In this document: positions 1-64,000 of the stretch, one piece after another
Numbering within the stretch: the stretch's first letter is position 1
How the letters are laid out: each line of letters opens with the position of its first letter
Assembly (NCBI RefSeq): GCF_003991135.1
Contig: NZ_CP016379.1
Coordinates: 682,001-746,000 of the forward strand
Direction: 5' to 3'
Origin: Anoxybacter fermentans
GTDB taxonomy: Bacteria > Bacillota > Halanaerobiia > DY22613
Length of the DNA stretch: 64,000 nt
Made by a program: the position numbers and the translations under genes
Notes under the pieces: generated by a model
The model's database searches: none
Told to the model about the DNA's origin: nothing
Seen by the model: the letters and a program-made list of their open reading frames with translations, nothing else

Positions 1-75
1 ATATATATTTTAATAAAAGCAAAAAAAGAAGAATTAAGATAATGGAATGACTCTGGTAATTATTAATAAAATGAT

Positions 76-118
76 TTTACTGCAAAATTTCAAAAAAATT
101 TTTGAACCATCTGATTGA
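76..118. repeat. Fragment of the intergenic palindrome family
   Basis: The stretch reads ACTGCAAAATTTC followed by TTTTTGAACCATCTGATT, matching the left arm of the roughly 210-bp palindromes found further right. The right arm is missing. Nothing else is recognisable in bases 1-175. Confidence 0.45.
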
Positions 119-175
119 AGATATTTTTTTCTCAAAGTAAGATAATTAATAAAACGCAAATTTACCTCTACCATC

Positions 176-205
176 TTGACAAATTGAAAAATATTGTTTT
201 ATAAT
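176..205 (+). promoter_or_regulatory. Sigma-A promoter of the glycyl-tRNA synthetase gene
   Basis: TTGACA at 176-181 and TATAAT at 200-205 are separated by 18 bp and lie just upstream of the T-box leader. Both hexamers match consensus. Confidence 0.8.
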
Positions 206-235
206 GAACTTTAGAAGAAAAGAAAATATCGGGTA

Positions 236-440
236 CCTGCTGGGAATAGTAGCAAAATTCCTTCCTTAATAGCGAGCAGAGGATGGTGGAAGCTCTGCAG
301 GAATATTTTGTGAAACGGCACCAGCATTTTAGGGTACTAACCGTTAAGAGTGGTCAACCTTGTATTTAAGGTTGGCAACTGAGGTGGAACCGTCCGTAAA
401 AGGACCCTCAGGTCTAAGTGGCCTGAGGGCTTTATAATTT
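236..440 (+). promoter_or_regulatory. T-box leader (glycine) with attenuator
   Basis: This is a tRNA-sensing T-box riboswitch in front of glycyl-tRNA synthetase. Visible elements are the stem I region with GGATGGTGGAAGC near 280-293, a probable GGC glycine specifier codon at 317-319, the conserved CCGTTAAGAGTG segment near 341-352, and the T-box proper (CTGAGGTGGAACCG) near 379-392. An intrinsic terminator follows, CCCTCAGG (405-412) pairing with CCTGAGGG (422-429) ahead of a short T-run. Uncharged tRNA-Gly would stabilise the antiterminator and switch the gene on. The specifier assignment is my alignment by eye and fits the downstream gene. Confidence 0.88.
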
Positions 441-477
441 TGAGTAGTAAAAAAGATTCAAAAGGAGGAGAGAATAA

Positions 478-1866
478 ATGGGAAAAGAGATTAAAGGCGA
501 AGAACTGATGAATAAGATTGTCTCACTTTGTAAAAGGCGCGGTTTTGTTTATCAGGGTTCAGAAATTTATGGCGGCCTTGCAAACACCTGGGATTATGGT
601 CCTCTAGGTGTTGAATTGAAAAGGAATGTAAAAGAAGCCTGGTGGAAAAGAGTTGTCCGTGAGCGGGATGATGTAGTAGGTTTGGATAGTGCTATTTTGA
701 TGCATCCCAAAACCTGGGAAGCATCCGGTCACCTGGCAAGTTTTAATGATGCCCTCATCGATTGTAAGGTCTGTAAGTCTAGATTCCGGGCTGACCATTT
801 AATTGAAGAAGCTTTGGAGATGGATGTGGAGGGTAAGAGTGAAGAGGAAATGACCAAAATTATTAAAGAGAATGAAATTAAATGCCCAACCTGTGGTAAT
901 GCAGATTGGACGGATGCCAGAGCTTTTAACCTGATGTTTAAGACATTCCAGGGAGTAGTAGAAGATCAGTCTAATGTAGTCTATCTTAGGCCTGAAACTG
1001 CCCAGGGAATATTTGTAAACTTCAAAAATGTAGTAGATACCTGTCGGGTTAAGCTTCCATTTGGAATTGCCCAGATAGGAAAAGCGTTCCGTAATGAGAT
1101 AACTCCAGGTAACTTTATTTTCAGAACCCGTGAGTTTGAACAGATGGAATTAGAATTTTTCGTAAGACCTGGAGAAGATGAAGAATGGTTCGAGTATTGG
1201 CGCGAGTTTGCTATGAACTGGTTTATTGAGCTGGGTGTATCTTCTGAAAGGCTCAAATTCTATGATCATCCGAAGGAAAAACTTTCCCACTATTCCAAAG
1301 CTACAACTGACTTGATTTTCCATTTCCCATTTGGTTGGGAGGAACTTTGGGGCATTGCTAATCGAACAGACTTTGACTTAAGTGCCCATATTGAGCATTC
1401 TGGTAAAAAATTAACCTACTATGATCCACAGACGAAAGAACATATTGTACCATATGTTATTGAACCATCCCTGGGTGTAGACCGGGCCATGTTGGCTTTT
1501 CTGGTAGATGCGTATTCTGAAGACGAAGTGGAGGGTCAAACCCGTGTTTATCTGGACTTCCATCCTGAGCTAGCTCCAATTAAGGTTGCTGTACTGCCAT
1601 TAACAAAGAAAGACTCGTTGAAGGAATTGGCAATGAAGATTTATAACCGGTTGAAGAAATTGTATAATGCTGAATATGATGAAGGTGGTAGTATCGGTAA
1701 ACGGTATCGGCGCCAGGATGAGATTGGTACGCCATATTGTATCACTGTTGATTTTGAAAGTCTTGATGACCAAATGGTTACAGTGCGGGATCGGAATACT
1801 CTTGAACAGGATCGAATTGCCATTGATCAGGTGGAACAGTATCTGCGAGATAAACTTGGATTTTGA
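478..1866 (+). CDS. glyQS: Glycyl-tRNA synthetase, single-chain class II type
   Basis: Charges tRNA-Gly with glycine in the cytoplasm. The 462-aa protein starts with the family hallmark region (residues about 12-45, [15 protein letters not shown] and [12 protein letters not shown]). It has Cys pairs near residues 97-100 and 136-140 (CKVC, CPTCGN), which in this family can form a zinc site. The class II motifs follow ([19 protein letters not shown] with the motif 2 arginine, and the GVDRAMLAF motif 3), then a C-terminal anticodon-binding domain from about residue 365. Length is typical of the alpha-2 dimeric enzyme. The ATG follows AAAGGAGGAG with good spacing. The T-box leader agrees with the identity and implies induction by glycine-tRNA starvation. 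A terminator directly after the stop makes it monocistronic. Confidence 0.97.
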
Positions 1867-1880
1867 AAATTAACTAAAAA

Positions 1881-1922
1881 AGGCTGTTGATGAAGTAAAA
1901 AGGATCAACAGCCTTTTTGTTT
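1881..1922 (+). terminator. Terminator of glyQS
   Basis: GGCTGTTGAT (1882-1891) pairs with ATCAACAGCC (1904-1913), followed by TTTTTGTTTT. Confidence 0.9.
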
Positions 1923-1937
1923 TATTTATTATTTATT

Positions 1938-2150
1938 AAACTGCAAAAAGCTAATTTTTCGCTTCAAAAGAAATTTTTCGAACCATCTAAAGTTCGATTT
2001 CAGTTGAAATAAGGCACACTAATCCAACGGACCCTCCTGGCTTTTGATTAGCTCATCAATCCTTATATGAAGCCTTATTTCGACTGAAATCTCACTAAGA
2101 TGGTTTAACGAAAAATTTCTATGACGCTCGAAATTAGCTTTTTTCAGTTT
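1938..2150. repeat. Intergenic palindrome, copy 1 (complete)
   Basis: An imperfect palindrome of about 213 bp. The left end AAACTGCAAAAAGCTAAT mirrors the right end ATTAGCTTTTTTCAGTTT, and the inner arms carry GAACCATCTAAAG against AAGATGGTTTAACG and TTTCAGTTGAAATAAGG against CCTTATTTCGACTGAAA. It lies between convergent genes. No ORF crosses it convincingly. It is the reference copy for the other members of this family. Confidence 0.85.
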
Positions 2151-2214
2151 AATCATGCTAGAAATCTTATTGAGCAGAAAGCATACCAGATGCGAGAATG
2201 AAAAGTAAAAAACC

Positions 2215-3465
2215 CTATTTTGAAAAATCCATAGAATGCTTCCGGAGCAGGTCTGGGTTAAAACGAAAAGAGAAGTAAAAGATGAGGGAACCACTAAGGT
2301 AAAGAATACAGGTCAGGATAAAAGGTAAAAGATAATTTCCATTTGCCAGGATGATTCCGCTCAAATATACCCCAATTCCGCGTCCAAAACTGCGTATGGT
2401 ACGGATTAAGCTACTTGCCGCAGCACGTTCATCTTCATGTACTACTTGCATGGAAACTGCTTCTATAATGGGATTGACCATATTCATCAAACTGGTTCGT
2501 AAAAAATATGCTACACTGACAATAGGTAAATACGGTACTCCCCCCACAATAATCAGGAAGGGAATGGAAAGAAACTGTAAAACTACAACAGCGTAAAGCT
2601 GACCTAAAAGACCAACCAGATATGGGGTAAATAGAGAGCCTACAGATGTCGCAATCTGAGTCAGACTAATCAATAACCCAATTTGAAAGTCAGTGGCTTC
2701 AAGGCGAATTCGCAAAAAGATATTAAAGAGAGGTACAACCAATCCAGCTCCTGTTCCAATCATAAGACTATAAATTAAAAAGTTGCGAATATCATGGTAT
2801 TTGGAAATTTTAATCACATTTTTTAATACTTCAGAAAATTTATTTTGATTCGTTCCTTTATCGGGTTGGAGAAAAAAAATAGGGATTAATGCTACGATGG
2901 ATATAAGTCCAAATAAATTTAGTGTATATTTATAGGAGGATAAGATATTAAAAAGATTTTGAAAACTTTCAGTGATTGATCCCCCGAGAAAACTTCCCAG
3001 CATAGCCGCCCACATATGTAGAGAAAAATTTAAGCTGAAAAGATGAGCCCGTTCTTCCAGACTGCTGTAATGGGCCAAAAACGGGGCGGTGATAATTCCA
3101 AATAATACAAATGTAATTCCCCAGAGAGTACTAAAAATAAAAATTAAGGCTTTAGAGTCAGTATTAGCCAGTCCAAAGATACTGGTTATAGCCATAAATC
3201 CCGAGATAAGTAATGTTTTACGATACCCTAATCTGGTTGTCATAATTCCCAATGGAATACCCAAAAGAGCACCAACTATAAGGCGAACTGAAGCGACAGT
3301 ACCGATAAAATCTGATTGATAATCTAAAGAATTAAGATACAGGTTGAAGATTACCTGATATCCACCGTTTAAAAGGTGAATTATAAAAGAGGTGATTAAA
3401 AAGAGTTTGGCCTCTCGATTAAAGAATTTGATTTTTTGTAGATACTGTACAATACCTTTTTTCAT
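2215..3465 (-). CDS. MFS transporter, 12 transmembrane segments
   Basis: A 416-aa integral membrane permease. The sequence is a regular series of hydrophobic segments, with the MFS loop 2-3 signature visible near residues 75-90 (GIPLGIMTTRLGYRKTLL) and a similar loop in the second half (VGLLGQLYAVVV). A longer cytoplasmic loop near residues 200-215 (QPDKGTNQNKFSEVLKN) separates the halves. The substrate cannot be read from sequence; drug or sugar efflux-type MFS proteins look like this. ATG at 3465 is preceded by AAGGAG with normal spacing. It is a single gene, convergent with glyQS and facing palindrome copy 1, with a likely TATAAT -10 box near 3518-3523. Confidence 0.85.
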   Translation of the reverse strand: MKKGIVQYLQKIKFFNREAKLFLITSFIIHLLNGGYQVIFNLYLNSLDYQSDFIGTVASVRLIVGALLGIPLGIMTTRLGYRKTLLISGFMAITSIFGLANTDSKALIFIFSTLWGITFVLFGIITAPFLAHYSSLEERAHLFSLNFSLHMWAAMLGSFLGGSITESFQNLFNILSSYKYTLNLFGLISIVALIPIFFLQPDKGTNQNKFSEVLKNVIKISKYHDIRNFLIYSLMIGTGAGLVVPLFNIFLRIRLEATDFQIGLLISLTQIATSVGSLFTPYLVGLLGQLYAVVVLQFLSIPFLIIVGGVPYLPIVSVAYFLRTSLMNMVNPIIEAVSMQVVHEDERAAASSLIRTIRSFGRGIGVYLSGIILANGNYLLPFILTCILYLSGSLIFYFSFRFNPDLLRKHSMDFSK

Positions 3466-3580
3466 TATAAAAACTCCTTATCTAAATTGTTTCGTATAAC
3501 AAAATATTCTTTTAATCATTATAGCATAAAATCAAGAAATGAAAAAGGTAATTTCATGAGATTGTTAACATATTTGATAC

Positions 3581-3622
3581 AAAAAAAGCTGTTGACTTTC
3601 TTAATTTTGTCAACAGCTTTTA
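3581..3622. terminator. Symmetric hairpin, probable bidirectional terminator
   Basis: AAAGCTGTTGAC pairs with GTCAACAGCTTT around a 10-nt loop, with A-runs on the left and T on the right. It lies between the leftward tRNA genes and the MFS promoter. Confidence 0.6.
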
Positions 3623-3635
3623 AGAGCATATTTTT

Positions 3636-3840
3636 TACTGCAAAAAGCTAATTTTTCGCTTCAAAAAAAGTTTTTCGAACCATACTAAAGTTTGATTTCA
3701 GTCGAAATAAGGCACACTAATCAATGGGTCTTTATGATCCATGATTAGCTCATCACCTCTTCATATGAGGCCATTTTTTTCGATCTCACTAAGATGGTTT
3801 AACGAAAAATTTTCTATGGTGCTCAAAATTAGCTTTTTGA
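3636..3840. repeat. Intergenic palindrome, copy 2
   Basis: Same arms as copy 1, from TACTGCAAAAAGCTAAT at the left to AATTAGCTTTTTG at the right. The right inner arm is shortened around 3765-3790. Confidence 0.8.
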
Positions 3841-3880
3841 AATGATATTAGGTTAAGTTATTTCATCTTCATTTAGTTAT

Positions 3881-3909
3881 AAAAAAAGTTGCTGAAAATC
3901 TCAGCAACC
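3881..3909 (-). terminator. Terminator of the tRNA-Trp/tRNA-Thr unit
   Basis: On the minus strand GGTTGCTGAGA and TTTTCAGCAAC form a hairpin followed by a run of seven T, immediately downstream of tRNA-Thr. Confidence 0.8.
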
Positions 3910-3926
3910 AGTAATTTCAGATATAT

Positions 3927-4002
3927 TGGAGCCGGCGATCGGACTCGAACCGATAACCTGCTGATTACAAGTCAGCTGCTCTACCAATTGAGCCACGCCG
4001 GC
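3927..4002 (-). tRNA. tRNA-Thr (UGU)
   Basis: A 76-nt cloverleaf with acceptor stem GCCGGCG/CGCCGGC, D arm TGGCTCAATTGGTAGAGC, anticodon stem GCTGA/TCAGC enclosing CTTGTAA (anticodon TGT), T arm with GGTTCGAGTCC, and an encoded CCA. It is co-oriented with the adjacent tRNA-Trp. Confidence 0.97.
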
Positions 4003-4005
4003 TTA

Positions 4006-4081
4006 TGGCACGGGTGGCAGGACTCGAACCCGCGGCACGTGGATTTGGAGTCCACTGCTCTACCAGCTGAGCTACACCCGT
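4006..4081 (-). tRNA. tRNA-Trp (CCA)
   Basis: A 76-nt cloverleaf with acceptor ACGGGTG/CACCCGT, discriminator G, anticodon loop CTCCAAA (anticodon CCA), T loop GGTTCGAGTCC, and CCA encoded. It lies three bases from tRNA-Thr, so the two are one transcript. Confidence 0.97.
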
Positions 4082-4289
4082 ACACTAACATTGGACAAGA
4101 CTTATTATAACTTACAGAAGGTTAATTTTTCAACTTGATTATAGGTTATATACAGCTATTTTTAGACATTATATCACTCAATCATTTAATATCTCCTTTT
4201 AGCTTAAGTGTTTTATCTTCTTTAACAAATTAATCTGGATTTGCATATAGTATTTAAAGAAAAGTTTTCCTTTCACGGGGGAATGTGAT

Positions 4290-4502
4290 ATGTTTCGAAA
4301 ACCATATTGGATGAGAAGATGGAGAATTGGGTTTAGATATCGTTTAATGCGTAAAAATTTATTCTTTAAAAACATATTTGGAGTTTTTCTCTGCCTTATT
4401 GGGTTAGGAGTTATATTAGCTGCTATTCCAGCCTGGCTTTATTTAGTACTTTTCGGTACAGGAATCTTATTTTCGGGATTCGTAATTCTTCAGAAGAGAT
4501 AG
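4290..4502 (+). CDS. Small basic membrane protein, function unknown
   Basis: 70 aa. The first 25 residues are rich in Arg and aromatic residues (MFRKPYWMRRWRIGFRYR), followed by two adjacent hydrophobic helices (residues about 30-67) that would form a membrane hairpin. A purine-rich GGGGG lies 9-10 bases before the ATG. I do not recognise the family. Basic tail plus hairpin fits a small membrane-anchored accessory protein, but that is only a structural description. Confidence 0.6.
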   Translation: MFRKPYWMRRWRIGFRYRLMRKNLFFKNIFGVFLCLIGLGVILAAIPAWLYLVLFGTGILFSGFVILQKR

Positions 4503-4512
4503 AGACGTAAAA

Positions 4513-4562
4513 AGGCAACAGGTGTCGAATCCCTGATAGGAGGGATTGACACCTGCTTTAAG
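4513..4562 (+). terminator. Long hairpin after the small membrane protein gene
   Basis: CAGGTGTCGAATCCCT pairs with AGGGATTGACACCTG (one mismatch), followed by CTTTAAG. The T-run is weak, so it could be a processing or attenuation structure instead. Confidence 0.6.
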
Positions 4563-4712
4563 GGCCATGGTTTACCATAGCCCGGACAGTATTATTATAT
4601 CAGGTTTATCGAGTTATTATTCATAGTTTTAAGTTTCAAGGAGGATATTTAAAAAGTTTTGTGAATAAAGATAATAATTTGGATATAAAAAGATAAAGGT
4701 GGAGGGATAGTA

Positions 4713-5231
4713 ATGAAGCAAAGTTTGGTTTTTCTAGTAGTAATAGTTTTAATCACTAGTATATTATTCTGGATAAGTAGTGAAATAGGTTGGGCCAGGG
4801 AAGAGAAAGAAATAAATCAAATTTCTCCTGATTCCCCTTTCTATTTCCTGGATCGATTTTTTGAAGATATTATAGTAAAATTTTTACCAGATCAAGAGAA
4901 AGTGAATTTTTATCTTAACCGTTCAGTCGAGCGGTTTTATGAAGCTAAAGTGATGTTTGAAGCAGGTGATTCGGATTGGGTTTTTGAACTTCTTAAAGAA
5001 GGATTGGATAATGTGGAAGATGCAATTAAAGCCTGGCAGCGGTGTCTTAAAAAAGAAATTGAGATTTCTGAATTGAAAGATAAACTGGAAGATGTTCTTA
5101 AAACCAGTAAAGATATTTTTATCCGATTAAAAAAAGATTTGACTGCTGAACAGATTACTGATATATCAAAGAAAATAGGTGTTGTTATTAAAGAACAGGT
5201 AGAGTTATTCCTTAAATTGGATAGAAATTAA
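4713..5231 (+). CDS. Secreted DUF5667-like helical protein
   Basis: 172 aa. Residues 1-25 form a signal peptide or anchor (MKQSLVFLVVIVLITSILF), so the rest lies outside the cytoplasmic membrane. The body is highly charged and predicted all-helical. The segment SPDSPFYFLDRFFED (about residues 38-52) followed by helices rich in E, K and D resembles the DUF5667 pattern of a Pro-rich PGSPLY-like start and a helical bundle. No catalytic motif is visible. GGTGGAGGG lies upstream of the ATG. It is followed 58 bp later by the DUF4438 gene in the same direction. Confidence 0.65.
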   Translation: MKQSLVFLVVIVLITSILFWISSEIGWAREEKEINQISPDSPFYFLDRFFEDIIVKFLPDQEKVNFYLNRSVERFYEAKVMFEAGDSDWVFELLKEGLDNVEDAIKAWQRCLKKEIEISELKDKLEDVLKTSKDIFIRLKKDLTAEQITDISKKIGVVIKEQVELFLKLDRN

Positions 5232-5295
5232 AGGATTTTTTGTTTTAGTGTTGAAGAATATATTTTATACTTGATTTTAAAAGGAGGCTGTGAAA

Positions 5296-6159
5296 TTGAA
5301 GACAAATAAAGATCGACTTGTAATGCTTTCAGTTAAAGGAAAGGTTTCCCATCCTGTCAAAGGTAATGGTTACACTGTGACCCATGAAGGTGAGCCGGTT
5401 TTGCTTCCAGGTGTAGGAGGGATTACCTATAATGTCAAAGTAGGAGACAACTGTATGAAATGGGTTGGGGATCATGTAGAACCTGGTGTGAGTATTAAGT
5501 TAGATGAGGAAAAGGATAACAATGCATTAAATATTCTAGCCTGTATTGGCAACAAAGCTATTGTTCGTACTGGAGATGCTAAGGGTGCGGAAGGATTTGT
5601 TACTGGAAAACACGGTGGAATAGAACATGTATTAATATATTTTGATGATGAGACATTGGAAAAGCTAAATATAGGAGATGAGATTTTGATAAAATCTATC
5701 GGTCAGGGTCTGGCAATTGAGGAAATGCCAGAGGTAAAGGTAATGAATTTAGATCCTGAATTATTAGAGAAAATGAACTTAAAGTTTGATGGCGAGCTTC
5801 TAGAAGTACCAGTAGTGGCAGAGATTCCTGCTGAACTAATGGGTTCCGGTCTTGGGGCTTATACCGCAGCCCGCGGGGACTATGATTTGACCACTGCTGA
5901 TCCGGAAGTTTTATGCCAATATGGTCTGGAAAATTTAAGATTTGGTGATCTTGTTGCATTATTAGATACAGATAATTCCTACGGTCGTTGTTTTAAGAAA
6001 GGTGCAGTCAGTATTGGTGTTGTGGTTCACAGTAATTGTGTAATTGCAGGTCATGGGCCGGGGATTACTACAATCTTTACTTCAGCTAAAGGTAAAATTC
6101 GTCCGGTAAGGTTTGAAAAGGCAAATATTGCTTATTATATGGGAGTGAGGGATTTTTAA
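5296..6159 (+). CDS. DUF4438 domain protein
   Basis: 287 aa from the preferred start. A GTG at 5290 is only two bases from AAGGAGG (5281-5287), whereas the TTG at 5296 has eight-base spacing, so I choose TTG. The sequence matches the DUF4438 type: N-terminal VSHPVKGNGYTVTHEG, a glycine-rich centre (LMGSGLGAYTAARGDYDL) and a C-terminal GHGPGITTIFTS. The family is cytoplasmic and of unknown activity. It probably forms an operon with the flavoprotein 33 bp downstream. No signal peptide or membrane helix is seen. Confidence 0.8.
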   Translation: MKTNKDRLVMLSVKGKVSHPVKGNGYTVTHEGEPVLLPGVGGITYNVKVGDNCMKWVGDHVEPGVSIKLDEEKDNNALNILACIGNKAIVRTGDAKGAEGFVTGKHGGIEHVLIYFDDETLEKLNIGDEILIKSIGQGLAIEEMPEVKVMNLDPELLEKMNLKFDGELLEVPVVAEIPAELMGSGLGAYTAARGDYDLTTADPEVLCQYGLENLRFGDLVALLDTDNSYGRCFKKGAVSIGVVVHSNCVIAGHGPGITTIFTSAKGKIRPVRFEKANIAYYMGVRDF

Positions 6160-6191
6160 ATTGTAAAGAAGAGGAAGAGGAGGTTAAGGTA

Positions 6192-6752
6192 ATGTCTAAA
6201 AAATTATTAAAGCCGACAACAGCTTTGGCGCCGGTCCCGGTAGTATTGGTTTCATGTTGTAATGAGGCAGGTGAGAGTAATATTATAACCATTGCCTGGG
6301 TCGGTACTCTCTGTTCTGAACCGCCATTAATTGGAATTGGGATAAGAAAAAGCCGTTTTTCTTATGATATGATTAAAGAGACAGGTGAATTTGTGGTTAA
6401 TCTACCATCTGAAAATCTTGTCTGGACAACGGATTTTTGCGGAATTAATTCAGGAAGAAATGTGGATAAGTTTGGAGAACTGGAACTGACTCCGGTTCCG
6501 GGAGAAAAAGTCAATGCGCCTTTAATTGGTGAATGTCCGGTGAATATTGAATGTAAAGTTACTAAGATTCTGGAATTGGGTAGCCATGATCTATTTATTG
6601 GAGAAGTAGTAGCGGTTCATGCTGAAGATGATGTTTTAGATGAAAATGGACGTTTTTGTATGGAAAAGGCTGGTTTAATTGCCTATGGTAGTGGAAACTA
6701 TTGGAGTTTAGGTCGATCTCTAGGTTCTGCAGGTTTTTCAAAGAAGAAATAA
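6192..6752 (+). CDS. Flavin reductase-like FMN-binding protein (flavoredoxin family)
   Basis: 186 aa. It has the split-barrel flavin reductase pattern: N-terminal ALAPVPVVLVSCCN, NIITIAWVGTLCSEPPLIGIGIRKSRFSYD (the family's FMN-binding strand and SRxSY-like segment, residues about 30-60), GEFVVNLPS, and DFCGINSGRNVDKF. Members bind FMN and transfer electrons or reduce flavins in anaerobes. The ATG follows AGGAGGTTAAGGTA. It is the last gene of the DUF4438 pair, followed by a hairpin terminator. Confidence 0.88.
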   Translation: MSKKLLKPTTALAPVPVVLVSCCNEAGESNIITIAWVGTLCSEPPLIGIGIRKSRFSYDMIKETGEFVVNLPSENLVWTTDFCGINSGRNVDKFGELELTPVPGEKVNAPLIGECPVNIECKVTKILELGSHDLFIGEVVAVHAEDDVLDENGRFCMEKAGLIAYGSGNYWSLGRSLGSAGFSKKK

Positions 6753-6760
6753 TTTGAATA

Positions 6761-6793
6761 TGAAAGGGGGAACCAGCAAAGGTTCCCTTTTAG
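6761..6793 (+). terminator. Terminator of the flavoprotein operon
   Basis: AAAGGGGGAACC (6762-6773) pairs with GGTTCCCTTTT (6781-6791) around AGCAAA. Confidence 0.7.
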
Positions 6794-6880
6794 TTGATTT
6801 GGGCGGAAAAAATGTTGAATCATTTTATAAAAAATGTTATAATAGCTTTATCTTATTAATTATAAAAGGGATGGAGTAAT

Positions 6881-7174
6881 ATGGGTGGAAAATATCGTGC
6901 AAACAAGATTAAACAGGAGCATACTATAATTGATGATATTTATCCACTTTTACTAAAGATTTCAAATTTAGAACAAGTACATAGTATTATACCTGGACGG
7001 ATCAACCGACGCAGTGGGAGTGGTATTCAGCCCTATTTACAGTTAAAGTATAATACGCCATCTGGGATTAAACTTATTGCTAAAACCAGTTCCTCATTAC
7101 AGGAAATTTTTGTAGTGACAGATAATCCGGAAGAAACAATGAAATTATTACAGCAGATGGATTTTGTGAAATAA
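6881..7174 (+). CDS. Small protein, DUF2103-like
   Basis: 97 aa, soluble and basic. The order KxxHTII near residue 10, SIIPGRINRRSGSG near 40 and the C-terminal LIAKTSSSLQEIFVVTD is what I remember of DUF2103, a family predicted to bind nucleic acid or metal; I cannot confirm it without a profile search. A TATAAT-like box near 6837-6842 and GGGATGGAG before the ATG support a real gene. The transcript may continue into the ABC genes 100 bp downstream. Confidence 0.6.
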   Translation: MGGKYRANKIKQEHTIIDDIYPLLLKISNLEQVHSIIPGRINRRSGSGIQPYLQLKYNTPSGIKLIAKTSSSLQEIFVVTDNPEETMKLLQQMDFVK

Positions 7175-7273
7175 GTATTGAAAAAATTTAACTTGAATTC
7201 AGAAATTAGAAAGACAAGAATAATCTTTTTATGAGTGGTGAAGAACTTGAAGGAGGTAGAAGATAATATCGGA

Positions 7274-8197
7274 ATGGATTCAATTTTACAATTAGAGGGG
7301 GTAACCAAAACCTTTACAGATGTGGAAGCAGTGAAGAATGTTTCCTTCTCTGTAAAAAGGGGAGAAATTTTTGGGTTTTTAGGTCCCAATGGAGCTGGTA
7401 AGACCACTACCATCAGAACGATTATGGGTATTATTGCCCCTGATAAGGGAAAAATTTCTTTCTGTTTTGATGGAGAGGCTGGGCATCGATTAGCTGTTCA
7501 AGAGGATAAGAAGAAAGTAGGTTATTTGCCAGAAGAGAGAGGTATTTATTCCACCACTAAAGTTATGGAAACTATCCTTTATTTTGCAGATTTAAAGGGT
7601 GCAGATTTGCAACAAGCAGAAAAAGATGCCCGAGAGTGGTTGTTAAAATTAGATTTGGCAGACTATCAGGATAAAAAGATTGAAGAACTCTCTAAAGGGA
7701 TGCAGCAGAAGATTCAATTTATCATTGCTGTTATTCATCGGCCCCAGTTGGTAATCTTCGATGAGCTTTTCTCTGGCCTCGACCCAGTGAACCAGGAGCT
7801 ATTTAAAGAAATAATTAAGGAATTAAGAGACCAGGGAACTACTGTGCTTTTATCTTCTCACCGTATGAACTTGGTGGAAGAATTATGTGATCGTATTTTT
7901 TTAATTAATAAAGGTCAGAAAGTACTTTACGGCTCTTTAGACAAAATTAAGGATGACTTTGGAGTAAAGAAAGTATGGATCAGGTACAGGGGAGAGAAGA
8001 AGATCAAGCCTTCCTGGCCTGAAATTAAGGATTTCACCCAGGATAAAAATGAAATATGTTTTACCTTGCCTAAAGGGGTGAAACCAGGGGAATTACTCTC
8101 CCAGGTGTTGCAAGATTTAGAGATTGAGGAGATAGCCGTTAATAAGCTATCCTTGCACGATATCTTTATCGCTACAGTAGGAGATGATAAAAGATGA
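7274..8197 (+). CDS. ABC transporter ATP-binding protein, NatA-like
   Basis: ATPase of an ABC-2 exporter on the cytoplasmic face. Visible motifs are Walker A GPNGAGKTT, Q-loop region VGYLPEERGIY, signature LSKGMQQK, Walker B LVIFDELFSGLD and switch histidine SSHRM. The C-terminal 80 residues are the extension usual in NatA/YhaQ-type ATPases. The start is uncertain: the frame opens with GTG at 7235, but conserved sequence begins at ATG 7274 (MDSILQLEGVTK), and the AGGAGG at 7251-7256 lies 17 bases before that ATG, an awkward spacing for either. It overlaps the permease gene by ATGA, so the two are translationally coupled. Confidence 0.92.
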   Translation: MDSILQLEGVTKTFTDVEAVKNVSFSVKRGEIFGFLGPNGAGKTTTIRTIMGIIAPDKGKISFCFDGEAGHRLAVQEDKKKVGYLPEERGIYSTTKVMETILYFADLKGADLQQAEKDAREWLLKLDLADYQDKKIEELSKGMQQKIQFIIAVIHRPQLVIFDELFSGLDPVNQELFKEIIKELRDQGTTVLLSSHRMNLVEELCDRIFLINKGQKVLYGSLDKIKDDFGVKKVWIRYRGEKKIKPSWPEIKDFTQDKNEICFTLPKGVKPGELLSQVLQDLEIEEIAVNKLSLHDIFIATVGDDKR

Positions 8198-9390
8198 GGG
8201 ATTATTGGAAGGTAGCTCGTTGGGAAATAAGGAAGAGCATTAAAGACAAGACTTTTCTGGTAATCTCTTTGTTGATTCCCCTTTTTATCATCGGGGCGGG
8301 TGTGATTCCCACGCTGTTGGCAGAAAAGGAAGGAGCTTCTAAGATAGAAATTGCTATTCTGGATGAAAGTGGCCAACTGGCCTCTGCTTTAGAAGAGAGA
8401 TTAAGAGATTCCAGTTTTAATCTGGTTCAGATAGGTGGTAAGCAAGCTGAACTGAAAGCCAGAGTTAAGGAGGGAGATTTAGATCTTTTTCTGTACATAC
8501 CGAAAGATTTTTATTCTACCAATCAAGCCTTTGTTTATTTTAGAAACCTTAATATTCTGGAAAATGACATAGAAGATATTTTGAGTGATTTGGCTATTGA
8601 TTACAGATTGACCCAGGTTGGGTTACAACCAAGGCAGATTAAAAGATTGGTTCGCCCTGTAAAACTTACTCCTGTTCCGTTATCGCGGGAAGGGGAAAGT
8701 AATGTTTTCAGTATGTTCATTCCTTTAATTCTGGCTGGCATGATGATCCTTTCTTCCTTATTTACTGGCAGTATATTAATGCAGAGTATAATCAAGGAGA
8801 AGAACGATCGGGTAGTAGAGATTGTTTTATCTTCTATCCCTGCCAATGATTTAATAAAAGGGAAGGTAATAGGCTATGGTCTTTTAGGCTTATTGCAAAT
8901 GGCATTATGGGCCAGCGTAGGGGCGGCTGTAGCCAGTTATTATTTGGACTTTTCTCTGGGTTCCTTTTTGGAAGGAAAACTGTTTTTAATGGGCATATAC
9001 TTCTTTCTGGGTTATTTGCTTATGGCCGGGATGTCTAGTCTTTTGGGAGCAACAATCAAGGATTCGCAATTTGGTAACCAATCGGTAGGGTTAGGAATGA
9101 TGCTATTTATTGTTCCTATTTATTTTTTAAAGTTAATTGTGAAAAATCCCCATGGTTTAGTACCTAAAATTCTGTCCTATATCCCTCTAACTACTCCCAA
9201 TACCATGTTATTGAGGTTAGGGATTACCCAGATTCCTTTTTGGGAAGTGGTTTTAACCATCTTGATCTTGGCTGTTTTTGATCTTTTATTGATAAGGTTT
9301 GCCGCTAAAATCTTCCGCGTAGGTATACTTATGTATGGTAAAAATGTCACTTTCCGCGAAGTTTTCCGCTGGGCTAAGCTTAATATTTAA
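8194..9390 (+). CDS. ABC-2 type permease, NatB-like
   Basis: 398 aa. One N-terminal transmembrane helix (residues about 20-45) is followed by a large extracytoplasmic domain, then about five helices from residue 170 on. The conserved segment EKNDRVVEIVLSSIPANDLIKGKVIGYG is the hallmark of ABC-2/NatB permeases. With the upstream ATPase it should form a heterodimeric-type exporter. NatAB exports Na+ in Bacillus, but related pairs export peptides or drugs and the sequence does not decide. Confidence 0.92.
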   Translation: MRDYWKVARWEIRKSIKDKTFLVISLLIPLFIIGAGVIPTLLAEKEGASKIEIAILDESGQLASALEERLRDSSFNLVQIGGKQAELKARVKEGDLDLFLYIPKDFYSTNQAFVYFRNLNILENDIEDILSDLAIDYRLTQVGLQPRQIKRLVRPVKLTPVPLSREGESNVFSMFIPLILAGMMILSSLFTGSILMQSIIKEKNDRVVEIVLSSIPANDLIKGKVIGYGLLGLLQMALWASVGAAVASYYLDFSLGSFLEGKLFLMGIYFFLGYLLMAGMSSLLGATIKDSQFGNQSVGLGMMLFIVPIYFLKLIVKNPHGLVPKILSYIPLTTPNTMLLRLGITQIPFWEVVLTILILAVFDLLLIRFAAKIFRVGILMYGKNVTFREVFRWAKLNI

Positions 9391-9614
9391 ATTTGTTCAA
9401 AAATTCCGTTGTTTTTAAGGGAGGGGTGGTGGAAGGGCTTTTAACTGACTTATTTTAGGTTTTAAGCCATCCAGGATTTCTTCTATTATGTGAGGTCTTT
9501 ATTGATTACCAGAACCCCCTCAGGATCTACCTGTTTTAAAAAAATCAAAAGGTAGATTTGGTTGGGAAGAAACCTGTCTCCAAAATTTTAGTACAAATAA
9601 ATTTTAAAAATCCC
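9391..9614. other. Gap before tRNA-Pro, possible coding remnant
   Basis: No intact gene. On the minus strand around 9499-9562 a short frame reads LLIFLKQVDPEGVLVINKD then stop, resembling the tail of a lost protein gene. The evidence is weak and no ribosome site is present. Confidence 0.25.
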
Positions 9615-9643
9615 TTGACATTTCGAAATGTTTATGGTAACAT
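9615..9643 (+). promoter_or_regulatory. Promoter of tRNA-Pro
   Basis: TTGACA at 9615-9620 and TAACAT at 9638-9643 with a 17-bp spacer, 20 bases before the tRNA. Confidence 0.75.
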
Positions 9644-9662
9644 TCTATTGTCGGGACGATGT

Positions 9663-9740
9663 CGGGATGTGGCGCAGCCTGGTTAGCGCGCACGTCTGGG
9701 GGGCGTGAGGTCGCCAGTTCAAATCTGGCCATCCCGACCA
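9663..9740 (+). tRNA. tRNA-Pro (GGG)
   Basis: Acceptor CGGGATG/CATCCCG, D arm GTGGCGCAGCCTGGTTAGCGC, anticodon stem CACGT/GCGTG around CTGGGGG (anticodon GGG), T arm CCAGTTCAAATCTGG, and CCA encoded. Confidence 0.95.
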
Positions 9741-9760
9741 TTTTTTATTTTGTGAAAGAT

Positions 9761-9790
9761 TGTCACCTAATTGAGGTGTTTTTTTTAATA
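9761..9790 (+). terminator. Terminator of tRNA-Pro
   Basis: CACCTAATTGAGGTG hairpin followed by eight or more T. Confidence 0.8.
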
Positions 9791-9850
9791 TGAAGGGAAT
9801 TATACTTTTTCGTAGGTTATGGATAACATTTGGTATAGATAATTTATAAA

Positions 9851-10059
9851 AAACTGCACAAAGCTAATTTTGAGCAGTATAGAAATTTTTCGCTAAACCA
9901 TCTTAGTGAGATTGAAAAGAATGGCCTTATCACAGGATGTGATGAGCTAATCAAGGGCCAAGAAGGCCCGGTGGTTAGTGGGCCTTATTTCGAATGAAAT
10001 CGAACATTAGATGGTTCGAAAAATTTCTTTATAAAGCGAAAAATTAGCTTTATGTAGTA
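9851..10059. repeat. Intergenic palindrome, copy 3
   Basis: Complete copy, in the opposite orientation to copies 1 and 2: the CCATCTTAGTGAG arm comes first and GATGGTTCGAAAAAT second. Confidence 0.85.
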
Positions 10060-10130
10060 AAATAAGATTAAGTGCCCGGAAGGGCATTTTGTTCTATCAA
10101 GGTAAGGATTAGAAAGGATAGTGGTCCGGG

Positions 10131-10553
10131 ATGAATAATCGTTTATTTGTTTATGGAACTTTACGGCCTGGTGCAGCAAAGCATCATCTTTTAAAGAAAG
10201 GTGAAATTATTAAGATTGAACCGGGCTGGATTCAGGGAATACTCTTTTATCTTGAAGGGGGTTATCCTGGCCTGGTTCTTACAGATGAGTGTAATGGTGA
10301 AAAGGTTTTTGGTGAAGTAGTAACCTTTGCTGACCTCAATTCTATTTTACCTGATCTGGATGAATATGAAGACTATGTTCCAGGTTCAGAGGAGTGTGAA
10401 TATGAACGAATTTTGACAATGGTTCAGACTGAGAGAGGGCCGATTGAAGCTTGGGTATATGTAGTTAATAGTTCTAAGGCTTATGAGTTATTATTTTCAG
10501 GAAATAAGATAGATGGAGGAGACTGGCTTGAGTTTGAGAGAGTAAGAGATTGA
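10131..10553 (+). CDS. Gamma-glutamylcyclotransferase-like (AIG2 family) protein
   Basis: 140 aa with the family N-terminus VYGTLRPG (substrate-binding loop, residues 7-14) and an acidic LDEYEDY near residue 77 containing the likely catalytic Glu, followed by the Y-containing strand AWVYVV. Such proteins cyclise gamma-glutamyl amino acids or remove gamma-glutamylamines; the substrate is not determined. It is a monocistronic cytoplasmic enzyme. Weak purine-rich ribosome site before the ATG. Confidence 0.88.
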   Translation: MNNRLFVYGTLRPGAAKHHLLKKGEIIKIEPGWIQGILFYLEGGYPGLVLTDECNGEKVFGEVVTFADLNSILPDLDEYEDYVPGSEECEYERILTMVQTERGPIEAWVYVVNSSKAYELLFSGNKIDGGDWLEFERVRD

Positions 10554-10780
10554 TGAGAAAAGGTCGGGAGGGAAAATCTATAAAATATTATGGTCGAAGG
10601 CCAATTTGCTCTTTTTATACTATAATGGTTAATGCCCTCATTTTTTGTGAATGGTATAACAGGTTCGATGAAAACCTGAAAGAAGCCCATCAGCTGTAGT
10701 GATGGAGAGATTAATTTTAAATAGGTAAAATGTAAAAAAATTTTTATTTAAATATATCGTAAAATCTTAATATATGGATA
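10554..10780. other. Gap without a recognisable gene
   Basis: AT-rich non-coding stretch. Short frames are interrupted and none has a ribosome site; no stable hairpin with a T-run stands out. Confidence 0.4.
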
Positions 10781-10809
10781 TTGACATATAACTTTCATTC
10801 TGTTAAAAT
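10781..10809 (+). promoter_or_regulatory. Promoter of the ferredoxin gene
   Basis: TTGACA at 10781-10786 and TAAAAT at 10804-10809, spacer 17 bp. Confidence 0.8.
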
Positions 10810-10865
10810 AAAAATACCTCACCAGGGTATAGAAAATAGAAAATAAACAATGGAGGGACTACAAA

Positions 10866-11066
10866 ATGAAAAAAGCATATATTGACCCCAAAAAATGTGA
10901 TAGGTCACCTTTTTGTCCTGCTAAGCGAGTTTGTCCAGTACAAGCTATTACACAGGAAAAGAATAGTATCTTTAGTACTGGGCCAGCAAAAGTTGATCCT
11001 GAAAAATGTATCGGATGTGGTAAATGTCTAAACTTCTGTCCAGGCCAGGCTATTACTATGAGATAG
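10866..11066 (+). CDS. Small 4Fe-4S ferredoxin-like protein
   Basis: 66 aa. The C-terminal half has a canonical CIGCGKCLNFCP cluster motif. The N-terminal half has Cys at CDRSPFCPAKRVCP, which departs from the usual CxxCxxC spacing, so the second cluster may be atypical or lost. It is likely a soluble electron carrier or a maturation-type polyferredoxin fragment. ATGGAGGGACTACAAA precedes the ATG. The gene has its own promoter and terminator. Confidence 0.85.
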   Translation: MKKAYIDPKKCDRSPFCPAKRVCPVQAITQEKNSIFSTGPAKVDPEKCIGCGKCLNFCPGQAITMR

Positions 11067-11103
11067 ATAACATTTGTTATATGATTTTTCAATATTACCT
11101 GGA

Positions 11104-11142
11104 TAATCCCCAATCCAGTTAAATGGAAAGGGGCTTTTTTTA
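11104..11142 (+). terminator. Terminator of the ferredoxin gene
   Basis: CCCCAATCCAG and TGGAAAGGGG form an imperfect hairpin followed by CTTTTTTTATTTT. Confidence 0.65.
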
Positions 11143-11152
11143 TTTTATGGTT

Positions 11153-11292
11153 AAACTGCAAAAAGCTAATTTTTCGCTTTTTGAGAAATTTTTCGTTGAA
11201 CCATATTTAGTGAGATTTATTTCGACTGAAATTGAACTTTAGATGGTTCTAAAAATTTCTTTTGAAACGAAAAATTAACTTTTTATAGTAAA
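11153..11292. repeat. Intergenic palindrome, copy 4 (internally deleted)
   Basis: Both outer arms are present (AAACTGCAAAAAGCTAAT and ATTAACTTTTTATAGT), but the roughly 70-bp middle with GATTAGCTCATCA is missing, leaving a shorter perfect-looking hairpin of about 140 bp. Confidence 0.8.
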
Positions 11293-11393
11293 ATTATATT
11301 TTAAAGGATAATTTTTTATTATAACAAATTATATATATAAATATCCGTAAACTGAGAAAAGGGTAGGAAAGTGAAAGTAGTAGTGAAAAAAAA

Positions 11394-12645
11394 GTGAAAC
11401 ACTTTACGATTTTCAAAAATCGAAATTTTCTTTTACTGTATCTTGGAGGTCTGGTATCCCGGTTGTGAGATGCTATTTACTATGTCGGTTTAAGCTGGTA
11501 TGTGCTGGATTTATTTGATTCTGGGTTGGCCCTTGGTATACTTATGATGTTTGCCACTTTACCAGGTGTCATCTTTGGACCCTTTAGTGGAGTTTTAGTT
11601 GATAGGGTGAATCGGAAAAAGTTAATTATCATAATGGATTTTGTCAGAGGAATTATTATTCTAGTTTTGACCCAACTGTTATTACTAGATAGGCTTTTGT
11701 ATTTGAACTTATTAATTGGTACTTTTCTAATGTCAATATGTAGCACCATCTTTAACCCAGCAATTTCAGCATTAATTTCTAATCTGGTGGATGATGAAAA
11801 TTTGAGTAAAGCGAATTCATTGGAAAATTTGAGTCGTAATTTAACTGGTATTTTAGGGGCAGCGTTAGGTGGGTTGTTACTTGGATTTTATGGTGTAGCA
11901 GGTATATTTTTTCTGAATGGAATATCCTTTTTACTATCTGCAATTTTGGAAATTTATATTCAAATGTCTGTGTTGGTTGATAAAAATAAGTAATCACGCA
12001 AAGATGGCAACATATTCTTTAAAGATTTAATAGAGGGAATTAAGTATATTGTTTATGATCGTCTTTTATTTGCAATCTGTGCAGCATCTATTGCTTTAAA
12101 TTTCTTTTTTGTCGGGGCGCTGGGAGTTGTCTTACCTTATATTGTTAAAGAAATAATGGGACTTGAAGAGTTGCGATTTGGTATGGTGGAAGGTTTTTTC
12201 TAGCTGGGGCCATTTTGGGTTCGCTGGTAATAACCTTTTTACTAGAGATTAAAAAATTCTATCGGTTAACAATAATTGGATTGACTTTACATGGGGTTGT
12301 TTTAACACTAATTGGAATTGCCGTAATACCTGATGTAATGAATATGATTTTGATTTCCTCTTCATATCTAATTATTACCGGACTTATGTTTATTATGGGT
12401 ATAATAAATGTTATGATTAATGTACCTATTATAACTCTTTTTCAGAGGAAGGTACATGACGGGATTAGAGGACGATTTTTTGCAATTCTCAGCACTTTAC
12501 CCAGGGTTTGATTTCTTTTGCATATTTTATTTCAGGCTTCTTTTTGAGGATTTTCCCTGCTCATTTCCTGATTATATTTGGTGGTTTGGCGATTATACTT
12601 GTTACAATGAAAATGACAAGAGTTGAAGAATTTAAACAGTTATAG
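11394..12645 (+). pseudogene. Decayed MFS transporter
   Basis: Three in-series fragments of one transporter. The first (from about GTG 11394, clear by 11502) contains the MFS motif GPFSGVLVDRVNRKKLIII and ends at 11993. Homologous sequence continues without a start (DLIEGIKYIVYDRLLFAICAASIALNF, 12027-12200), and the frame changes near 12200 and again near 12510, with the last fragment ending KMTRVEEFKQL at 12645. At least one stop and two frameshifts break it, so no full-length product is expected. Unrelated in detail to the intact MFS gene at 2215-3465. Confidence 0.85.
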
Positions 12646-12762
12646 GCTTAAGTTTAAAAGTAGGTGATGACATCAGTAGTTGAATTTTCAATCACTGATT
12701 TTTTTATTATCTGGCTTTTACTCAAAAATTACGGTAAAATAAAAAGAAAAAAGGTGATTTAA

Positions 12763-13689
12763 ATGATTATTTCCGTCAGTCGGCGTACTGATATAGTTGC
12801 TTTTTATATGCCGTGGTTTATGAATAGGGTTCGGGCAAATAAAGCGGTTTACTATAATCCATTTAATTTCAAGGGCTATGAAATCTCATTAAAACCGAAA
12901 GATGTTGATGTGCTGGTTTTTATTTCCAAGGATTATCAGCCGTTACTTCCATATCTTGATGAATTAAAGTCCAGATATAATCTTTATTTTCACTATACCA
13001 TTACTGGACTTAGTGGTATTTTTGAAGAAAGAGTTCCTCCGATTGAAAAGACTATACCATCCTTTAAGGAACTAGCGAAGAGGACTTCATCAAAACAGGT
13101 AGAATGGCGATTTGATCCGATTGTTCTCACTAATATTACTCCACCTGAATTTTACAGGAAAAAATTTCTTCAGATTGCTTCTAGATTGGAGGGATACACT
13201 CATAGATGTTATTTCAGTTTTGCTACCATTTATGATAAAGTCAAGCGTAATTTTAAGAAGTTAAAGAAAAAAGGGATTCAACTAATGGAACCTGATTTGA
13301 AGCTCTGGCGCCAGCTAGCTGATGAATTAGCTTCTTTAGGCCGGCGATATGGAATTCAGCTTTATAGCTGCTGCAATGATTTTTTGATCAGTGATATGGT
13401 GAAAAAAGGTCGGTGCATAGATGGGGAACATTTGAGTCAGCTCTTTAATCTGAATAAAAAGTTTCACACCTATCCAACCAGAGAAGGGTGCGGCTGTGCA
13501 AAATGTGTGGATCTGGGAGTTTATGATACCTGTCCTCATGGTTGCATCTATTGTTATGCTAATGTGAATAAACAGATTACCTGGAAAAATTATAAAGCTC
13601 ACTCTCCAGAAGAAGAACTTTTAATTAAGGGAAAGATTGAAGTAGTAAAAAGACTAAAAGAGGAAAGAGAACAGATGTCACTTTTTTGA
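12763..13689 (+). CDS. DUF1848 protein with a Cys-rich cluster motif
   Basis: 308 aa. It opens with MIISVSRRTDIVAFY and contains FNFKGYEISLKPKDVDVLVF, both typical of DUF1848. The C-terminal region has GCGCAKCVDLGVYDTCPHGCIYCYAN (given here as the run GCGCAKC and CPHGCIYCYAN), a CxxxCxxC arrangement like radical-SAM enzymes and probably an Fe-S site. It is cytoplasmic and its reaction is unknown. AAAAGGTG precedes the ATG; a terminator follows. Confidence 0.85.
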   Translation: MIISVSRRTDIVAFYMPWFMNRVRANKAVYYNPFNFKGYEISLKPKDVDVLVFISKDYQPLLPYLDELKSRYNLYFHYTITGLSGIFEERVPPIEKTIPSFKELAKRTSSKQVEWRFDPIVLTNITPPEFYRKKFLQIASRLEGYTHRCYFSFATIYDKVKRNFKKLKKKGIQLMEPDLKLWRQLADELASLGRRYGIQLYSCCNDFLISDMVKKGRCIDGEHLSQLFNLNKKFHTYPTREGCGCAKCVDLGVYDTCPHGCIYCYANVNKQITWKNYKAHSPEEELLIKGKIEVVKRLKEEREQMSLF

Positions 13690-13740
13690 GGTGTAGATGA
13701 AAATTACATATGTGATTTTGTGGAGTGTAGCAAAGAAAAA

Positions 13741-13773
13741 TACCCTCGAATCGAAGAAATGAGGGTATTTTTT
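13741..13773 (+). terminator. Terminator of the DUF1848 gene
   Basis: TACCCTC pairs with GAGGGTA, followed by TTTTTTTAT. Confidence 0.85.
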
Positions 13774-13785
13774 ATATTTAAAATG

Positions 13786-13882
13786 ATTAAATTGCAAAAT
13801 GCTAATATTGGGCACCATAAACTATTTTAGTGAAATTGAATTTCGTCACAGGAGGTGATGAGCTAATCATAAAAACTAAAAT
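13786..13882. repeat. Intergenic palindrome, copy 5 (left half only)
   Basis: Diverged left arm (ATTGCAAAATGCTAATATT) through the GAGCTAATCAT centre, then abruptly joined to copy 6. The pair looks like one copy inserted into, or recombined with, another. Confidence 0.65.
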
Positions 13883-13886
13883 TATG

Positions 13887-14102
13887 GTTAAACTGCAAAA
13901 AGCTAATTTTAAGCGCCATAGAAATTTTTCGTTCAACCATCTTAGTGAAATTTCAGTCGAAATAAGGTCTCATCACAGGAGGTGATGAACTAATCAAGGT
14001 TCAGGATGACTCATTGATTAATGTGCCTTATTTCGACTGAAATCGAACTTTAGATGGTTCGAAAAATTTCTTTATGAAGCGAAAAATTAGCTTTTTGCAG
14101 TA
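13887..14102. repeat. Intergenic palindrome, copy 6 (complete)
   Basis: Complete copy from AAACTGCAAAAAGCTAAT to AAATTAGCTTTTTGCAGT, immediately downstream of the aminotransferase stop codon. Confidence 0.85.
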
Positions 14103-14116
14103 AGATTAATTATTAA

Positions 14117-15268
14117 TTAAATGTTTATATTTTTAAAACGTTGGATTGCTTTTAGAAGCATTTCATCACTGGTAGCAAAACTGATTCTTACATAATCATC
14201 AATACTTTCACCAAAGGCAATTCCAGGTACTGTGGCAACCCCGCATTCTTCCAGGATATATTTGGATGCTTCCAAAGATTTCATATTTAATTTGGAGATA
14301 TTTAAGAGCATGTAGAATGTTGCCTGTGGAATGATATAGGGGAAGATAGTTTCTTTTAATCCATCGATTAATATTTGTCTTCTCTTTTCATAGGTTTTTC
14401 TCATATCTTCAACATCATTTTTCAATACATCTGAAATTTTACCCATTATACCATATTGGGCAATACTGGGTGCGCAGGTGCCGATATGTTGATGAAGCTT
14501 ATTAATTGCTTTAGCAATTTCTTTTTTTGCCACAATATATCCCAGTCGAAGACCTGTCATAGCAAAATTTTTTGAAAAACCTGAAGTGATGATGATCTTT
14601 TCATAATCATAATTTAACATTGAATAAAAACTTTCTTTCTCATAGACGATATCACTATAAATCTCATCTGAGATGATAAATAAATTTTTTTCTTTTGCCA
14701 GCTGGACAATCTCATCCAGGATTTCTTTGGGCATCAATTGTCCACTTGGGTTATTTGGGTTGTTGATAATAATAGCTTTAGTTTTATCGGTAATTGCTTT
14801 TTTAATATCTTCTATAGTAGGAATGAAATTATTTTTTTCATTTGTTTTAACAGAGACACTTTTGCCGTGGGCAATGGTTATCATGTGTTTATAGCTAACC
14901 CAGGCAGGTTCCAGTAAGATAACCTCATCACCTGGATTTAAAATTGTTTCCAGGGCCAGATAAATTCCTAATTTACATCCAGAACATAATATGATCTGAT
15001 CTGCTTCAATATCATGACCGAGTTCTTTGGCCAGTTCTTTTCTTAAATCCAGAACACCCTGGCTTTCAGTATAGTGGGTATAGTTGTTTTCTAAAGCCTG
15101 GTATAGACCTTCTTTGATAGGAACAGGTACGTTAAAATCTGGTTCTCCAATACTTAAGTTAATAATATCTTTTCCAAGCCTTTTCAATTCTAACGCCCTT
15201 TGTGCAACCTGCAAAGAAGCAGAGGGAGCAATTACATCAACTTTTGCAGACAAGCCAAAATTCCCCAT
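14117..15268 (-). CDS. PLP-dependent class I/II aminotransferase
   Basis: 383 aa, aspartate-aminotransferase fold. Visible are the substrate-loop LSIGEPDFNVP, the glycine-rich PLP phosphate site, NNPNNPSGQ, DEIYSDIVY (Asp binding the PLP nitrogen) and SGFSKNFAMTGLRLGY with the Schiff-base lysine, plus a C-terminal RISFA-type arginine that binds the substrate carboxylate. The start has AAAGGAGG at good spacing. The exact amino donor is not readable; aspartate, aromatic or branched substrates are all possible. It is divergent from the decarboxylase operon, so the 190-bp intergenic region holds both promoters. Confidence 0.92.
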   Translation of the reverse strand: MGNFGLSAKVDVIAPSASLQVAQRALELKRLGKDIINLSIGEPDFNVPVPIKEGLYQALENNYTHYTESQGVLDLRKELAKELGHDIEADQIILCSGCKLGIYLALETILNPGDEVILLEPAWVSYKHMITIAHGKSVSVKTNEKNNFIPTIEDIKKAITDKTKAIIINNPNNPSGQLMPKEILDEIVQLAKEKNLFIISDEIYSDIVYEKESFYSMLNYDYEKIIITSGFSKNFAMTGLRLGYIVAKKEIAKAINKLHQHIGTCAPSIAQYGIMGKISDVLKNDVEDMRKTYEKRRQILIDGLKETIFPYIIPQATFYMLLNISKLNMKSLEASKYILEECGVATVPGIAFGESIDDYVRISFATSDEMLLKAIQRFKNINI

Positions 15269-15462
15269 ATTTTATCCTCCTTTCGGTAATATACACTTTC
15301 TAAATTCTACATTCTTTTCAATATTCCTTTTCAGTTAACCAAAAGAAAATTCATAATAATAATTAAATTTATTGTTGCTATAAAAGGAAAATGCATAGTT
15401 GTTGACGAATAATGCTTAGTGGACTAGCTAAATTTATAAAATTATTAGAAGGAGGATTGAGA

Positions 15463-15717
15463 ATGGCCCATTTTAATGAAGCACTACAGATATCAATTAT
15501 AAGTATCGGTATTGTATTTGCCAGTTTATTAGTTTTTAGCTTCTTGATACAAATCATGGGCAGCTATTTTCAACGGATTGATATGAAAGATGATCAATCT
15601 GCCTTACTTGAAAGAAAGAAAATAGCTGCAATCATGACAGCATTTCAGGAAGAATTTGGGGACCGGATTGTTGAAATTAAAATTTCACGTATAAATAGAA
15701 AGGAGAGTTTAAAATGA
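15463..15717 (+). CDS. OadG-like gamma subunit of a sodium-pump decarboxylase
   Basis: 84 aa from the ATG at 15463, which has GAAGGAGGATTGAGA before it; the frame is open further upstream but without a ribosome site. One transmembrane helix (residues about 8-33) is followed by a charged cytoplasmic tail, the OadG layout, in which the protein anchors the carboxyltransferase to the beta subunit. It overlaps the biotin-carrier gene by four bases (ATGA). Confidence 0.88.
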   Translation: MAHFNEALQISIISIGIVFASLLVFSFLIQIMGSYFQRIDMKDDQSALLERKKIAAIMTAFQEEFGDRIVEIKISRINRKESLK

Positions 15718-16085
15718 AAAAATATCTGGTAAAAGTTGATGATGAAGAATTTGTTGTTCAAATTCGCCTTTTAGAAGAGGAGGAAAAGAATACAGCTGCA
15801 GATAAAGAATCGGTTTCCGAAAGCAAACCTGAAAGTCATGTGGAGACAAAAACTGCGCCGGTTAGTGGTGAAGAGGTCAAAGCTCCGCTTGGTGGGACAA
15901 TCTTAAAAATTAATGTTCAGGTTGGATCTAAAGTTAAAACTGGTGATTTACTAATGACCCTTGAGGCGTTAAAGCTGGAAAATGAGATTACCGCGCCTTG
16001 TGATGGTACGGTGGCTGAAATTTTAATAACTGAAGGCGCTACTGTTGAAATAGGAGAAACTTTAATTATCATTAATAAAGAATAA
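15714..16085 (+). CDS. Biotin carrier subunit of the decarboxylase
   Basis: 123 aa. Residues about 25-50 are a flexible acidic, Ser-rich linker and residues 52-123 a biotinyl domain, with the biotin-accepting lysine in TLEALKLENEI (usual motif EAMKM; here Leu replaces both Met). This domain is the tail of OadA in many bacteria; here it is a separate protein, as in Gram-positive methylmalonyl-CoA and some oxaloacetate decarboxylases. Confidence 0.92.
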   Translation: MKKYLVKVDDEEFVVQIRLLEEEEKNTAADKESVSESKPESHVETKTAPVSGEEVKAPLGGTILKINVQVGSKVKTGDLLMTLEALKLENEITAPCDGTVAEILITEGATVEIGETLIIINKE

Positions 16086-16100
16086 GAAATGGGTGAGAAT

Positions 16101-17216
16101 ATGTTAGCAGAAAAGTTAATCTCACTGTTATATAGTACCGGATTTGTAACTGTAAGTTTAAAACAATTAATTATGATTTTGATTGCTATTATTTTGATTT
16201 ATCTGGCAATTAAAAAACAGTATGAGCCTTTGTTATTGATTCCTATTGGTTTTGGAATGTTATTAGCTAACATTCCATTGACCCATTTAATGGAACCAGG
16301 TGGTCTATTATACTATCTGTATCAAGGTGTTAAGACAGGGATTTATCCACCATTGATTTTCATGGGAGTAGGTGCTTTGACGGATTTTGGTCCCTTGATT
16401 GCAAATCCGCGTAGCATCCTTCTTGGGGCTGCTGCTCAGGTGGGAATCTTTATAACATTTTTAGGTGCAGTTTTTTTAGGTTTTTCCTTACCTGAAGCTG
16501 CATCTATCGGAATTATAGGAGGGGCTGATGGTCCAACTGCCATCTTTTTAACATCCAAATTAGCTCCTCATCTTTTGGCACAGATTGCGGTGGCTGCATA
16601 TTCGTATATGGCACTGGTACCGATTATTCAACCTCCAATTATGCGTCTTTTAACCACTGAAGAAGAGAGAAAGATTAAGATGGAACAGCTTCGCCCGGTA
16701 AGTCGAAAAGAAAAGATTGTCTTTGCAATTATGATTGCTGTTGTTGGGATTTTCCTTTTACCATCTTCAGGAGCACTATTAGGTTCACTGATGTTCGGTA
16801 ATCTTTTGCGTGAGAGTGGGGTTGTAGACAGGTTAGCAAAAACTGCTCAAAATGAATTGATTAATATTATTACTATTTTCCTGGGTTTAACTGTTGGTGC
16901 TACTGCTTCGGCAGAAACATTTTTAAGTTTAAATACAATAAAAATAATTATATTAGGTCTTGTTGCTTTTGCTGTTGGAACTGCTTGTGGTGTTTTGTTT
17001 GGAAAACTGATGAAAGTTTTAACAAAAGGAAAGATCAATCCTCTTATTGGAGCAGCGGGTGTTTCTGCTGTACCAATGGCTGCACGGGTTGTGCAGAAAG
17101 AAGGCCAAAAAGCCAATCCTGGCAATTTCCTTTTAATGCATGCTATGGGTCCTAATGTAGCAGGAGTAATTGGTTCGGCTATTGCTGCAGGTAGTTTATT
17201 GGCACTGTTGGGTTAA
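16101..17216 (+). CDS. oadB: Sodium-translocating decarboxylase beta subunit
   Basis: 371 aa from the ATG at 16101, preferred over 16089 because GGGTGAG lies just before it. Highly hydrophobic, with about nine or more membrane segments. Conserved beta-subunit features are [19 protein letters not shown] (residues about 85-103), [10 protein letters not shown] with the Na+-binding Asp, and [14 protein letters not shown] near the C-terminus. It couples decarboxylation of carboxybiotin to export of Na+ across the membrane. Third gene of the operon. Confidence 0.96.
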
Positions 17217-17240
17217 AATTGTACATAGGGGTGATTTAAG

Positions 17241-18572
17241 TTGGCTAAACAGGTGAAAATTACAGAAACAGTTCTTAGAGACGGTCATCAATCTTTGATG
17301 GCAACCAGGATGAGAACTGAAGATATGCTTCCTGTTGCAGCAGAACTGGATGAAGTTGGTTATGCTTCTCTGGAAGTCTGGGGAGGGGCTACCTTTGATA
17401 GCTGTCTTAGATTTTTAAATGAAGATCCCTGGGAACGGCTTCGTTCTTTAAAGAAAGTAATCAAAAAAACACCATTACAAATGCTTTTGAGGGGACAAAA
17501 TCTTTTAGGATACCGTCATTATCCTGATGATGTGGTGGAACGTTTTGTTAAGAAATCTGTAGAAAACGGAATTGATATTATCCGAATCTTTGATGCTTTA
17601 AATGATGTGCGTAATCTGGAGGTCGCAATTCGAGCAACCAAAGAAGCAGGAGCACATGCTCAGGGTTGTATAGTATATACAACCAGTCCTGTACATGATA
17701 TTTCTATGTATTTAGAGCTGGCCCATAAGTTAAAAGATATGGGAGTTGATTCTATCTGTATTAAAGATATGGCTGGACTTTTAACTCCCCAGGTAGCATA
17801 TGAACTGGTTAGCCGGATTAAAAAAGAGATTGATTTGCCACTCCAACTCCACTGCCATTATACCAGCGGATTAGCTGCTGTAACTTATATGAAGGCTATA
17901 GAGGCAGGAGTGGATATAATCGATACAGCTTTCTCCAGTTTTGCTCTTTCAACATCACAACCTGCCACTGAGACTATGGTAGCAATTTTGGCGGAAACGG
18001 AATATGATACAGGGATTGATCTGGAAAAAGTATCTATGCTAAATCGGCATTTTAAAGATGTTAAGAAGAAAAGAGAAGAATTTGTAGCTGTTAGTGGTAT
18101 CGATCCAGAGGTATTGGTTTATCAAATTCCTGGTGGAATGCTTTCTAATTTAAGGAATGCTCTTCGACAGCAAAAGATGCTGGACAAATATGAAGAGGTT
18201 TTAAAAGAGGTACCTCGAATTAGGGAGGAACTGGGCTATCCGCCTCTTGTAACACCAATGAGTCAGATAGTTGGTACCCAGGCAGTTTTCAATGTCATTA
18301 CTGGCAAGCGTTATCAAGTTAAGTCCAAAGAGATCAAAGATTATGTAAAAGGATTGTATGGTAAATCCCCTGGGCCAATCTCTGAAGAGTTTCGTAAACA
18401 GATTATTGGTGATGAGGAACCAATTACCTGTAGACCAGCAGATTTACTCTCACCTATATATGAGAAGAAAGCAGAAGAAATTAAAGATCTAGCCCGTAGT
18501 GAAGAAGATGTGCTTTCATATATTCTCTTCCCTGAGCCCGCTTTAAACTTTTTTAAGAAGCGAAATGGGTAA
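17241..18572 (+). CDS. Oxaloacetate decarboxylase carboxyltransferase subunit (OadA-like)
   Basis: 443 aa, TTG start after GGGGTGATTTAAG. TIM-barrel carboxyltransferase: TETVLRDGHQSLMATRMRT (residues 8-26, metal site and substrate loop), CIKDMAGLLTP with the carbamylated lysine, and LHCHYTSGLA with the two metal-binding histidines. It lacks the C-terminal biotin domain, which is supplied by the separate carrier protein upstream. Specificity for oxaloacetate rather than pyruvate carboxylation is inferred from the OadB and OadG neighbours. Confidence 0.94.
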   Translation: MAKQVKITETVLRDGHQSLMATRMRTEDMLPVAAELDEVGYASLEVWGGATFDSCLRFLNEDPWERLRSLKKVIKKTPLQMLLRGQNLLGYRHYPDDVVERFVKKSVENGIDIIRIFDALNDVRNLEVAIRATKEAGAHAQGCIVYTTSPVHDISMYLELAHKLKDMGVDSICIKDMAGLLTPQVAYELVSRIKKEIDLPLQLHCHYTSGLAAVTYMKAIEAGVDIIDTAFSSFALSTSQPATETMVAILAETEYDTGIDLEKVSMLNRHFKDVKKKREEFVAVSGIDPEVLVYQIPGGMLSNLRNALRQQKMLDKYEEVLKEVPRIREELGYPPLVTPMSQIVGTQAVFNVITGKRYQVKSKEIKDYVKGLYGKSPGPISEEFRKQIIGDEEPITCRPADLLSPIYEKKAEEIKDLARSEEDVLSYILFPEPALNFFKKRNG

Positions 18573-18589
18573 AGATAGATAATAATCAG

Positions 18590-18633
18590 GAAGGTCCTTT
18601 ATCTCTTTTTTTAAGATAAAGGACCTTCTTTAT
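18590..18633 (+). terminator. Terminator of the decarboxylase operon
   Basis: AAGGTCCTTTATCT pairs with AGATAAAGGACCTT, followed by CTTTATTGTTT. Confidence 0.85.
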
Positions 18634-18668
18634 TGTTTAGACAAAAGTGCCTTACTGGTACGAAAAAA

Positions 18669-19068
18669 GAGGTCCACAGTGATCTATGCTTCGGTTATTG
18701 AAGAGTTTAAGAAACCCACAGCAATCTTTCGACTTACCTTGGATCCGTTTTGACCCTACAATAACCTTAGCTCGATGATGATCGATTATAGAAGACAATC
18801 AAATAAGGTTGAATTCACCCAGAATTTATTATGATCTTTCGACCATAATAAATCCCTGCTTGATCGATCATCATCTTAGGTCGACCCATATCGATTCTTG
18901 ACGACCCCATCAGTATCTTCCGACACTGATAAAGCCCTGGGAACCGATACAGATCAGCCCTTTGGCCCATATGAACCTAGAAATGAGTTCATATGAACCG
19001 CCGGTCGACTGATACGGAACTATTTAATACGATCCCGTATCAGTCTGCTCTCGACCACTGTGAACCTC
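18669..19068 (+). ncRNA. Candidate 400-nt structured non-coding RNA, class not recognised
   Basis: No ORF crosses this stretch, yet it holds many perfect complementary pairs. The outer stem GAGGTCCACAGTG (18669-18681) pairs with CACTGTGAACCTC (19056-19068) with one mismatch. Inside, GATGATGATCGAT (18774-18786) pairs with 18863-18875; ATTTATTATG (18824-18833) with 18844-18853; ATCAGT (18909-18914) with 18925-18930; CATATGAAC (18968-18976) with 18987-18995; and GACTGATACGG (19007-19017) with 19035-19045. The loop motif ATCTTTCGAC or ATCTTCCGAC occurs three times (18724, 18834, 18915). Strand is a guess: pairing works either way, but the plus strand follows the operon terminator. Large RNAs of this kind (OLE, ROOL, GOLLD) exist; I could not match any of them. 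Confidence 0.7.
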
Positions 19069-19350
19069 ACGTTTATTATAGTGTCCAGAAAGAGAAAATT
19101 TATACATGAAAAAAGTTTTTTATATATTGATTAACTTCTGGGGCATCCTGATTTCAGAAGAACGAAGAATAGCGATCTTGGAATTGAAATTGAAAACTAT
19201 TAATTCAGCAAGGATTTAATATTAAGGTGGTCTATAAAAATTTTAACCTTAGTGAACCTGATATAAATACATATTTCCGAAAAAGTTATAAAAATAGGTG
19301 AGGTTGTTAACAAACCCTTCTTTTTTAGAGACTTGCCCGTGCACTGCCGG
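19069..19350. other. Non-coding stretch downstream of the RNA candidate
   Basis: AT-rich, no recognisable gene. Includes the 3' flank of the RNA candidate; I see no clear terminator or promoter. Confidence 0.4.
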
Positions 19351-19443
19351 AAAAACTAAATATAATTTCTGAAGCGTATAAGTCAAGGCTTAAAGCCAAG
19401 ATGGCGGAGCGTCCAGTAGCGGAAGAAATTATATTTAGTTTTT
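19351..19443. repeat. 20-bp perfect inverted repeat around a 53-nt loop
   Basis: AAAAACTAAATATAATTTC at 19351-19369 is mirrored exactly at 19425-19443 (20 bp in all). The loop contains a second small hairpin (GGCTT/AAGCC). Only one copy is seen in the window. It may be a MITE-like remnant or an RNA hairpin; no flanking target duplication is visible. Confidence 0.6.
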
Positions 19444-19589
19444 CTATTCCTCTGTGGGAACAAGTTATGTGCACTTCCCCTTTTTCAACAGCCTGGGTGG
19501 TAGTTCCTTTTTTTATTTGATGTTGAAGGAAATTCATTATTAATGATGGAATTGATTATTATTAGGTTTAAAGATAAGGAGTGAGAAAA

Positions 19590-20411
19590 ATGGAACAGAG
19601 ATATAAAGAGATAGGAGTAACGGTACTGGGTTGGTGGATATTTTTTAGCAGTTATTTGGTGTTGGCTCTGGTAACTATTACAGTGGTTCAAAAATTTAAA
19701 ATTGGTTTAGACTGGCGTCTAGCTTTTCCTATCTTTATTAAATGGGAAATAATACTGGGAGTATTGGCATTGATTATAGCAGTTGTTATGCATATTTATA
19801 AGTTTTATCTTAAACGGTTTATACTGTTAAAGGGGTTTATAAGGACTTTCTTACTTTATTTTATCAGTTATCTGTTGACAATAGTAGTTGTGCCTTATCT
19901 TTTGGCTTTGCTACCGTTGGCCCGGGTGATGGTCGATGAGATTGAGTCCCACCTTTCTTTTATAATGATTATTCTTGTCATTTTTCGAATTTTCCCACAG
20001 CGAAATTATAATGATCCTAAAGGACCAAAATTTAAATTACCGTTGACCAACATTAAAAAGAATGATATTAAACCGTTTGGAATTTTTCATCCCGGGATAG
20101 ATTTTGTAAAAGAGTGGGGTACTCCTGTTTATGCAGCCGGTAATGGAAAAGTGGTCACTGCCTGGCCTTATAAAATTTATGGAAATATGGTTAAGATTGA
20201 ACATCAAAATGGTTTTAGCACTGTATATGGTCATTTAAATAAAATTTGTGTTCAGTATGGTCAGATAGTTAAAGAGGGTGATCTGATTGGCTATGTAGGT
20301 AATACCGGGCATTCATTTGAACCCCATCTTCATTTTGAAGTTAGATATAAAAATCGAGTAGTTGATCCGGAAAAATATCTTAAAGGAGCTAATTGGAAAA
20401 AAAAGAATTAA
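19590..20411 (+). CDS. Membrane-anchored M23 family metallopeptidase
   Basis: 273 aa from ATG 19590, nine bases after AAGGAG; the in-frame GTG at 19581 touches that site. Three to four transmembrane helices occupy residues about 10-125, then a LytM/M23 domain: HPGID (zinc His and Asp, residues about 163-167), GNMVKIEHQNGFSTVYGHL and HLHFE with the catalytic and zinc histidines. The domain should face outside and cut peptidoglycan cross-links. A terminator follows. Confidence 0.9.
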   Translation: MEQRYKEIGVTVLGWWIFFSSYLVLALVTITVVQKFKIGLDWRLAFPIFIKWEIILGVLALIIAVVMHIYKFYLKRFILLKGFIRTFLLYFISYLLTIVVVPYLLALLPLARVMVDEIESHLSFIMIILVIFRIFPQRNYNDPKGPKFKLPLTNIKKNDIKPFGIFHPGIDFVKEWGTPVYAAGNGKVVTAWPYKIYGNMVKIEHQNGFSTVYGHLNKICVQYGQIVKEGDLIGYVGNTGHSFEPHLHFEVRYKNRVVDPEKYLKGANWKKKN

Positions 20412-20421
20412 AACCAGATGC

Positions 20422-20462
20422 TTAAGGCTGTTGGCAATATATCAGGTCAACAGCCTTTTATG
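20422..20462 (+). terminator. Terminator of the M23 gene
   Basis: AAGGCTGTTG (20424-20433) pairs with CAACAGCCTT (20448-20457), followed by TTTATG. Confidence 0.8.
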
Positions 20463-20557
20463 TTATTAATTTTATTTCTGAATAATAATAAAATTATAAA
20501 AAGTTTAAACTTTATGCAGGTATGAGTAAAATCGTGACGAAATATTTATTATAAATT

Positions 20558-20699
20558 AAACTACAAAAAGCTAATTTTGAGTGCTATAGAAATTTTTTGT
20601 TAAACTATTTTAGTAAGATTTCAGTCGAAATAAGGCCTCATATGAGGATGTAGATGAGTTAATCAAGGGTCATAAGGACCCATTGATTAGTGTGCCTTA
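20558..20699. repeat. Intergenic palindrome, copy 7 (right end missing)
   Basis: Left arm and centre are present (AAACTACAAAAAGCTAAT to GATTAGTGTGCCTTA); the right terminal arm is absent, replaced by unrelated AT-rich DNA before the dehydrogenase operon. Confidence 0.75.
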
Positions 20700-20811
20700 A
20701 AAGAATTTAAAACATACAGAAAATTGGATGAATTGGCTTATTTAAGTTTTATCCGGAGTAATAATCCCTGAAAGTAGGTAGTAGCAATAAATGAAGGGGG
20801 GTTATTTTTAA

Positions 20812-21126
20812 ATGAGATTAGAAAAACATCCGATACTTGAATTTAAAAGGGGGAAAAAAGTGACATTTACCTTTAATGGACAGGAAGTAGAAGGCTATGA
20901 GGGAGAGACAATAGCTGCTGCTCTCCATGCCGCTGGTATCCGAAAATTAAGTGAAAGCCAGAAACTTCATCGGCCGCGGGGTTTATTCTGTGCCATCGGG
21001 AACTGCTCTTCCTGTCTAATGAAGGTAGATGGTATTCCCAATGTTAAAATTTGTATAACCAAGGTTAGGGAAGGAATGAGAGTAGAAGAGCAGAAAGGGA
21101 AAGGTGATCTAAGTGAAAACTACTGA
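20812..21126 (+). CDS. 2Fe-2S subunit of an FAD dehydrogenase complex (HcnA / PDH-type)
   Basis: 104 aa. The plant-type ferredoxin Cys pattern is CAIGNCSSC (residues about 64-72) with a further Cys in VKICITK, in the order found in HcnA and in the N-terminal part of sarcosine oxidase alpha. It carries electrons from the flavin subunits. First gene of a tightly packed five-gene operon (overlaps of 3-20 bases), so the products surely form one complex. Confidence 0.85.
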   Translation: MRLEKHPILEFKRGKKVTFTFNGQEVEGYEGETIAAALHAAGIRKLSESQKLHRPRGLFCAIGNCSSCLMKVDGIPNVKICITKVREGMRVEEQKGKGDLSENY

Positions 21127-22195
21127 GATTTTAGTAATTGGTGGTGGACCGGCAGGCCTGTCAGCAGCAATTAGTGCTGGCTCAAGAGGAGCAAAAGTTA
21201 TCCTTTTGGAACGGGATGATTTTCTTGGTGGTCAGTTGATTAAACAGACTCATCGTTTCTTTGGTTCAAAACGCGAACATGCAGGAACCAGGGGTTTTAA
21301 GATTGCTGAAGATTTGAAAGATAGAATTAAAAAATTGCATAATGTTGAGGTAATGGTCTCTGCTAGGGCTCTGGGTTTTTATGAAGATGGGGTAGTAACC
21401 GTTTTGAAAGATGAAAAGATGCATAAGATTAAAGCAGAGAAAGTAATTGTGGCTACAGGAGCTCATGAAAAGTTTCTTCCTTTTATTAATAATGATTTGC
21501 CTGGAATTTATGGTGCAGGTGCCGTACAGACTCTTATGAATGTATATGGAATTGTACCAGCTCAACGGATCTTAATGGTTGGTGCAGGAAATATCGGACT
21601 TATAGTTTCTTATCAATTAATGCAGGCAGGTGTAGAAGTAGCTGCTATTATTGAAGCTGCTCCCCGAATTGGTGGATATCTGGTACATGCTTCTAAAGTA
21701 CGCCGTATGGGTGTTCCTATTTTAACCAGACATACTATAAAGGCAGCCTATGGGACAAATAGGGTTGAAAAGGCTGTGATATGCCAATTGGATGATAAAT
21801 GGCAACATATTCCGGGTACGGAACAGGAATTAGAAGTGGATACTATCTGTCTAGCGGTAGGATTGAGTCCATTAACTGAGATTCTCTGGCAGGCTGAGTG
21901 TGAGATGATTTTTGTACCAGAATTGGGTGGACATGTACCTTTACGGGATGAAAACTTAGAGACATCAGTTCCTGGTATATATGTAGCAGGAGATTGTGCA
22001 GGTGTGGAAGAAGCAACAGCCGCCATGTTGGAAGGTGAATTAGCCGGCTTAAGTGCAGCTTATAGTCTGGGTTACGGAGAAGCCGATTTTAAAGAAAGAC
22101 GTGAACAGATTGTTACTAATCTACAGAACTTACGTAGCGGGCCTGTAGGTGATAAGATTAGAGCTGGGCTGGCTAAAGTAAGGAGGGGTGCATGA
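21113..22195 (+). CDS. FAD/NAD(P)-binding alpha-type subunit of the dehydrogenase complex
   Basis: 360 aa, GTG start overlapping the upstream gene by 14 bases. A Rossmann dinucleotide site sits at the N-terminus (LVIGGGPAGLSAAISAGSRG) and a second in the middle (RILMVGAGNIGLIVSYQ), with the C-terminal VPGIYVAGDCAGVEEAT flavin motif. This is the HcnB / proline dehydrogenase alpha / sarcosine oxidase alpha architecture, which passes electrons between FAD, Fe-S centres and an acceptor. Confidence 0.88.
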   Translation: MKTTEILVIGGGPAGLSAAISAGSRGAKVILLERDDFLGGQLIKQTHRFFGSKREHAGTRGFKIAEDLKDRIKKLHNVEVMVSARALGFYEDGVVTVLKDEKMHKIKAEKVIVATGAHEKFLPFINNDLPGIYGAGAVQTLMNVYGIVPAQRILMVGAGNIGLIVSYQLMQAGVEVAAIIEAAPRIGGYLVHASKVRRMGVPILTRHTIKAAYGTNRVEKAVICQLDDKWQHIPGTEQELEVDTICLAVGLSPLTEILWQAECEMIFVPELGGHVPLRDENLETSVPGIYVAGDCAGVEEATAAMLEGELAGLSAAYSLGYGEADFKERREQIVTNLQNLRSGPVGDKIRAGLAKVRRGA

Positions 22196-22689
22196 TGTTA
22201 GAATCTACCGGAGTACCCACTGTGGAAGATTTGAAAGCCAGGATGCCGTCAAAAGAACGCCTGGCCCGGGGCCCGGTGGCAATGATTGAATGTTTCCAGA
22301 GGATTCCCTGTGATCCATGTTACCATAGCTGTAAACGTGGAGCTATTAGCAAATTGATAGATATAAATGATATTCCTCAGGTTGATTATGAGAAATGTAA
22401 TGGTTGTGGGCTCTGTATTAGTAACTGTCCGGGACTTGCTATATTTGTTCTGGATCAAAATTATGATGAAAAGTATGGACTTATAAAAATGCCTTATGAA
22501 TTATTGCCACGTCCTGAGATTGGTGAAGAAGTGGTTGCTTTAAACCGGGAAGGTCAGGAGGTATGTAAGGGTAAAGTAGTGGAAGTACGGGATGGAAAGA
22601 TTCAAGACAAAACAGCCATTATTGGTGTTGCAGTCCCCAAAAAATTTTTGATGGAGGTTCGCAATATCAAAGTGGGGAGGTCTAAATGA
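22192..22689 (+). CDS. 4Fe-4S ferredoxin subunit of the dehydrogenase complex
   Basis: 165 aa, overlapping the previous stop (ATGATG), with AGGAGGGG upstream. Residues about 35-85 carry two sets of Cys: CDPCYHSC and CNGCGLCISNCP. The first set is shortened relative to standard ferredoxins. The C-terminal 70 residues form a small beta domain (VCKGKVVEVRDG). It is likely an electron-transfer subunit with no counterpart in the classic HcnABC set, like the delta-type chain of archaeal proline dehydrogenase. Confidence 0.85.
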   Translation: MMLESTGVPTVEDLKARMPSKERLARGPVAMIECFQRIPCDPCYHSCKRGAISKLIDINDIPQVDYEKCNGCGLCISNCPGLAIFVLDQNYDEKYGLIKMPYELLPRPEIGEEVVALNREGQEVCKGKVVEVRDGKIQDKTAIIGVAVPKKFLMEVRNIKVGRSK

Positions 22690-22967
22690 TGGAAAATGGT
22701 AAAATTATTGTTTGTAGATGTGAAGATGTTACCCTTGCAGAGATCCGACAATTGATTGAGGAAGGCTTTACTTCTTTAGATGAGATAAAAAGAATTGCAC
22801 GATGCGGAATGGGTCCATGTCAGGGTAAAACTTGCAGTCAGATAATTGCCCGTGAAATAGCCGCCGCTACAGGAAAGTCCCTGGAAGAGATACAGATTCC
22901 AACCAATAGACCTCCCATAGGAGGAATTAAACTGGGTGAGTTGGTAGGTGAAGAAAATGAAGAATAA
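22686..22967 (+). CDS. BFD-like 2Fe-2S subunit of the dehydrogenase complex
   Basis: 93 aa. The bacterioferritin-associated-ferredoxin-like domain has Cys ligands in VCRCEDV (residues 9-13) and ARCGMGPCQGKTC (residues about 39-51). In related enzymes this domain is the C-terminal part of HcnB or sarcosine oxidase alpha; here it is a free subunit. GGGAGG sits eight bases before the ATG. Confidence 0.87.
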   Translation: MMENGKIIVCRCEDVTLAEIRQLIEEGFTSLDEIKRIARCGMGPCQGKTCSQIIAREIAAATGKSLEEIQIPTNRPPIGGIKLGELVGEENEE

Positions 22968-24102
22968 AGCATCTGTTGTAGTTATTGGGGGAGGCGTTGT
23001 TGGTTGTTCTATTGCATATAATCTTGCCAGGTTGGGTGTGAAAGATGTTGTAGTAGTAGAAAAAAATTTTCTCGCATCTGGTTCAACAGGTCGTTGTGGT
23101 GCCGGGGTACGTCAACAGTGGGGTACTGAGATGAATTGCCGATTGGCAAAGGAAAGTATGAAGATTTTTGAAAACATGAATGAAATTCTCAAGACTAAAC
23201 GGGATATTGAACTGAAACAGGAAGGTTATCTTCTTTTAGCTTATTCTGAACGGGAGATGGATCAATTTAAGAAAAATATTGAACTTCAGAACAGTCTGGG
23301 CATTCCATCCCATTTAGTAACTCCCGAAGAGGCCAAAGAGATTGTACCATATCTAAATACAGAGAATCTGATAGGTGGAGCTTTCTGTCCAACTGATGGG
23401 CATGCCAATCCTTTTTTAGTCACCCAGGCCTATGCTGATGCAGCACGGTATTTAGGTGTGGAATTTTATCTCCGTACTGAAGTTACCGGCATCAGACAGG
23501 AAAAAGGCCGAATCGTTGGAGTAGAGACAAATCGGGGATTTATAGCTACTGAGAAAGTGGTAAATACAGCAGGAGGATATTCTCAAGTTATTGGCAAGAT
23601 GGTTGGTTTGGATTTGCCGGTTTATTCAGAAAGACATCAAATTCTGGTAACTGAACCTGTTGAAAAGATGCAGGGACCGATGGTTATGTCTTTTTCTTAT
23701 AATATTTATTGTCAGCAGAATCCTCATGGTAGTTTCATTATGGGTTTTGGTGATCCAAATGAACCACGGGATTTCAATATCCGCTCTAGTTGGCAATTTT
23801 TAGAAGAGATGGCCCGTAAGGTAACCTGGCTTTTACCGCCTTTAAAACATTTACGAGTTGTTCGACAATGGGCCGGGCTTTATAATGTTACACCCGATCG
23901 TCAACCAATTCTATGTGAAACACCTCAAGTTCCTGGCTTTTATTTAGCTATCGGTTTTAGCGGTCATGGTTTTATGATTGCACCAATGGTGGGAATTCTC
24001 ATGGCAGAGATGATTACAGGTCAAAAGTTAAGTATGGATTTAGAACTGGATTTAGGTCGTTTTGAACGCGGTGAGCTAATCCTTGAGCCATCTGTGGTAT
24101 AA
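22957..24102 (+). CDS. FAD-dependent substrate-oxidising (beta) subunit, probable L-proline dehydrogenase
   Basis: 381 aa from the ATG at 22957, which has AGGTGA upstream. DAO-family fold: N-terminal VVVIGGGVVGCSIAYNLAR FAD site, ASGSTGRCGAGVRQQWG, and the C-terminal VTPDRQPILCETPQVPGFYLA plus GFSGHGFMIAPMVG segment. It corresponds to PDH1 beta, sarcosine oxidase beta or HcnC. Proline as the substrate is inferred from the pruA gene 314 bp downstream; glycine, sarcosine or hydroxyproline cannot be excluded from sequence. Confidence 0.85.
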   Translation: MKNKASVVVIGGGVVGCSIAYNLARLGVKDVVVVEKNFLASGSTGRCGAGVRQQWGTEMNCRLAKESMKIFENMNEILKTKRDIELKQEGYLLLAYSEREMDQFKKNIELQNSLGIPSHLVTPEEAKEIVPYLNTENLIGGAFCPTDGHANPFLVTQAYADAARYLGVEFYLRTEVTGIRQEKGRIVGVETNRGFIATEKVVNTAGGYSQVIGKMVGLDLPVYSERHQILVTEPVEKMQGPMVMSFSYNIYCQQNPHGSFIMGFGDPNEPRDFNIRSSWQFLEEMARKVTWLLPPLKHLRVVRQWAGLYNVTPDRQPILCETPQVPGFYLAIGFSGHGFMIAPMVGILMAEMITGQKLSMDLELDLGRFERGELILEPSVV

Positions 24103-24147
24103 GGCTTATACGAAAAAGGGGGTGAATGGTTTTATCTAATTTATAAC

Positions 24148-24351
24148 TTTACTGCAAAAAGCTAATTTTTCGTTTCAAAAGAAATTTTTCGAACCGTCTA
24201 AAATTTGATTTCAGTCGAAATAAGGTACACTGATCAATGGGTCATCCTGCCCCTTTATTAGCTCATCACATCCTGTGATAAGGCCTTATTTCGACTGAAA
24301 TCTTACTAAGATGGTTTAACAAAAAATTTCAAAATTAGCTTTTTGCAGTTT
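24148..24351. repeat. Intergenic palindrome, copy 8
   Basis: Nearly complete copy between the dehydrogenase operon and pruA; its transcribed hairpin could partly separate the two units. Confidence 0.85.
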
Positions 24352-24415
24352 AATCATTTATCCAATTTTTCGCATCTAAAGAGGTTAAAAATTTCTTATA
24401 AGGAGGTTAGATGAT

Positions 24416-26047
24416 ATGAGTAATGCTATTTATAAAATTGAAAAACCTGCCAATGAACCAGTGCTAAGTTACCGTCCCGGAAGTCCAGAGAGAGAAGAGC
24501 TTAAGGCTAAGCTAAAAGAATTAAAGAGTAGGGAAATTGAAATTCCACTAATTATCGGCGGAAAGGAAGTTAAAACCGGGGATTTTGGTGAATGTAGAAT
24601 GCCCCATGATCATCAACACCGTCTGGCAGTTTATCATAAAGCCGGGCCAAAAGAGATTGAAATGGCCATAGAAGCAGCTAGAGAAGCTAAAAAAGAATGG
24701 GCCAGAATGGCCTGGGAAGATAGAATTGCTATCTTTAGAAAAGCTGCTGAACTTCTAGCTGGGCCTTATCGTTCATTATTGAATGCTGCTACTATGCTGG
24801 GTCAAAGTAAAAATGTCTTTCAGGCAGAGATTGATTCAGCATGTGAGCTGATTGATTTCTTCCGCTTTAATACTTACTATGCAACTCAAATTTATAAAGA
24901 TCAACCCTATTCTCCTGTTGGATTTTGGAATCGGATGGAGTACCGTCCTTTAGAAGGATTTGTCTTTGCCGTAACTCCATTTAACTTTACGTCTATTGCC
25001 GGCAATTTGCCAACTTCCCCAGCTATGTTAGGTAATACAGTGCTTTGGAAGCCAGCTTCTTCTGCTATTTATTCAGCCTATTATATAATGAAACTATTAG
25101 AAGAAGCAGGTTTGCCACCAGGTGTTATTAATTTTATTCCTGGTTCTGGTTCGAAGGTTGGAGATTATGTTTTAGCAAGTCCAGAATTGGCAGGTATTCA
25201 TTTCACCGGATCAACAGAGGTCTTTAAGAGTATGTGGAGAACAGTCGGCGAAAATATTGAAAAGTATAATACCTACCCCAGGATTGTTGGCGAGACCGGA
25301 GGAAAGGATTTTGTCTTTGTTCACGAGTCTGCCCAGGTTGCCCCGGTTGTTACCGCTCTAATCCGTGGTGCTTTTGAATATCAGGGCCAGAAATGTTCTG
25401 CTGCTTCCCGGGCTTATATTCCGGATAATCGTTGGGAAGAAATAAAAGAAGAACTTTTGGCACAAATTAGTGAACTGAAAATGGGTAGTCCTGAGGACTT
25501 TACTAATTTTGTCAATGCGGTTATTGATAAAAATGCTTATCAGAGTATTAAAGAATATATTGATTATGCTAAAGCTCATGAAGATGCTGAGATTTTAATT
25601 GGAGGAAACTGTGACGATTCTAAAGGATATTTTATCGAACCTACAGTAATTCTGGCAAAAACTCCTGATTTTAAGACAATGAGAGAGGAAATTTTTGGTC
25701 CAGTCCTTACTGTTTATGTTTATGATGCTGATAAGTATGAGGAGACCCTTCATATATGTGACCAAACATCCCCTTATGGTTTGACAGGTAGTATTTTTGC
25801 TCAGGATAGAAAGGCTATTGTTTTAGCTGAGGATATTTTGGTTAATGCTGCAGGTAATTTCTATATTAATGACAAACCTACCGGTGCTGTTGTTGGTCAA
25901 CAACCTTTTGGTGGAAGTCGGGCTTCGGGAACCAATGATAAAGCCGGAAGTTATCTCAACCTGTTACGTTGGGTTTCACCGCGTGCCATTAAAGAGACAT
26001 TTGTTCCCCCAGTAGACTACAGGTATCCCTTTATGGAGGAGGAATAA
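24416..26047 (+). CDS. pruA: L-glutamate gamma-semialdehyde (P5C) dehydrogenase
   Basis: 543 aa aldehyde dehydrogenase of the long RocA/PruA type. Visible motifs are FAVTPFNFTSIAGNLPTSPA (NAD+ site), FTGSTEVFKSMW, the general-base Glu in VGETGGKDFVFV, and the nucleophile Cys in YQGQKCSAASRAYIP. C-terminal GQQPFGGSRASGTNDKAG is characteristic of P5C dehydrogenases. It oxidises glutamate semialdehyde to glutamate with NAD+. Placed after the flavin dehydrogenase operon, it completes a proline to glutamate route. AAGGAGGTTAGATGAT precedes the ATG. Confidence 0.96.
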   Translation: MSNAIYKIEKPANEPVLSYRPGSPEREELKAKLKELKSREIEIPLIIGGKEVKTGDFGECRMPHDHQHRLAVYHKAGPKEIEMAIEAAREAKKEWARMAWEDRIAIFRKAAELLAGPYRSLLNAATMLGQSKNVFQAEIDSACELIDFFRFNTYYATQIYKDQPYSPVGFWNRMEYRPLEGFVFAVTPFNFTSIAGNLPTSPAMLGNTVLWKPASSAIYSAYYIMKLLEEAGLPPGVINFIPGSGSKVGDYVLASPELAGIHFTGSTEVFKSMWRTVGENIEKYNTYPRIVGETGGKDFVFVHESAQVAPVVTALIRGAFEYQGQKCSAASRAYIPDNRWEEIKEELLAQISELKMGSPEDFTNFVNAVIDKNAYQSIKEYIDYAKAHEDAEILIGGNCDDSKGYFIEPTVILAKTPDFKTMREEIFGPVLTVYVYDADKYEETLHICDQTSPYGLTGSIFAQDRKAIVLAEDILVNAAGNFYINDKPTGAVVGQQPFGGSRASGTNDKAGSYLNLLRWVSPRAIKETFVPPVDYRYPFMEEE

Positions 26048-26174
26048 AAAATAGGATAGATCTTAAAAAAGGAAAAAGAATTGGAACTAAAATTAAAAAA
26101 AATATTATAGGAGATTAGATTTTAGAAGGAGAATTTTCATTTACGAAGAAAATATTTAGTAAAATTAATTAATA

Positions 26175-26221
26175 GCGAACTTATCCTACTAAAATTACGG
26201 TAGGATAGGTTCGTTTTTTTA
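26175..26221 (+). terminator. Terminator of pruA
   Basis: CGAACTTATCCTAC pairs with GTAGGATAGGTTCG, followed by seven or more T. Confidence 0.9.
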
Positions 26222-26239
26222 AAGAAGGGGGAAAACAAA

Positions 26240-28174
26240 ATGCGGCACATTTCCAGGTTGGGAGCAAAACTGGTAGGTATTGTGTTGGTTTTTATTATTA
26301 TACCTTTAACTATGACGTATTTTATTACTCAAAAAGAGGTTAAAACAATTTTAACTGAAAAGATTAAGGTAATTAATAAGAAAAATGCTGAAAATGTTTT
26401 TACTGAAGTAGAAGAATTTATTTCAGCAGCGGAGAGTTTAGCAACAGAATTAAGTAAGTCTGAAACCATCGGTATGTTTATTTCGGGTATGGGTGATTTT
26501 ATTGCTATGGATTTAGAGGAAGTCCGAAATAAATATCCCTGGATTGTAAGATTTGAAATAGCAGCTGAAGATGGTACATATACAGTATATCCTGAAAAAG
26601 AATATGAAGATGATTATGATATGCGAAAAACCCTGTGGTATCAAAGAGCAAAAAAGGAAAATAAATTGATCTGGATACCGGCAATTAACAAATCTGACCA
26701 ATTCCGATTGGCAATTCCTATTAGATATACATATAAAGATGAAATAGCAGGGGTTTTTTCATTACTTATTGACATGGGTCAATTTACTGAAATTATGCGG
26801 CAATATAGTATTAATGAAGGTTCAATGTTAATGATAAATCAGACAGGGGCAGTCCTTGCTTCTGACATATCTACAGAAGTTGATGATGAATATTTTGATC
26901 AGTATAGTTTTTTTGAAAAATTTTTTCAAACTGATGAAATTTTATTTGGGACTTATATCTATGCAGGCCAATCCCGTTTGACATTTACCAAACATATACC
27001 GGAGTTAAAATCAATTTTGCTTCTGCAACTATCTGAAAAAAAAGCTTTTGCAGATGTTGATCGATTATTAAGTAAATTTAAATGGATTGGCACTGTAACT
27101 TTACTGGTTGTTATAGTGGTTTTCACAATTGTAACAAGGTTATGGATTACCAATAGGATTATACATCTAGCCGAATCTGCCAGGACTATTGCTGATGGAA
27201 ACCTTCAAAAATTAATTCAACTTAAGGGAAATGATGAGATTGGAATCCTGGCGCGTTCCTTTAATGAAATGACATTAAATCTCCGAAATTTGATTCAGGA
27301 TATTCTTAAAAATGCTAAAACTGTAGCAGAATCCAGTCAACGTATTTTTGAATCAGCCGAGGTGTCCAATCAGGTTTCTGAACAGGTTGCCAGCAGCATT
27401 CAGCAGGTAGCAGCTGGTGCTGAAAATCAATCCCGCTTTATCGAGCAAATGAATGAAAAACTGGTTCAATTAAATCACTACATTGAAGGTTTGACAAAAA
27501 CAAATAAGAGTGTACATGATATAGCTCAAACTACCCAAAGTAAAGCCAATCAGGGTGCTGAATCAATGAAGCGGGTTGTTGAACAAATGAGTGTAATTCA
27601 AAAGAGTATAGCAGAATCTAATAGAGTAATTAGTGGCATGACCAGAGCAGCGGATGAGATCAGTAATTTTGTTAATATTATTGATAATATTGCTAATCAG
27701 ACCAATCTTCTTGCGTTAAATGCAGCTATAGAGGCGGCGAGAGCTGGAGAAGAAGGTCGCGGTTTTGCTGTGGTTGCTAAAGAGATTAGGAGTCTGGCTG
27801 AAGAAGTATCAGTTTCTGCGGGTAAAATTCGCGAACTAGTTGAGTCCACTCAGAATTTTTCTAATCAAGCTTCTACCGCAATGGAGGAAGGAATCAAGCA
27901 GATTGGGTTTGGACAAAAGGTGGTTAATGAGAGTGGAGAAATTTTCAGTGAGATTATTGAATCATTTGAACGAACACTTTCAGCTATTCAAAAGGTAGAT
28001 GAAATGATCTCAAATCTTTCTGAGAACATGGTTCAGATTATAGAGGGGCAGAGAATATTGCGAGTATTGCTCAAGAGAATGCCGCATCTGCTGAAGAAGT
28101 TTCAGCTTCAACGGAAGAACAGGCAGCAGCTATGGATGAGATTACACAGTTGGCTAAATCTCTTAAAAATTTGA
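26240..28174 (+). CDS. Methyl-accepting chemotaxis protein, frameshifted near the C-terminus
   Basis: A membrane chemoreceptor: TM1 (residues about 10-30), an extracytoplasmic dCache-like sensor (residues 31-275, with [16 protein letters not shown]), TM2 near 280-300, a HAMP segment and a signalling domain with the hairpin tip [28 protein letters not shown]. From about residue 597 the frame is wrong: the ORF runs into [18 protein letters not shown], whereas the +1 frame from about 28047 continues the expected coiled coil ([19 protein letters not shown]) to a stop at 28215. One missing G in the GAGGGG run at 28044-28048 explains it. The tip is intact, so partial function is possible. Confidence 0.9.
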
Positions 28175-28227
28175 GTAAGTTATTAGAAAACCTTGTACAA
28201 AAATTTAAAGTTTAGACCGGTTAGAAT

Positions 28228-28270
28228 ATATACTGAATATTCGCTATGGATATTCAGTATTTTTTTTGTT
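28228..28270 (+). terminator. Terminator of the chemoreceptor gene
   Basis: ATACTGAATAT pairs with ATATTCAGTAT, followed by TTTTTTTGTT. The remaining 220 bp up to the next gene hold only a short hydrophobic frame (28349-28461) without a clear start. Confidence 0.85.
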
Positions 28271-28490
28271 AAAATATAAAGGAACAAAATTAATGTTAAA
28301 TTAACCAATCATAGCAAAATCTAAAGTATACAGACTATTTTTGCTAAGGAAGGCGTGGAGTTAATGGCTGTAATCTAATTATTGTCCTATGTCTTGGAGT
28401 TGTTTTTTTTAAAGGAGTTCCTATAGGTCCATTGGGGTTTATAGATTATATGGATGATTAAACTATTGAAATAAACCGGGAGGGGAGAAA

Positions 28491-29024
28491 ATGAAACTAA
28501 AAACGCGTGACATGGTAATTTCAGGTATTTTGGGGGGAATCGCTATTTTCTTAGGCCAGACGGGGTTTGGCTTTATCCCATTACCTACCGGAATTAATGC
28601 AACTATTATGCATTTACCGGTGATTATTGGGGCTGTATTGGAAGGTCCGGTAGTAGGGACATTAGTTGGACTTATTTTTGGACTTTTCAGTTGGATTCAG
28701 GCCAGAAATCCTTTTTTTGCTGATCCTACTATATCTGTTTTGCCAAGGCTTTTTATTGGAATAATTACTTATTTTAGCTATCAAAGTCTTAAAAGGTTTA
28801 ATGATCATGTAGCTATGGCTGTAGCAGGTGTGATAGGTTCTTTGACAAATACAGTACTGGTATTGGGTATGATTTTTTTAAAGGGTTATATGCCATTTGA
28901 TGCAGTAGTACCTATTGCTTTTATTCATGGTATCCCGGAAGCAATTGTGGCCGCTATTGTTACATATTTTGTCTGTCTAGGTGTTAAAAGGGCAAGGGAG
29001 TTGAAATTTGATGGAGGAAATTAA
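28491..29024 (+). CDS. ECF transporter S component
   Basis: 177 aa with five to six membrane helices. The N-terminal ISGILGGIAIFLGQTGFGF and LPTGINATIMHLPVIIGAVLEGPVVG segments are typical of vitamin or cofactor-binding S components, which recruit a shared EcfAAT module for uptake. The ligand is not determinable. GGGAGGGGAGAAA precedes the ATG. It overlaps the P1 peptidase gene by 14 bases. Confidence 0.9.
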   Translation: MKLKTRDMVISGILGGIAIFLGQTGFGFIPLPTGINATIMHLPVIIGAVLEGPVVGTLVGLIFGLFSWIQARNPFFADPTISVLPRLFIGIITYFSYQSLKRFNDHVAMAVAGVIGSLTNTVLVLGMIFLKGYMPFDAVVPIAFIHGIPEAIVAAIVTYFVCLGVKRARELKFDGGN

Positions 29025-29958
29025 AATTGGCCATGCCGAAGATAAGGAAGGATTTACTGGTTGTACAGTAATAATCTGTCCAAAAGGAGCGGTAGCCGGG
29101 GTAGATGTACGGGGTTCAGCTCCCGGGACACGGGAGACTGATCTTTTAAATCCGGTCATGATGGTAGAAAAGGTTCATGCGATTCTCCTTGCAGGTGGAA
29201 GTGCCTTTGGACTAGCTGCCGCTGATGGGGTAATGAAATATTTAGAAGAGAAAGGAATCGGTTTTGATGTTGGTGTAACACGGGTCCCCATTGTACCCGG
29301 TGCAGTAATTTTTGATTTAGGACTGGGGGATTATCGGGCCCGTCCTGATTGTGAGATGGGTTATCAGGCATGTTTAAATGCTGTAGAAAATAATTCTGCT
29401 GAGGGCTGTGTTGGCGCTGGAATAGGAGCATCTGTAGGTAAAATTAAGGGTATGGAATGGGCTACCAAATCCGGTCTTGGAATGGCTCATCTAAAAGTAG
29501 GTGAAGTAGAAGTAAGTGCACTGGTAGTGGTTAATGCTCTGGGAGATGTAATTGATCCAGAGACAGGTAAAATTATTGCTGGAGTCCGGAATGAGTCGGG
29601 CTTTGAAAGTACTGAGGAGATTTTTAGGGTTAATTATAAGAAAGTTTATAAATTTACCAATACCACAATTGGAGTTGTGTTTACAAATGCTAAGTTGAAT
29701 AAAGCACAAGCGAAAAAGCTGGCTCAGGTTAGTCATCAGGGGCTTGTTCGGACTATTAGACCCATTCATACTCAATTCGATGGTGATACCCTTTTTGCTC
29801 TATCTTATGGAGATTTAAAGGTAGATTTTACTCTTTTAGGTATAATGGCAGCAGATGCTGTAAGTCAAGCCGTGGTACGGGCTGTGAAAACTGCCGTAAG
29901 TATGGGTGGTTTACCGGCTATGAAAGATTTAATGGGTGTTTTAAAGGATGATAATTAA
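29011..29958 (+). CDS. P1 family (DmpA/BapA-like) self-processing peptidase
   Basis: 315 aa from ATG 29011. N-terminal-nucleophile fold: glycine-rich LLAGGSAFGLAAADGVM (residues about 60-76), FDLGLGDYRARPD, GCVGAGIGASVGKIKG, and a probable autocleavage point in FTNTTIGVVFTNAKL, where a Thr becomes the nucleophile. C-terminal HTQFDGDTLFALSYGD is conserved. Members cleave N-terminal or beta-aminoacyl residues from peptides and amides. Translation is coupled to the ECF S component. Confidence 0.9.
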   Translation: MEEIKIGHAEDKEGFTGCTVIICPKGAVAGVDVRGSAPGTRETDLLNPVMMVEKVHAILLAGGSAFGLAAADGVMKYLEEKGIGFDVGVTRVPIVPGAVIFDLGLGDYRARPDCEMGYQACLNAVENNSAEGCVGAGIGASVGKIKGMEWATKSGLGMAHLKVGEVEVSALVVVNALGDVIDPETGKIIAGVRNESGFESTEEIFRVNYKKVYKFTNTTIGVVFTNAKLNKAQAKKLAQVSHQGLVRTIRPIHTQFDGDTLFALSYGDLKVDFTLLGIMAADAVSQAVVRAVKTAVSMGGLPAMKDLMGVLKDDN

Positions 29959-29978
29959 AAATTGAGATTATTTTAAAT

Positions 29979-30012
29979 AGGGATTCTTTTTAATAAAGAG
30001 ATCCCTGATTTT
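29979..30012 (+). terminator. Probable terminator of the ECF/P1 pair
   Basis: AGGGATTCTTT pairs imperfectly with AAAGAGATCCCT, followed by GATTTTAC; weak T-run. Confidence 0.55.
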
Positions 30013-30220
30013 ACTGCAAAAAGCTAATTTTTGCTTTATAAAGAAATTTTTCGGACCATCTAAAGTTTAATTTCAGTCGAAATAAGGCACACTAATCAAT
30101 GGGTCCTTATGACCTTTGATTAGCTTATCACATCCTCATATGAGTTCATTCTTTTCAATCCCACTAGGATGGTTAAATGAAAAATTTCTATGGCGCTTAT
30201 GATTAGTTTTTTGCAGTTTA
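30011..30220. repeat. Intergenic palindrome, copy 9 (last copy)
   Basis: Near-complete copy from TACTGCAAAAAGCTAAT to TTAGTTTTTTGCAGTTT. No further copy is found to its right in the 33 kb of the mobile element. Confidence 0.85.
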
Positions 30221-30327
30221 ATTATTCCTTTAATTTTTAAAAAAATTTTTGGATGATACATTATTAAAGTAGTAAATGACATACTATATAATGTGGCATT
30301 AACTTGCAGAGGAGATGATACTAAGTT

Positions 30328-31008
30328 ATGAAGGGGCAGGAGAGGTTTCGTGTTGAACTTGGGCGTTTACAGGATTACTGTCAGGAAGCAATTCAAATTT
30401 TTGGGGATGAAGAAGATTCAATTAACAAGATACAAGAGGTTTGTAGCAATTTACGCTCTTTTATGGGGCGTTTATTTGCTATTGCAGAAGAATTGAATGA
30501 AAAAAGCAGGAAGGGTGTTACTTATTCTGAAGGAGAGGCTTCAGAAAGTAATACCCTTTTTGATTGCATTAAAAGTTTTCGCCGGAGGAATGTTTATTAT
30601 GATTTGTTAAACTTTGAAGAAGCGGTTTATGAGTTAAGACGGGTTGTAGATGAAAGTACTGACCCCCATGTGATCGCGTCTGCTTATAATGGTTTAGGTC
30701 ATATATATGCTATCAGAAAGATGTATGCGCCAGCTATTTATTATTTTAATAAAGTAGTTGAATTTTATCCCGGTAATAGTGATGGTTACTTTAATCTGGG
30801 TGCTGTCTATTTTAACCTGGGATTTTACGATGAGGCCCGGTATTATTTTCAACAGGCAATTTATCATCACACGGATGACTGGGAGGCTTATTTCCACCTT
30901 GGCAGAACATTTGAAAAGCTAGGTGAATTGGATACTGCTGTATATTATATCCAAAAAGCTAGGGAGATAAAATATAGCCAACCAGCTGTGGTAATGGTAA
31001 CCAGATAA
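30328..31008 (+). CDS. TPR-repeat protein
   Basis: 226 aa. The N-terminal 95 residues are helical and unassigned. From about residue 110 at least three tetratricopeptide repeats follow (NGLGHIYAIRKMYAPAIYYF, NLGAVYFNLGFYDEARYYFQ, FHLGRTFEKLGELDTAVYYI), forming a protein-binding scaffold in the cytoplasm. GAGGAGATGATACTAAGTT precedes the ATG. Partner unknown. Confidence 0.85.
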   Translation: MKGQERFRVELGRLQDYCQEAIQIFGDEEDSINKIQEVCSNLRSFMGRLFAIAEELNEKSRKGVTYSEGEASESNTLFDCIKSFRRRNVYYDLLNFEEAVYELRRVVDESTDPHVIASAYNGLGHIYAIRKMYAPAIYYFNKVVEFYPGNSDGYFNLGAVYFNLGFYDEARYYFQQAIYHHTDDWEAYFHLGRTFEKLGELDTAVYYIQKAREIKYSQPAVVMVTR

Positions 31009-31167
31009 AATAAGATAGTAAAGAATTGATGAGTTATAATGAGAAATTTAAAGTAATTACGGGCTAATTATTGATAACACTAGTATGTTGACTTTGATTT
31101 TGAGTGAATTTCATCATATAATACAATCTGTAATTGAAAAAATGATGGAGGTACTCTTCCCTGTTAT

Positions 31168-31245
31168 GGTGGATGTAGCTCAGTTGGTTAGAGCGCAGGA
31201 TTGTGGCTCCTGAGGTCGTGGGTTCGAGTCCCATCATCCACCCCA
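31168..31245 (+). tRNA. tRNA-His (GUG)
   Basis: Acceptor GTGGATG/CATCCAC with the extra G-1 facing C73, D arm TAGCTCAGTTGGTTAGAGC, anticodon stem CAGGA/TCCTG around TTGTGGC (anticodon GTG), T arm GTGGGTTCGAGTCCCAT, and CCA encoded. Confidence 0.97.
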
Positions 31246-31255
31246 TTTTAATCTT

Positions 31256-31340
31256 GCGAAGATGGCGGAACTGGCAGACGCGCTAGACTTAGGATCTAGT
31301 GCCTTCGGGCGTGGGGGTTCGAATCCCCCTCTTCGCACCA
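31256..31340 (+). tRNA. tRNA-Leu (UAG)
   Basis: An 85-nt class II tRNA: acceptor GCGAAGA/TCTTCGC, anticodon stem CTAGA/TCTAG around CTTAGGA (anticodon TAG), a variable arm (TGCCTTCGGGCGT), T arm GGGGGTTCGAATCCCCC, and CCA. Its 3' end faces the integrase gene, the usual layout when a tRNA is an attachment site. Confidence 0.96.
31318..31340. other. Probable attachment core (attL) in the tRNA-Leu 3' end
   Basis: The T-arm and acceptor 3' part (GTTCGAATCCCCC through TCTTCGCACCA) is the part normally duplicated by tRNA-targeting integrases. The matching right copy would be outside the window, so the exact core is unproven. Confidence 0.45.
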
Positions 31341-31356
31341 ATTGATATTACTAGCT

Positions 31357-31389
31357 TTATGACACTTCTAAAGAAAGTGTCATTTTTTA
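31357..31389. terminator. Terminator between tRNA-Leu and the integrase gene
   Basis: ATGACACTT and AAGTGTCAT pair around CTAAAG, followed by TTTTTTATTT on the plus strand. Confidence 0.8.
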
Positions 31390-31423
31390 TTTGGGCTGTT
31401 TTGGGAATAATTTGGGAATAAAG

Positions 31424-32575
31424 TTATCTTGTCATTCTCTCCAACTTATCTACTACTCTTCTCTTAAGTGGCTCAGTGACATGAGTATAGAGGTCGACTG
31501 TTGTGGTAATTGTGGAATGTCCTAATCGCTCTGCTGCTTCTTTATGAGAAATTCCTGCCTGGAGCATCATTGTTGCGTGAGTATGTCTTAAATCGTGAAA
31601 CCTTATATTATTTAATCCTGCTTTTTTTCTAATACGTGTAAACCTATTTTTGAAGGCATCAGGGGTTATTATACTGCCATCAGCATTAACAAAGACCAGG
31701 TTATATTCATTATTATAGGCTGGACCTAGTTTAAGTTTATTTATAGCCTGTTCTTTTTTTAATTTTTCTAATACTTCAACGGTAGTTTTAGTGAGAAAAA
31801 TTGTTCTTCTGCTTTGTTCAGTTTTTGGAGTATAGAGTTTTGAACCTTCGGGACCTTTCAGTAGCGTCTGTTCAACTCTTAAACTAGCATCATCTAGATC
31901 CACATGATCCCAACTTAAACCTAAAATTTCACCTCGTCTCATCCCCGTATAGATTGCGATGAAAATAATTGCATATGTAGTATAATCATACATCTCTAAA
32001 GCAGTCTCTAGAAGTTTATCAATTTCTTTTTGATTTAAAGCTTTCATTTCTTTTTTTTCAACTTTTGGAGGTTCAATAGCAACAGCAGGATTTTTGTCAA
32101 TTAGTTGCAATTTTACCGCAGCATCAAGAGCTTCCCTTAGTATGGTATAATGATATCTAACTGATCGATTGGACAATCCTCCTTTACCGTCTCTACGTCC
32201 GCTTTTTAATTTTTTCAAGATGTAATTTTGGATGTGAATTGGTTGAAGCTTTTGTAAAGATATTTTACCTAATTCAGGAATGATATGAGCATTGATAATA
32301 ATTTTATAATTATTTAAAGTTGTCTCTTTAAGGTTAAAGCTAGAATTTTCTAACCACTGATTAAGATATTCTTCCACAGTTATGTTATCAGGCTTAATAT
32401 AATCACCCTTTAATATTCTTGCTTCAATTTCAATTGCTTTTTTTTCTGCTTCTCTTTTATTCTTAGCTTTAATAGTCTCCCGATAATATCGATATTTACC
32501 GGTTACTGGATCCTTACCGAGAGAGATAATAATCCTATAACTATTCTTCCCTCGCTTTTCTACATGTGCCAACAC
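31424..32575 (-). CDS. int: Tyrosine site-specific integrase
   Basis: 383 aa, Tn916/phage-type. The N-terminal AP2-like arm-binding domain (residues about 8-50, KNSYRIIISLGKDPVTGKYR) is followed by a SAM-like core-binding domain (TVEEYLNQWLEN) and a catalytic domain with Arg in TGMRRGEILGL, HDLRHTHATMM, LGHSTITTTVDLYTHV (catalytic Tyr). All key residues are present, so it should be active. It excises or integrates the element at tRNA-Leu. ATG preceded by AAGGAAGGTGATAAGTG. Confidence 0.95.
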   Translation of the reverse strand: MLAHVEKRGKNSYRIIISLGKDPVTGKYRYYRETIKAKNKREAEKKAIEIEARILKGDYIKPDNITVEEYLNQWLENSSFNLKETTLNNYKIIINAHIIPELGKISLQKLQPIHIQNYILKKLKSGRRDGKGGLSNRSVRYHYTILREALDAAVKLQLIDKNPAVAIEPPKVEKKEMKALNQKEIDKLLETALEMYDYTTYAIIFIAIYTGMRRGEILGLSWDHVDLDDASLRVEQTLLKGPEGSKLYTPKTEQSRRTIFLTKTTVEVLEKLKKEQAINKLKLGPAYNNEYNLVFVNADGSIITPDAFKNRFTRIRKKAGLNNIRFHDLRHTHATMMLQAGISHKEAAERLGHSTITTTVDLYTHVTEPLKRRVVDKLERMTR

Positions 32576-32764
32576 TTATCACCTTCCTTATTATTGACTT
32601 CGCGTTTAATATTTTAGACCCCTTTCTATTGTATTCTACACCTATTATTCGCCGTCTAAGCCTTATATCCTTGCTCTAAGAGGTGGAATTGCTTTAGGAT
32701 AGGGAATGATGTATAATCCTTCTTTAAAAGCCTGAGAGGACGAATATAGGGGAATTTAGAAGAG

Positions 32765-32990
32765 AAAGACCAGGCAGCTTGGTCTTTTTTTATTGAAGTC
32801 TCCTGTTTAACGGAGTCTAGGCTATAACTGCAGTTGGTGGCCAGAATAACTAGTTTCACGCCTTGTTTTAGTGGAATTTGGATTATACCCCTATTGTTTT
32901 ATGGCATCTAGAAGGGAAATAAATATTTTTGTTGAATTATAATGATAAAATATTTTACCATAAATATAATTTTAAATTAGATAAGGAAGA
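32765..32990. CRISPR. Relict left end of the CRISPR super-locus
   Basis: A cassette terminator (AAAGACCAGG...TTGGTCTTT, 32765-32791) is followed by one degenerate family A repeat (32797-32830, ending TCTAGGCTATAAC), the usual A-to-C link (GCAGTTGGTGGCCAGAA) and one degenerate family C repeat (32851-32887, ending TTTGGATTATAC). No spacers are left. Confidence 0.65.
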
Positions 32991-32996
32991 ATTTCA

Positions 32997-33593
32997 ATGA
33001 AGGCTAGAGATATTGATATTCGTTATGTGTTACACGAAAAATTAAATAAACAATATGGTAATGATGAAGACACTGTAATTTTAGATGAACTTGTAGTGTG
33101 CCAGGGAGAAGCTTGTGTAGATGTAGCTGTTATAAATGGTACTATTATTGGTTATGAGATTAAAAGTGAAAGGGATTCCTTAGACAGACTACCCAATCAA
33201 ATAAATGCTTATAACAAGGTTTTTGATATTGTTTCTATTATAACAGGCAACTGCCACTTAGATAAGATTAGTTCAATTGTTCCTGATTGGTGGGGTATTT
33301 ATTTAGCTATTTCTACAGAGACTGGCCTGGAGATTAAACAAGTCCGTTCTCCAAAACCAAATAAAAATGTTGAGGCATTTGCTCTTGCTCAATTTCTTTG
33401 GAGAGAAGAAATATTAAATTTGTTATCAAAATATAATTTAGACAAAGGGATAAAAAGACTTCCAAAATTTAAACTATGGCCTTATATTGCTGAGAATATA
33501 CCATTGGATGAACTTAAAGAATATGTAAGGTCTTGTTTAAAATCTAGAAAAGAATTAAGAGCTTTGAAAAATTTAAAGTCGAACACTGTATAA
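32997..33593 (+). CDS. sce7726-family protein (PD-(D/E)XK nuclease-like)
   Basis: 198 aa. The core reads VILDELVVCQGEACVDVAVINGTIIGYEIKSERDSLDRL: E, then D in VDVAV, then E-x-K in YEIKSERD, the restriction-nuclease-like active-site order seen in sce7726 proteins. The function of the family is not established; it recurs in phages and mobile elements. AAGGAAGAATTTCA precedes the ATG. It lies between the integrase and the first array and ends in a tail shared with other promoter regions of the element (GTCGAACACTGTATAA). Confidence 0.75.
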   Translation: MKARDIDIRYVLHEKLNKQYGNDEDTVILDELVVCQGEACVDVAVINGTIIGYEIKSERDSLDRLPNQINAYNKVFDIVSIITGNCHLDKISSIVPDWWGIYLAISTETGLEIKQVRSPKPNKNVEAFALAQFLWREEILNLLSKYNLDKGIKRLPKFKLWPYIAENIPLDELKEYVRSCLKSRKELRALKNLKSNTV

Positions 33594-33750
33594 TAATGAA
33601 ATTACGCCCAGGGCATAACCTGGGCAATTTTTATCAATGAATGAGATAGGGAAGAGAAAAGACCAGGCTGTTGCGCCTGGTCTTTTGCATATTAGTAGAG
33701 TCTAAATTGGACCAGAGGAAATTGGATGGGATAAGAAATATAAGCTTTTC

Positions 33751-33864
33751 TTTCAGTCTCCTACTTAGTGGAGTGTAGGTTGTAACAAAGAGATAGGTGC
33801 AGAAATGGGGTTAAGTATCGAACTGAAGTTTCAGTCTCCTACTTAGCGGAGTCTAGGTTGCAAC
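33751..33864 (-). CRISPR. Array, family A, 2 repeats
   Basis: Repeats at 33751-33786 (degenerate distal, ends GGTTGTAAC) and 33828-33864, one 41-nt spacer. The DNA before the first repeat (GAAATTGGATGGGATAAG) recurs as a spacer at 55563-55599, showing that the array was once longer. Confidence 0.85.
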
Positions 33865-34090
33865 CGCAGTTGGTTGACTGGACAAACCGCGTCATTTCGC
33901 CATTCTTGAACAGGTAAAACATCAAATTAAAGCCTTCAGTTTCGCAAATCAATTTTCTGCACAAAACTCTAGGGGGGTTAATGAAAAGCCAATATCTTAT
34001 ATTTTTTACATAAAAAATCATTATTTTCTTTTTTAATTGATTTACTCTTGGAATCCTGTCACTATAACTTTTGCACAAAATGTGCCTTTT
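33865..34090 (-). promoter_or_regulatory. Family A leader, copy 1
   Basis: Begins CGCAGTTGGTTGACTGGACA at the repeat boundary and contains CCGCGTCATTTCGCCATTC and CAGTTTCGCAAATC. The distal inverted-repeat half seen in other copies (GGGGGATTTGCGAAA) is altered to GGGGGGTTAATGAAA. Confidence 0.7.
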
Positions 34091-34101
34091 GCGAAAAAAA
34101 C

Positions 34102-34335
34102 TAAAACTTTCAGTCTCCTATTTAGTAGATCTGAGATTTAATAATTGATAATCAAAACAAACCGCGTCATTTCGTCATTCTTGAACTGACAAAAAGCTAA
34201 TTTAAAGCTCCCAGTTTAGTAAATTAATTTTCTGGACAAAAACCTAGGAGAGATTTAAAAGAAGCTAACATTTTATATTTTCTACACAAAAAATCATTAT
34301 CCTCTTTTTTTGATGATTTTATCCATAAAATCCTG
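34102..34335 (-). CRISPR. Decayed family A repeat plus decayed leader
   Basis: TTTCAGTCTCCTATTTAG at 34105 is the start of a worn repeat, followed by a second leader copy with many substitutions (AAACCGCGTCATTTCGTC, 34158 on). A third worn repeat lies at 34398-34427 and a fourth near 34462-34492. These are inactive relics of an older cassette. Confidence 0.6.
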
Positions 34336-34625
34336 TTTTGACTGGAGAACGTGAAGAGTGAAACCATGCAGTGTGCCTGGACATTTTTATTGGAAGTCTT
34401 ATGCTTAACGGAGTCTAGGTTGCAATAGGTGCTAATTTACCACCTTAGGTTTTATATCTGTGTCTAATACTTAGCGGGGTCTATATTACAATTTCGCAAA
34501 AGGCACATTTTGCGCAAAAACAAAAAGAAAACTTTCAATCCCTTAAATGAGTTTAAGCTACATGTCTTTTGCTTCTTCTAAATTTTCTGGTCTGGCTGGA
34601 AGAGGCAAAGGAGGTATTGAGTAAA

Positions 34626-34865
34626 ATGAAATTTGCTACGAAAAATAAAAGAAATATTTTGGTAGTGATTATTGCAATAGTAATACTGGTATTTATAGTT
34701 TTTAGTTTTCTTGCTAAAAAATTCACTCTAAAAATCGAATTCGAAAGGGATGCTAATAAAACAAAGTTTAATCTTGAAATATCCTCAGTAATAATGTATT
34801 TAGTGGGTATTTCGATGATGAAATACAAGAAAAAAGAAAGTAAGATAAGAAAGGAAAAAAATTAA
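34626..34865 (+). CDS. Small single-span membrane protein, unknown
   Basis: 79 aa from the ATG at 34626, with AAAGGAGGT ten bases upstream. Lys-rich N-terminus, one strong transmembrane helix (residues about 10-29, ILVVIIAIVILVFIVFSFL), then a charged segment with KIEFERDANKTKFNLEI, a short hydrophobic stretch and a Lys-rich tail. I do not recognise it. The good ribosome site argues for a real gene inside the relic cassette. Confidence 0.5.
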   Translation: MKFATKNKRNILVVIIAIVILVFIVFSFLAKKFTLKIEFERDANKTKFNLEISSVIMYLVGISMMKYKKKESKIRKEKN

Positions 34866-35210
34866 AGACACAATGGATATATAAAATTTAGAATAAGGCA
34901 AAAGACAAAAATTACTAATTACTTCCAGCCAGATCACCCTTGACAGAAGGACCAGTTTCTGTCAGGGGGGTTGATATTACATGTTTAATATTGTTTTACG
35001 AATAGAAGCCCAGCAACCTGGGCAATTTTTTATGGTCTACATGTGAGGTAGGGAAGAGAGAAGACCAGGCTGTTGCGCCTGGTCTTTTGCATTAGGAGTA
35101 ATCTGCTTTCTTTTTTTTAAAGTTATTCCCGCGATGACACAAGACTTTCGGTCTTCTGCTTATCTGAGCCACCAGTGGGGACTGGCGGTGGATCTCGTGT
35201 TTAGGAAGTG
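34866..35210. other. Inter-cassette spacer with conserved structured segment
   Basis: Contains a hairpin (CCCTTGACAGAA with TTTCTGTCAGGG, 34936-34967), the cassette terminator at 35061-35089 and a roughly 95-nt segment (35127-35209) with two hairpins, AAGACTTTCGGTCTT and CCACCAGTGGGGACTGGCGG. The 95-nt segment recurs at 35917, 44667, 45755, 48274, 55277 and 56916. No gene. Confidence 0.6.
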
Positions 35211-35561
35211 CTTTCAGTCTCCTAGCTAACGGAGTCTAGGTTGCAACCGCAGCTTGTGGCCAGAACGATTAGTTTCACGCCTTGTTTTAGTGGAACTAAC
35301 ATTTAAATTTTGTCAACCCGCCTGTTAGTATAGGTGGGTTTTTGTTTCAATCCAATTTACGTTCAAACCACTTGCTATGGTTTATATAAGGCTGTTTCAA
35401 TTCCTTCTAGGTAGGCTACAAACTTCACAGGGGACTGGCGGCAAGCCTGGCAAGGTGTTGGTTTCAATTCCTCATAGGTAGGCTAAAAACTTGGAAAAAG
35501 ACACGGGATACAAAATCTGGCAGCCCGACGTGTTTCAATTCCTCATAGGTAGGCTAAAAAC
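35211..35561 (-). CRISPR. Composite array: A x1, C x2 (worn), B x3
   Basis: A at 35211-35247; worn C at 35272-35307 and 35344-35368 flanking the recurring hairpin spacer (CAACCCGCC...GGTGGGTTTTT); B at 35394-35423, 35461-35490 and 35532-35561. The B repeats have the variants CTTCTAGG/CTCATAGG and CTACAAAC/CTAAAAAC. Confidence 0.88.
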
Positions 35562-35726
35562 CCATTTAAATGGCGTAAATAAAGGGCTTGCTAGATTAAG
35601 GAAAATCATTATGAGCATAACTCTTGAATGCTGAAATAGAGACAACCCTTGAAATATCAACAAACCTGCACGTTTTAAGGTTGTCGTCGCACCCCAGGGG
35701 TTTTTGCACTATCGGGGATCGACGAC
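35562..35726 (-). promoter_or_regulatory. Family B leader, copy 1 (165 nt)
   Basis: Starts CCATTTAAATGGCGTAAATA next to the array; the distal part has the inverted pair GTCGTCG...CGACGAC around CACCCCAGGGGTTTTTGCAC. All family B leaders below share these features. Confidence 0.85.
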
Positions 35727-36009
35727 AATTGATTATTAACTCTTTCTAAACATATATTAGACAAAAAATGAAAAATTCCTCTTTTTAGAGAGTCCAGATC
35801 ATAACCTGGGCAATTTTTATGATCAACGTGTAAAGAGGTAGAAAAAAAGGAGGACCAGCTGTAGCATCTGGTCCTTTGTATTAAGAGTAATCTGTTTTCT
35901 TTTTTTAAAGTCATTCCCACGACGAGACAAGACTTTCGGTCTTCTGCTTATCTGAGTTAAATTGCAACCACCAGTGGGGACTGGCGGTGGATCTCATTTT
36001 TAGGAAGTA

Positions 36010-36295
36010 TTTTCAGTCTCCTACTTAGTGGAGTCTAGGTTGCAACCGCAGTTGGTTGTCTGGACCTCATAGGTAGGCTACAAACCCACCCTTTGGGTGG
36101 ATTGTATAGCCATTCCTTTAGTATGTTTCAATTCCTTCTAGGTAGGCTAGAAACAAAAATTTTGTAAGGTACTTATACCAATTATCAAAACATGAGTTTC
36201 AATTCCTTCTAGGTAGGCTAGAAACTTAAGAAACTTTATAGAATACACATCTACAACAAACACGTGTTTCAATTCCTTCTAGGTAGGCTAGAAAC
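36010..36295 (-). CRISPR. Composite array: A x1 joined to B (1 partial + 3)
   Basis: A at 36010-36046, then a truncated A leader (CGCAGTTGGTTGTCTGGA) fused in mid-repeat to a partial B (36066-36085), then B at 36125-36154, 36196-36225 and 36266-36295. The first B spacer (CCACCCTTTGGGTGGATTG...) reappears with one change at 41775-41813. Confidence 0.9.
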
Positions 36296-36460
36296 CCATT
36301 TAAATGGCGTAATTAAAGGGCTTGTTAAATTAAGGAAAACTTTTATCAGGACAACATTAGACTGCCGAAATAGAGGTAATCCTTGAAATATCAACAAACC
36401 TGCACATTTTAAGGTTGTCGTCGCACCTCAAGGGTTTTTGCACTACTGGGGATCGACGAC
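36296..36460 (-). promoter_or_regulatory. Family B leader, copy 2 (165 nt)
   Basis: Same length and ends as copy 1. Instead of the usual ATTAGAC box it is followed by a TATAATTT/CGAACACTGTATAA promoter-like segment (36507-36530) and then the DUF6575-like gene pair, which appears inserted here. Confidence 0.85.
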
Positions 36461-36656
36461 ATTCAATTATTAAAAATTTCTCTTTCTAGAAAGAAAATAG
36501 TATAATTTAAAGTCGAACACTGTATAACAATGAATGGGATATCCGACGTTCCGTGTAACGAAGTGGAGTAAAATATGGGCGTACTCACTTGTAGATATCT
36601 TTGGTTATGCACCGTTTTTTGCTACACTTTCTTATTTTTTTATATGTTTATATGAT
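36461..36656. other. Junction between leader copy 2 and the DUF6575-like pair
   Basis: Holds the promoter-like TAGTATAATTT with CGAACACTGTATAA, also seen near 33575, 38545 and 49134. No ORF. Confidence 0.45.
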
Positions 36657-37850
36657 CTAACTATCTTTTATATTAGGATTACTTATCTCATTTACTTCAA
36701 GTAATATGCTAGTTATTTTTTCTTCTTGGGTAACATAATTAAATTCATATATCTCTTTAATTTTAACTTCTGCAAACATTGGTACTTCAAAAACATTTTT
36801 ATATAAATCCTCTGAAAGTTCCCCAACAATTCGTTCTTCATCAACAGTAATAAATTCAAAACTATATTTATTCATATTTATTCCTACAAGTTTACCCTGA
36901 TAACTGTTTATTTCTGTCATTTCTTTCTCATCTAATTCAAATACTTCTAAAGCTTTATTAATATCTTCAATTGTTAATGAAACTGCATTAGATTTTAAAT
37001 CTGGAGAACCCCAAATAGTTTTAATCTCAGTGTTCCCATCCTTAAGAGCTTTTAATAGTTGCCTAAACTTTATTTTAGATTTCAAACTCAATGATTTCAT
37101 CAAAGAACTAAGTTTCTCTCGATCCCCTTTAGCACTTAGTAAATTCATTAATTTTTCAAGAGGTTCAGAGACAGGAGTTTTATTAAATAAATTAGCAGAA
37201 TGTTTTGATACGAGTCTAACACCAAACGAACCTTCAAAAACGGCTACAGTTTTTAAAATTGTAGCTTCTTTAATATTTTTTGGTATTCTTCCACGAATTC
37301 CACCAGATTTATAAGCTAAAGAATGTATTAAAGTCTGTAAATTTAACAAAATAGCCCCTAAAACACCTGTATCAATTTCATTTAAATGAACACTATCACC
37401 TGTTAAAGATAAATCTATCACATCTCTTCTGGTTCTGGTGGCAAACACACATGGATCTTCGGATAAATCAGGAAGTGTTTTATCTTGAATATTAAGAAAA
37501 GCATCCTCATCTGGTAAGTCTTCTTTACTTAGCTGATTTGGAGTAATCTGGGTTACAATGTTTGATTGGTCATGAAAAAAAGTTTTTACATCCCATAACC
37601 AACCATCTTCAGGACAATTAAAAGCTTCATAAAGAGAAATAAGTCCACGTTTGACGGAAGACAATCTATGATTACTTACTGGAACATACAACCATCTTTC
37701 TGAATCTTCATCAAAATCAATCCAAACAGCTAAATATTTTTGACCTGAAATACTTTCACAACTAAATAGCCTGGGACCATCATAATACTCATAAATCTCT
37801 AAAATCTTTAATTTTCCGATAAAATCTAAACAAATATAGTTTTCATTCAT
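36657..37850 (-). CDS. DUF6575-like protein, unknown function
   Basis: 397 aa from the ATG at 37850; the frame extends upstream, but GGAGG lies nine bases before this ATG and the upstream gene ends here. The N-terminal domain has YYDGPRLFSCESISGQKYLAVW and ERWLYVPVS, which I associate with DUF6575; the middle is helical and Leu-rich, and the C-terminal 70 residues look like an SH3/OB-type beta domain (GKLVGINMNKYSFEFITVD). No catalytic motif is recognised. The start overlaps the stop of the 137-aa gene, so the two are translationally coupled. The location among CRISPR cassettes suggests a defence or addiction role (inference). Confidence 0.65.
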   Translation of the reverse strand: MNENYICLDFIGKLKILEIYEYYDGPRLFSCESISGQKYLAVWIDFDEDSERWLYVPVSNHRLSSVKRGLISLYEAFNCPEDGWLWDVKTFFHDQSNIVTQITPNQLSKEDLPDEDAFLNIQDKTLPDLSEDPCVFATRTRRDVIDLSLTGDSVHLNEIDTGVLGAILLNLQTLIHSLAYKSGGIRGRIPKNIKEATILKTVAVFEGSFGVRLVSKHSANLFNKTPVSEPLEKLMNLLSAKGDREKLSSLMKSLSLKSKIKFRQLLKALKDGNTEIKTIWGSPDLKSNAVSLTIEDINKALEVFELDEKEMTEINSYQGKLVGINMNKYSFEFITVDEERIVGELSEDLYKNVFEVPMFAEVKIKEIYEFNYVTQEEKITSILLEVNEISNPNIKDS

Positions 37851-38256
37851 TTGACTCATCCTCCATATATACCTCAAAAAAAGTATGAGGTTCAACGCCT
37901 GGTTTAACCCACCATGTTATATGTGATCCACCATAAGTTTCTAATATCAATCCATGATTCCTTTTAATTGTTCCAATGGCTATGTACGGATATTTTTTTT
38001 TAAGTGCTGGTAATGATTTTCGTTTTTTAATTAAGTCTTTTATATCTTTAAAAACAGATATTCCACACGCATTACAATTATCCTCTCCTTTAAATTTTCG
38101 TCGAGGTTGTAATATTTTAAGAGGAATAAAATCTTCCGCAGTTACCTTATTATTATTTCTTATTCCACGGTAAACTACTACTTCATCTCTTCTTGCTGTA
38201 TCTGGAGGACAACCTTTCGGAAAATAATCGGGCCAACTAATTAAGTTTTCTGCCAT
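37843..38256 (-). CDS. Unknown 137-aa partner of the DUF6575-like protein
   Basis: Start at ATG 38256 with AAAGGAGG at ideal spacing; upstream codons lack a site. A mixed alpha/beta soluble protein with CNACGI (two Cys), a Lys-rich helix (DLIKKRKSLPALKKKY) and an aromatic C-terminus (GSHITWWVKPGVEPHTFF). Not recognised. It forms a two-gene operon with the downstream gene, in toxin-antitoxin-like compactness, but no toxin fold is visible. Confidence 0.6.
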   Translation of the reverse strand: MAENLISWPDYFPKGCPPDTARRDEVVVYRGIRNNNKVTAEDFIPLKILQPRRKFKGEDNCNACGISVFKDIKDLIKKRKSLPALKKKYPYIAIGTIKRNHGLILETYGGSHITWWVKPGVEPHTFFEVYMEDESNE

Positions 38257-38680
38257 GCATTTACCTCCTTTATTTATATGAAAATACAATTATGAATAAA
38301 TAAAATTTTTGTTTTATTAAATTAGACCTGACATAAGTAATATGTATTCAGAAAAAGATCGACGACATTCTAATTTTAAAAAAATTTTCTCCTTTAAATC
38401 TTACCTTCAAAAACTGAATTTTGCACCCAGTTTAAATATTTACGCCAAAATTTTAACGTCTTTCCCACTCTTTTTTTCTAAATATATATAATTAGACAAA
38501 TAATAAAAAATTCCTCTTTTAGGGATAAAAAAATGGTATAATTAAACACGAACACCTGTATAACGATGAATTTACCTGTGGGATAGAGAAAGCTCAGATC
38601 ACAACCTGGGCAATTTTTATTAACGAATGAGGTAGGGAAGAGAGAAGGCCAGGCTATTGCGCCTGGCCGTTTTTATTGGG
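38257..38680. other. Return into cassette sequence after the inserted pair
   Basis: Begins with the promoter region of the pair, then a leader B end (GATCGACGACATTC at 38359) duplicated relative to 36453-36462, an ATTAGACAAATAATA box (38492), a TATAATT/CGAACACCTGTATAACG segment (38547-38571) and the terminator at 38645-38676. Confidence 0.5.
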
Positions 38681-39171
38681 GTCTCCTACTTAGCGGAGTG
38701 TAGGTTGCAACCTGAAGGGCAATGGGAATTGAAGGTTTCTACCATCTTGTTTCAGTCTCCTAGTTAACGGAGTCTAGGTTGCAACATATGGAAGAGCTGG
38801 GTAATTGTTGTGCAGTATGTTACAAGTTTCAGTCTCCTACTTAGCGGAGTCTAGGTTGCAACCGCAATTGGTGGCCAGAACGATTAGTTTCACGCCTTGT
38901 TTTAGTGAAAATTGCATTCAAACTTATATTGATTCTAATGGTAAGATATATTTCTTGGTGTTTCAATCCTTGTTTTAGTGGAACTTGCGTTGCTTATATA
39001 GGGCTGTTTCAATTGCTGATAGGTAGGCTACAAACTTATCATAATTTACGTGAGTTCAGACTAGCAGAAAGTGAGTAGTTTCAATTCCTCATAGGTAGGC
39101 TACAAACGCAATTGAAGATTTATACGATTTTTACCGTCCGCGTTTCAATTCCTCATAGGTAGGCTACACAC
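38681..39171 (-). CRISPR. Composite array: A x3, C x2, B x3
   Basis: A at 38681-38711 (truncated), 38749-38785 and 38826-38862; C at 38887-38923 (worn) and 38960-38990 (cut off at GAACTTGCGT); recurrent C-to-B junction TGCTTATATAGGGCT; B at 39005-39034, 39078-39107 and 39142-39171 (last ends CTACACAC). Confidence 0.9.
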
Positions 39172-39336
39172 CCATTGAACCCGCATAAATAAAGAGGTCG
39201 TCATTTTGAGGGTATTCACAAAAAACTCATTTAAAAATCCCTCAATTTTAAACAAACCCAGTAATATCAACAAACATAAAAGATAATATACTGTCGTCGC
39301 ACCCCAGGGGTTTTTGCACTATCTAAGGTCGACGAC
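39172..39336 (-). promoter_or_regulatory. Family B leader, copy 3 (divergent, still 165 nt)
   Basis: The array-proximal 110 nt differ strongly from other copies (CCATTGAACCCGCATAAATA), but the distal inverted pair GTCGTCG...CGACGAC and the total length are conserved. Confidence 0.8.
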
Positions 39337-39475
39337 TTCTAAATGTATTATTAGACAAAAAATGAAAAATTCCTCTTTTTAGAAAGCCCAGATCACAAAT
39401 TGTGCAATTTTTATGATCAACGTGAGAGGTAGGGAAGAGGGAAGGCCAGGCTATTGCGCCTGGCCGTTTTTATTG

Positions 39476-39962
39476 GGGTCTCCTACTTATCGGAGTTTAG
39501 AATGCAACCGCAGTTTGTGGCCAGAACGATTAGTTTCACGCCTTGTTTTAGTGGAACTATCATTCAAACTTTGTCAACCCGCCTATTAGTATAGGTGGGT
39601 TTTTGTTTCAATCCTTGTTTTAGTGGAACTTGCATTCAAACTTGTCCCAGATGTTGACCTCCAAAACAAAATCCTCCCGTTTCAATCCTTGTTATAGTGG
39701 AACTTGCGTTGCTTATATAGGGCTGTTTCAAATCCTGACAGGTAGGCTACAAACCGTCACGGTTCAGGCACCTACTCAGGTGAGTTATGATATGTTTCAA
39801 TTCCTTATAGGTAGGCTACACACCAAGGAGTACTTCAACTTTTTATGAATACTTCCCGAAAGAGTTTCAATTCCTTATAGGTAGGCTAGAAACATTCGCT
39901 ATACTGATTAACATAACTTTACCATACACTTAGTTTCAATTCCTTATAGGTAGGCTAGAAAC
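39476..39962 (-). CRISPR. Composite array: A x1, C x3, B x4
   Basis: A at 39476-39508; C at 39533-39569, 39605-39641 and 39679-39709 (truncated); junction TGCTTATATAGGGCT; B at 39725-39754, 39794-39823, 39864-39893 and 39933-39962. The first C spacer is the recurring hairpin spacer. Confidence 0.92.
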
Positions 39963-40127
39963 CCATTTAAATGGCGTAAATAAAGGGCTTGTTAGATTAA
40001 GGAAAATCCTTGCGAGCATAACTCTGGAACACTGAAACAGAGATAATCCTTGAAATATCAACAAACCTGCACATTTTAAGGTTGTCGTCGCACCCCAGGG
40101 GTTTTTGCACTATCTAAGATCGACGAC
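39963..40127 (-). promoter_or_regulatory. Family B leader, copy 4
   Basis: 165 nt, canonical. The ATTAGACAAAAAATG box follows at 40144. Confidence 0.85.
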
Positions 40128-40277
40128 TTCTAAATATGTGTTATTAGACAAAAAATGAAAAATTCCTCTTTCTAGAAAGAAGAAAAACAGCTTAGGTCAT
40201 ATCCTAGGCAATTTTTATGATCAACGTGAGAGGTAGGGAAGAGGGAAAGCCAGACTATTGCGCCTGACCGTTTTTAT

Positions 40278-40765
40278 TGGGGTCTCCTACTTAGCGGTGT
40301 GTAGGTTGCAACGCTCGAATTAAACCAGATTTCCATTACGGACAGCAAGTTTCAGTCTCCTACTTAACGGAGTCTAGATTGCAACGCAAGTGGTTTTAGA
40401 GGCATCGAATGGGGTGCTTCGAAGTTTCAGTCTCCTAGCTAACGGAGTCTAGGTTGCAACATAGAGTGATCGAAGAGATCGCTCGGAATGATGAAGATGC
40501 GTTTCAGTCTCCTAGCTAACGGAGTATAGGTTGCAACACCGGGGATTATTGGACTTTTAAAACTTCACATTATAAGTTTCAGTCTCCTAGCTAACGGAGT
40601 ATAGGTTGCAACAAATCTGCCAAATTCATCGAAGCCCGGGCTGTCATATATGAGTTTCAGTCTCCTACTTAGCGGAGTCTAGATTGCAACGCAATGTATA
40701 ATTTATATAATAATGATTATTATATCATGTTTCAGTCTCCTACTTAGCAGAGTCTAGATTGCAAC
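40278..40765 (-). CRISPR. Array, family A, 7 repeats
   Basis: Repeats start at 40278 (partial), 40349, 40424, 40501, 40576, 40654 and 40729; spacers 36-40 nt. The first spacer (GCTCGAATTAAACCAG...) is identical to the one at 47023-47058. Variants alternate between CTAGCTAACGG and CTACTTAACGG. Confidence 0.95.
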
Positions 40766-41245
40766 CGTAGTTTTTTGCCTGGACAAACCGCGTCATTTCG
40801 CCATTCTTGAACAGCCAAAAAGCCAATTTAAAGCTCTCAGTTTCGCAAATCGATTTTCTGCACAAAACCCAGGGGGATTTGCGAAAGCGATTTGAGATAG
40901 TTTGAGATGATATAAGCTGATAAATATCTGTTTTTCAAGGTCATCTTTCAATTTCCCATGATTGTAACGAAATACTTCTTATAACTCTGAATAGCTCCAA
41001 ATTTAGCGATTTTTCTACCCATTATTTACCATGGAAGAATTCCCCAATCGGGACATTTGCGAAAATCAACTTTTCTCCTCTTTTAGAGTTTCTCCCCAAA
41101 CACTTATAATCCTTCTTCTAAACAGTATTTTTCCCTTAAATTACAAACAATAGTCAGACAAATTTTGATAAACGTTAATTTCAGATCAGCTGGATATTTT
41201 TTGTGTTTCCAATGGTGTCTTGTTCTTGAAATGAGGAGTGGAGAA
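40766..41245 (-). promoter_or_regulatory. Family A leader, longest copy
   Basis: Starts CGTAGTTTTTTGCCTGGACA, then CCGCGTCATTTCGCCATTC and the inverted pair TTTCGCAAATC...GATTTGCGAAA (near 40847-40897). Unlike other copies it continues about 340 nt further before the next array, perhaps the full-length leader. No ORF. Confidence 0.75.
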
Positions 41246-42113
41246 GAAGTCTCCTAACTAACGGAGTCTAGGTTGCAACGAAATTAGAAGTTTGCACACT
41301 TTTATAGTCGGTACCACGTTTCAGTCTCCTAGCTAACGGAGTCTAGGGCAACAAGAATATGAAGCTGGGGTATTAAATCAAGCACTTTATATGTTTCAGT
41401 CTCCTAGCTAACGGAGTCTAGGTTGCAACCATGAAAAATTCTTGGTTTTTTATCCCGGGATATATGGACGTTTCAGTCTCCTAGCTAACGGAGTCTAGGT
41501 TGCAACAAAAGAAAAAGGAATTAAGCCACAGGAAGTTTTAGCAAAATTGTTTCAGTCTCCTACTTAACGGAGTCTAGATTGCAACGATATAGCAAAAATC
41601 AATATTACGTTTTGTTTTTTACACCGTTTCAGTCTCCTACTTAACGGAGTCTAGATTGCAACAGGCACATACACTATCAGAGTCTCGGCCTCAGGTTAGT
41701 TTCAGTCTCCTACTTAACGGAGTTTACATTGCAACCGCAGTTGGTTGTCTGGACCTCATAGGTAGGCTACAAACCCACCCTTCGGGTGGATTGTATAGCC
41801 ATTCCTTTAGTATGTTTCAATTCCTTCTAGGTAGGCTAAAAACTGGAGGTTTATACATCAGAGAACTGGAAGGAGTTTCTGTTTCAATTCCTTATAGGTA
41901 GGCTAGAAACCTAAGCCACGAAGAAATATACGATGAAAGCTTCATGTTTCAATTCCTTATAGGTAGGCTAGAAACTCAATTTGTACGGCATCAAATTTGA
42001 GTACAAAAAGGAGTTTCAATTCCTTATAGGTAGGCTAGAAACTTGATTATGGGACCATTAGGAAGATACGGAGCGTATTTATGGTTTCAATTCCTTATAG
42101 GTAGGCTAGAAAC
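41246..42113 (-). CRISPR. Composite array: A x7, then B (1 partial + 5)
   Basis: A repeats at 41246, 41318 (two bases short), 41393, 41470, 41549, 41626 and 41699; the same A-to-partial-B fusion as at 36047 (41736-41774); B at 41814, 41881, 41946, 42013 and 42084. Confidence 0.95.
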
Positions 42114-42278
42114 CCATTTAAGTGGCGTAAATAAAGGGCTTGCTAGATTAAGGAAAATCCTTACGAGCATAACTCTGGAACACTGAACTAGAGATAATCC
42201 TTGAAATATCAACAAACCTGCACATTTTAAGGTTGTCGTCGCACCCCAGGGGTTTTTGCACTATCTAAGGTCGACGAC
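42114..42278 (-). promoter_or_regulatory. Family B leader, copy 5
   Basis: 165 nt; starts CCATTTAAGTGGCGTAAATA. Box at 42292. Confidence 0.85.
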
Positions 42279-42531
42279 TTCTAAATGTATTATTAGACAA
42301 AAAATGAAAAATTCCTCTTTCTAGAAAGAAGAAAAACAGCTTAGGTCATATCCTAGGCAATTTTTATGATCAACGTGAGAGGTAGGGAAGAGGGAAGACC
42401 AGGCTGTCATGTCTGGCCTTTTGCTTATTAGATTGCAACCAGAAGAAATTGAATGGGATAAGGAACCAGGAGATTTATGAACATGATCTATAGAGGAGGT
42501 GTTGATTTTTTTGTTTTTGGGGTGTTCTAGG

Positions 42532-42995
42532 TTTTTAGTCTCCTAGCTAACGGAGTCTAGGTTGCAACGTAGCACATTTACCAGCACCATTTTTCCTAGA
42601 GAATAGTAAGTTTCAGTTTCCTAGCTAACGGAGTCTAAGTTGCAACCGCAGTTGGTGGCCAGAACGATTAGTTTCACGTTTTGTTTTAGTGGGACTTGCA
42701 TTCAAACGTGTGATAGTTGAAATGAATAGTGAAATATGGAAAGTTTCAATCCTTGTTTTAGTGGAACTTGCATTCAAACTCTCTTTTCTTAATTCTTTTA
42801 GACGATCTCCAAACAGTTTCAATCCTTGTTTTAATGGAACTTGCATTCAAACGTTCAAAGCCTCTCAGAAAGCCTCTCAGAAGCTTTGTTTCAATCCTTG
42901 TTTTAATGGAACTTGCATTCAAACAATACACCCTATCAAATACATCTTTCATTTAAGCGTTTCAATCCTTGTTTTAATGGAACTTGCATTCAAAC
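42532..42995 (-). CRISPR. Composite array: A x2, C x5
   Basis: A at 42532-42568 and 42610-42646; link CGCAGTTGGTGGCCAGAACG; C at 42671, 42743, 42816, 42888 and 42959 (37 nt each). The sequence before the first A (GGAGGTGTTGATTTTTTTG) recurs at 44384, 47227, 52777 and 56156. Confidence 0.93.
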
Positions 42996-43232
42996 CCGTC
43001 GTCATTCAAAATTGGCGATATTTCAAGCTTTATCCCACTTTACTTAGAAAATAAATCGCCTTTCTAATCAGCAAATTTTGGCCCAAATAAGCCGTTTTTT
43101 AGCATTTTGCCGTAAAATTTCACCTTTGAAAATCGCAGTAATCAAGAGAATTTAAGAGCTAATTTTATCTAATCGCGATTTCCATTATTTTACTCCAATA
43201 ATTTTTTTCTATCACCCCTTTCTATTTAAATA
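42996..43232 (-). promoter_or_regulatory. Family C leader, copy 1 (237 nt)
   Basis: Starts CCGTCGTCATTCAAAATTGG, contains GCGATATTTCAAGC and TAAATCGCC, and ends before ATTAGACAAAAAATG. Same ends in the other three copies. Confidence 0.82.
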
Positions 43233-43429
43233 ATTAGACAAAAAATGAAAAATTCCTCTTTTTCGAGAGTCCAGATCATCAACTGGGCAATTTTTATGAT
43301 CAACGAATGAGGTAGAGAAGAAGGAAGACCAGGCGAGCTAGCCTGGTCTTTTGGAATTTAGAAGCATTAAAGGCTTATCAATCCTGCATAAAAGGATAAA
43401 ACCAGATATTAGATCTGGTCAATATTAAA

Positions 43430-43732
43430 TCAGGATAGGTTTTCCTTTAGATAGAAAATATCTTCTTCATTTTGTAATTCCTTGTGTTTGATAAAGGTAA
43501 TAGTTTTGGAGATTTTATTGACTTTATCTGTCAGTTTATCAAGTTTTTCAGTTGTTGTAACCTTGAATTCAGTAAGATCTGCAACTTGGTTGGAAATTAC
43601 ATCAACTTTTTTCTCGATGCGCTCCTGATTGGTTTTGAGTTCTTCAAGTTTTGCTTCTATTTTTTCAATCTTCGACTGCATTTTAACCTGGTTTTCTAAT
43701 ATTTGGTGTAGAATTTTTTCAATGTTATCCAT
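43430..43732 (-). CDS. Coiled-coil protein 1 in a cassette gap
   Basis: 100 aa from ATG 43732, with AAAGGGTG before it. Almost entirely heptad coiled coil (MDNIEKILHQILENQVKMQS, KIEKIEAKLEELKTNQERIE, KLDKLTDKVNKISK), ending in HKELQNEEDIFYLKENLS. A paralogue of the protein at 54153-54539, which has a repeated extra segment. A hairpin with CCAGATATTAGATCTGG (43399-43424) follows the stop as terminator. Function unknown; it resembles small phage or plasmid coiled-coil proteins. Confidence 0.75.
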   Translation of the reverse strand: MDNIEKILHQILENQVKMQSKIEKIEAKLEELKTNQERIEKKVDVISNQVADLTEFKVTTTEKLDKLTDKVNKISKTITFIKHKELQNEEDIFYLKENLS

Positions 43733-43840
43733 AAAAAACACCCTTTCAGTAGATGTTATTAGTAAAGATTCTATAGATGATTTAATTTTCCTTCCTGGGA
43801 AGGAAAAAAGTCCAGGCTGTTGTGCCTGGCTTTTTTATTG

Positions 43841-44251
43841 GAAGTCTCCTGCTTAGTGGAGTGTAGGTTGTAACGATCTCCGAGTTGAACAGGTTAATTA
43901 ATACTGATGCTAAGTTTCAGTCTCCTACTTAGCGGAGTCTAGATTGCAACAAAAAAACAGTAATAATAAAAATTGGGTTCACTGTCTTTCAGTCTCCTAC
44001 TTAGTGGAGTGTAGGTTGCAACAATAAATGAGTTTAAAAGAAAAGATCGTGATTATTGGTGAGTTTCAGTCTCCTACTTAGCGGAGTGTAGATTGCAACG
44101 AAAATATAGACTTTGAGCAAAAAAGATTGAAATTTTTGTTTCAGTCTCCTACTTAACGGAGTCCAGATTGCAACAAGATTTAAACATCCGCACAAAATGG
44201 GACATCTGTTTTAGGTTTCAGTCTCCTAGCTAACGGAGTCTAAGTTGCAAC
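43841..44251 (-). CRISPR. Array, family A, 6 repeats
   Basis: Repeats at 43841-43874 (degenerate, ends GGTTGTAAC), 43914, 43986, 44063, 44138 and 44215. Distal terminator at 43805-43837. Confidence 0.93.
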
Positions 44252-44490
44252 CGCAGTTTTTTGCCTGGACAAACCGCGTCATTTCGCCATTTTTGAACAG
44301 CCAAAACATCAATTTAAAGCCTTCAGTTTCGCAAATCGATTTTCTGCACAAAACCTTGGGGGATTTGCGAAACATGATCTGTAGAGGAGGTGTTGATTTT
44401 TTGTTTTTGGGGTGTTCTAGGCTTTCAGTCTCCTAGCTTTTTAAGGTTGTCATCGCGCCCCAGGGAAATTTGACTATCTAAGATCGACGA
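44252..44490 (-). promoter_or_regulatory. Family A leader fused to a family B leader end
   Basis: A leader from 44252 (CGCAGTTTTTTGCCTGGACA) with the inverted pair TTTCGCAAATC...GATTTGCGAAA, then half an A repeat (44422-44438, CTTTCAGTCTCCTAGCT) spliced directly to the distal 50 nt of a B leader (GGTTGTCATCG...CGACGAC). A clear recombination scar. Confidence 0.8.
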
Positions 44491-44758
44491 CTTCTAAATA
44501 TGTATTATTAGACAAAAAATGAAAAATTCCTCTTTTTAGAGAGTCCAGATCATAACCTAGGCAATTTTTATGATCACTGTTTAAAGAGGTAGAAAAAAAG
44601 GAGGACCAGCTGTAGCACCTGGTCCTTTGCATTAGGAGTAATCTGTTTTCTTTTTTTAAAGTTATTCCCACGATGACACAAGACTTCGGTCTTCTGCTAT
44701 CTGAGTTAAATTGCAACCACCAGTGGGGACTGGCGGTGGATCTCGTGTTTAGGAAGTA

Positions 44759-45398
44759 CTTTCAGTCTCCTACTTAGCGGAGTCTAGATTGCAACCCTCT
44801 TTAATGGATGATTGGTGGTGGGACAAAGAGAAAGTTTCAGTCTCCTAGCTAACGGAGTCTAGATTGCAACAAAGCGAACTGGTGGAAAACGGTGGCAGCA
44901 AGACTGTCAGTTTCAGTCTCCTACTTAACGGAGTCTAGATTGTAATTGCAGTTTGTGGCCTGAGCTTCATAGGTAGCTACAAACCTAGTGCTGGAACAGC
45001 TTTCGTTGGAAAAGCTGTATATGAGTTTCAATTTCTTTTAGGTAGACTACAAACAAAAGGGTAAAAAATGATGTTTACCCAAACGTAAAGGTGTTTCAAT
45101 TCCTCATAGGTAGGCTACAAACGTGTGGAGAACACACCCGATTTCAAAACTTTTCAGGGAAAGGTTTCAATTCCTTATAGGTAGGCTAGAAACATTTGTA
45201 GCTTTGCGGGATGGTCAAATTACTCAATTTGAGTTTCAATTCCTTATAGGTAGGCTAGAAACCAGATTATTAGCTATGCCTAAAGAAGTGTTCTTTAAAA
45301 AGTTTCAATTCCTTATAGGTAGGCTACAAACTAAAAGAAATAGAATTTAAAGAATTTTACACAGAAAAGTTTCAATTCCTTCTAGGTAGGCTACAAAC
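44759..45398 (-). CRISPR. Composite array: A x3, B (1 partial + 6)
   Basis: A at 44759, 44834 and 44910 (last ends GATTGTAAT); truncated link; partial B 44965-44984; B at 45025 (variant TTTCTTTTAGG), 45093, 45164, 45233, 45302 and 45369. Confidence 0.94.
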
Positions 45399-45563
45399 CC
45401 ATTTAAATGGCGTAAATAAAGGGCTTGCTAGATTAAGGAAAATCATTATCAGGACAACTTTTGGATGTAAAAATAGAGACAACCCTTGAAATATCAACAA
45501 ACCTGCACATTTTAAGTTTGTCGTCGCACCCCAGGGAATTTTGCACTATCTGAGGTCGACGAC
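45399..45563 (-). promoter_or_regulatory. Family B leader, copy 6
   Basis: 165 nt, canonical; box at 45599. Confidence 0.85.
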
Positions 45564-45850
45564 ATTCAATTATTAAAAATTTCTCTTTCTAAACATATAT
45601 TAGACAAAAAATGAAAAATTCCTCTTTTTCGAGAGTCCAGATCATAAACTGGGCAATTTTTTATGGTCTACATGTGAGGTAGGGAAGAGGGAGGACCAGG
45701 CGTAGCACCTGGTCCTTTGCATTAGGAGTAATCTGTTTTCTTTTTTTAAAGTCATTCCCGCGATGACACAAGATTTTCGGTCTTCTGCTTATCTAAGTTA
45801 AATTGCAACCACCAGTGGGGACTGGCGGTGGATCTCGTGTTTAGGAAGTG

Positions 45851-46624
45851 CTTTCAGTCTCCTACTTAGCGGAGTCTAGATTGTAACAGGCTCCCGTGGA
45901 AACCAGGAGCAAAGCCCGACTATTCGTTTCAGTCTCCTACTTAACGGAGTCTAGGTTGCAACTCAAAATCGCCAAAGCAGTACGTATCAAAGGTTTTCAA
46001 CGTGTTTCAGTCTCCTAGCTAACGGAGTCTAGATTGCAACCGCAGTTTGTGACCAGAACGATTAGTTTCACGCCTTGTTTTAGTGGAACTTGCATTCAAA
46101 CTCGCGCGGGCTTCAAACCAGTAGGCTGGTGTGAAATAGAGTTTCAATCCTTGTTTTAGTGGAACTTGCATTCAAACTGGAGCTATTTTGATGGCAGAGG
46201 AAGGGCTTGTTGAGGTTTCAATCCTTGTTTTAGTGGAACTTGCATTCAAACACCATTGAAGAGTTAGACGAACTAAAAAAGGATGGTACGTTTCAATCCT
46301 TGTTTTAGTGGAACTTGCATTCAAACATTAGAAGAACCATACATCAAAGATATTGACGGTGTGTTTCAATCCTTGTTTTAGTGGAACTTGCATTCAAACA
46401 ATGCCTGTTTTTCCTTTCGCACTTATCGCAGTTTTGAATAGTTTCAATCCTTGTTTTAGTGGAACTTGCATTCAAACTCTAACGAGATTGAACATGGAAA
46501 TATACTATACTTGTTTCAATCCTTGTTTTAGTGGAACTTGCATTCAAGCCCGGTATCCCTCCGGAACACCGTTCTCAAGCAGTATTTGTTTCAATCCTTG
46601 TTTTAGTGGAACTTGCATTCAAAC
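45851..46624 (-). CRISPR. Composite array: A x3, C x8
   Basis: A at 45851, 45926 and 46004; link CGCAGTTTGTGACCAGAACG; C at 46065, 46141, 46215, 46290, 46363, 46441, 46513 (ends CATTCAAGC) and 46588. Confidence 0.95.
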
Positions 46625-46860
46625 CCGTCGTCATTCAAAATTGGCGATATTTCAAGCTTTATCCCACTTTAGTTAGAAAATAAATCGCCTTTCTAATCAG
46701 CAAATTTTGGCCCAAATCAGCCGTTTTTTAGCATTTTGCCGTAAAATTTCACCTTTGAAAATCGCAGTAATCAAGAGAATTTGCGAGCTAATTTTTTCTA
46801 ATCGTGATTTCCATTATTTTACTCCAATAATTTTTTTCTATCACCCCTTTCTATTTAAAT
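46625..46860 (-). promoter_or_regulatory. Family C leader, copy 2 (236 nt)
   Basis: Near-identical to copy 1 (same CCGTCGTCATTCAAAATTGG start), followed by GTTAGACAAAAAATG. Confidence 0.82.
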
Positions 46861-46988
46861 AGTTAGACAAAAAATGAAAAATTCCTCTTTCTAAAAGAAG
46901 CCCAGATCACAACCAGGGCAATTTTTATGATCAACGTGAGAGGTAGGGAAGAGGGAAAGCCAGACTATTGCGCCTGACCGTTTTTATT

Positions 46989-47095
46989 GGGGTCTCCTAC
47001 TTAGCGGTGTGTAGGTTGCAACGCTCGAATTAAACCAGATTTCCATTACGGACAGCAAGTTTCAGTCTCCTACTTAACGGAGTCTAGGTTGCAAC
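46989..47095 (-). CRISPR. Array, family A, 2 repeats
   Basis: Repeats at 46989-47022 (partial) and 47059-47095, separated by the spacer shared with 40313-40348. The surrounding terminator and distal repeat are also identical to the 40.2-kb cassette, so this is a truncated duplicate of it. Confidence 0.92.
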
Positions 47096-47215
47096 CGCAG
47101 TTGGTTGACTGGACAAACCGCATCATTTCGCCATTCTTTAACAGCTAAAAAGCCAATTTAAAACTCCCAGTTTCGCAAATCGATTTTCTGCACAAAACTC
47201 TGGGGGATTTGCGAA
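47096..47215 (-). promoter_or_regulatory. Family A leader, copy
   Basis: CGCAGTTGGTTGACTGGACA start, inverted pair TTTCGCAAATC...GATTTGCGAAA (near 47171-47217). Confidence 0.78.
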
Positions 47216-47264
47216 AGCGATCTGTAAGGAGGTGTTGATTTTTTTGTTTTTGGGGTGTTCTAGG

Positions 47265-47916
47265 CTTTCAGTCTCCTGCTTAACGGAGTGTAGGTTGCAA
47301 CGAACGAAGACGAATAAGGAATGCCTGCAGAGCATATATCCAGTTTCAGTCTCCTACTTAGTGGAGTCTAGGTTGCAACACCATTCGCGGAGTAGGAGCT
47401 GTCGCGAAATTTGTTTTCTTTCAGTCTCCTACTTAGCGGAGTCTAGGTTGCAACATGCTATACCTATGTGTTTGAGATCTATCGAGTTTTAAAGTTTCAG
47501 TCTCCTACTTAACGGAGTCTAGGTTGCAACATATTATTGAACTATTAGAAGAATATTTTGAAAAAATGTTTCAGTCTCCTAGCTAACGGAGTGTAGGTTG
47601 CAACGGCAAACTGTATTGGACAGATGGAGAAATTCCAACAGTTGTTTCAGTCTCCTACTTAGTGGAGTTTAGGTTGCAACCGCAGTTTGTGGCCAGAACA
47701 ATTAGTTTCATGCCTTGTTTTAGTGGAACTTGCGTTGCTTATATAGGGCTGTTTCAAATCCTGATAGGTAAGCTACAAACGAGGCATATAGCCCCCGCAC
47801 TAGAGTCGGAAAAATATAGTTTCAATTCCTTCTAGGTAGGCTACAAACATTGTTAATGCTTCCAATGTATTAATATCACATAACATGTTTCAATTCCTTA
47901 TAGGTAGGCTAGAAAC
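47265..47916 (-). CRISPR. Composite array: A x6, C fragment, B x3
   Basis: A at 47265, 47343, 47418, 47494, 47568 and 47644; link; C fragment 47705-47735; junction TGCTTATATAGGGCT; B at 47751 (variant GGTAAGCTAC), 47819 and 47887. Confidence 0.94.
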
Positions 47917-48081
47917 CCATTTAAGTGGCGTAAATAAAGGGCTTGCTAGATTAAGGAAAATCATTATCAGGACAACTTTTGGATGTAAAAATAGAGACAA
48001 CCCTTGAAATATCAACAAACCTGCACATTTTAAGGTTGTCGTCGCGCCCCAGGGGTTTTTGCACTATCTGAGGTCGACGAC
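47917..48081 (-). promoter_or_regulatory. Family B leader, copy 7
   Basis: 165 nt, canonical; box at 48115. Confidence 0.85.
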
Positions 48082-48365
48082 AGTCGATTATTAAAAGTTT
48101 CTCTTTATAGATTATTAGACAAAAAATGAAAAATTCCTCTTTCTAGAAAGAAGAAAACAGCTCAGGTCATATCCTGGGCAATTTTTATGATAAACGTGTA
48201 AAGAGATAAAAAAGGGAGGACCAGCTGTAGCACCTGGTCCTTTGCATTAGGAGTAATCTGCTTTCTTTTTTTTAAAGTTATTCCCGCGATGACACAAGAC
48301 TTTCGGTCTTCTGCTTATCTGAGCCACCAGTGGGGACTGGCGGTGGATCTCGTGTTTAGGAAGTA

Positions 48366-48913
48366 CTTTCAGTCTCCTAGCTAACGGAGTCTAGGTTGCA
48401 ACCACGGTGGCCAGAATAACTAGTTTCACGCCTTGTTTTAGCGGAACTATCATTCAAACTTTGTCAACCCGCCTGTTAGTATAGGTGGGTTTTTGTTTCA
48501 ATCCTTGTTTTAGTGGAACTTGCGTTGCTTATATAGGGTTGTTTCAAATCCTGATAGGTAGGCTACAAACCTGAAAGTGTCCCACGACGATTATGCAATT
48601 AAAACTGTGTTTCAATTCCTTCTAGGTAGGCTACAAACTTATCGAAAATGGCCAATTGAGTGGGGAGTTAGTCGAGTTTCAATTCCTTCTAGGTAGGCTA
48701 CAAACAAGAAAATTTAGAAGACCTAACTATTCCATTTGACCCGTTTCAATTCCTTCTAGGTAGGCTAGAAACGGGACGTATTCACTCTCAATATCATGTT
48801 CTGGATATCAAGAGTTTCAATTCCTTAGTAGGTAGGCTACAAACTTTTAAATAAAATTAAAGAATGGCCGGTTGATTATGTGTGTTTCAATTCCTTATAG
48901 GTAGGCTACAAAC
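48366..48913 (-). CRISPR. Composite array: A x1, C x2, B x6
   Basis: A at 48366-48402; C at 48423-48459 and 48495-48525 (truncated) around the recurring hairpin spacer; B at 48541, 48609, 48676, 48743, 48814 (31 nt, one inserted base) and 48884. Confidence 0.94.
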
Positions 48914-49078
48914 CCATTTAAATGGCGTAAATAAAGAGCTTGCTAAATTAAGGAAAATCTTTACGAGCATAACTCTTGAATGCCGAAATAGAGATAATCC
49001 TTGAAATATCAACAAACTTGCACATTTTAAGGTTGTCGTCGCGCCCCAGGGGTTTTTGCACTATCTAAGATCGACGAC
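48914..49078 (-). promoter_or_regulatory. Family B leader, copy 8
   Basis: 165 nt, canonical; box at 49095, then an extended -10 TGGTATAAT (49131-49139) pointing right toward the next two genes. Confidence 0.85.
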
Positions 49079-49130
49079 TTTTAAATATGTATTATTAGAC
49101 AAAAAATGAAAAATTCCTCTTTTGAAAATA

Positions 49131-49155
49131 TGGTATAATTAAGCACGAACGCCTG
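49131..49155 (+). promoter_or_regulatory. Extended -10 promoter of the 49-51 kb gene pair
   Basis: TGGTATAAT followed by CACGAACGCCTGAAG. The same TGGTATAAT plus CGAAC layout stands at 38544-38570 and 60090-60120. Confidence 0.5.
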
Positions 49156-49338
49156 AAGCTTTAAATACAATCCTACGTGTTATCGGAAATTTAAGTTTTT
49201 AGATTATTGGATGAAAAGATTAATGATTTTCATGTGAAAAAGCAGGTATTTCGGAAAATAATGGCGAAATTATTTTTATATAACATTAATGTATTGGAGA
49301 ATATAGGTAATAAATTTAGGGCAAGGAGGAGATTGTTT

Positions 49339-49992
49339 ATGAAACAGAAATTTTTGCCGCTTTTTATTAAAGTAGATTTTAGGCTTGATATTATAAAGTT
49401 ACGAGAATTAGATGAAAATATTTTTACAAAGATAAAAAATAAATATGGCTTTAATACTCTTGAAATTAATAAGGATGAGGTTATATTACGCGGTGGTTTT
49501 CCTATGTTTTCATGTATATTTTCCGAAGAAAGTATACAGATTGTAACTTTTACTTCTGACATACAAACGGCGATTGATAGTATTATTGATTTAGTTAACC
49601 AAATAAATATTTTGGCTGAGATAGAAATTCAATATATTTCTTATATTGAAATTGCTAATTTATTAAAATTTCAAGACAATAAAGATTTGTTTGGGTTTTT
49701 TGTCAACTGTAAAGATTATAGTGATGGAGTAGAGATAAGTGGTGCATATTTAACATTAGATACTATAGATGGCAAGAAAAATATTAAGTATATTTTTAAA
49801 TTTGAAGACGAAAAAGGATTTTCTGCAATTGCCTTAAAGGCATTACTTAATTTTAAAGATGACATAGAATTAAAAGGATTGTTAGAACATAATATTAAAT
49901 ATTTACAAGAAAAAATGACTTACTTTTTAAGTACACGGAGTGGTAAATTTCTACTCGGTGTGGGGGTGAATAAAATTGAACAAAAACGTTGA
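49339..49992 (+). CDS. Unknown 217-aa protein, first gene of the holin-like pair
   Basis: Start at ATG 49339, eight bases after AAGGAGGA; the upstream in-frame TTG at 49207 has no site. A mixed alpha/beta soluble protein (FIKVDFRLDIIKLRELDENI, a hydrophobic middle FPMFSCIFSEESIQIVTF, and a helical C-terminus). No motif recognised. It overlaps the next gene by 17 bases, so the products probably work together. Confidence 0.6.
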   Translation: MKQKFLPLFIKVDFRLDIIKLRELDENIFTKIKNKYGFNTLEINKDEVILRGGFPMFSCIFSEESIQIVTFTSDIQTAIDSIIDLVNQINILAEIEIQYISYIEIANLLKFQDNKDLFGFFVNCKDYSDGVEISGAYLTLDTIDGKKNIKYIFKFEDEKGFSAIALKALLNFKDDIELKGLLEHNIKYLQEKMTYFLSTRSGKFLLGVGVNKIEQKR

Positions 49993-50791
49993 TTACTTAC
50001 AAGATTATTACAGCTTTTTAGGTTGTGCAAAGGAGATATTTGAAGCGAAGAAGATCGAAAATGCGATAGATGAATTATTAAAAAATGCTATGTCGCTTCA
50101 TAATATGATTTTTAATGTCGATGAAGAAGAAAAGAAGAATATTCATCAAGGTTATTTAAGTGATTTGGAAACCGTATTGCCTTATGTGGAATTAACATAT
50201 GAATTAACATATGATGAATTATATAAAAATAAAGCTATAAAGCCAGCAAGTTCACGCAATAGTTTTCATATATTATACCAACCAAAAAGAAAGGTTAGGT
50301 ATATAATTATGAACTTCTTTAGTGGTTTTCCACTTGTACAATTGGGAGAAATTAAGCATGCTTGGAATAACTTTATTGAATTTCGCACAGCAAAATTATT
50401 TTTCGCATTTTTAGGAACTATTTTAACATTTTTGGTTGGTACTTTTTCAATTCACCATTGGACATTATTTATAATGACAATAATACATCTTTTAACTAGA
50501 CTCATGGCAAATAGATATAGAAATCAGGATGATTATGTTCATTGTTATAGAAGTATTCAATTATTCGCTTGGCCTTACATGTTATTGGTTTTAGGAAATT
50601 TTTTAAATTATAGTATAACGATTACTGGCTTTCCAGAGGATACGTTTTTTATTTTCTGGGTATGGTGGTTAATTTGGTCAGAATTGAAAGGGATTGTGGA
50701 AAATGCTAAAGTCGCGAATCTACCTATTCCACCAATGTTAGAAGAAATTATAAACAAATCAAAAGATAAAAATATCGGAATGCCTTTATAA
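49976..50791 (+). CDS. Protein with C-terminal holin-like membrane domain
   Basis: 271 aa, TTG start after GGGGGTGAATAAAA. The N-terminal 115 residues are soluble and helical. Residues about 130-240 have three to four transmembrane helices, and the end WSELKGIVENAKVANLPIPPMLEEI closely resembles the C-terminus of the phage holin family 4 (SIxENAxxxGLPxPxxL). A soluble sensor-like part joined to a pore-like membrane part is typical of abortive-infection effectors. The function is inference; it could also be a plain membrane protein. Confidence 0.65.
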   Translation: MNKNVDYLQDYYSFLGCAKEIFEAKKIENAIDELLKNAMSLHNMIFNVDEEEKKNIHQGYLSDLETVLPYVELTYELTYDELYKNKAIKPASSRNSFHILYQPKRKVRYIIMNFFSGFPLVQLGEIKHAWNNFIEFRTAKLFFAFLGTILTFLVGTFSIHHWTLFIMTIIHLLTRLMANRYRNQDDYVHCYRSIQLFAWPYMLLVLGNFLNYSITITGFPEDTFFIFWVWWLIWSELKGIVENAKVANLPIPPMLEEIINKSKDKNIGMPL

Positions 50792-50871
50792 CAAAAATCA
50801 TAAAGTTAGGAAAGGCGACGTTTTTCACCACCTTTCTAAGAAATTTATAGACAATGGTATATAATCAAAAC

Positions 50872-51120
50872 ATGATTAATATAAAGCATAGTAGAAATTA
50901 TGTGTACCAGACTGCCTATCACATAGTATGGATTCCAAAATATAGGCGAAAGATCCTTGTTGGTGATGTTCGGGAATTTACTATCAAAACCTTACACCAG
51001 ATTGCGGAGGATAAAGGTTTTGAAATTTTAGCTTTGGAGGTGTGTCCTGATCACATACATCTATTTGTCTCGATTCCTCCCGCTGTTTCTATTTCTCAGG
51101 CTGTTAAATGCTTTAGCTGA
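50872..51120 (+). pseudogene. tnpA: Truncated IS200 transposase TnpA (Y1)
   Basis: 82 aa from the conserved start MINIKHSRNYVYQ (the family is about 130-155 aa). The HUH motif is present (CPDHIHLFVS), but the frame stops at AVKCFS and the helix with the catalytic Tyr is missing. A frameshift near 51105 is likely; no homologous continuation was found before tnpB. Confidence 0.88.
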
Positions 51121-51177
51121 GACTATTAAAAATTACATTGAATTTGCACAAAATATTACTTCCAGGAGGTGAATTCC

Positions 51178-52263
51178 TTGCACATCACTCTCCACCATAT
51201 CAAGTTGTATAAACCTTCCAGGAATAAGCAGGAACAACTTAATCTACTTCTACGGAATTGGAACAAAGGCCTTAGATCAGCCTTGAAAATAATCAAACAC
51301 TGGGGATTTACTTCCTATACCAAAAGCCATAAGCATACTTATCGGGTATTGAGAAATAATTATTCTCTGCCTTCTCAGATTGCTGTAGAATGCAACCGTA
51401 AAGCTATTGAAATTTTCAAGGTCAATCAAATATCCCGGTTTAAGAGTAATGTGCCAGTAAGGTTAGTTAATGGTAAATCCTTTGCTATAATCGTAAAAAA
51501 CGGACGTTACTTTGCTAAAATATTGACACCTAATGGTAAAATTTTTTGTCCCCTGGCCTTTGGCAAATATCAACTTAATTATCTGGCAGATGAACGATAT
51601 ATTATTAAAACTGCTGATTTATACTTCTCTAAGGGCGAATGGTATCTTAATCTGGTTCTGGAATACCAACAAAAGCAAATTGAACCCAAAACTGTTATGG
51701 GCATTGATCTGGGTATAGTTAATCTTGCTTCTGTGGCTGTGATTGACCAGGATAAAAACATTCTACATACTGAGATGTTTTCTGGTCGTGAGCTCAGATT
51801 CAAGCGCCTTCGCTACCGCCAAAAACGAAAATTGAAAAGTAAAAAGGCAGGCAGTCAGAAAATCTCTACTATCAAGGAAAATAGAATCTGCCGGGAAGTT
51901 AACTTCCATATCGCTAATCGAATTATCGAATTGGCAGCCAAAAACAACTCCTTGATTGTGTTTGAAAATTTAAAGAACATCAGAAGTAACATCACTAAAG
52001 AAAAAGATCGACTCTCAAATTATGAGAAAAACTCCTGGGCTTACTACCAGCTAAAAGAATTTGTCAAACACAAAGCCTGCCTGCACGGTATTCCAGTAAT
52101 TGAAATTAGCCCGTTCAAAACTTCTCAGATTTGTTCAACCTGTCAAGCCGAAGGCCAACGAATTACGCAAAGCCTATTCCTCTGCCCAAATGGGCACCGT
52201 CACAATGCCGATAAGAATGCCAGTATTAATATCGCTGTAAGAGGATTACAGCATGTGGGGTAA
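51178..52263 (+). CDS. tnpB: RNA-guided nuclease TnpB (IS605 OrfB)
   Basis: 361 aa, TTG start seven bases after CCAGGAGG. RuvC residues: Asp in VMGIDLGIVNLASV, Glu in LIVFENLKNI and Asp in RHNADKNASINIAVRG; the zinc ribbon is CSTC...CPNGH between the last two. The N-terminal wedge/REC-like part and length are normal, so it should be an active omega-RNA-guided endonuclease. It would keep the IS in place by cutting donor sites. Confidence 0.94.
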   Translation: MHITLHHIKLYKPSRNKQEQLNLLLRNWNKGLRSALKIIKHWGFTSYTKSHKHTYRVLRNNYSLPSQIAVECNRKAIEIFKVNQISRFKSNVPVRLVNGKSFAIIVKNGRYFAKILTPNGKIFCPLAFGKYQLNYLADERYIIKTADLYFSKGEWYLNLVLEYQQKQIEPKTVMGIDLGIVNLASVAVIDQDKNILHTEMFSGRELRFKRLRYRQKRKLKSKKAGSQKISTIKENRICREVNFHIANRIIELAAKNNSLIVFENLKNIRSNITKEKDRLSNYEKNSWAYYQLKEFVKHKACLHGIPVIEISPFKTSQICSTCQAEGQRITQSLFLCPNGHRHNADKNASINIAVRGLQHVG

Positions 52264-52440
52264 CCCACAGCCCTGCTGGTTTTAACCAGTGGGATAGGTT
52301 GAATTAGTCAACCAGCCTGCTTTCTTTCCCAATTCCTGAATCACCAGTATGTAGGATCGGGAAGGTGCAAACTCTTGAAATCAGGTTACACTGAGTGTGA
52401 CTATTGGTTTCAAGCTCCCGACTTCAGTCGGGAGAAGTTG
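52180..52440 (+). ncRNA. Predicted omega RNA at the 3' end of tnpB
   Basis: In this family the guide RNA covers the end of tnpB and the right end of the IS. The stretch has several hairpins (CCAGCAGG... region, CTCCCGACTTCAGTCGGGAG). The guide would be the bases just after the right end (TTGACTTTTAAGG...). Extent is estimated from family knowledge, not measured. Confidence 0.5.
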
Positions 52441-52442
52441 AC

Positions 52443-52814
52443 TTTTAAGGTGATTTTTATATACGAATAAATTGGTTACATCCGTATTTTTAATTTAATG
52501 CTTTCAAGATCAGTAAGTGTCCAGCTGGATTTAGTACTCTAATATTGTTTTTAATTGACATTAGATAATTAGGCTTTCTTACTAATATTGGAAATTATGC
52601 AATGAAAGATTTAAAATTTGAAATACAGGTCCTAACCAGGGCAATGTTATGATTGACATGTGAGGTAGGGAAAAGAAAAGACCAGGCTGTCACGCCTGGT
52701 CTTTTACTTATTAGATTGCAACCAGAAGAAATTGGCTGGGATAAGGAACCAGGAGATTTATGAACATGATCTGCAGAGGAGGTGTTGATTTTTTTGTTTT
52801 TGGGGTGTTCTAGG
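52443..52814. other. Gap between the IS and the next cassette
   Basis: Unique AT-rich DNA to about 52630, then cassette sequence: terminator 52676-52706 and the GGAGGTGTTGATTTTTTTG segment. No gene. Confidence 0.5.
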
Positions 52815-53721
52815 CTTTCAGTCTCCTACTTAACGGAGTCTATATTGCAACTGGCAGTTAACGCGGGAAGGATATATTAGGAAGGTTCCGTTTCAGTCTC
52901 CTAGCTAACGGAGTATAGGTTGCAACCGCAGTTTGTGGCCAGAACGATTAGTTTCACGCCTTGTTTTAGTGGAACTTGCATTCAAACAACTACATTGAAA
53001 ACTGCAAAGTGGATCCGCCATTCGAGTTTCAATTCTTGTTTTAATGGAATTTGGATTATGACGAGTTTAGGCCAGATGGTACGTTAAACCCAGAAGGGTT
53101 TCAATCCTTGTTTTAATGGAACTTGCATTCAAACTCTGGGCAGAAGAGCTGAAAAATGCAAAAGGCGCAGTGTTTCAATCCTTGTTTTAATGGAATTTGG
53201 ATTATGACTTTAATGATTTTTTACATTATTGCATTCAATGGAAGTTTCAATCCTTGTTTTAGTGGAACTATCATTCAAACATATGAAGTTAACTGTAGCC
53301 CTTCCCCCTAAAAAAATGTTTCAATCCTTGGTTTTAGTGGAACTATCATTCAAACTTAAATATTTTAGAACAATGGTATAATCAAGGAGTGTTTCAATCC
53401 TTGTTTTAGTGGAACTTGCATTCAAACTTGACAATGATGAAGGTCAAAGAATCGAATATGCTAGTTTCAATCCTTGTTTTAGTGGAACTATCATTCAAAC
53501 CATAAGAATTATTATCAAATTCTAAGAAGTATTAGGTTTCAATCCTTGTTTTAATGGAACTTGCATTCAAACAATGATCTTGCTTCTCTATATATAGAAA
53601 CTGGAGATTGTTTCAATCCTTGTTTTAATGGAACTTGCATTCAAACAATAGTTTTCCCCAGACCTACACTACTAATCTTTTTCAGTTTCAATCCTTGTTT
53701 TAATGGAACTTGCATTCAAAC
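52815..53721 (-). CRISPR. Composite array: A x2, C x11 (longest C array)
   Basis: A at 52815 and 52890; C at 52951, 53026 and 53172 (both with a variant 3' part, GGAATTTGGATTATGAC), 53098, 53244, 53318 (one extra G), 53391, 53464, 53536, 53610 and 53685. Several sub-variants of C (TTGCATTC, TATCATTC, TTGGATTA) are interleaved. Confidence 0.95.
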
Positions 53722-53958
53722 CCGTCGTCATTCAAAATTGGCGATATTTCAAGCTTTATCCCACTTTAGTTAGAAAATAAATCGCCTTTCTAATCAGCAA
53801 ATTTTAGCCCAAATCAGCCGTTTTTTAGCATTTTGCCGTAAAATTTCACCTTTGAAAATCGCAGTAATCAAGAGAATTTGCGAGCTAATTTTATCTAATC
53901 GCGATTTCCATTATTTTACTCCGATAATTTTTTTCTATCACCTCTTTCTATATAGATA
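53722..53958 (-). promoter_or_regulatory. Family C leader, copy 3 (237 nt)
   Basis: CCGTCGTCATTCAAAATTGG start; box follows at 53959. Confidence 0.82.
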
Positions 53959-54152
53959 ATTAGACAAAAAATGAAAAATTCCTCTTTTTCGAGAGTCCAG
54001 ATCACAAACTGGGCAATTTTTATCAACGAATGAGGTAGAGAAGAAGGAAGACCAGGCGAGCTAGCCTGGTCTTTTGGAATTTAGAAGCATTAAAGGCTTA
54101 TCAATCCTGAATAAAAGAATAAAACCAGATATTAGATCTGGTCAATATTAAA

Positions 54153-54539
54153 TTAGGATAGGTTTTCCTTTAGATAGAAAATATCTTCTTCATTTTGTAA
54201 TTCCTTGTGTTTGATAAAGGTAATAGTTTTGGAGATTTTATTGACTTTATCTGTCAGTTTATCAAGTTTTTCAGTTGTTGTAACCTTGAATTCAGTAAGA
54301 TCTGCAACTTGGTTGGAAATTACATCAACTTTTTTCTCGATGCGCTCCTGACTGGTTTTGAGTTCTTCAAGTTTAGATTGCATAACATTTTGATTAACTT
54401 CTAATTTTTCAATTTTTGCTTCTATTTTCTCAGTCCTTGAGTGCATTTTAACTTGATTAGCTTCTATTTCTTCAATCTTTGATTGCATTTTAACCTGGTT
54501 TTCTAAAATTTGGTGTAGAATTTTTTCGATGTTATCCAT
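54153..54539 (-). CDS. Coiled-coil protein 2 in a cassette gap
   Basis: 128 aa. Identical plan to the 43430-43732 protein, with an added block of about 28 residues in the coiled coil (MHSRTEKIEAKIEKLEVNQN); the last 60 residues are the same. AAAGGGTGTTTTT precedes the ATG. It occupies the same place in its cassette (after a C leader and a GACCAGGCGAGC terminator), so gene and cassette were duplicated together. Confidence 0.78.
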   Translation of the reverse strand: MDNIEKILHQILENQVKMQSKIEEIEANQVKMHSRTEKIEAKIEKLEVNQNVMQSKLEELKTSQERIEKKVDVISNQVADLTEFKVTTTEKLDKLTDKVNKISKTITFIKHKELQNEEDIFYLKENLS

Positions 54540-54646
54540 AAAAACACCCTTTCAGTAAATGTTATAAGAAAAGATTCTATGGATGATTTAATTTTCCTTC
54601 CTGGGAAGGAAAAAAGTCCAGGCTATTGTGCCTGGCTTTTTTATTG

Positions 54647-54886
54647 GAAGTCTCCTGCTTAACGGAGTATAGTTTATAACCGCAGTTGGTGGCCAGAATA
54701 ACTAGTTTCACGCCTTGTTTTAGTGGAACTTGCATTCAAACTTCCAGGTAATGTGGTTTTAATCAATTATAAGTACTAGTTTCAATCCTTGTTTTAATGG
54801 AACTTGCATTCAAACAGGCAATTCAAAAAGGAATTGCAGACGCTTTTCAGTTTCAATCCTTGTTTTAATGGAACTTGCATTCAAAC
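54647..54886 (-). CRISPR. Composite array: worn A x1, C x3
   Basis: A at 54647-54680 (ends AGTTTATAAC); C at 54705, 54779 and 54850. Confidence 0.9.
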
Positions 54887-55123
54887 CCGTCATCATTCAA
54901 AATTGGCGATATTTCAAGCTTTATCCCACTTTAGTTAGAAAATAAATCGCCTTTCTAATCAGCAAATTTTGGCCCAAATCAGCCGTTTTTTAGCATTTTG
55001 CCGTAAAATTTCACCTTTGAAAATCGCAGTAATCAAGAGAATTTAAGAGCTAATTTTTTCTAATCACGATTTCCATTATTTTACTCCGATAATTTTTTTC
55101 TATCACTTCTTTCTATATAGATA
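54887..55123 (-). promoter_or_regulatory. Family C leader, copy 4 (237 nt)
   Basis: Starts CCGTCATCATTCAAAATTGG; box at 55124. Confidence 0.82.
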
Positions 55124-55375
55124 ATTAGACAAAAAATGAAAAATTCCTCTTTTTCGAGAGTCCAGATCACAAACTGGGCAATTTTTATGATCACCGTTTA
55201 AAGGGGTAGAAAAAAGGGAGGACCAGCTGTAGCACCTGGTCCTTTGCATTAGGAGTAATCTGTTTTCTTTTTAAAGTCATTCCACGATGGCACAAGACTT
55301 TCGGTCTTCTGCTTATCTGAGTTAAGTTGCAACCACCAGTGGGGACTGGCGGTGGATCTCGTGGTTAGGAAGCAT

Positions 55376-56022
55376 TTTCAGTTTCCTACTTAACGGAGTA
55401 TAGGTTGCAACACGGCGGGCGGGACTTCGTGTATATGAGCAAAGAGCAGATGTTTCAGTCTCCTACTTAGTGAAGTCTACATTGCAACACTCAAGGAACT
55501 GATACGATAGAATTTAAAGCTACGTTGTTTCAGTCTCCTACTTAACGGAGTTAAGTTGCAATCAGAAGAAATTGGATGGGATAAGGAATATAAGCTTTTC
55601 TTTCAGTCTCCTAGCTAACGGAGTCTAGGTTGCAACATTCTCCAGAACCAGACACATGCTTTTCGTGCCAAACCAGTTTCAGTCTCCTAGCTAACGGAGT
55701 CTAGGTTGCAACGATGATGTATTACTGTCAAGGAAAGTCGATTTCTCAAATAGCGTTTCAGTCTCCTAGCTAACGGAGTCTAGGTTGCAACAAACAGCTG
55801 AGGAGTACATGAGAGAAAATGATTCATTCAGTTTCAGTCTCCTAGCTAACGGAGTCTAGGTTGCAACTCAGCAAGAAGAATCATTATCCCGAAGAGGGCC
55901 CTTTTGGAGGTTTCAGTCTCCTACTTAGCGGAGCCTAAATTGCAACTTACTTTGACTATCCATCAAGATACGCATCTGATGCAAAGTTTCAGTCTCCTAC
56001 TTAGCGGAGCCTAAATTGCAAC
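55376..56022 (-). CRISPR. Array, family A, 9 repeats (longest A array)
   Basis: Repeats at 55376, 55452, 55527 (worn), 55600, 55676, 55755, 55831, 55910 and 55986. The spacer at 55563-55599 nearly matches DNA beside the array at 33.7 kb. Confidence 0.95.
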
Positions 56023-56145
56023 CGCAGTTTTTTGCCTGGACAAACCGCGTCATTTCGCCATTCTTGAACAGCCAAAACATCAAATTAAAGCCTTCAGTTT
56101 CGCAAATCGATTTTCTGCACAAAACCCTGGGGGATTTGCGAAACA
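56023..56145 (-). promoter_or_regulatory. Family A leader, copy
   Basis: Starts CGCAGTTTTTTGCCTGGACA; inverted pair TTTCGCAAATC...GATTTGCGAAA near 56097-56143. Confidence 0.8.
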
Positions 56146-56193
56146 TGATCTGTAGAGGAGGTGTTGATTTTTTTGTTTTTGGGGTGTTTTAGG

Positions 56194-56551
56194 CTTTCAG
56201 TCTCCTAGCTAACGGAGTCTAGGTTGCAACCGCAGTTGGTGGCCAGAACGATTAGTTTCACGCCTTGTTTTAGTGGAACTATCATTCAAACTTTGTCAAC
56301 CCGCCTGTTAGTATAGGTGGGTTTTTGTTTCAATCCCTGTTTTAGTTGAATTTGCGTTCAAACCACTTGCTATGGCTTATTTAGTGCTGTTTTAATTCCT
56401 CATAGGTAGGCTACAAACAGTGAGTTATAATACCTCTGAAACTGCTCTAAAAGTGTTTCAATTCCTCATAGGTAGGCTACAAACCAGGAGGAGAATATCC
56501 AGAAGAAATACATGTTGGGGCGTTTCAATTCCTCATAGGTAGGCTACAAAC
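56194..56551 (-). CRISPR. Composite array: A x1, C x2, B x3
   Basis: A at 56194-56230; C at 56255-56291 and 56327-56363 (variant TTTAGTTGAATTTGCG) around the recurring hairpin spacer; B at 56389 (GTTTTAATTCC), 56455 and 56522. Confidence 0.92.
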
Positions 56552-56716
56552 CCATTTAAATGGCGTAAATAAAGGGCTTGCTAGATTAAGGAAAATCCTT
56601 ACGAGTATAACTCTTGAACGCTGAAATAGAGATAATCCTTGAAATATCAACAAACCTGTGCTTTTTAAGTTTGTCGTCGCACTCCAGGGGTTTTTGCACT
56701 ATTGAAGATCGACGAC
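56552..56716 (-). promoter_or_regulatory. Family B leader, copy 9
   Basis: 165 nt; box at 56752. Confidence 0.85.
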
Positions 56717-57017
56717 AGTTGATTATTAAAAATTTCTCTTTCTAAACATATATTAGACAAAAAATGAAAAATTCCTCTTTTTAGAAAGAAGAAAAACAGC
56801 CCAGATCATAACCTGGGCAATTTTTATGATCAACGTGTAAAGAGATAGAAAAAAAAAGAGGACCAGCTGTAGCGCCTGGTCCTTTGCATTAGGAGTAATC
56901 TGCTTTCTTTTTTTAAAGTTATTCCCGCGATGACACAAGACTTTTGGTCTTCTGCTTAGCGGAGTTAAATTGCAACCACCAGTGGGGACTGGCGGTGGAT
57001 CTCGTGTTTAGAAAGTA

Positions 57018-57054
57018 CTTTCAGTCTCCTAGCTAACGGAGTATAAGTTGCAAC
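57018..57054 (-). CRISPR. Single family A repeat
   Basis: One 37-nt repeat directly next to an A leader (57055); no spacer on its left. An array reduced to one repeat or a new acquisition-ready site. Confidence 0.8.
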
Positions 57055-57185
57055 CGCAGTTTTTGGCCTGGACAAACCGCGTCATTTCGCCATTCTTAAA
57101 CAGCCAAAAAGCCAATTTAAAGCTCTCAGTTTCGCAAATCGATTTTCTGCACAAAACCCTGGGGGATTTGCGAACGCGATCTGTA
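57055..57185 (-). promoter_or_regulatory. Family A leader, last copy
   Basis: Starts CGCAGTTTTTGGCCTGGACA; inverted pair TTTCGCAAATC...GATTTGCGAA. It is followed by AAGGAGGTGTTGATTTTATTG and a worn A fragment (57220-57245). Confidence 0.78.
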
Positions 57186-57263
57186 AGGAGGTGTTGATTT
57201 TATTGATGTTTTTGGCTTTCTGTTTCCTGGCTAATGGGATCCACACTGAAGCTAGTATTGTTT

Positions 57264-57834
57264 GGTTTTAATCCTGATAGGTAGGCTACAAACGTTTCGA
57301 ACGACATTTACACTGACGGTTTTGGAAGCAGTTTCAATTCCTCATAGGTAGGCTACAAACCCACAGCCGCCGATTCGCTCATCATGTGTCTCTTCGTAGG
57401 GTTTCAATTCCTCATAGGTAGGCTACAAACGCAATTACATTTGTGCTCATTTTGATATAGAAGGGTTTCAATTCCTCATAGGTAGGCTACAAACGCAATA
57501 AGTGTACTAAAGGCACTAGAAAGACTTGAAAGGTTTCAATTCCTCATAGGTAGGCTACAAACAAAATGAAAGTAGAACAGAATCAAGAAAGAGATTTATG
57601 TTTCAATTCCTCATAGGTAGGCTACAAACTCTTTTACTTCGTCCAAAGTTTCTTCTGCTTTCTCGTTTCAATTCCTTATAGGTAGGCTACAAACCAGGAA
57701 TTGATTACAGTCGAATAACAGCACATTCAAACTTGTTTCAATTCCTTATAGGTAGGCTACAAACTGGAGCAAATCACAGTTTTAAAACAAAAACTTGCGG
57801 ATTAGTTTCAATTCCTTATAGGTAGGCTACAAAC
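57264..57834 (-). CRISPR. Array, family B, 9 repeats (longest B array)
   Basis: Repeats at 57264 (worn), 57331, 57401, 57465, 57533, 57600, 57665, 57735 and 57805. The three leader-proximal repeats read CCTTATAGG, the rest CCTCATAGG. Confidence 0.96.
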
Positions 57835-57999
57835 CCATTAAAATGGCGTAAATAAAGGGCTTGCTAGATTAAGGAAAATCTTTATTAGAACAACATTAGA
57901 ATACCGAAATAGAGATAATCCTTGAAATATCAACAAACCTGCACATTTTAAGGTTGTCGTCGCACCCCAGGGGTTTTTGCACTACCGGGGATCGACGAC
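57835..57999 (-). promoter_or_regulatory. Family B leader, copy 10
   Basis: 165 nt, canonical; box at 58036, then the last cassette terminator at 58097-58123. Confidence 0.85.
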
Positions 58000-58215
58000 A
58001 CTTGATTATTAAAAATTTCTCTTTCTAAACATATATTAGACAAAAAATGAAAAATTCCTCTTTTTTTATGATCAACGGGAGAGGTAGGAAAGAGAGAAGA
58101 CCAGGCTGTCATGCCTGGTTTTATTTAGTTTTTTTTCAGGCCTAGCACTATGTGGATCTTCTGGTAAGTTTGGATCGAGCAATGAAATCAACCTCCTATC
58201 TTTTGTTATTACTTT

Positions 58216-58245
58216 GTTTCAATTCCTCATAGGTAAGCTATAAAC
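58216..58245 (-). CRISPR. Solo degenerate family B repeat downstream of an XRE gene
   Basis: GTTTCAATTCC...GGTAAGCTATAAAC, 30 nt, 48 bases after the stop of the XRE gene at 58293-58784 and on its coding side. No partner repeat within spacer distance. Confidence 0.8.
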
Positions 58246-58292
58246 CAGGCTCAGATTAGGAGAATGATTAATCTACATTTTGTAAGTTTTTT

Positions 58293-58784
58293 TTATTTTA
58301 TCTGTCGTTCTATGTATTCTAGAATAAGTTCTACTTTTTCAGAACTTATTGGAAGTTGTTCGAGATTATGTCTAATAATTCTTATGATTTCGTCATATGT
58401 CGATTCGATTTCAGTGGAATCTACGCCCAGAATATCAGCTATGCGTTGCATTTCTTCCCATGTCAGAGCTACAATTCCATCCTCGAAATCTGCTATCCGA
58501 AAAAAATCGATTCCTGTCTGTTCTGAAATGTCACCTACTTTAAGCCCCTTTTCGATTCGAAGTTGCTTGAATTTTAGTCCTAGATGTTGTGAAGAGCTGT
58601 TCAATAGTTCTTCAATTGGAATCTTTGAAACCTCAGAAAATTTCTGAAGAAATTTCATCGAAGGTGTTTTTTTCTGATTTTCAATTTGAGAGATATAACT
58701 TCCAGTATATCCCATTAATTCTCCAAGTTCATCTTGCGATAATCCTTTTTTAAGGCGAAAATTCAATATTTGTTGTCCAAGCAA
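58293..58784 (-). CDS. Double-XRE-domain regulator 3
   Basis: 163 aa, TTG start seven bases after GAGGTG and six bases after the stop of the upstream regulator. HTH 1 is at residues 5-58 (LSQDELGELMGYTGSYISQIEN) and HTH 2 at about 68-120 (KVGDISEQTGIDFFRIADFEDG), with a helical tail. Two helix-turn-helix units in one chain suggest binding to a bipartite operator. Third gene of a leftward operon; its target may be the CRISPR leaders or the element's own promoters (inference). Confidence 0.85.
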   Translation of the reverse strand: MLGQQILNFRLKKGLSQDELGELMGYTGSYISQIENQKKTPSMKFLQKFSEVSKIPIEELLNSSSQHLGLKFKQLRIEKGLKVGDISEQTGIDFFRIADFEDGIVALTWEEMQRIADILGVDSTEIESTYDEIIRIIRHNLEQLPISSEKVELILEYIERQIK

Positions 58785-58790
58785 TGTTTT

Positions 58791-59375
58791 TCACCTCTGG
58801 GTGTATTTAGTTTCAATCCTAGTCTTGGTGGAATGTGGATTATAACTTTTTTGGTTATCATTTAATTTTTTCACTTCGTTTTCAAGAAAATTACGTAGCA
58901 TGTTTATTTTTTTGGCTTGTAGGCCTAATTTTGTTGCTAGATCAAGAATTTTTTGAATTATATGTTCAGCAGAGTGCAGAAACGGTGGTTCTGTGATATT
59001 AAGATAGTTACCTATTGTCTGCAGTTCTGCTGGTGTAAGTTCAACTTCCCCCAATAGAGCATTTGCTAACCGAAAGTAATCCATGTCTAATTCATCTGCC
59101 AGTTGAGCTTCAGAGAGATTATATTTTTGCAATGCTTCCGAAATAGTTTTTCCAATTTCCGAAGCACTATAGGGACTTACAAAAAAGACTGCAGGATCTA
59201 CTTCGTATAGATCAGCAAACATTCCGAGATCCTCCGCGCTAATTCCCCGTGTAGATCTTTCTTTATTACTTACCCAGCCTGCGCTTCGCCCTAATGCCTT
59301 TCCAACTTCTTCTTGTGACCATCCTCGTTCTTTTCGGAGTTTCCTGAGTATTTTATGGGCATCTGAACGAAACAT
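58791..59375 (-). CDS. Double-XRE-domain regulator 2, reading into a CRISPR repeat
   Basis: 194 aa, ATG after GGAGGCATAAAT. HTH 1 at residues 4-60 (WSQEEVGKALGRSAGWVSNKER); a second, weaker HTH-like domain at 72-128 (SEAQLADELDMDYFRLANALLG). The last dozen residues (HSTKTRIETKYTQR) are translated from a degenerate family C repeat at 58810-58846 that forms the end of the gene. Middle gene of the operon. Confidence 0.82.
   Translation of the reverse strand: MFRSDAHKILRKLRKERGWSQEEVGKALGRSAGWVSNKERSTRGISAEDLGMFADLYEVDPAVFFVSPYSASEIGKTISEALQKYNLSEAQLADELDMDYFRLANALLGEVELTPAELQTIGNYLNITEPPFLHSAEHIIQKILDLATKLGLQAKKINMLRNFLENEVKKLNDNQKSYNPHSTKTRIETKYTQR
58810..58846 (-). CRISPR. Solo degenerate family C repeat inside the end of an XRE gene
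   Basis: 37 nt, GTTTCAATCCTAGTCTTGG...GGATTATAAC, about 8 changes from the family consensus. In minus-strand sense it starts GTTATAATCC, with a TATAAT. Confidence 0.8.
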
Positions 59376-59435
59376 ATTTATGCCTCCTATTTTTCTTCTT
59401 TACTTGGTGGAAGAAGTAGAGGAGTGGGGGAGATA

Positions 59436-59472
59436 CTTTCAAGCTCCTACTTAGCGAAGTGTAGATTATAAC
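59436..59472 (-). CRISPR. Solo degenerate family A repeat over the stop of an XRE gene
   Basis: 37 nt, CTTTCAAGCTCCTACTTAGC...AGATTATAAC. The TAA stop of the gene at 59466-59996 lies within its last bases. In minus-strand sense it opens GTTATAATC. Confidence 0.8.
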
Positions 59473-59996
59473 TTATTTGTTTTTAAGCAATCATTAATAA
59501 ATTCTACTACGAGGTGTATTTGATTATCGGTAAGTCCAAGCGACTTACATGAATTAATTATTCGTGAAACATTGAATTCATAGCGACAAAAAAAATAATT
59601 TATGTCTATACCGAAGGCATCTGCAATTCTTTCTAATTCTTCTTTAGAGAGTTCAATTTCTCCGTTTTCAGCGCGACCAATTCGGAAAAAATCAACTCCA
59701 GATCGATCGCGAAGTTCTCCTATACTCCATCCTCTTTTTTCACGCAAAGCTTTTATTTCTCTCCCAACTATTTCCTTATCGTTATCCTCAGTATTCAAAA
59801 AATATGTGAAATCGACACCGAAAAAAGAAATCAATGCAAGATAGTTTTCGAGAGAAGGTTTTCTCTCACCATTTTCAAGTTGACTGATATATGAACTGGA
59901 GGTTCCTATTCCTTCTCCTACTTCAGCCTGTGAAAGATTTCTTCTTTTTCGTTCTTCCCGTAGCTTCGTCCCTAGCTGATGAGTCAAGAAACGCAT
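59466..59996 (-). CDS. Double-XRE-domain regulator 1
   Basis: 176 aa from ATG 59996 (GAGGGGG upstream; a TTG at 60017 would add seven residues). HTH 1 at residues about 8-62 (LSQAEVGEGIGTSSSYISQLENGERKP given in part: SQAEVGEGIGTSSSYISQLE) and HTH 2 at about 73-130 (WSIGELRDRSGVDFFRIGRA). First gene of the leftward three-regulator operon. Its upstream DNA (60040-60068) is the same ATTAGACA...GAAAAATTCCT box that stands beyond each CRISPR leader, so its own promoter and the array promoters probably share a regulator. Confidence 0.86.
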   Translation of the reverse strand: MRFLTHQLGTKLREERKRRNLSQAEVGEGIGTSSSYISQLENGERKPSLENYLALISFFGVDFTYFLNTEDNDKEIVGREIKALREKRGWSIGELRDRSGVDFFRIGRAENGEIELSKEELERIADAFGIDINYFFCRYEFNVSRIINSCKSLGLTDNQIHLVVEFINDCLKTNKL

Positions 59997-60039
59997 TTCC
60001 TTGAAAAACCCCCTCAATTATATTTCCTAACTATTTATA

Positions 60040-60068
60040 ATTAGACAAATACTGAAAAATTCCTTTTT
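60040..60068 (-). promoter_or_regulatory. CRISPR-leader-type box upstream of the XRE operon
   Basis: ATTAGACAAATACTGAAAAA and TTCCTTTTTT; the cassette version is ATTAGACAAAAAATGAAAAA plus TTCCTCTTT. On the minus strand it reads toward the XRE genes exactly as the cassette copies read toward their leaders. Confidence 0.7.
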
Positions 60069-60074
60069 TGACTT

Positions 60075-60120
60075 GCCTGAAAAAAAGAAAAATGGTATAA
60101 TTTAAATAGAACATGCGTTC
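60075..60120 (+). promoter_or_regulatory. Rightward promoter with LexA-like box
   Basis: TTGCCT (60072-60077), a 17-bp gap and TATAAT (60095-60100), followed by GAACATGCGTTC (60109-60120), which fits the Gram-positive LexA core GAAC-N4-GTTC. The nearest rightward gene is the TPR receptor 260 bp away, which also has its own promoter. Confidence 0.55.
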
Positions 60121-60319
60121 GATAAAATTAACAATGACAAAATTTTAAAGTAATATTTTTGATAATAGTTCAATTATAATAAAATTATCCATATTACTAG
60201 ATTTATTTACAGGAAAATGATATAATTTATTTGAAAACCAGACTGGTGAGTCGGGCCTTTACATATTACACGTGATTATACGCGAAAGAATAACATATTA
60301 CAAAAAGAATCGTAACAAC

Positions 60320-60348
60320 TTGACATAATGTATCATCACTAGTATTAT
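60320..60348 (+). promoter_or_regulatory. Promoter of the TPR receptor gene
   Basis: TTGACA 60320-60325 and TATTAT 60343-60348, spacer 17 bp. The spacer contains TGTATCATCA, the mirror of the TGATAC motifs at the 62.2-kb promoter. Confidence 0.75.
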
Positions 60349-60382
60349 ATTAATAGGACAACGGGGAAAGGGGCGATTTATA

Positions 60383-61372
60383 ATGAGTTACGAAGAGGCT
60401 AAAAGTCATTTTGATTCTGAAAATTATGAAAAAGCTATTGAGCTCTTTTCAGCGATGCAAGTAGAGTGTGAAATGCGAGGGGATAAGGAAGGTGCGGAGA
60501 TTGCAAGAAGAGAACTGGGAAGGTCATATTTTAGATTAGAGAAATATGGTGAAGCTGAAGAACATTTTTCTCAGTTGTTTAAAAATACACGTAATGATAA
60601 AATTAAAGATTATTGCTTAACAATGATTGCAACGATAAAGGCAACAAAAGATGATTACACCAATGCATTAAAAATTCTCGATAAAATTACACCTACTCCT
60701 ATTAATCTAATCAATAAAGTTTTTATTCTTTATTACCTAAAAAAATATGATGGTATAGACGAAGCTGCACACAGAGCGTTAACTATTATTGATCAACTTA
60801 AAGAATTTGATTTGTCAAATGATCTATTAAGTAAATTTAAACAAGCTGCTGGATTAATTTATAGTATAATGGGGAAAAGAGATAAAGGTCTAATATATTT
60901 AAAGGAATCTTTAAAATATACTAACAATAATGTAGAAAAAAGTAGGATATATAATGATATTGCAGAAATTTATATAGAAATGGATAACTTTGAAGAGGCT
61001 GAAAAAGCATTACTGAATGCAAAAAAACTCATGAAATCTAGTTCAAACAAGTTTACAAAAGCAACTAATTTAAAACTTTTTGGAATTCTTAATAAAAAAA
61101 GAAAAAATTTTGAAATTGCTTCAAAGTACTTATCTGAAGCTTTGGTATTAATGCAGGAATATGATGCTGTTAAACATCTTGCTGAAATAAAGTTTTATTT
61201 GGCTGATGTAAAATTTTCTAAAATTAAAACAAATAAGATGTACGAAATATATCAAGGTGCAGAAATATATGCAGAAGGTGTCTCGAATGAAAAAAGGTTG
61301 GAGGGGGTGAACATAAAAAATGCGCAAATTGTTGACAGTATTGATGGTAGTACTGATTTTGGTGGCAGCTAA
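60383..61372 (+). CDS. RRNPP/Rap-like TPR receptor without HTH
   Basis: 329 aa. Helical throughout, with six or more TPR units (EEAKSHFDSENYEKAIELF, REELGRSYFRLEKYGEAEEHF in part, IYNDIAEIYIEMDNFEEAEK, LFGILNKKRKNFEIASKYLS). It lacks an N-terminal XRE domain, so it would act like Rap proteins, by binding another protein, rather than as a repressor itself. AAAGGGG precedes the ATG. The last 53 bases overlap a small secreted-peptide gene, the classic receptor-peptide cassette arrangement. Partners may be the double-XRE regulators on either side (inference). Confidence 0.8.
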   Translation: MSYEEAKSHFDSENYEKAIELFSAMQVECEMRGDKEGAEIARRELGRSYFRLEKYGEAEEHFSQLFKNTRNDKIKDYCLTMIATIKATKDDYTNALKILDKITPTPINLINKVFILYYLKKYDGIDEAAHRALTIIDQLKEFDLSNDLLSKFKQAAGLIYSIMGKRDKGLIYLKESLKYTNNNVEKSRIYNDIAEIYIEMDNFEEAEKALLNAKKLMKSSSNKFTKATNLKLFGILNKKRKNFEIASKYLSEALVLMQEYDAVKHLAEIKFYLADVKFSKIKTNKMYEIYQGAEIYAEGVSNEKRLEGVNIKNAQIVDSIDGSTDFGGS

Positions 61373-61454
61373 TATAGCTCCAGTAAAAGCAAATCCCAAT
61401 TGGGCCGATGAACCAGATACTACTGTAGAAGTAGTTTCTATTATTAGTTATTAA
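61320..61454 (+). CDS. Phr-like signalling pre-peptide
   Basis: 44 aa, too short for routine gene calling. ATG 61320 has GGAGGGGGTGA ten bases upstream. Sequence: basic start MRKLL, hydrophobic core TVLMVVLILVAANIA, then PVKA as a probable signal-peptidase site, leaving an acidic mature part (NPNWADEPDTT...) that ends VVSIISY. Size, export signal and overlap with the TPR gene match Phr pro-peptides, whose C-terminal 5-10 residues are re-imported to inhibit the receptor. A terminator at 61486-61514 closes the operon. Confidence 0.75.
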   Translation: MRKLLTVLMVVLILVAANIAPVKANPNWADEPDTTVEVVSIISY

Positions 61455-61485
61455 AACTGGCATGGTATTGACAAAATATGTTAAA

Positions 61486-61514
61486 AATGCTCTCTGTTGA
61501 GAGCATTTTTTATT
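61486..61514 (+). terminator. Terminator of the receptor-peptide operon
   Basis: AAATGCTCTC and GAGAGCATTTT pair around TGTT, followed by TTTATTTATT. Confidence 0.85.
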
Positions 61515-61523
61515 TATTAAAAA

Positions 61524-61558
61524 AAACACCCCTTACTCTTTTGAGGGGTGTTTTTTTC
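61524..61558. terminator. Symmetric terminator between convergent genes
   Basis: AAACACCCCT and AGGGGTGTTT pair around TACTCTTTTG, with A-run and T-run on the two sides; it serves the leftward XRE gene and backs up the previous terminator. Confidence 0.8.
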
Positions 61559-62096
61559 ATAATTCCCTTTCTATTGCTTTCATAACATGATCAATGAATT
61601 CCGGATCTAAATACAAAGACTCTAATTCACGCCTAATTATCTCAAACGATTTAAACACTCTTCCTTGTGAGATTACTTCTGGTTTAACGCCCAATGCTAT
61701 TGATAATTTTCGAATATGTTCTTCACTTGGTCGTAATTTTCCTCGTTTTAGTTGACTTAGATCCAATATATCAATACCAGTCATGCGACTTATTTCTTCT
61801 ATATCAAGACCTCTAATTCTCATTAACTGGTTTATTGTTTCTGCAATATCAACTTCCTGTTTGTTTTCTTCCTTCATGAATTCATGAGGGTTCAGGTCAT
61901 ATTGTTCGCAAAATACTTGAAAAAGTTTTTTTGACATTTCTCTCTTTCCATTTTTTATATGGCTTATATATGAACCGGATACTCCGTCAGGTTTTTCGGG
62001 ACTTTTGAGAGTTTTTCCGAATTCTTCATTTGTGAGACCCAGCCGGTTTTGTATCGACTGTATTGTTGCTGCTATTTTCCGATTGTCCAGTATCAC
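61557..62096 (-). CDS. Double-XRE-domain regulator 4
   Basis: 179 aa from GTG 62096, seven bases after AGGAGG; the ATG at 62102 is only one base from that site. HTH 1 at residues about 8-62 (SGSYISHIKNGKREMSKKLF), HTH 2 at about 78-130 (GLDIEEISRMTGIDILDLSQ). Same plan as the three regulators at 58.3-60.0 kb. Divergent from the rightward segregation and regulatory genes, with operator-like TGATAC motifs between, so it probably controls both directions. Confidence 0.85.
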   Translation of the reverse strand: MILDNRKIAATIQSIQNRLGLTNEEFGKTLKSPEKPDGVSGSYISHIKNGKREMSKKLFQVFCEQYDLNPHEFMKEENKQEVDIAETINQLMRIRGLDIEEISRMTGIDILDLSQLKRGKLRPSEEHIRKLSIALGVKPEVISQGRVFKSFEIIRRELESLYLDPEFIDHVMKAIEREL

Positions 62097-62126
62097 GACC
62101 ATACCTCCTTTTTGCTATACAATTTA

Positions 62127-62155
62127 ATTGTATAATAATCGTTATAATTTGTCAA
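62127..62155 (-). promoter_or_regulatory. Leftward promoter of regulator 4
   Basis: On the minus strand TTGACA (62155-62150) and TACAAT (62132-62127), spacer 17 bp. Confidence 0.75.
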
Positions 62156-62163
62156 GAACGAGC

Positions 62164-62198
62164 TTGACAAAGGTGATACATTTTGTTATAATGATACT
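62164..62198 (+). promoter_or_regulatory. Rightward promoter with operator-like motifs
   Basis: TTGACA 62164-62169, 17-bp spacer, TATAAT 62187-62192. TGATACA (62174-62180) lies in the spacer and ATGATAC (62191-62197) over the start. The back-to-back arrangement with the leftward promoter is that of a genetic switch. Confidence 0.8.
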
Positions 62199-62273
62199 AA
62201 CAAAATGATTTAGATACAAAAAGTTTGTATTAACTTTGGCTTTGTGAGTTTAAATAAAAGGAGGTGAAGCAGG

Positions 62274-62387
62274 TTGTGGATATATTTAGTATCGTTTTTC
62301 CTATACGGCTTGGTAAGAATGATAGGAGTATGTCAACCGGTACCTCTGGCTGTTGAGTATTGCAACCACGCTTTTGAATTTGGCTGA
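62274..62387 (+). CDS. Putative 37-aa hydrophobic peptide
   Basis: First frame after the strong rightward promoter, TTG start six bases after AAGGAGGTGA. Hydrophobic N-terminus (MWIYLVSFFLYGLVRMIG) and a polar tail with two Cys (VCQPVPLAVEYC). A GTG two bases further (62276) opens a competing 26-aa frame ending STGTSGC. Either could be a leader or signalling peptide; no homology is claimed. Confidence 0.35.
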   Translation: MWIYLVSFFLYGLVRMIGVCQPVPLAVEYCNHAFEFG

Positions 62388-62489
62388 CGTTGGGCGGATG
62401 GTGTGGGTAGCCAGAGGGTATCAACTGGACAGGTAATATCAGGTTAATGATTCTAAAATCAAGACCTCCTTAATGGCTAGAAAAAGCAT

Positions 62490-62594
62490 ATGAGACCGGG
62501 TGCTAAGGGTAAGTTGGGTCCTCCTAAGATGATATATTTGGCGGGGCGGAAGGCCCCGCCAGGGGATATGGATTTAAGAAAGGGGAGATATTGA
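62490..62594 (+). CDS. Putative 34-aa basic peptide
   Basis: MRPGAKGKLGPPKMIYLAGR..., rich in Gly, Pro and Lys, no strong ribosome site. Its TGA is followed directly by the GTG of the next small frame, so coupling is plausible. Confidence 0.35.
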   Translation: MRPGAKGKLGPPKMIYLAGRKAPPGDMDLRKGRY

Positions 62595-62696
62595 GTGGGT
62601 ATCCCATACGAACGGATAGATGAAGATATAAGATCTTTAGTTAGAACTCTAAAAAAGGGAAGATCATTAAGATCTCCCCAGAGCAAGCTATTTTAG
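62595..62696 (+). CDS. Putative 33-aa peptide
   Basis: GTG start preceded by AAGGGGAG, reading MGIPYERIDEDIRSLVRTLK and a basic tail. Soluble, unrecognised; third small frame of this leader region. Confidence 0.35.
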   Translation: MGIPYERIDEDIRSLVRTLKKGRSLRSPQSKLF

Positions 62697-62817
62697 TTAG
62701 TGTGGTATTTAAGTAAACATCAGAATTTTACAAAATCCTTTCTAATTCTGGACATTGATAGTCAATTATTTTTAGATCGGATTTCGCATAGTGCGTACAG
62801 AAAGGAGGGATATAAAT

Positions 62818-63069
62818 ATGCCAGGAGTACCTAGAAAACGTTTGAGGGAAATAAGACAAACAAAATATACACTGGAGGAATTTGCAAAGCTTGTGCATTC
62901 AAGTCCTACCCACCTGAGTGACATTGAAAATGGGAAGAGAGATCCATCTCCGGAGTTAGCATCAGCTATTTGTAGAATTTTAGGGCGGAGTTTTTCTGAA
63001 CTTTTCCCTGACCTTCGCGAAAACTATATCAAAAAAAGCGCATTATTGTTAAGTTTAGCTACCCAATGA
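62818..63069 (+). CDS. Small XRE-type DNA-binding protein
   Basis: 83 aa from ATG 62818 with AAAGGAGGGATATAAAT upstream. A single HTH (residues about 7-60, YTLEEFAKLVHSSPTHLSDI), then a short helix. Likely a repressor of the following segregation genes, whose upstream DNA holds repeated TGTAATACA sites. Confidence 0.85.
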   Translation: MPGVPRKRLREIRQTKYTLEEFAKLVHSSPTHLSDIENGKRDPSPELASAICRILGRSFSELFPDLRENYIKKSALLLSLATQ

Positions 63070-63117
63070 TTGTGATTTGATAGTTTATATTCGAGCAAAA
63101 ACTAGGGGGTGTTGGAA

Positions 63118-63459
63118 GTGAGGAATAAGAGAAAAGAGACTATGACGGCTCAAGAGCTTGCTGATCTTTTGGGGATTAAAAGTGTACAGACAGTCTACAA
63201 GCTTCTTAACGAAGGTAAGATTCCAGGCGTGAAAGTAGGACACCAGTGGGTGATTCCCACCCAAGCAATTTTAGATTGGTTGTATGTTGCAGCATTAGGT
63301 AGTCAGAAGAGAATATTAGAGCATATAGGGGTGGATTTTGGAGAACTGATGGACTGGATAGCAAAACTTAGACATTACGAAAACTGTAGCAATCTTGATA
63401 ACTTGGTTAAAATGCCAGAGTTTGGCTCGATTAAGGAGGAGGTAGTTAATTTAAGGTAG
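63118..63459 (+). CDS. Excisionase-like winged-helix (MerR-type HTH) protein
   Basis: 113 aa from GTG 63118 (AGGGGGTG upstream; GTG 63109 and TTG 63112 are alternatives). The N-terminal helix-turn-helix-17 domain is clear: MTAQELADLLGIKSVQTVYK, LLNEGKIPGVKVGHQWVIP, LDWL. The C-terminal 50 residues are helical. Such domains serve as Xis factors or plasmid partition/copy regulators; next to a ParM-like gene it might be the DNA-binding adaptor. Confidence 0.82.
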   Translation: MRNKRKETMTAQELADLLGIKSVQTVYKLLNEGKIPGVKVGHQWVIPTQAILDWLYVAALGSQKRILEHIGVDFGELMDWIAKLRHYENCSNLDNLVKMPEFGSIKEEVVNLR

Positions 63460-63463
63460 TTAT

Positions 63464-63562
63464 GATGTATTACAATGTAATACAATGTAAGACATTGTAA
63501 TACAAAATTCTAAAATCATTGAAATGACGGGCTTTTGAGTGTAATACATTTGTAATACAAGG
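63464..63562. repeat. TGTAATACA repeats, putative centromere or operator
   Basis: TGTATTACA, TGTAATACA, TGTAAGACA and TGTAATACA follow one another at 63467-63503, and two more TGTAATACA copies lie at 63539-63560 just before the actin gene. The spacing is close to one helical turn in the first block. ParM-type systems have their centromere in this position. Confidence 0.75.
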
Positions 63563-63572
63563 AGTGATATAA

Positions 63573-64000
63573 ATGAGTAAAAATATTGCTGTTGATGTAG
63601 GATTTGGATTTGTTAAAGCGACGGATGGTAATAAAGAAGTGATTTTTCCATCTGTGGTTGGGGAAGGAAGGGAGATCAGATATAAACCAGGAGTAACGAT
63701 AAACAACGATGCGATAAAAAATCTTTTTGCTGAAGTTGATGGAGAAAAATATTTTGTAGGTGATTTGGCAACTCGACAAAGTGAATTTTTACAGTCTACT
63801 TTATCAGGTGATCGGACAAACTCTATTGAATATGATGTGCTCTTTAAGACGGCATGTGCACTTTTGAATAATGGTTCTACTGAAGTGAATATAGTAACGG
63901 GTTTACCCGTAAATGAATTTACACAGTATAAAAATACTCTTGAGAAAATGTTATTGCGGATTCATAAAATAAAGCTTAACGATATCAGTTATTCTTTTGA
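63573..64000 (+). CDS. ParM/StbA-like plasmid segregation actin (partial, runs off window)
   Basis: The first 142 codons are in the window. Phosphate loop 1 of the actin fold is KNIAVDVGFGFVKATDG; later NIVTGLPVNEF is the usual VTGLP motif of ParM/Alp proteins. The protein polymerises with nucleotide to push plasmid copies apart. GGAGTGATATAA precedes the ATG. Finding it on an integrated element means the element also exists as a low-copy circular plasmid or derives from one. Confidence 0.88.
   Translation, partial: MSKNIAVDVGFGFVKATDGNKEVIFPSVVGEGREIRYKPGVTINNDAIKNLFAEVDGEKYFVGDLATRQSEFLQSTLSGDRTNSIEYDVLFKTACALLNNGSTEVNIVTGLPVNEFTQYKNTLEKMLLRIHKIKLNDISYSF

Follow-up and report, generated by a model that had tools for sequence, protein, structure and literature searches.

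Anoxybacter fermentans (NZ_CP016379.1) encodes, on the minus strand of an intergenic block at positions 18669-19068 of the window, a new class of large structured RNA in which nine diverged tandem units pair into nine equal helices. By the window we mean the whole 64,000-nt stretch of DNA that was analysed, to which all positions refer unless otherwise stated. The best overall reading of the evidence, with a probability of roughly 0.8, is that of a stand-alone, trans-acting large structured RNA which is made in the forespore and serves as a modular scaffold. The scaffold function is inferred only and, even with the rest granted, has somewhat less than an even chance, no partner protein or multimer having been shown.

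Nested inverted repeats are seen in the block, and it contains no open reading frame of at least 60 aa. A preliminary description of the DNA had suggested a possible new large structured RNA of about 400 nt, with a series of internal stems and no open reading frame to explain it; this stands, supported by the lack of a match in Rfam 15, many homologues and massive covariation. The strand had been misread as plus. The minus strand folds far better, with a predicted energy of -191.0 kcal/mol against -120.2 +/- 5.9 in dinucleotide shuffles (z = -12.0), the plus strand reaching -136.1 (z = -7.3). The RNA is thus encoded on the minus strand; the plus strand was rejected for its weaker fold and because the G·U pairs would read A·C there. 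The gene measures about 406-410 nt, with TTTTTT lying immediately 3′ of the closing helix P1. The features are as follows.

19101..19105, minus strand: -35-like element GTATA, 14 nt upstream of the -10 element
19077..19086, minus strand: sigma-F-like -10 element GGACACTATA (family consensus GGnnAnAATA)
18663..19068, minus strand: RNA gene, first base at the closing helix (~19068), placed by fold, homologue alignment, promoter spacing and U enrichment
~18668-18663, minus strand: U tract at the 3′ end of the RNA gene, placed by U enrichment in 91 homologues
19053-19068 (5′ strand) and 18669-18684 (3′ strand), minus strand: P1, closing helix of 16 bp, from fold and alignment
19007..19045, minus strand: P2, hairpin (19030-19045 paired with 19007-19022)
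18964..18999, minus strand: P3, hairpin (18985-18999 paired with 18964-18978)
18883..18955, minus strand: P4 (18941-18955 paired with 18883-18897), from the fold, capped outward by P4a
18918-18921, minus strand: GGAA tetraloop of P4a
18774..18875, minus strand: P5 (18861-18875 paired with 18774-18788), from the fold, enclosing P5a and a variable segment
18841-18853 with 18824-18836, minus strand: P5a, GAAA loop at 18837-18840
18693..18766, minus strand: P6 (18752-18766 paired with 18693-18707), with P6a the best conserved part
18731-18746 with 18712-18726, minus strand: P6a, GAAA loop at 18727-18730
18581..18637: inverted repeat of 24 bp that separates the RNA from the oxaloacetate decarboxylase operon converging on it and probably terminates transcription from both sides

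The closing stem noticed earlier is therefore present, though 16 bp long (19068-19053 with 18684-18669) rather than 13 bp. The motif ATCTTYCGAC that had been reported from the loops is also real, but it is the antisense of GUC-GRAA-GAU, that is, of the GNRA tetraloops capping P4a, P5a and P6a. The nine-unit repeat architecture, the promoter and the tie to sporulation described below go beyond the preliminary description.

BLASTN against related genomes returned partial matches, the strongest at the 3′ quarter, and extension outward from these yielded 12 full-length homologues with the same layout. RNAalifold predicts 142 pairs for this set, with 96.6% of cells paired. Changes on both sides were found at 73 of these pairs, against 35.2 +/- 3.5 in shuffled controls and 12-22 in slid controls, and the covariation score was 0.474 (shuffled 0.252, slid no more than 0.119). 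The homologue search and covariation analysis suggested earlier thus gave relatives and a signal far above both controls, which is the general criterion for a structured non-coding RNA.

A total of 91 full-length RNAs was extracted from the genomes searched, 82 of which differ by more than 5% and form a non-redundant set with a median pairwise identity of 52%. The homologues are 348-451 nt long (median 398), and most keep all nine arms. At the 140 consensus pairs of the larger set 96.9% of cells are paired (slid controls, 30-44%), with changes on both sides at 122. The strand of P1 was located by complementarity in these sequences, so that its pairing there is partly by construction; P1 is backed by the independently placed promoter just upstream and by the 12-sequence set. 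P2-P5 were absent from the search models, and their conservation is accordingly independent evidence. When mutual information was calculated without a given structure, 71 of the top 80 column pairs fell inside the proposed one. No pseudoknot or tertiary covariation emerged from this analysis, whose other strong signals were all extensions of known helices or repeat-equivalent positions, and we therefore claim no tertiary contact.

G·U accounts for 24.0% of pair cells and A·C for only 0.7%, an imbalance which indicates that the constraint acts on RNA, and on the minus strand. This also disposes of a structure at the level of DNA, such as a cruciform or a cluster of terminators. Strong intergenic inverted repeats are what such a structure would present, but the G·U pairs exist on one strand only, being A·C on the other, and they occupy conserved positions; the explanation is refuted and keeps next to no probability.

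Each of the nine units is about 43 nt long and has the form GGAUCU-N5-GGUC / GAGCAAA / GAUC-N7-GGUUC / ~5 nt, as read from the homologue sequences; their arms form helices of 15-16 bp. Where two units pair, the first gives its right arm and the second its left: 1 with 2 (P2), 2 with 3 (P3), 3 with 5 (P4), 5 with 7 (P5), 7 with 9 (P6) and 9 with 1 (P1). Units 4, 6 and 8 pair with themselves as P4a, P5a and P6a, under short caps that are mostly GNRA. Six helices, P1-P6, meet at a central junction, and beyond an internal loop P4, P5 and P6 each continue outward as a second helix. The arms are separable modules, as two homologues (L042:4742-5100 and L095:5257-5604) have lost or shortened arms, with a short P2 or fewer units.

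Counted from the inner end, G·U pairs are conserved at positions 3, 12 and 14 of all nine helices. Their mean frequency over the nine helices is 0.75, 0.87 and 0.75 at these positions and 0.01-0.26 elsewhere, and none of 20000 permutations in which positions were shuffled within helices reached this pattern. The pairs next to them vary freely, from which it follows that the wobbles are selected as wobbles. The copy in the window is a diverged member, with standard pairs at positions 12 and 14 of its P1. Positions 3 and 14 lie one A-form helical turn apart, and by analogy with the known behaviour of G·U pairs we infer that the pattern may serve recognition of the groove by RNA or protein. We know of no RNA in which nine equal helices share one wobble code.

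These dimensions bear on a different possibility, that the nine short helices act as a decoy or store sequestering a double-strand RNA-binding protein, such as RNase III or one that binds RNA in the spore. Each helix, at 15-16 bp, offers roughly the footprint of one double-strand RNA-binding domain, wobble sites 3 and 14 are a helical turn apart, and the helices are interrupted by internal loops and junctions. A decoy, however, needs no fixed number or order of helices, yet most homologues keep nine arms within the narrow length range given above, and no partner is known. We regard this role as unlikely.

The junction segments, such as GAGCAAAG, are conserved in the 82-homologue alignment. This would fit a large base-pairing or regulatory RNA similar to raiA/ModT, acting through unpaired segments on mRNAs or on a second messenger while the spore develops, and sporulation RNAs with such roles exist in ModT (PMC11706538) and the forespore sRNA Bvs196 (PMC9147052). 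The molecule is nevertheless almost wholly helical and offers scant free sequence for pairing with targets, and we hold a regulatory role of this type to be unlikely.

Two covariance models were used to follow the RNA through the phylum. The first (R1), limited to the 3′ quarter with P6, P6a and the second strand of P1, matched 10 of 59 genomes of the class and 139 of 398 genomes of the phylum. The second (R2), built from 41 diverse sequences and applied with Bacilli genomes outside the search, matched 11 of the 59 and 172 of the 398, in 120 of 267 genera; the carriers comprise well over a hundred species of spore formers. An exact-pattern scan matched Halanaerobiales MAGs, Candidatus Frackibacter WG13 (two copies) and Fuchsiella alkaliacetigena (two copies), and because the pattern was strict it reached only the Halanaerobiales branch.

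The copy number is usually one, with two or three copies at different places in some genomes. In the A. fermentans genome a single full copy is accompanied by a short decayed one at about 801.5 kb of the contig (801484-801587), which is internally deleted so that only P1 and P6a are left. Dispersed copies, including this decayed one, might point to a mobile or selfish element, such as a MITE-like repeat, a TnpB/IscB guide RNA or an intron. Such an origin is contradicted on several counts and is largely refuted, to the point of being very improbable: no protein family, be it TnpB, IscB or a reverse transcriptase, recurs beside the RNA across lineages at the 91 loci, the RNA is usually single copy with its position kept within families, compensatory evolution extends over most pairs, and the gene has its own promoter and U tract. 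The searches that we ran detected no copies in phages, plasmids or viral contigs, and there was no Rfam match to introns or HEARO.

Clustering of the neighbouring proteins at the 91 loci revealed no recurrent family across lineages, synteny being confined to families. The absence of a conserved neighbour gene argues for a stand-alone RNA and leads us strongly to infer action in trans. Within the window, a gene for a membrane-anchored M23-type peptidase lies upstream of the RNA on the opposite strand (19581-20411); its resemblance to sporulation peptidases rests only on a reading of the translation. An FAD-dependent oxidoreductase operon (20812-24102) also adjoins the RNA in seven genomes of other families, possibly as old synteny. 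Also upstream, at 19350-19444, 53 nt separate the arms of a perfect 21-bp inverted repeat, which has a weak, sub-threshold Rfam match to lactis-plasmid RNA and the appearance of a hairpin RNA or of a scar left by a small mobile element. Further away, 35394-58245 contains two types of CRISPR repeat (Rfam CRISPR-DR2 on the plus and CRISPR-DR7 on the minus strand) in many short interleaved arrays across about 23 kb.

The promoter in the window, GTATA-N14-GGACACTATA (19105-19077), scores 20.3 bits with the family matrix. Upstream of the RNA, the -10 motif GGnnAnnnTA is present at 80 of 91 loci, against 9.6 in shuffles, and usually ends 5-8 nt ahead of the closing helix; an element G(A/C/T)AT(A/G) lies 14-15 nt upstream of it. 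The strict two-box pattern occurs at 45 of the 91 loci (0.24 in shuffles). Promoters of the sigma-A/sigma-70 type were also considered and were rejected, being found at 1 of 91 loci, not above shuffles. The motif was compared with the B. subtilis sigma F consensus. The sigma F promoters described in PMC3789822 have a conserved G on the upstream side of the -10 element. When 20 carrier genomes were examined with the family matrix, strong sites also lay ahead of gpr, a forespore gene, in 7 of them, with about one expected. At the other end, the 3′ terminus of the 91 homologues is U rich, with 6.6 T of 12 against 3.1 in the flanks. A sigma F or sigma G promoter, as for RNAs of the CsfG/Bvs196 type, is thus indicated by sequence evidence only; forespore transcription is strongly inferred from it, in the absence of transcript data.

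The distribution agrees with the promoter in that the RNA is restricted to spore formers. In the class, sigG is present in 27 genomes and absent from 32, and all 11 carriers belong to the former group (Fisher p = 5e-5). Across the phylum gpr, the spore protease gene, is present in 169 of 172 carriers and the remaining three have sigG, and 60 of the 63 genomes without gpr also lack the RNA (Fisher p = 2e-13). These p-values are not corrected for shared ancestry, which inflates them. About half of the sampled spore formers have no detectable copy, and the RNA is consequently not essential for sporulation in general.

We can only propose how a forespore-made scaffold might work. Transcription, directed in the forespore by sigma F and possibly by sigma G as well, would start at the first base of the closing helix, and the transcript would end in the U tract past that helix. 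It would then fold into its nine equal 15-16 bp helices from the nine diverged ~43-nt units, all presenting one wobble pattern to a partner, and these helices may pack side by side, either among themselves or with those of other copies. Alternatively, each helix might bind one copy of the same double-strand RNA-binding protein. Either way, the forespore is predicted to contain a stable particle, of RNA alone or as an RNP. A wider conjecture, which we advance tentatively and with less than even confidence, is that this hitherto unknown RNA class is ancient in endospore formers other than Bacilli and, made under sigma F in the forespore, self-assembles from its nine G·U-coded helices, which would be interchangeable, into a particle of RNA or RNP that the spore carries with it.

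An RNA of some 400 nt that ~43% of the genomes sampled from a phylum carry, that shows compensatory change at close to 90% of its pairs and that Rfam lacks is a rare find; to our knowledge, few bacterial RNA classes of such size and spread exist. The RNA shows a route by which large RNAs can evolve, through tandem duplication of a hairpin and re-pairing of the arms. The spore programme has, as far as we know, been studied almost solely via proteins; the forespore-type promoter of this RNA and its confinement to spore formers suggest that the programme has an RNA component too.

As a kind, large structured bacterial RNAs are already known, and the class was compared with them. Rfam 15 (4227 families), scanned at the gathering threshold, gave no match at the RNA in the window, the cmscan outcome on which the claim of novelty had been made to depend, nor in 16 homologous loci; permissive scans returned only chance-like sub-threshold matches, for example to a miRNA model. 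The models for OLE, ROOL, GOLLD, raiA, HEARO, introns, RNase P, tmRNA and 6S did not reach the gathering threshold. Nothing matching was found in the open-access literature on large, sporulation or Halanaerobiales structured RNAs or in two genome-scale discovery papers.

OLE, ROOL and GOLLD are likewise bacterial RNAs of large size and ornate, multi-branched form whose structure is strongly constrained, and by cryo-EM they are homo-oligomers (PMC12286853). They differ from the nine-helix RNA in having no match to it in sequence or structure, and nothing in their descriptions recalls tandem units that form nine equal helices with a G·U code. Phages or prophages encode GOLLD (PMC12286853), whereas the RNA described here is chromosomal and tied to sporulation. 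The raiA motif, or ModT, is a conserved structured non-coding RNA of Bacillota that affects spore formation (PMC11706538); its architecture is different, there is no Rfam match between the two, and ModT is very abundant in exponential growth, unlike an RNA with a forespore-type promoter. CsfG and Bvs196 are sRNAs that Bacillus transcribes in the forespore with sigma F and/or sigma G; Bvs196 has 294 nt and was traced within Bacillus only (PMC9147052). The nine-helix RNA resembles them in standing alone and, by inference, in being transcribed in the forespore.

Follow-up and report, generated by a model that had tools for sequence, protein, structure and literature searches.

How can some 20 CRISPR cassettes be of use on a stretch of DNA without a working cas gene, and what kind of element has gathered them? 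The window analysed here comprises 64,000 nucleotides of the Anoxybacter fermentans chromosome (NZ_CP016379.1, positions 682,001 to 746,000), and coordinates refer to it unless the genome is named. An ungapped scan finds 151 repeats in three families (A 63, B 40, C 48) with a single orientation throughout; 149 of them lie within 32792-58245, and the other two are decayed strays outside the main span, at 58810 and 59436. The initial annotation, which described about 140 repeats of three families in about 20 ordered cassettes, is borne out by this count. It also gave the family lengths as 37, 30 and 37 nt. The lengths themselves hold, but the middle family B has a consensus of 37 nt, like A, and the 30-nt consensus is that of C.

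The order of the families within the cassettes is invariably A, B, C, with one leader per cassette behind the last array: A with leader A, A-B with leader B, and A-(B)-C with leader C. There are 20 leader copies of the three types (six A, four B and ten C). Every one of them lies at the right-hand end, so transcription would proceed leftward. The leader-bearing cassettes fill 32792-58245 and are all on the minus strand. Written with the number of repeats of each family, those with leader A are A2 (33750..34060), A7 (40276..40926), A6 (43838..44412), A2 (46986..47256), A9 (55375..56183) and A1 (57018..57215). Leader B follows A2-B5 (42532..43290), A3-B8 (45851..46920), A2-B11 (52815..54010) and A1-B3 (54644..55175). 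Leader C follows A1-B1-C3 (35211..35792), A1-C4 (36010..36526), A3-B2-C3 (38675..39440), A1-B3-C4 (39472..40193), A7-C6 (41243..42344), A3-C6 (44759..45629), A6-B1-C3 (47265..48147), A1-B2-C6 (48366..49144), A1-B2-C3 (56194..56782) and C9 (57264..58065). A leaderless remnant with A1 and B1 (32792..32889, minus strand), a degenerate cassette (34390-34492) and a lone C repeat (58216..58245, minus strand) complete the set. Three plus-strand genes are inserted between cassettes at 49207..52263, encoding an unknown protein of 261 aa, a holin-like protein of 271 aa and an IS605-type TnpB of 364 aa. Terminator-like sites number 35, against 15.0 +/- 3.8 in shuffled sequence, and arrays, leaders and terminators have indeed been multiplied as modules on one element. 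The 8-nt crRNA tags are predicted to be ACTGAAAC/ATTGAAAC.

The super-locus is a cas-less bank of arrays with repeats of three CRISPR systems. An assembly duplication is ruled out: same-type leaders are 82-96% identical on average, the cassettes have almost no spacers in common, and the genome is one contig of 3.56 Mb. The description of the locus as cas-less stands in that no working cas gene is present, and needs amending for a broken cas2 fragment (KKRVGKTLKFWRKYLNWVQNSVFEGKI, then a stop) that adjoins a leader-C end at 38382..38546 on the minus strand. The fragment matches PF09827 (E=1.1e-6), contains two stops, and is also recovered by tblastn with the cas2 of a relative's C-repeat I-B locus (E=6e-10). 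The shared element TTAGACAAAAAATGAAAAATTCC was at first read as the cas2 start; it is also present in the B leaders of the host III-A locus and is therefore treated as a leader element, so that 38382-38546 is the only stretch counted as cas2.

The element that carries the cassettes, not recognised as a prophage in the initial annotation, is an 80,329-bp prophage integrated in a tRNA-Leu gene. This tRNA-Leu(tag), located by ARAGORN at 31256..31340 on the plus strand, overlaps a 60-nt att core (31284-31343) that recurs as an exact direct copy at genome 793,613-793,672, 80,329 bp away and without a complete tRNA. A phage-type tyrosine integrase (31424..32575, minus strand; PF00589, E=8.5e-32) adjoins the att site. 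At the right border of the array cargo lie three HTH genes of phage-repressor type (58293..60017, minus strand; PF01381, phrog_8 and phrog_3 transcriptional repressor), followed by an excisionase-like HTH protein (63109..63459, plus strand; HTH_17, phrog_6401 DNA-binding protein and, more weakly, phrog_66 excisionase), and the phage early region runs on past the window end. Beyond 64 kb, where an ordinary cas locus would have given the arrays a conventional setting, phage structural genes are found instead; terminase, portal, capsid, tape measure, holin and endolysin genes join the repressors and integrase between the att copies. IMG/VR independently marks genome 736,153-794,389 as viral. The arrays account for about 30% of the prophage length and separate the integrase and att site from the structural genes. 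At the other prophage end, still inside att, A repeats form an array at 790.5 kb of the genome and a relic of an A leader is present at 793.4 kb; the two att copies enclose all cassettes. Among IMG/VR terminases no relative exceeds 34% identity, and none led to a comparable phage. A-type repeats occur in no further IMG/VR record, and C repeats in only two further ones. Genome-wide searches for cas1, cas2, cas3, cas6, cas7 and RAMP genes found nothing intact inside the element. A weak cas3-helicase match at 750.9 kb belongs to a phage-type helicase.

Cas proteins had been expected to act in trans, and a search of the complete genome for one cas family at a time does place them elsewhere in the host. 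The chromosome encodes four type III effector modules (III-A csm1-5, two Csx11/Cmr modules and one III-F) and three solitary cas6 genes at 856, 2,384 and 3,470 kb. By homology the 856-kb Cas6 is nearest to Cas6 adjoining A-like arrays and the 3,470-kb Cas6 to those from I-B loci with C repeats, so that two of the three are matched to families; by elimination the 2,384-kb Cas6 would pair with the B repeats. The III-A Cas10 retains HD and GGDD motifs, and GGDD is absent from the other three Cas10-like proteins. The host thus encodes Cas6 together with effectors of the Cas10/Cas7 type, as arrays of a type III system would require. The complete genome lacks cas1 (two models), intact cas2 and type I cas7 (PF05107), and has no cas3 core above the cut-off; of the effectors that a type I-B system would need, the two searched for separately, Cas3 and Cas7, were thus not found. 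The host III-A locus, about 70 kb from the cassette cluster, has one A repeat and B-like repeats in which 3-4 of 37 positions depart from the B consensus of the prophage. These few are the only repeats found outside the att copies, are far outnumbered by those of the prophage, and include no C array.

The spacers point to the same machinery. Between same-family neighbours there are 105 regular spacers of 30-45 nt, 103 of them unique. In a codon-based test the better-coding strand is the plus strand in 78 of 103 (p=1.6e-7); the control, ORF sequences, gives 87%, and 1363 C-type spacers of other bacteria give 54% (Fisher p=1e-5 against the prophage spacers). The bias is strong for A and C and weak for B, which alone gives 17 of 27 (Wilcoxon p=0.007, sign test not significant), and a plain open-frame count does not bring it out clearly (36 vs 24). 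Judged by codon usage, the crRNAs would be mostly antisense to mRNA, which is a type III signature; published coding-strand values are 65% for type III and 55% for I-B (PMC8482600). No confident protospacer emerged: a search of phages with concatenated spacers gave a sole, marginal match (E=0.03), and the genome itself and 40 relatives gave only the arrays themselves and two short partial matches. Phages of the host lineage are hardly sampled. Comparison of back-translated spacer patterns with IMG/VR gave two hits that resembled a doubly targeted virus, but both proved to be the super-locus itself in a provirus record.

Arrays without enzymes on the virus, together with RNA-targeting enzymes without a recording enzyme in the host, imply that the prophage probably supplies nearly all the memory used by the host defence machinery. 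We put the probability that the super-locus is a phage-borne spacer bank feeding crRNAs to the host type III machinery at about 0.7. In the integrated prophage, the arrays would be transcribed leftward from the roughly 20 leaders, the transcripts cut by the three solitary host Cas6 enzymes and the crRNAs loaded into the four type III complexes, where the antisense guides may recognise transcripts of competing phages or plasmids. If it works in this way, CRISPR memory can be outsourced to a phage and spread by it, and lysogeny can deliver a ready-made type III guide library. A wider reading, offered tentatively, would make this a split mobile immune system in which the host keeps Cas6 and type III effectors and the temperate phage gathers, multiplies and moves the spacers of three systems between hosts. 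The strain also provides a natural setting for testing whether several type III complexes can work in one cell on trans-supplied crRNAs from three families of repeats, and for following the multiplication of leader-array modules.

Other explanations differ in what they make of the same features. The arrays could be those of defunct systems, piled up in a prophage that is itself decaying, and could have ceased to yield useful crRNAs. The lack of cas1 and intact cas2, the cas2 fragment inside the locus and degenerate cassettes such as 34390-34492 would fit such a relic, as would the 39 variants among 58 A-repeat copies, compared with one to three variants in related arrays adjoining cas1. However, the A repeats vary at only a few sites, which lie in the loop of the hairpin and at the far end; the crRNA tag and the Cas6-hairpin side are almost invariant across 40 A repeats, and in the C repeats only 4 of the 30 positions are variable. 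Divergence is much greater among the leaders (12-18% on average for A and C), the spacer strand bias persists, and no internal stop interrupts the Cas6 or Cas10 genes, all of which makes a mere relic unlikely.

Rather less probable still is an RNA anti-CRISPR or decoy, by which prophage crRNAs would flood host Cas6 and type III complexes and shield the prophage from host immunity. Single viral repeats do work as RNA anti-CRISPRs (PMC11656645), and the excess of prophage repeats over those of the III-A arrays would suit this role. Decoys would have no need of more than 100 different, strand-biased, full-length spacers, and multi-spacer arrays with leaders are seen rather than solitary spacer-less units; moreover, the two host III-A spacers that were tested match nothing in the prophage stretches compared. 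A decoy effect could nevertheless be a side effect of the bank. That the prophage integrated by chance into a host chromosomal CRISPR cluster is the least credible alternative: related B repeats do occur at the nearby III-A locus, yet every cassette lies within att, at both phage ends, the integrase and att site lie across the arrays from the structural genes, and the att positions have already largely refuted this reading.

If the arrays are a spacer bank, leader-array modules would have been duplicated in tandem and recombined as it grew, and each leader would have gained its own spacers through adaptation enzymes acting in trans, most likely in previous hosts that had cas1-cas2. Many parallel acquisition points had been proposed. 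Parallel acquisition in the past is likely from the sequences, because cassettes 40276 and 46986 have the same oldest end and different leader ends and because a cas1-bearing relative (G001) has near-identical tandem leader-array modules with different spacers. With neither cas1 nor an intact cas2 in the genome, this strain could be acquiring spacers at present only if another replicon brought in an adaptation module. No paper on leader-array modules in tandem came up in literature searches.

Previously known viral CRISPR arrays are small. The Sulfolobales portogloboviruses carry mini-CRISPR arrays, for which a role in inter-virus conflict has been proposed (Medvedeva et al. 2019, PMC6858448). 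Like these, the prophage has leader-bearing arrays on a viral genome, no functional cas on the element and a presumed use of host Cas. In contrast to their one or two spacers and one repeat type, which define mini-CRISPR in the narrow sense, it has about 150 repeats, more than 100 spacers, three families and about 20 leaders on an 80-kb tailed bacterial phage, in a host with type III effectors and without adaptation genes. Clostridioides difficile also has cas-less arrays inside prophages; the arrays are expressed and rely on cas operons located elsewhere in the chromosome (PMC6079278). These systems are type I-B, their hosts mostly have a complete adaptation module, and tandem multi-family cassettes are not described there. 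CRISPR arrays also occur in huge phages; those that lack interference and integration genes have host-like repeats and may use host Cas (PMC7162821). The arrays of these phages are compact (median six repeats) and their genomes exceed 200 kb. Type III modules served by arrays in trans share the mRNA-antisense spacer bias and the lack of their own adaptation genes (PMC8482600); they use a co-resident type I adaptation module, whereas the present genome retains none and has its arrays on a phage. The nearest relative compared, locus L168 of G001, has A-like repeats in several tandem, near-identical leader-array modules with different spacers, as in the prophage; unlike the prophage, it lies beside csm and cas1-cas2-cas4-csa1 and has a single family of uniform repeats.

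The super-locus is the cargo of a prophage. To its left lie, in order, chromosomal genes, tRNA-His, tRNA-Leu (31256-31340 of the window) and a tyrosine integrase gene (31424-32575, minus strand). The final portion of the tRNA-Leu gene recurs as an exact 60-nt copy at genome position 793,613-793,672, 80,329 bp away, and no complete tRNA was found at this far att copy. Between the att copies are repressor-type HTH genes (58.3-62.1 kb of the window) and genes for an excisionase-like protein, a helicase, the large terminase, portal, head morphogenesis, major capsid, tail and tape measure proteins, a holin and an endolysin; an IMG/VR viral record covers genome positions 736,153-794,389. The far end, inside att, carries a four-repeat A array with an A-type leader at 790.5 kb and an A-leader relic at 793.4 kb, so that circularization of the phage would bring all arrays to the flanks of the attP-integrase region. 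In a genome search the A, B and C repeats and their leaders were essentially confined to the prophage, except for the host III-A locus (636-646 kb), which holds B-like arrays and one A repeat. To the right of attR (genome 793,757-801,289; loci L180 and L208) there is a second integrase gene, probably truncated, and, 7.6 kb further on, the tRNA-Leu end occurs a third time, imperfectly copied. A second and smaller element probably lies here in tandem.

The three families of CRISPR repeats proposed in the initial annotation are confirmed. Scanning without gaps for the three consensus sequences returned 151 copies in a single orientation (63 A, 40 B and 48 C), 149 of them within 32792-58245 of the window. 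The consensus sequences are GTTTCAGTCTCCTACTTAGCGGAGTCTAGGTTGCAAC for A (37 nt), GTTTCAATCCTTGTTTTAGTGGAACTTGCATTCAAAC for B (37 nt) and GTTTCAATTCCTTATAGGTAGGCTACAAAC for C (30 nt). Repeats of the same family enclose 105 regular spacers, 103 of which are unique. Leaders of three types, 20 copies in all, stand at the right-hand ends of cassettes, six behind A arrays, four behind B arrays and ten behind C arrays. The reverse-complemented repeats terminate in ACTGAAAC or ATTGAAAC; because repeat ends and leader positions agree, the arrays are read as transcribed leftward. Terminator-like hairpins number 35, against 15.0 +/- 3.8 in shuffled sequences, roughly a twofold excess, and many are bidirectional and sited at cassette borders. 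One B "spacer" common to three sites (39570-39604, 48460-48494 and 56292-56326) is such a hairpin, AACCCGCCT..AGGTGGGTTTTT, and faces opposite to the direction in which the arrays are transcribed; two C arrays (36086 and 41775) carry a different hairpin sequence, CCACCCTTTGGGTGG, at their old ends. Leader C contains a conserved imperfect palindrome, GTCGTCGCACC..TTTTTGCACTA..GATCGACGAC (e.g., 36416-36460), possibly a leader-recognition site, and similar sequences are present in two relatives (G001:C21 and G005:C10).

Only the last array of each cassette is followed by a leader, giving the forms A-leaderA, A-B-leaderB, A-B-C-leaderC and A-C-leaderC. The usual A-B junction, GCAAC-CGCAGTTxGTGGCCAGAACGATTA-GTTTCACGCC, starts with a sequence resembling leader A (CGCAGTT...) and continues into a degenerate B repeat, and at the B-C junction of several cassettes a B repeat is cut internally (GGAACTTGCGTT|GCTTATATAGGGCT). 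Cassettes agree at their oldest ends and diverge towards the leader; cassettes 40276 and 46986 have the left flank and first spacer in common and differ in the remainder. The simplest history would be that a few fusions produced composites of the A-B and A-B-C kinds, and that these then grew in number through tandem duplication and underwent recombination. Tandem leader-array modules occur in a simple form in G001, a relative that belongs to the same family and has cas1: next to its csm, cas1, cas2, cas4 and csa1 genes are a one-repeat stub and three arrays, with 7, 5 and 6 A-like repeats, each having its own spacers and a leader several hundred bases long that is nearly identical from one to the next. 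The minus strand also carries a pair of similar small genes for coiled-coil proteins (43430-43741 and 54153-54539), each behind a B leader and apparently duplicated along with the cassette. An IS605-type TnpB gene, of the RNA-guided nuclease family, also lies within the super-locus (51169-52263).

The host lacks adaptation genes. Two models detected no cas1 in the genome; the same search of relatives found it in 34 of 61 genomes. All that remains of Cas2 is a 34-residue fragment containing two stops, located within the super-locus at 38379-38480; a tblastn search using the cas2 of a C-repeat type I-B locus in a relative supports the identification. A two-gene unit (36657-38289) is inserted between this fragment and a C leader; its products, a DUF6575 protein and an unknown protein of 148 aa, may form a defence or anti-defence pair. 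The genome contains no type I Cas7 and no match to Cas3 above the cut-off. Type III effectors are present: a complete III-A csm1-5 operon with Csx1 (genome 637-645 kb), flanked by the host B-like arrays, and Csx11/Cmr modules at 37-44 kb, within a BREX-1 operon, and at 132-140 kb. In the former (locus L010, 37.7-44.5 kb) Cmr1, a Csx11-type Cas10, Cmr4 and other RAMP proteins are nested between PglX and PglZ. A III-F module (Cas10f, Cas5f, Cas11f and Cas7f; locus L015, 2,614-2,619 kb) has no adjoining A, B or C array. Three solitary cas6 genes lie at 856, 2,384 and 3,470 kb. The first is nearest to Cas6 genes adjoining A-like arrays of relatives, and the nearest counterparts of the third belong to C-repeat loci, among them a type I-B locus whose repeats are C-like; the 2,384-kb Cas6 is assigned to the B repeats by elimination only.

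Across 40 internal A repeats, the 14 nt of the crRNA tag plus one hairpin arm vary at just two positions, deviating in three copies and one copy, and variation is free at loop positions 15, 16 and 19 and at positions 26 and 30. In C repeats it is confined to 4 of 30 positions. Leaders of the same type differ on average by 4-18%. A nearly invariant tag and hairpin arm beside diverged leaders would be expected from continued use, although gene conversion could contribute. The A arrays hold 39 repeat variants among 58 copies, compared with 1-3 in related arrays adjoining cas1, which run to as many as 71 repeats; the mixture is likely due to repeated recombination between cassettes.

The spacers are strand-biased. 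Judged by A. fermentans codon statistics, the plus strand outscores the minus strand as coding sequence in 78 of the 103 spacers (p=1.6e-7; 30/39 for A, 17/27 for B and 31/37 for C). The same test gives 87% for true sense 38-mers cut from genes. In the literature, coding-strand orientation is put at 65% for type III and 55% for I-B (PMC8482600). In a set of 1363 spacers drawn from C-type arrays in other low-GC bacteria the value is 54%, and the prophage spacers differ from this set overall (p=1e-5) and for C alone (p=2e-4), B alone giving no significant difference. Corrected for the power of the test, about 85% of prophage spacers are in sense orientation versus 55% in the control. As transcription is leftward, the crRNAs would be antisense to mRNA, an orientation needed by type III effectors and not by type I. 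C repeats, tied elsewhere to type I-B, thus look as if they serve type III in A. fermentans.

The prophage, its cassettes, the missing adaptation genes, the effectors and Cas6 enzymes, the strand bias and the repeat constraint are direct observations, and the following mechanism is proposed. The leaders would drive pre-crRNAs, host Cas6 enzymes would process them, and host type III complexes would turn the crRNAs on transcripts of other mobile elements. Spacers were probably gained in trans, at many leaders in parallel, while the phage lived in hosts with cas1-cas2. Phage records, the host's own genome and 40 relatives yielded no confident protospacer.

Viral and prophage CRISPR arrays are already known as a kind, including viral mini-arrays with one or two spacers (PMC6858448), expressed arrays in C. 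difficile prophages (PMC6079278) and compact arrays in huge phages (PMC7162821; reviewed in PMC11656645). The A. fermentans prophage differs in its scale, its three repeat families, its tandem modules with about 20 leaders, its type III signature and its host devoid of adaptation genes.

What the first reader, a model, noticed from the sequence alone, without database searches (positions are those of the whole stretch)
58216..59996. Three tandem XRE regulators, each ending in one degenerate CRISPR repeat of a different family
Regulator 1 ends in a family A repeat (59436-59472), regulator 2 in a family C repeat (58810-58846, translated as its C-terminus) and regulator 3 is followed by a family B repeat (58216-58245). 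Three genes, three families, one repeat each is unlikely by chance. The solo repeats could make crRNA-like or tracr-like regulators, be Cas6 cleavage sites that destabilise each mRNA, or match each regulator to one array family.
Basis: partly seen in the sequence, partly recalled or inferred. Interest (0 to 1): 0.9.

Follow-up and report, generated by a model that had tools for sequence, protein, structure and literature searches.

The report
CRISPR repeats punctuating prophage regulator operon
A prophage packed with CRISPR arrays carries three regulator genes driven by the same promoter-like motif as the arrays and separated by single CRISPR repeats, an arrangement that the host's own gene for the repeat-cutting enzyme Cas6 also shows, which suggests that Cas6 cuts these messages and thereby controls the regulators.

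Summary
Three solo repeats (A 59436-59472, C 58810-58846, B 58216-58245) score far above any background match and lie sense to three XRE genes, one at or after each gene end. The region belongs to an 80.4-kb prophage (60-bp exact att repeats, integrase, terminase, portal) carrying about 150 cas-less CRISPR repeats. Two new facts change the picture. (1) A 24-bp motif, GGAATTTTTCATTTTTTGTCTAAT, found with at most one mismatch only 18 times in the 3.56-Mb genome, marks 14 leader-type sites in the prophage, two leaders in the host type III-A locus, the XRE operon and one other prophage gene pair. (2) The host cas6b gene is built the same way: leader motif, repeats C and A, RBS, cas6b, then a solo C repeat holding its stop codon, as solo A holds XRE1's stop. 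Best reading: a leader-driven, repeat-punctuated operon whose mRNA carries Cas6 sites; cutting in solo C would leave XRE2 without a stop codon. Cleavage is inferred, not shown. Fossil arrays or anti-CRISPR solitary repeats remain possible. A one-to-one match of regulators to array families is unsupported (three different families by chance: about 21%). No orthologous operon was found for comparison.

The parts
60040..60064 (-). Leader-type promoter motif AGGAATTTTTCAGTATTTGTCTAAT upstream of XRE1
   Evidence: 18 sites with <=1 mismatch in the genome; two of them precede protein genes in the element (this and 38491), two lie in host III-A leaders, the rest in prophage leader-type sequence
59466..60017 (-). 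XRE1, double Cro/CI-type HTH regulator (start could be the downstream ATG near 59998)
   Evidence: Pfam HTH_3 twice, 1e-29
59436..59472 (-). Solo A repeat; contains XRE1 stop codon; handle CTTGAAAG is altered
58791..59375 (-). XRE2, HTH regulator whose last residues are read from the solo C repeat
   Evidence: Pfam HTH_3/HTH_31; alignment shows a tail beyond the family end
58810..58846 (-). Solo C repeat; predicted Cas6 cut 58818/58817 lies 24 nt before the XRE2 stop codon
   Evidence: cut position inferred from the 8-nt handle
58293..58784 (-). XRE3, double HTH regulator
   Evidence: Pfam HTH_3 twice
58216..58245 (-). Solo B repeat, 47 nt after XRE3
   Evidence: Rfam RF01315
58100..58119 (-). 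Hairpin that closes the operon; the same element lies near the ends of several array blocks
57786..58065 (-). B leader of the neighbouring array block, with the same motif at 58035
32792..57834 (-). CRISPR region: composite A/B/C arrays; no cas gene recognised among the ORFs scanned inside it
   Evidence: about 147 array repeats plus the 3 solos; Pfam on the larger ORFs inside it
31424..32575 (-). Tyrosine integrase of the prophage; attL 31283-31342
   Evidence: 60-bp exact repeat at genome 793613-793672
60383..61372 (+). TPR protein, divergent from XRE1, overlapping a 44-aa secreted-type peptide ORF (about 61320-61455)

Best explanation
XRE1-2-3 is a transcription unit built like a CRISPR array block: it starts at the motif that also marks the B and C leaders, carries one sense-strand CRISPR repeat after each gene (A, C, B), and closes with the hairpin found near the ends of array blocks. 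The repeats most likely act as Cas6 recognition sites in the mRNA. Host Cas6 would split the message; cutting solo C removes the XRE2 stop codon and should switch XRE2 off, while XRE1 and XRE3 stay translatable. Regulator output would then depend on Cas6, and because leaders and operon share a motif, the operon would be co-expressed with, and possibly control, the arrays. Shown by sequence: motif, orientation, repeat identity, layout, same layout on cas6b. Inferred: promoter activity, Cas6 cleavage, nonstop XRE2, control of the arrays.
For: Solo repeats are unmistakable and sense. Last 8 nt of solos B and C (ATTGAAAC, the crRNA handle) are intact. Motif: 18 sites with <=1 mismatch in 3.56 Mb, all but two in prophage or host III-A leaders or leader-type sequence; shuffles of the window give 0; no <=2-mismatch match in 58 other genomes of the class. 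Host III-A locus: motif at 644990, C repeat 645250, A repeat 645333, RBS, cas6b 645423-646097, solo C repeat 646086-646122 containing the cas6b stop; the protein is Cas6b (PF17262 1.6e-33, PF17955 7.8e-28, PADLOC Cas6 5e-71). Block-terminal hairpin after solo B. Gaps between the genes (90 and 6 nt) fit one operon.
Against: No RNA data. Solo A has changed bases at the predicted cut (AC to CT, not seen in the A matrix copies) and a weaker predicted hairpin (-2.8 against -7.4 kcal/mol), so it may not be cut. Which Cas6 serves families A, B and C is unknown. Nine cas6b homologues in other genomes with a full 3' end have no terminal repeat, so the layout is local to this genome. No orthologous operon shows that the repeats are kept by selection.
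Confidence: 0.5

Rival explanations
1. Fossil or captured-gene reading: genes were inserted into, or grew between, repeats of old array blocks; the solos are relics without present function.
For: Solos are degenerate; many other degenerate repeats lie at array ends; the host III-A locus also has genes placed next to leaders and repeats; solo A ends in GAAAG like leader-distal A repeats; solos A and C share a similar 5' half and upstream bases.
Against: The sense orientation, one repeat per gene end, and intact handles in B and C are not expected of random decay; stop codons lie inside the repeat in both cas6b and XRE1.
Confidence: 0.27
2. RNA anti-CRISPR (Racr): each solo is a repeat mimic that sequesters Cas6/Cas7 of the matching host system.
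For: Solitary repeats in phages act as Racrs (PMC10651486). Five other IMG/VR contigs carry a single C-type repeat core; the neighbouring element remnant has a solo C next to a promoter-like sequence.
Against: The same prophage carries about 147 array repeats of the same families, which would already compete for Cas proteins; the solos sit inside an mRNA, with no separate strong promoter found beside them.
Confidence: 0.12
3. DNA-level elements: the repeats are operators or -10 boxes (solos A and C contain TATAAT) for the XRE genes.
For: GTTATAATC is shared by solos A and C; the remnant solo C follows TTGACA at 16 nt from its TATGAT.
Against: No -35-like hexamer at 16-18 nt before the TATAAT of solos A or C was reported; solo B lacks TATAAT; the matches run through the repeat 3' end, the part that matters for RNA processing.
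Confidence: 0.06
4. One regulator per array family: each XRE controls the leaders of the family whose repeat follows it.
For: Three families, three genes; the operon shares the leader motif.
Against: B and C leaders and the operon share one motif, giving no family-specific site; three different families has p about 0.21 by chance (from counts).
Confidence: 0.05

Closest known systems
Solitary repeat units / Racr RNA anti-CRISPRs (PMC10651486)
   Same: Single CRISPR repeats in a prophage, matching repeat families of the host
   Different: Here they lie inside a regulator operon and beside full arrays of the same families; the published units were searched in intergenic DNA away from arrays
Virus-borne mini-CRISPR arrays (SPV1/SPV2, PMC6858448)
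   Same: cas-less arrays with leaders resembling the host's, on a virus; stand-alone repeats also seen there
   Different: About 147 repeats of three families over 25 kb, plus repeats punctuating protein genes
Host type III-A locus with cas6b (this genome, 636-646 kb)
   Same: Leader motif, repeats before the RBS, solo repeat holding the stop codon
   Different: Single gene, two repeats in front, less degenerate repeats
Peptide-TPR-regulator (Rap/Phr- or arbitrium-like) modules
   Same: XRE operon divergent from a TPR gene with a short secreted-type peptide; the host has similar XRE/TPR pairs
   Different: No HTH found in the TPR protein; signalling untested

Membership tests
CRISPR repeat families A, B, C | Sequence match above background | tested here: met
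   scores 33.3 / 41.7 / 28.2 against best background -14.0 / -1.4 / -4.6
CRISPR array | At least two repeats with regular spacers | tested here: not met
   solos are 564 and 589 nt apart with genes between
Solitary repeat unit (SRU) | Single repeat on a mobile element, not part of an array | tested here: inconclusive
   single and on a prophage, but solo B lies 381 nt from a B array and solo C overlaps an ORF
Racr | Expressed RNA that inhibits CRISPR by binding Cas6/Cas7 | not testable with these tools
   needs RNA and interference assays
Cas6 mRNA processing site | Sense orientation, intact 8-nt handle and cut site | tested here: inconclusive
   met for B and C; altered handle and cut-site bases in A
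Cas6 mRNA processing site | Cas6-dependent RNA ends | not testable with these tools
   no RNA-seq
XRE / Cro-CI type regulator | HTH_3 domain | tested here: met
   two HTH regions in XRE1 and XRE3, one strong in XRE2
Prophage | att repeats, integrase, structural genes | tested here: met
   60-bp exact repeat, integrase, terminase and portal

The most novel reading that the evidence does not exclude
CRISPR repeats are used as Cas6-operated switches in messenger RNAs: host cas6b regulates itself through the repeat at its 3' end, and a prophage has borrowed leader-type promoter and repeats so that its regulators sense Cas6, linking phage regulation (and perhaps peptide signalling) to type III CRISPR activity.
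Probability: 0.3. Interest if true: 0.85.

Novelty: new variant of a known kind. Interest (0 to 1): 0.62.

Why it matters
Solitary CRISPR repeats in phages are known as RNA anti-CRISPRs, but repeats that punctuate coding genes, under a leader-type promoter motif and mirrored on the host's own cas6b, were not found in the papers searched here. If Cas6 cuts these messages, repeats would be regulatory RNA elements as well as immune memory, giving a phage a direct read-out of CRISPR activity. The claim makes a simple testable prediction at four sites in one genome.

Tried and rejected
Orthologous operons: none in GTDB contigs, IMG/VR (only this prophage's own record, IMGVR_UViG_2837169743_000001), phages or plasmids. 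XRE paralogues with repeats: none. cas6b homologues with terminal repeats: none of nine with a full 3' end. Cas1: no PF01867 hit in the genome; cas3: no hit above the cut-off. Spacers against the XRE operon: none seen in the printed blastn output, which was cut in the middle; one C spacer has an 18-nt match to a host XRE paralogue. Sigma-70 promoter upstream of XRE1: none at the motif; the motif's spacing resembles sigma-H promoters (own knowledge, untested). Single-repeat folding gave weak structures that do not decide.

Full report
1. Observation. The window is G000:C1:682001-746000 of a 3.56-Mb single-contig genome. Three repeat families fill 32.8-57.8 kb: A (37 nt), B (30 nt), C (37 nt). 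I take the minus strand as the transcribed one, because the repeats then end in ATTGAAAC or ACTGAAAC and the conserved leader sequences lie at the high-coordinate side. About 150 repeats are found, of which three are separated from the arrays by genes. These are solo B 58216-58245, solo C 58810-58846 and solo A 59436-59472. Leave-one-out matrix scores are 41.7, 28.2 and 33.3; the best background matches score -1.4, -4.6 and -14.0.

2. Genes. XRE1 (59466-60017), XRE2 (58791-59375) and XRE3 (58293-58784) are minus-strand HTH_3 proteins, XRE1 and XRE3 with two HTH regions each. XRE2 and XRE3 are 27% and 32% identical to XRE1, and a search with XRE1 gives 19 matches in this genome. XRE1's stop codon lies in the 5' end of solo A. 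XRE2 runs through solo C: family members end about 20 residues earlier, so its tail is read-through of repeat DNA. The gaps between the genes are 90 and 6 nt.

3. Setting. A 60-bp perfect direct repeat at 713284-713343 and 793613-793672 encloses an integrase, the CRISPR region, the XRE operon, a TPR gene with a short secreted-type peptide, Cro/excisionase-like genes, a replication protein, terminase and portal. This is an 80.4-kb prophage; part of it is in IMG/VR. No cas gene was recognised among the prophage ORFs scanned. The genome holds a type III-A locus at 636-646 kb, two III-C-like Cmr loci, a III-F-like locus and a separate Cas6 at 856 kb, but no Cas1 and no cas3 above cut-off.

4. The shared motif. 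Comparing the XRE promoter region with the arrays showed a 24-bp motif, GGAATTTTTCATTTTTTGTCTAAT. In the window it has 16 matches against none in shuffles. In the whole genome it occurs 18 times with at most one mismatch: 14 leader-type sites in the prophage (nine B leaders, four C leaders and one B-leader-like site at 44507), two leaders in the host III-A locus, the XRE operon (60040) and a two-gene unit with a DUF6575 protein (38491). It is absent from 58 other genomes of the class at two mismatches. The XRE operon therefore belongs to the set of leader-motif units of this genome. The operon also ends with the hairpin that lies near the ends of array blocks. It has the outline of one array block, with genes in place of spacers.

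5. The same device on host cas6. At the III-A locus the order is motif (644990), C repeat (645250-645286), A repeat (645333-645369), RBS, an ORF (645423-646097), then a solo C repeat (646086-646122) whose positions 10-12 are the ORF's stop codon. The ORF is Cas6b. XRE1's stop is likewise inside solo A. In nine homologues from other genomes with a full 3' end, cas6b has no terminal repeat. So two separate units in this genome, one in the host and one in the prophage, combine the leader motif with a gene and a solo repeat at its stop codon.

6. Mechanism. The solos are sense in the mRNA. Solos B and C keep the full 8-nt handle; solo A does not, and two of its bases near the cut were not seen in the matrix copies. 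If Cas6 cuts at the handle, the XRE1 message stays whole, XRE2 loses its stop codon (24 nt downstream of the cut) and XRE3 keeps its ribosome site on a short leader. I judge Cas6-dependent control the most likely function (0.5). Promoter activity, cleavage and its effect are inferred.

7. Rivals. Relics of old blocks (0.27) fit the degeneracy and the general habit of this genome of placing genes beside leaders. RNA anti-CRISPRs (0.12) fit the literature (PMC10651486) and the single C-type repeats found in five other viral contigs, but sit oddly in a phage that carries about 147 array repeats of the same families. Operators or -10 boxes (0.06) and one-regulator-per-family (0.05) have little support; three solos drawn at random would all differ in about 21% of cases.

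8. Limits. No orthologous operon was found in the collections searched, so selection on the solos could not be tested. No expression data are available.

Noticed in passing
window 31283-32575 and 32792-57834: An 80.4-kb prophage devotes about 25 kb to some 147 cas-less CRISPR repeats of three families arranged in tandem A-C-B blocks with repeated leaders, in a genome with no Cas1 hit.
   Followed up: partly
L117:590-1722 (genome 644990-646122): Host cas6b is flanked by CRISPR repeats, with its stop codon inside the downstream solo C repeat.
   Followed up: yes
window 36657-38515: A two-gene unit (148 aa plus a DUF6575 protein) inside the array region starts at the leader motif (38491); function unknown.
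   Followed up: partly
window 60383-61455: TPR protein with a 44-aa secreted-type peptide, divergent from the XRE operon; the host has several similar XRE/TPR pairs, some with peptides (L024, L028). Possible peptide signalling in the prophage.
   Followed up: partly
L040:9081-9117 (minus; genome 795081-795117): In a neighbouring element remnant a solo C-like repeat follows TTGACA with TATGAT inside the repeat, upstream of a broken integrase gene.
   Followed up: partly
L094:12545, L095:1718, L096:877, L097:1673, L098:73: Five other viral contigs carry a single C-type repeat core; in L095 and L097 it is enclosed by an inverted repeat.
   Followed up: partly
window 42780-42815: A C-array spacer shares 18 of 18 nt with a host XRE paralogue (L021:3024-3041) and 19 of 20 with L094.
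   Followed up: no
window 50854-52263: An IS200/IS605-type transposase pair (TnpA-like and TnpB-like) lies inside the array region.
   Followed up: no
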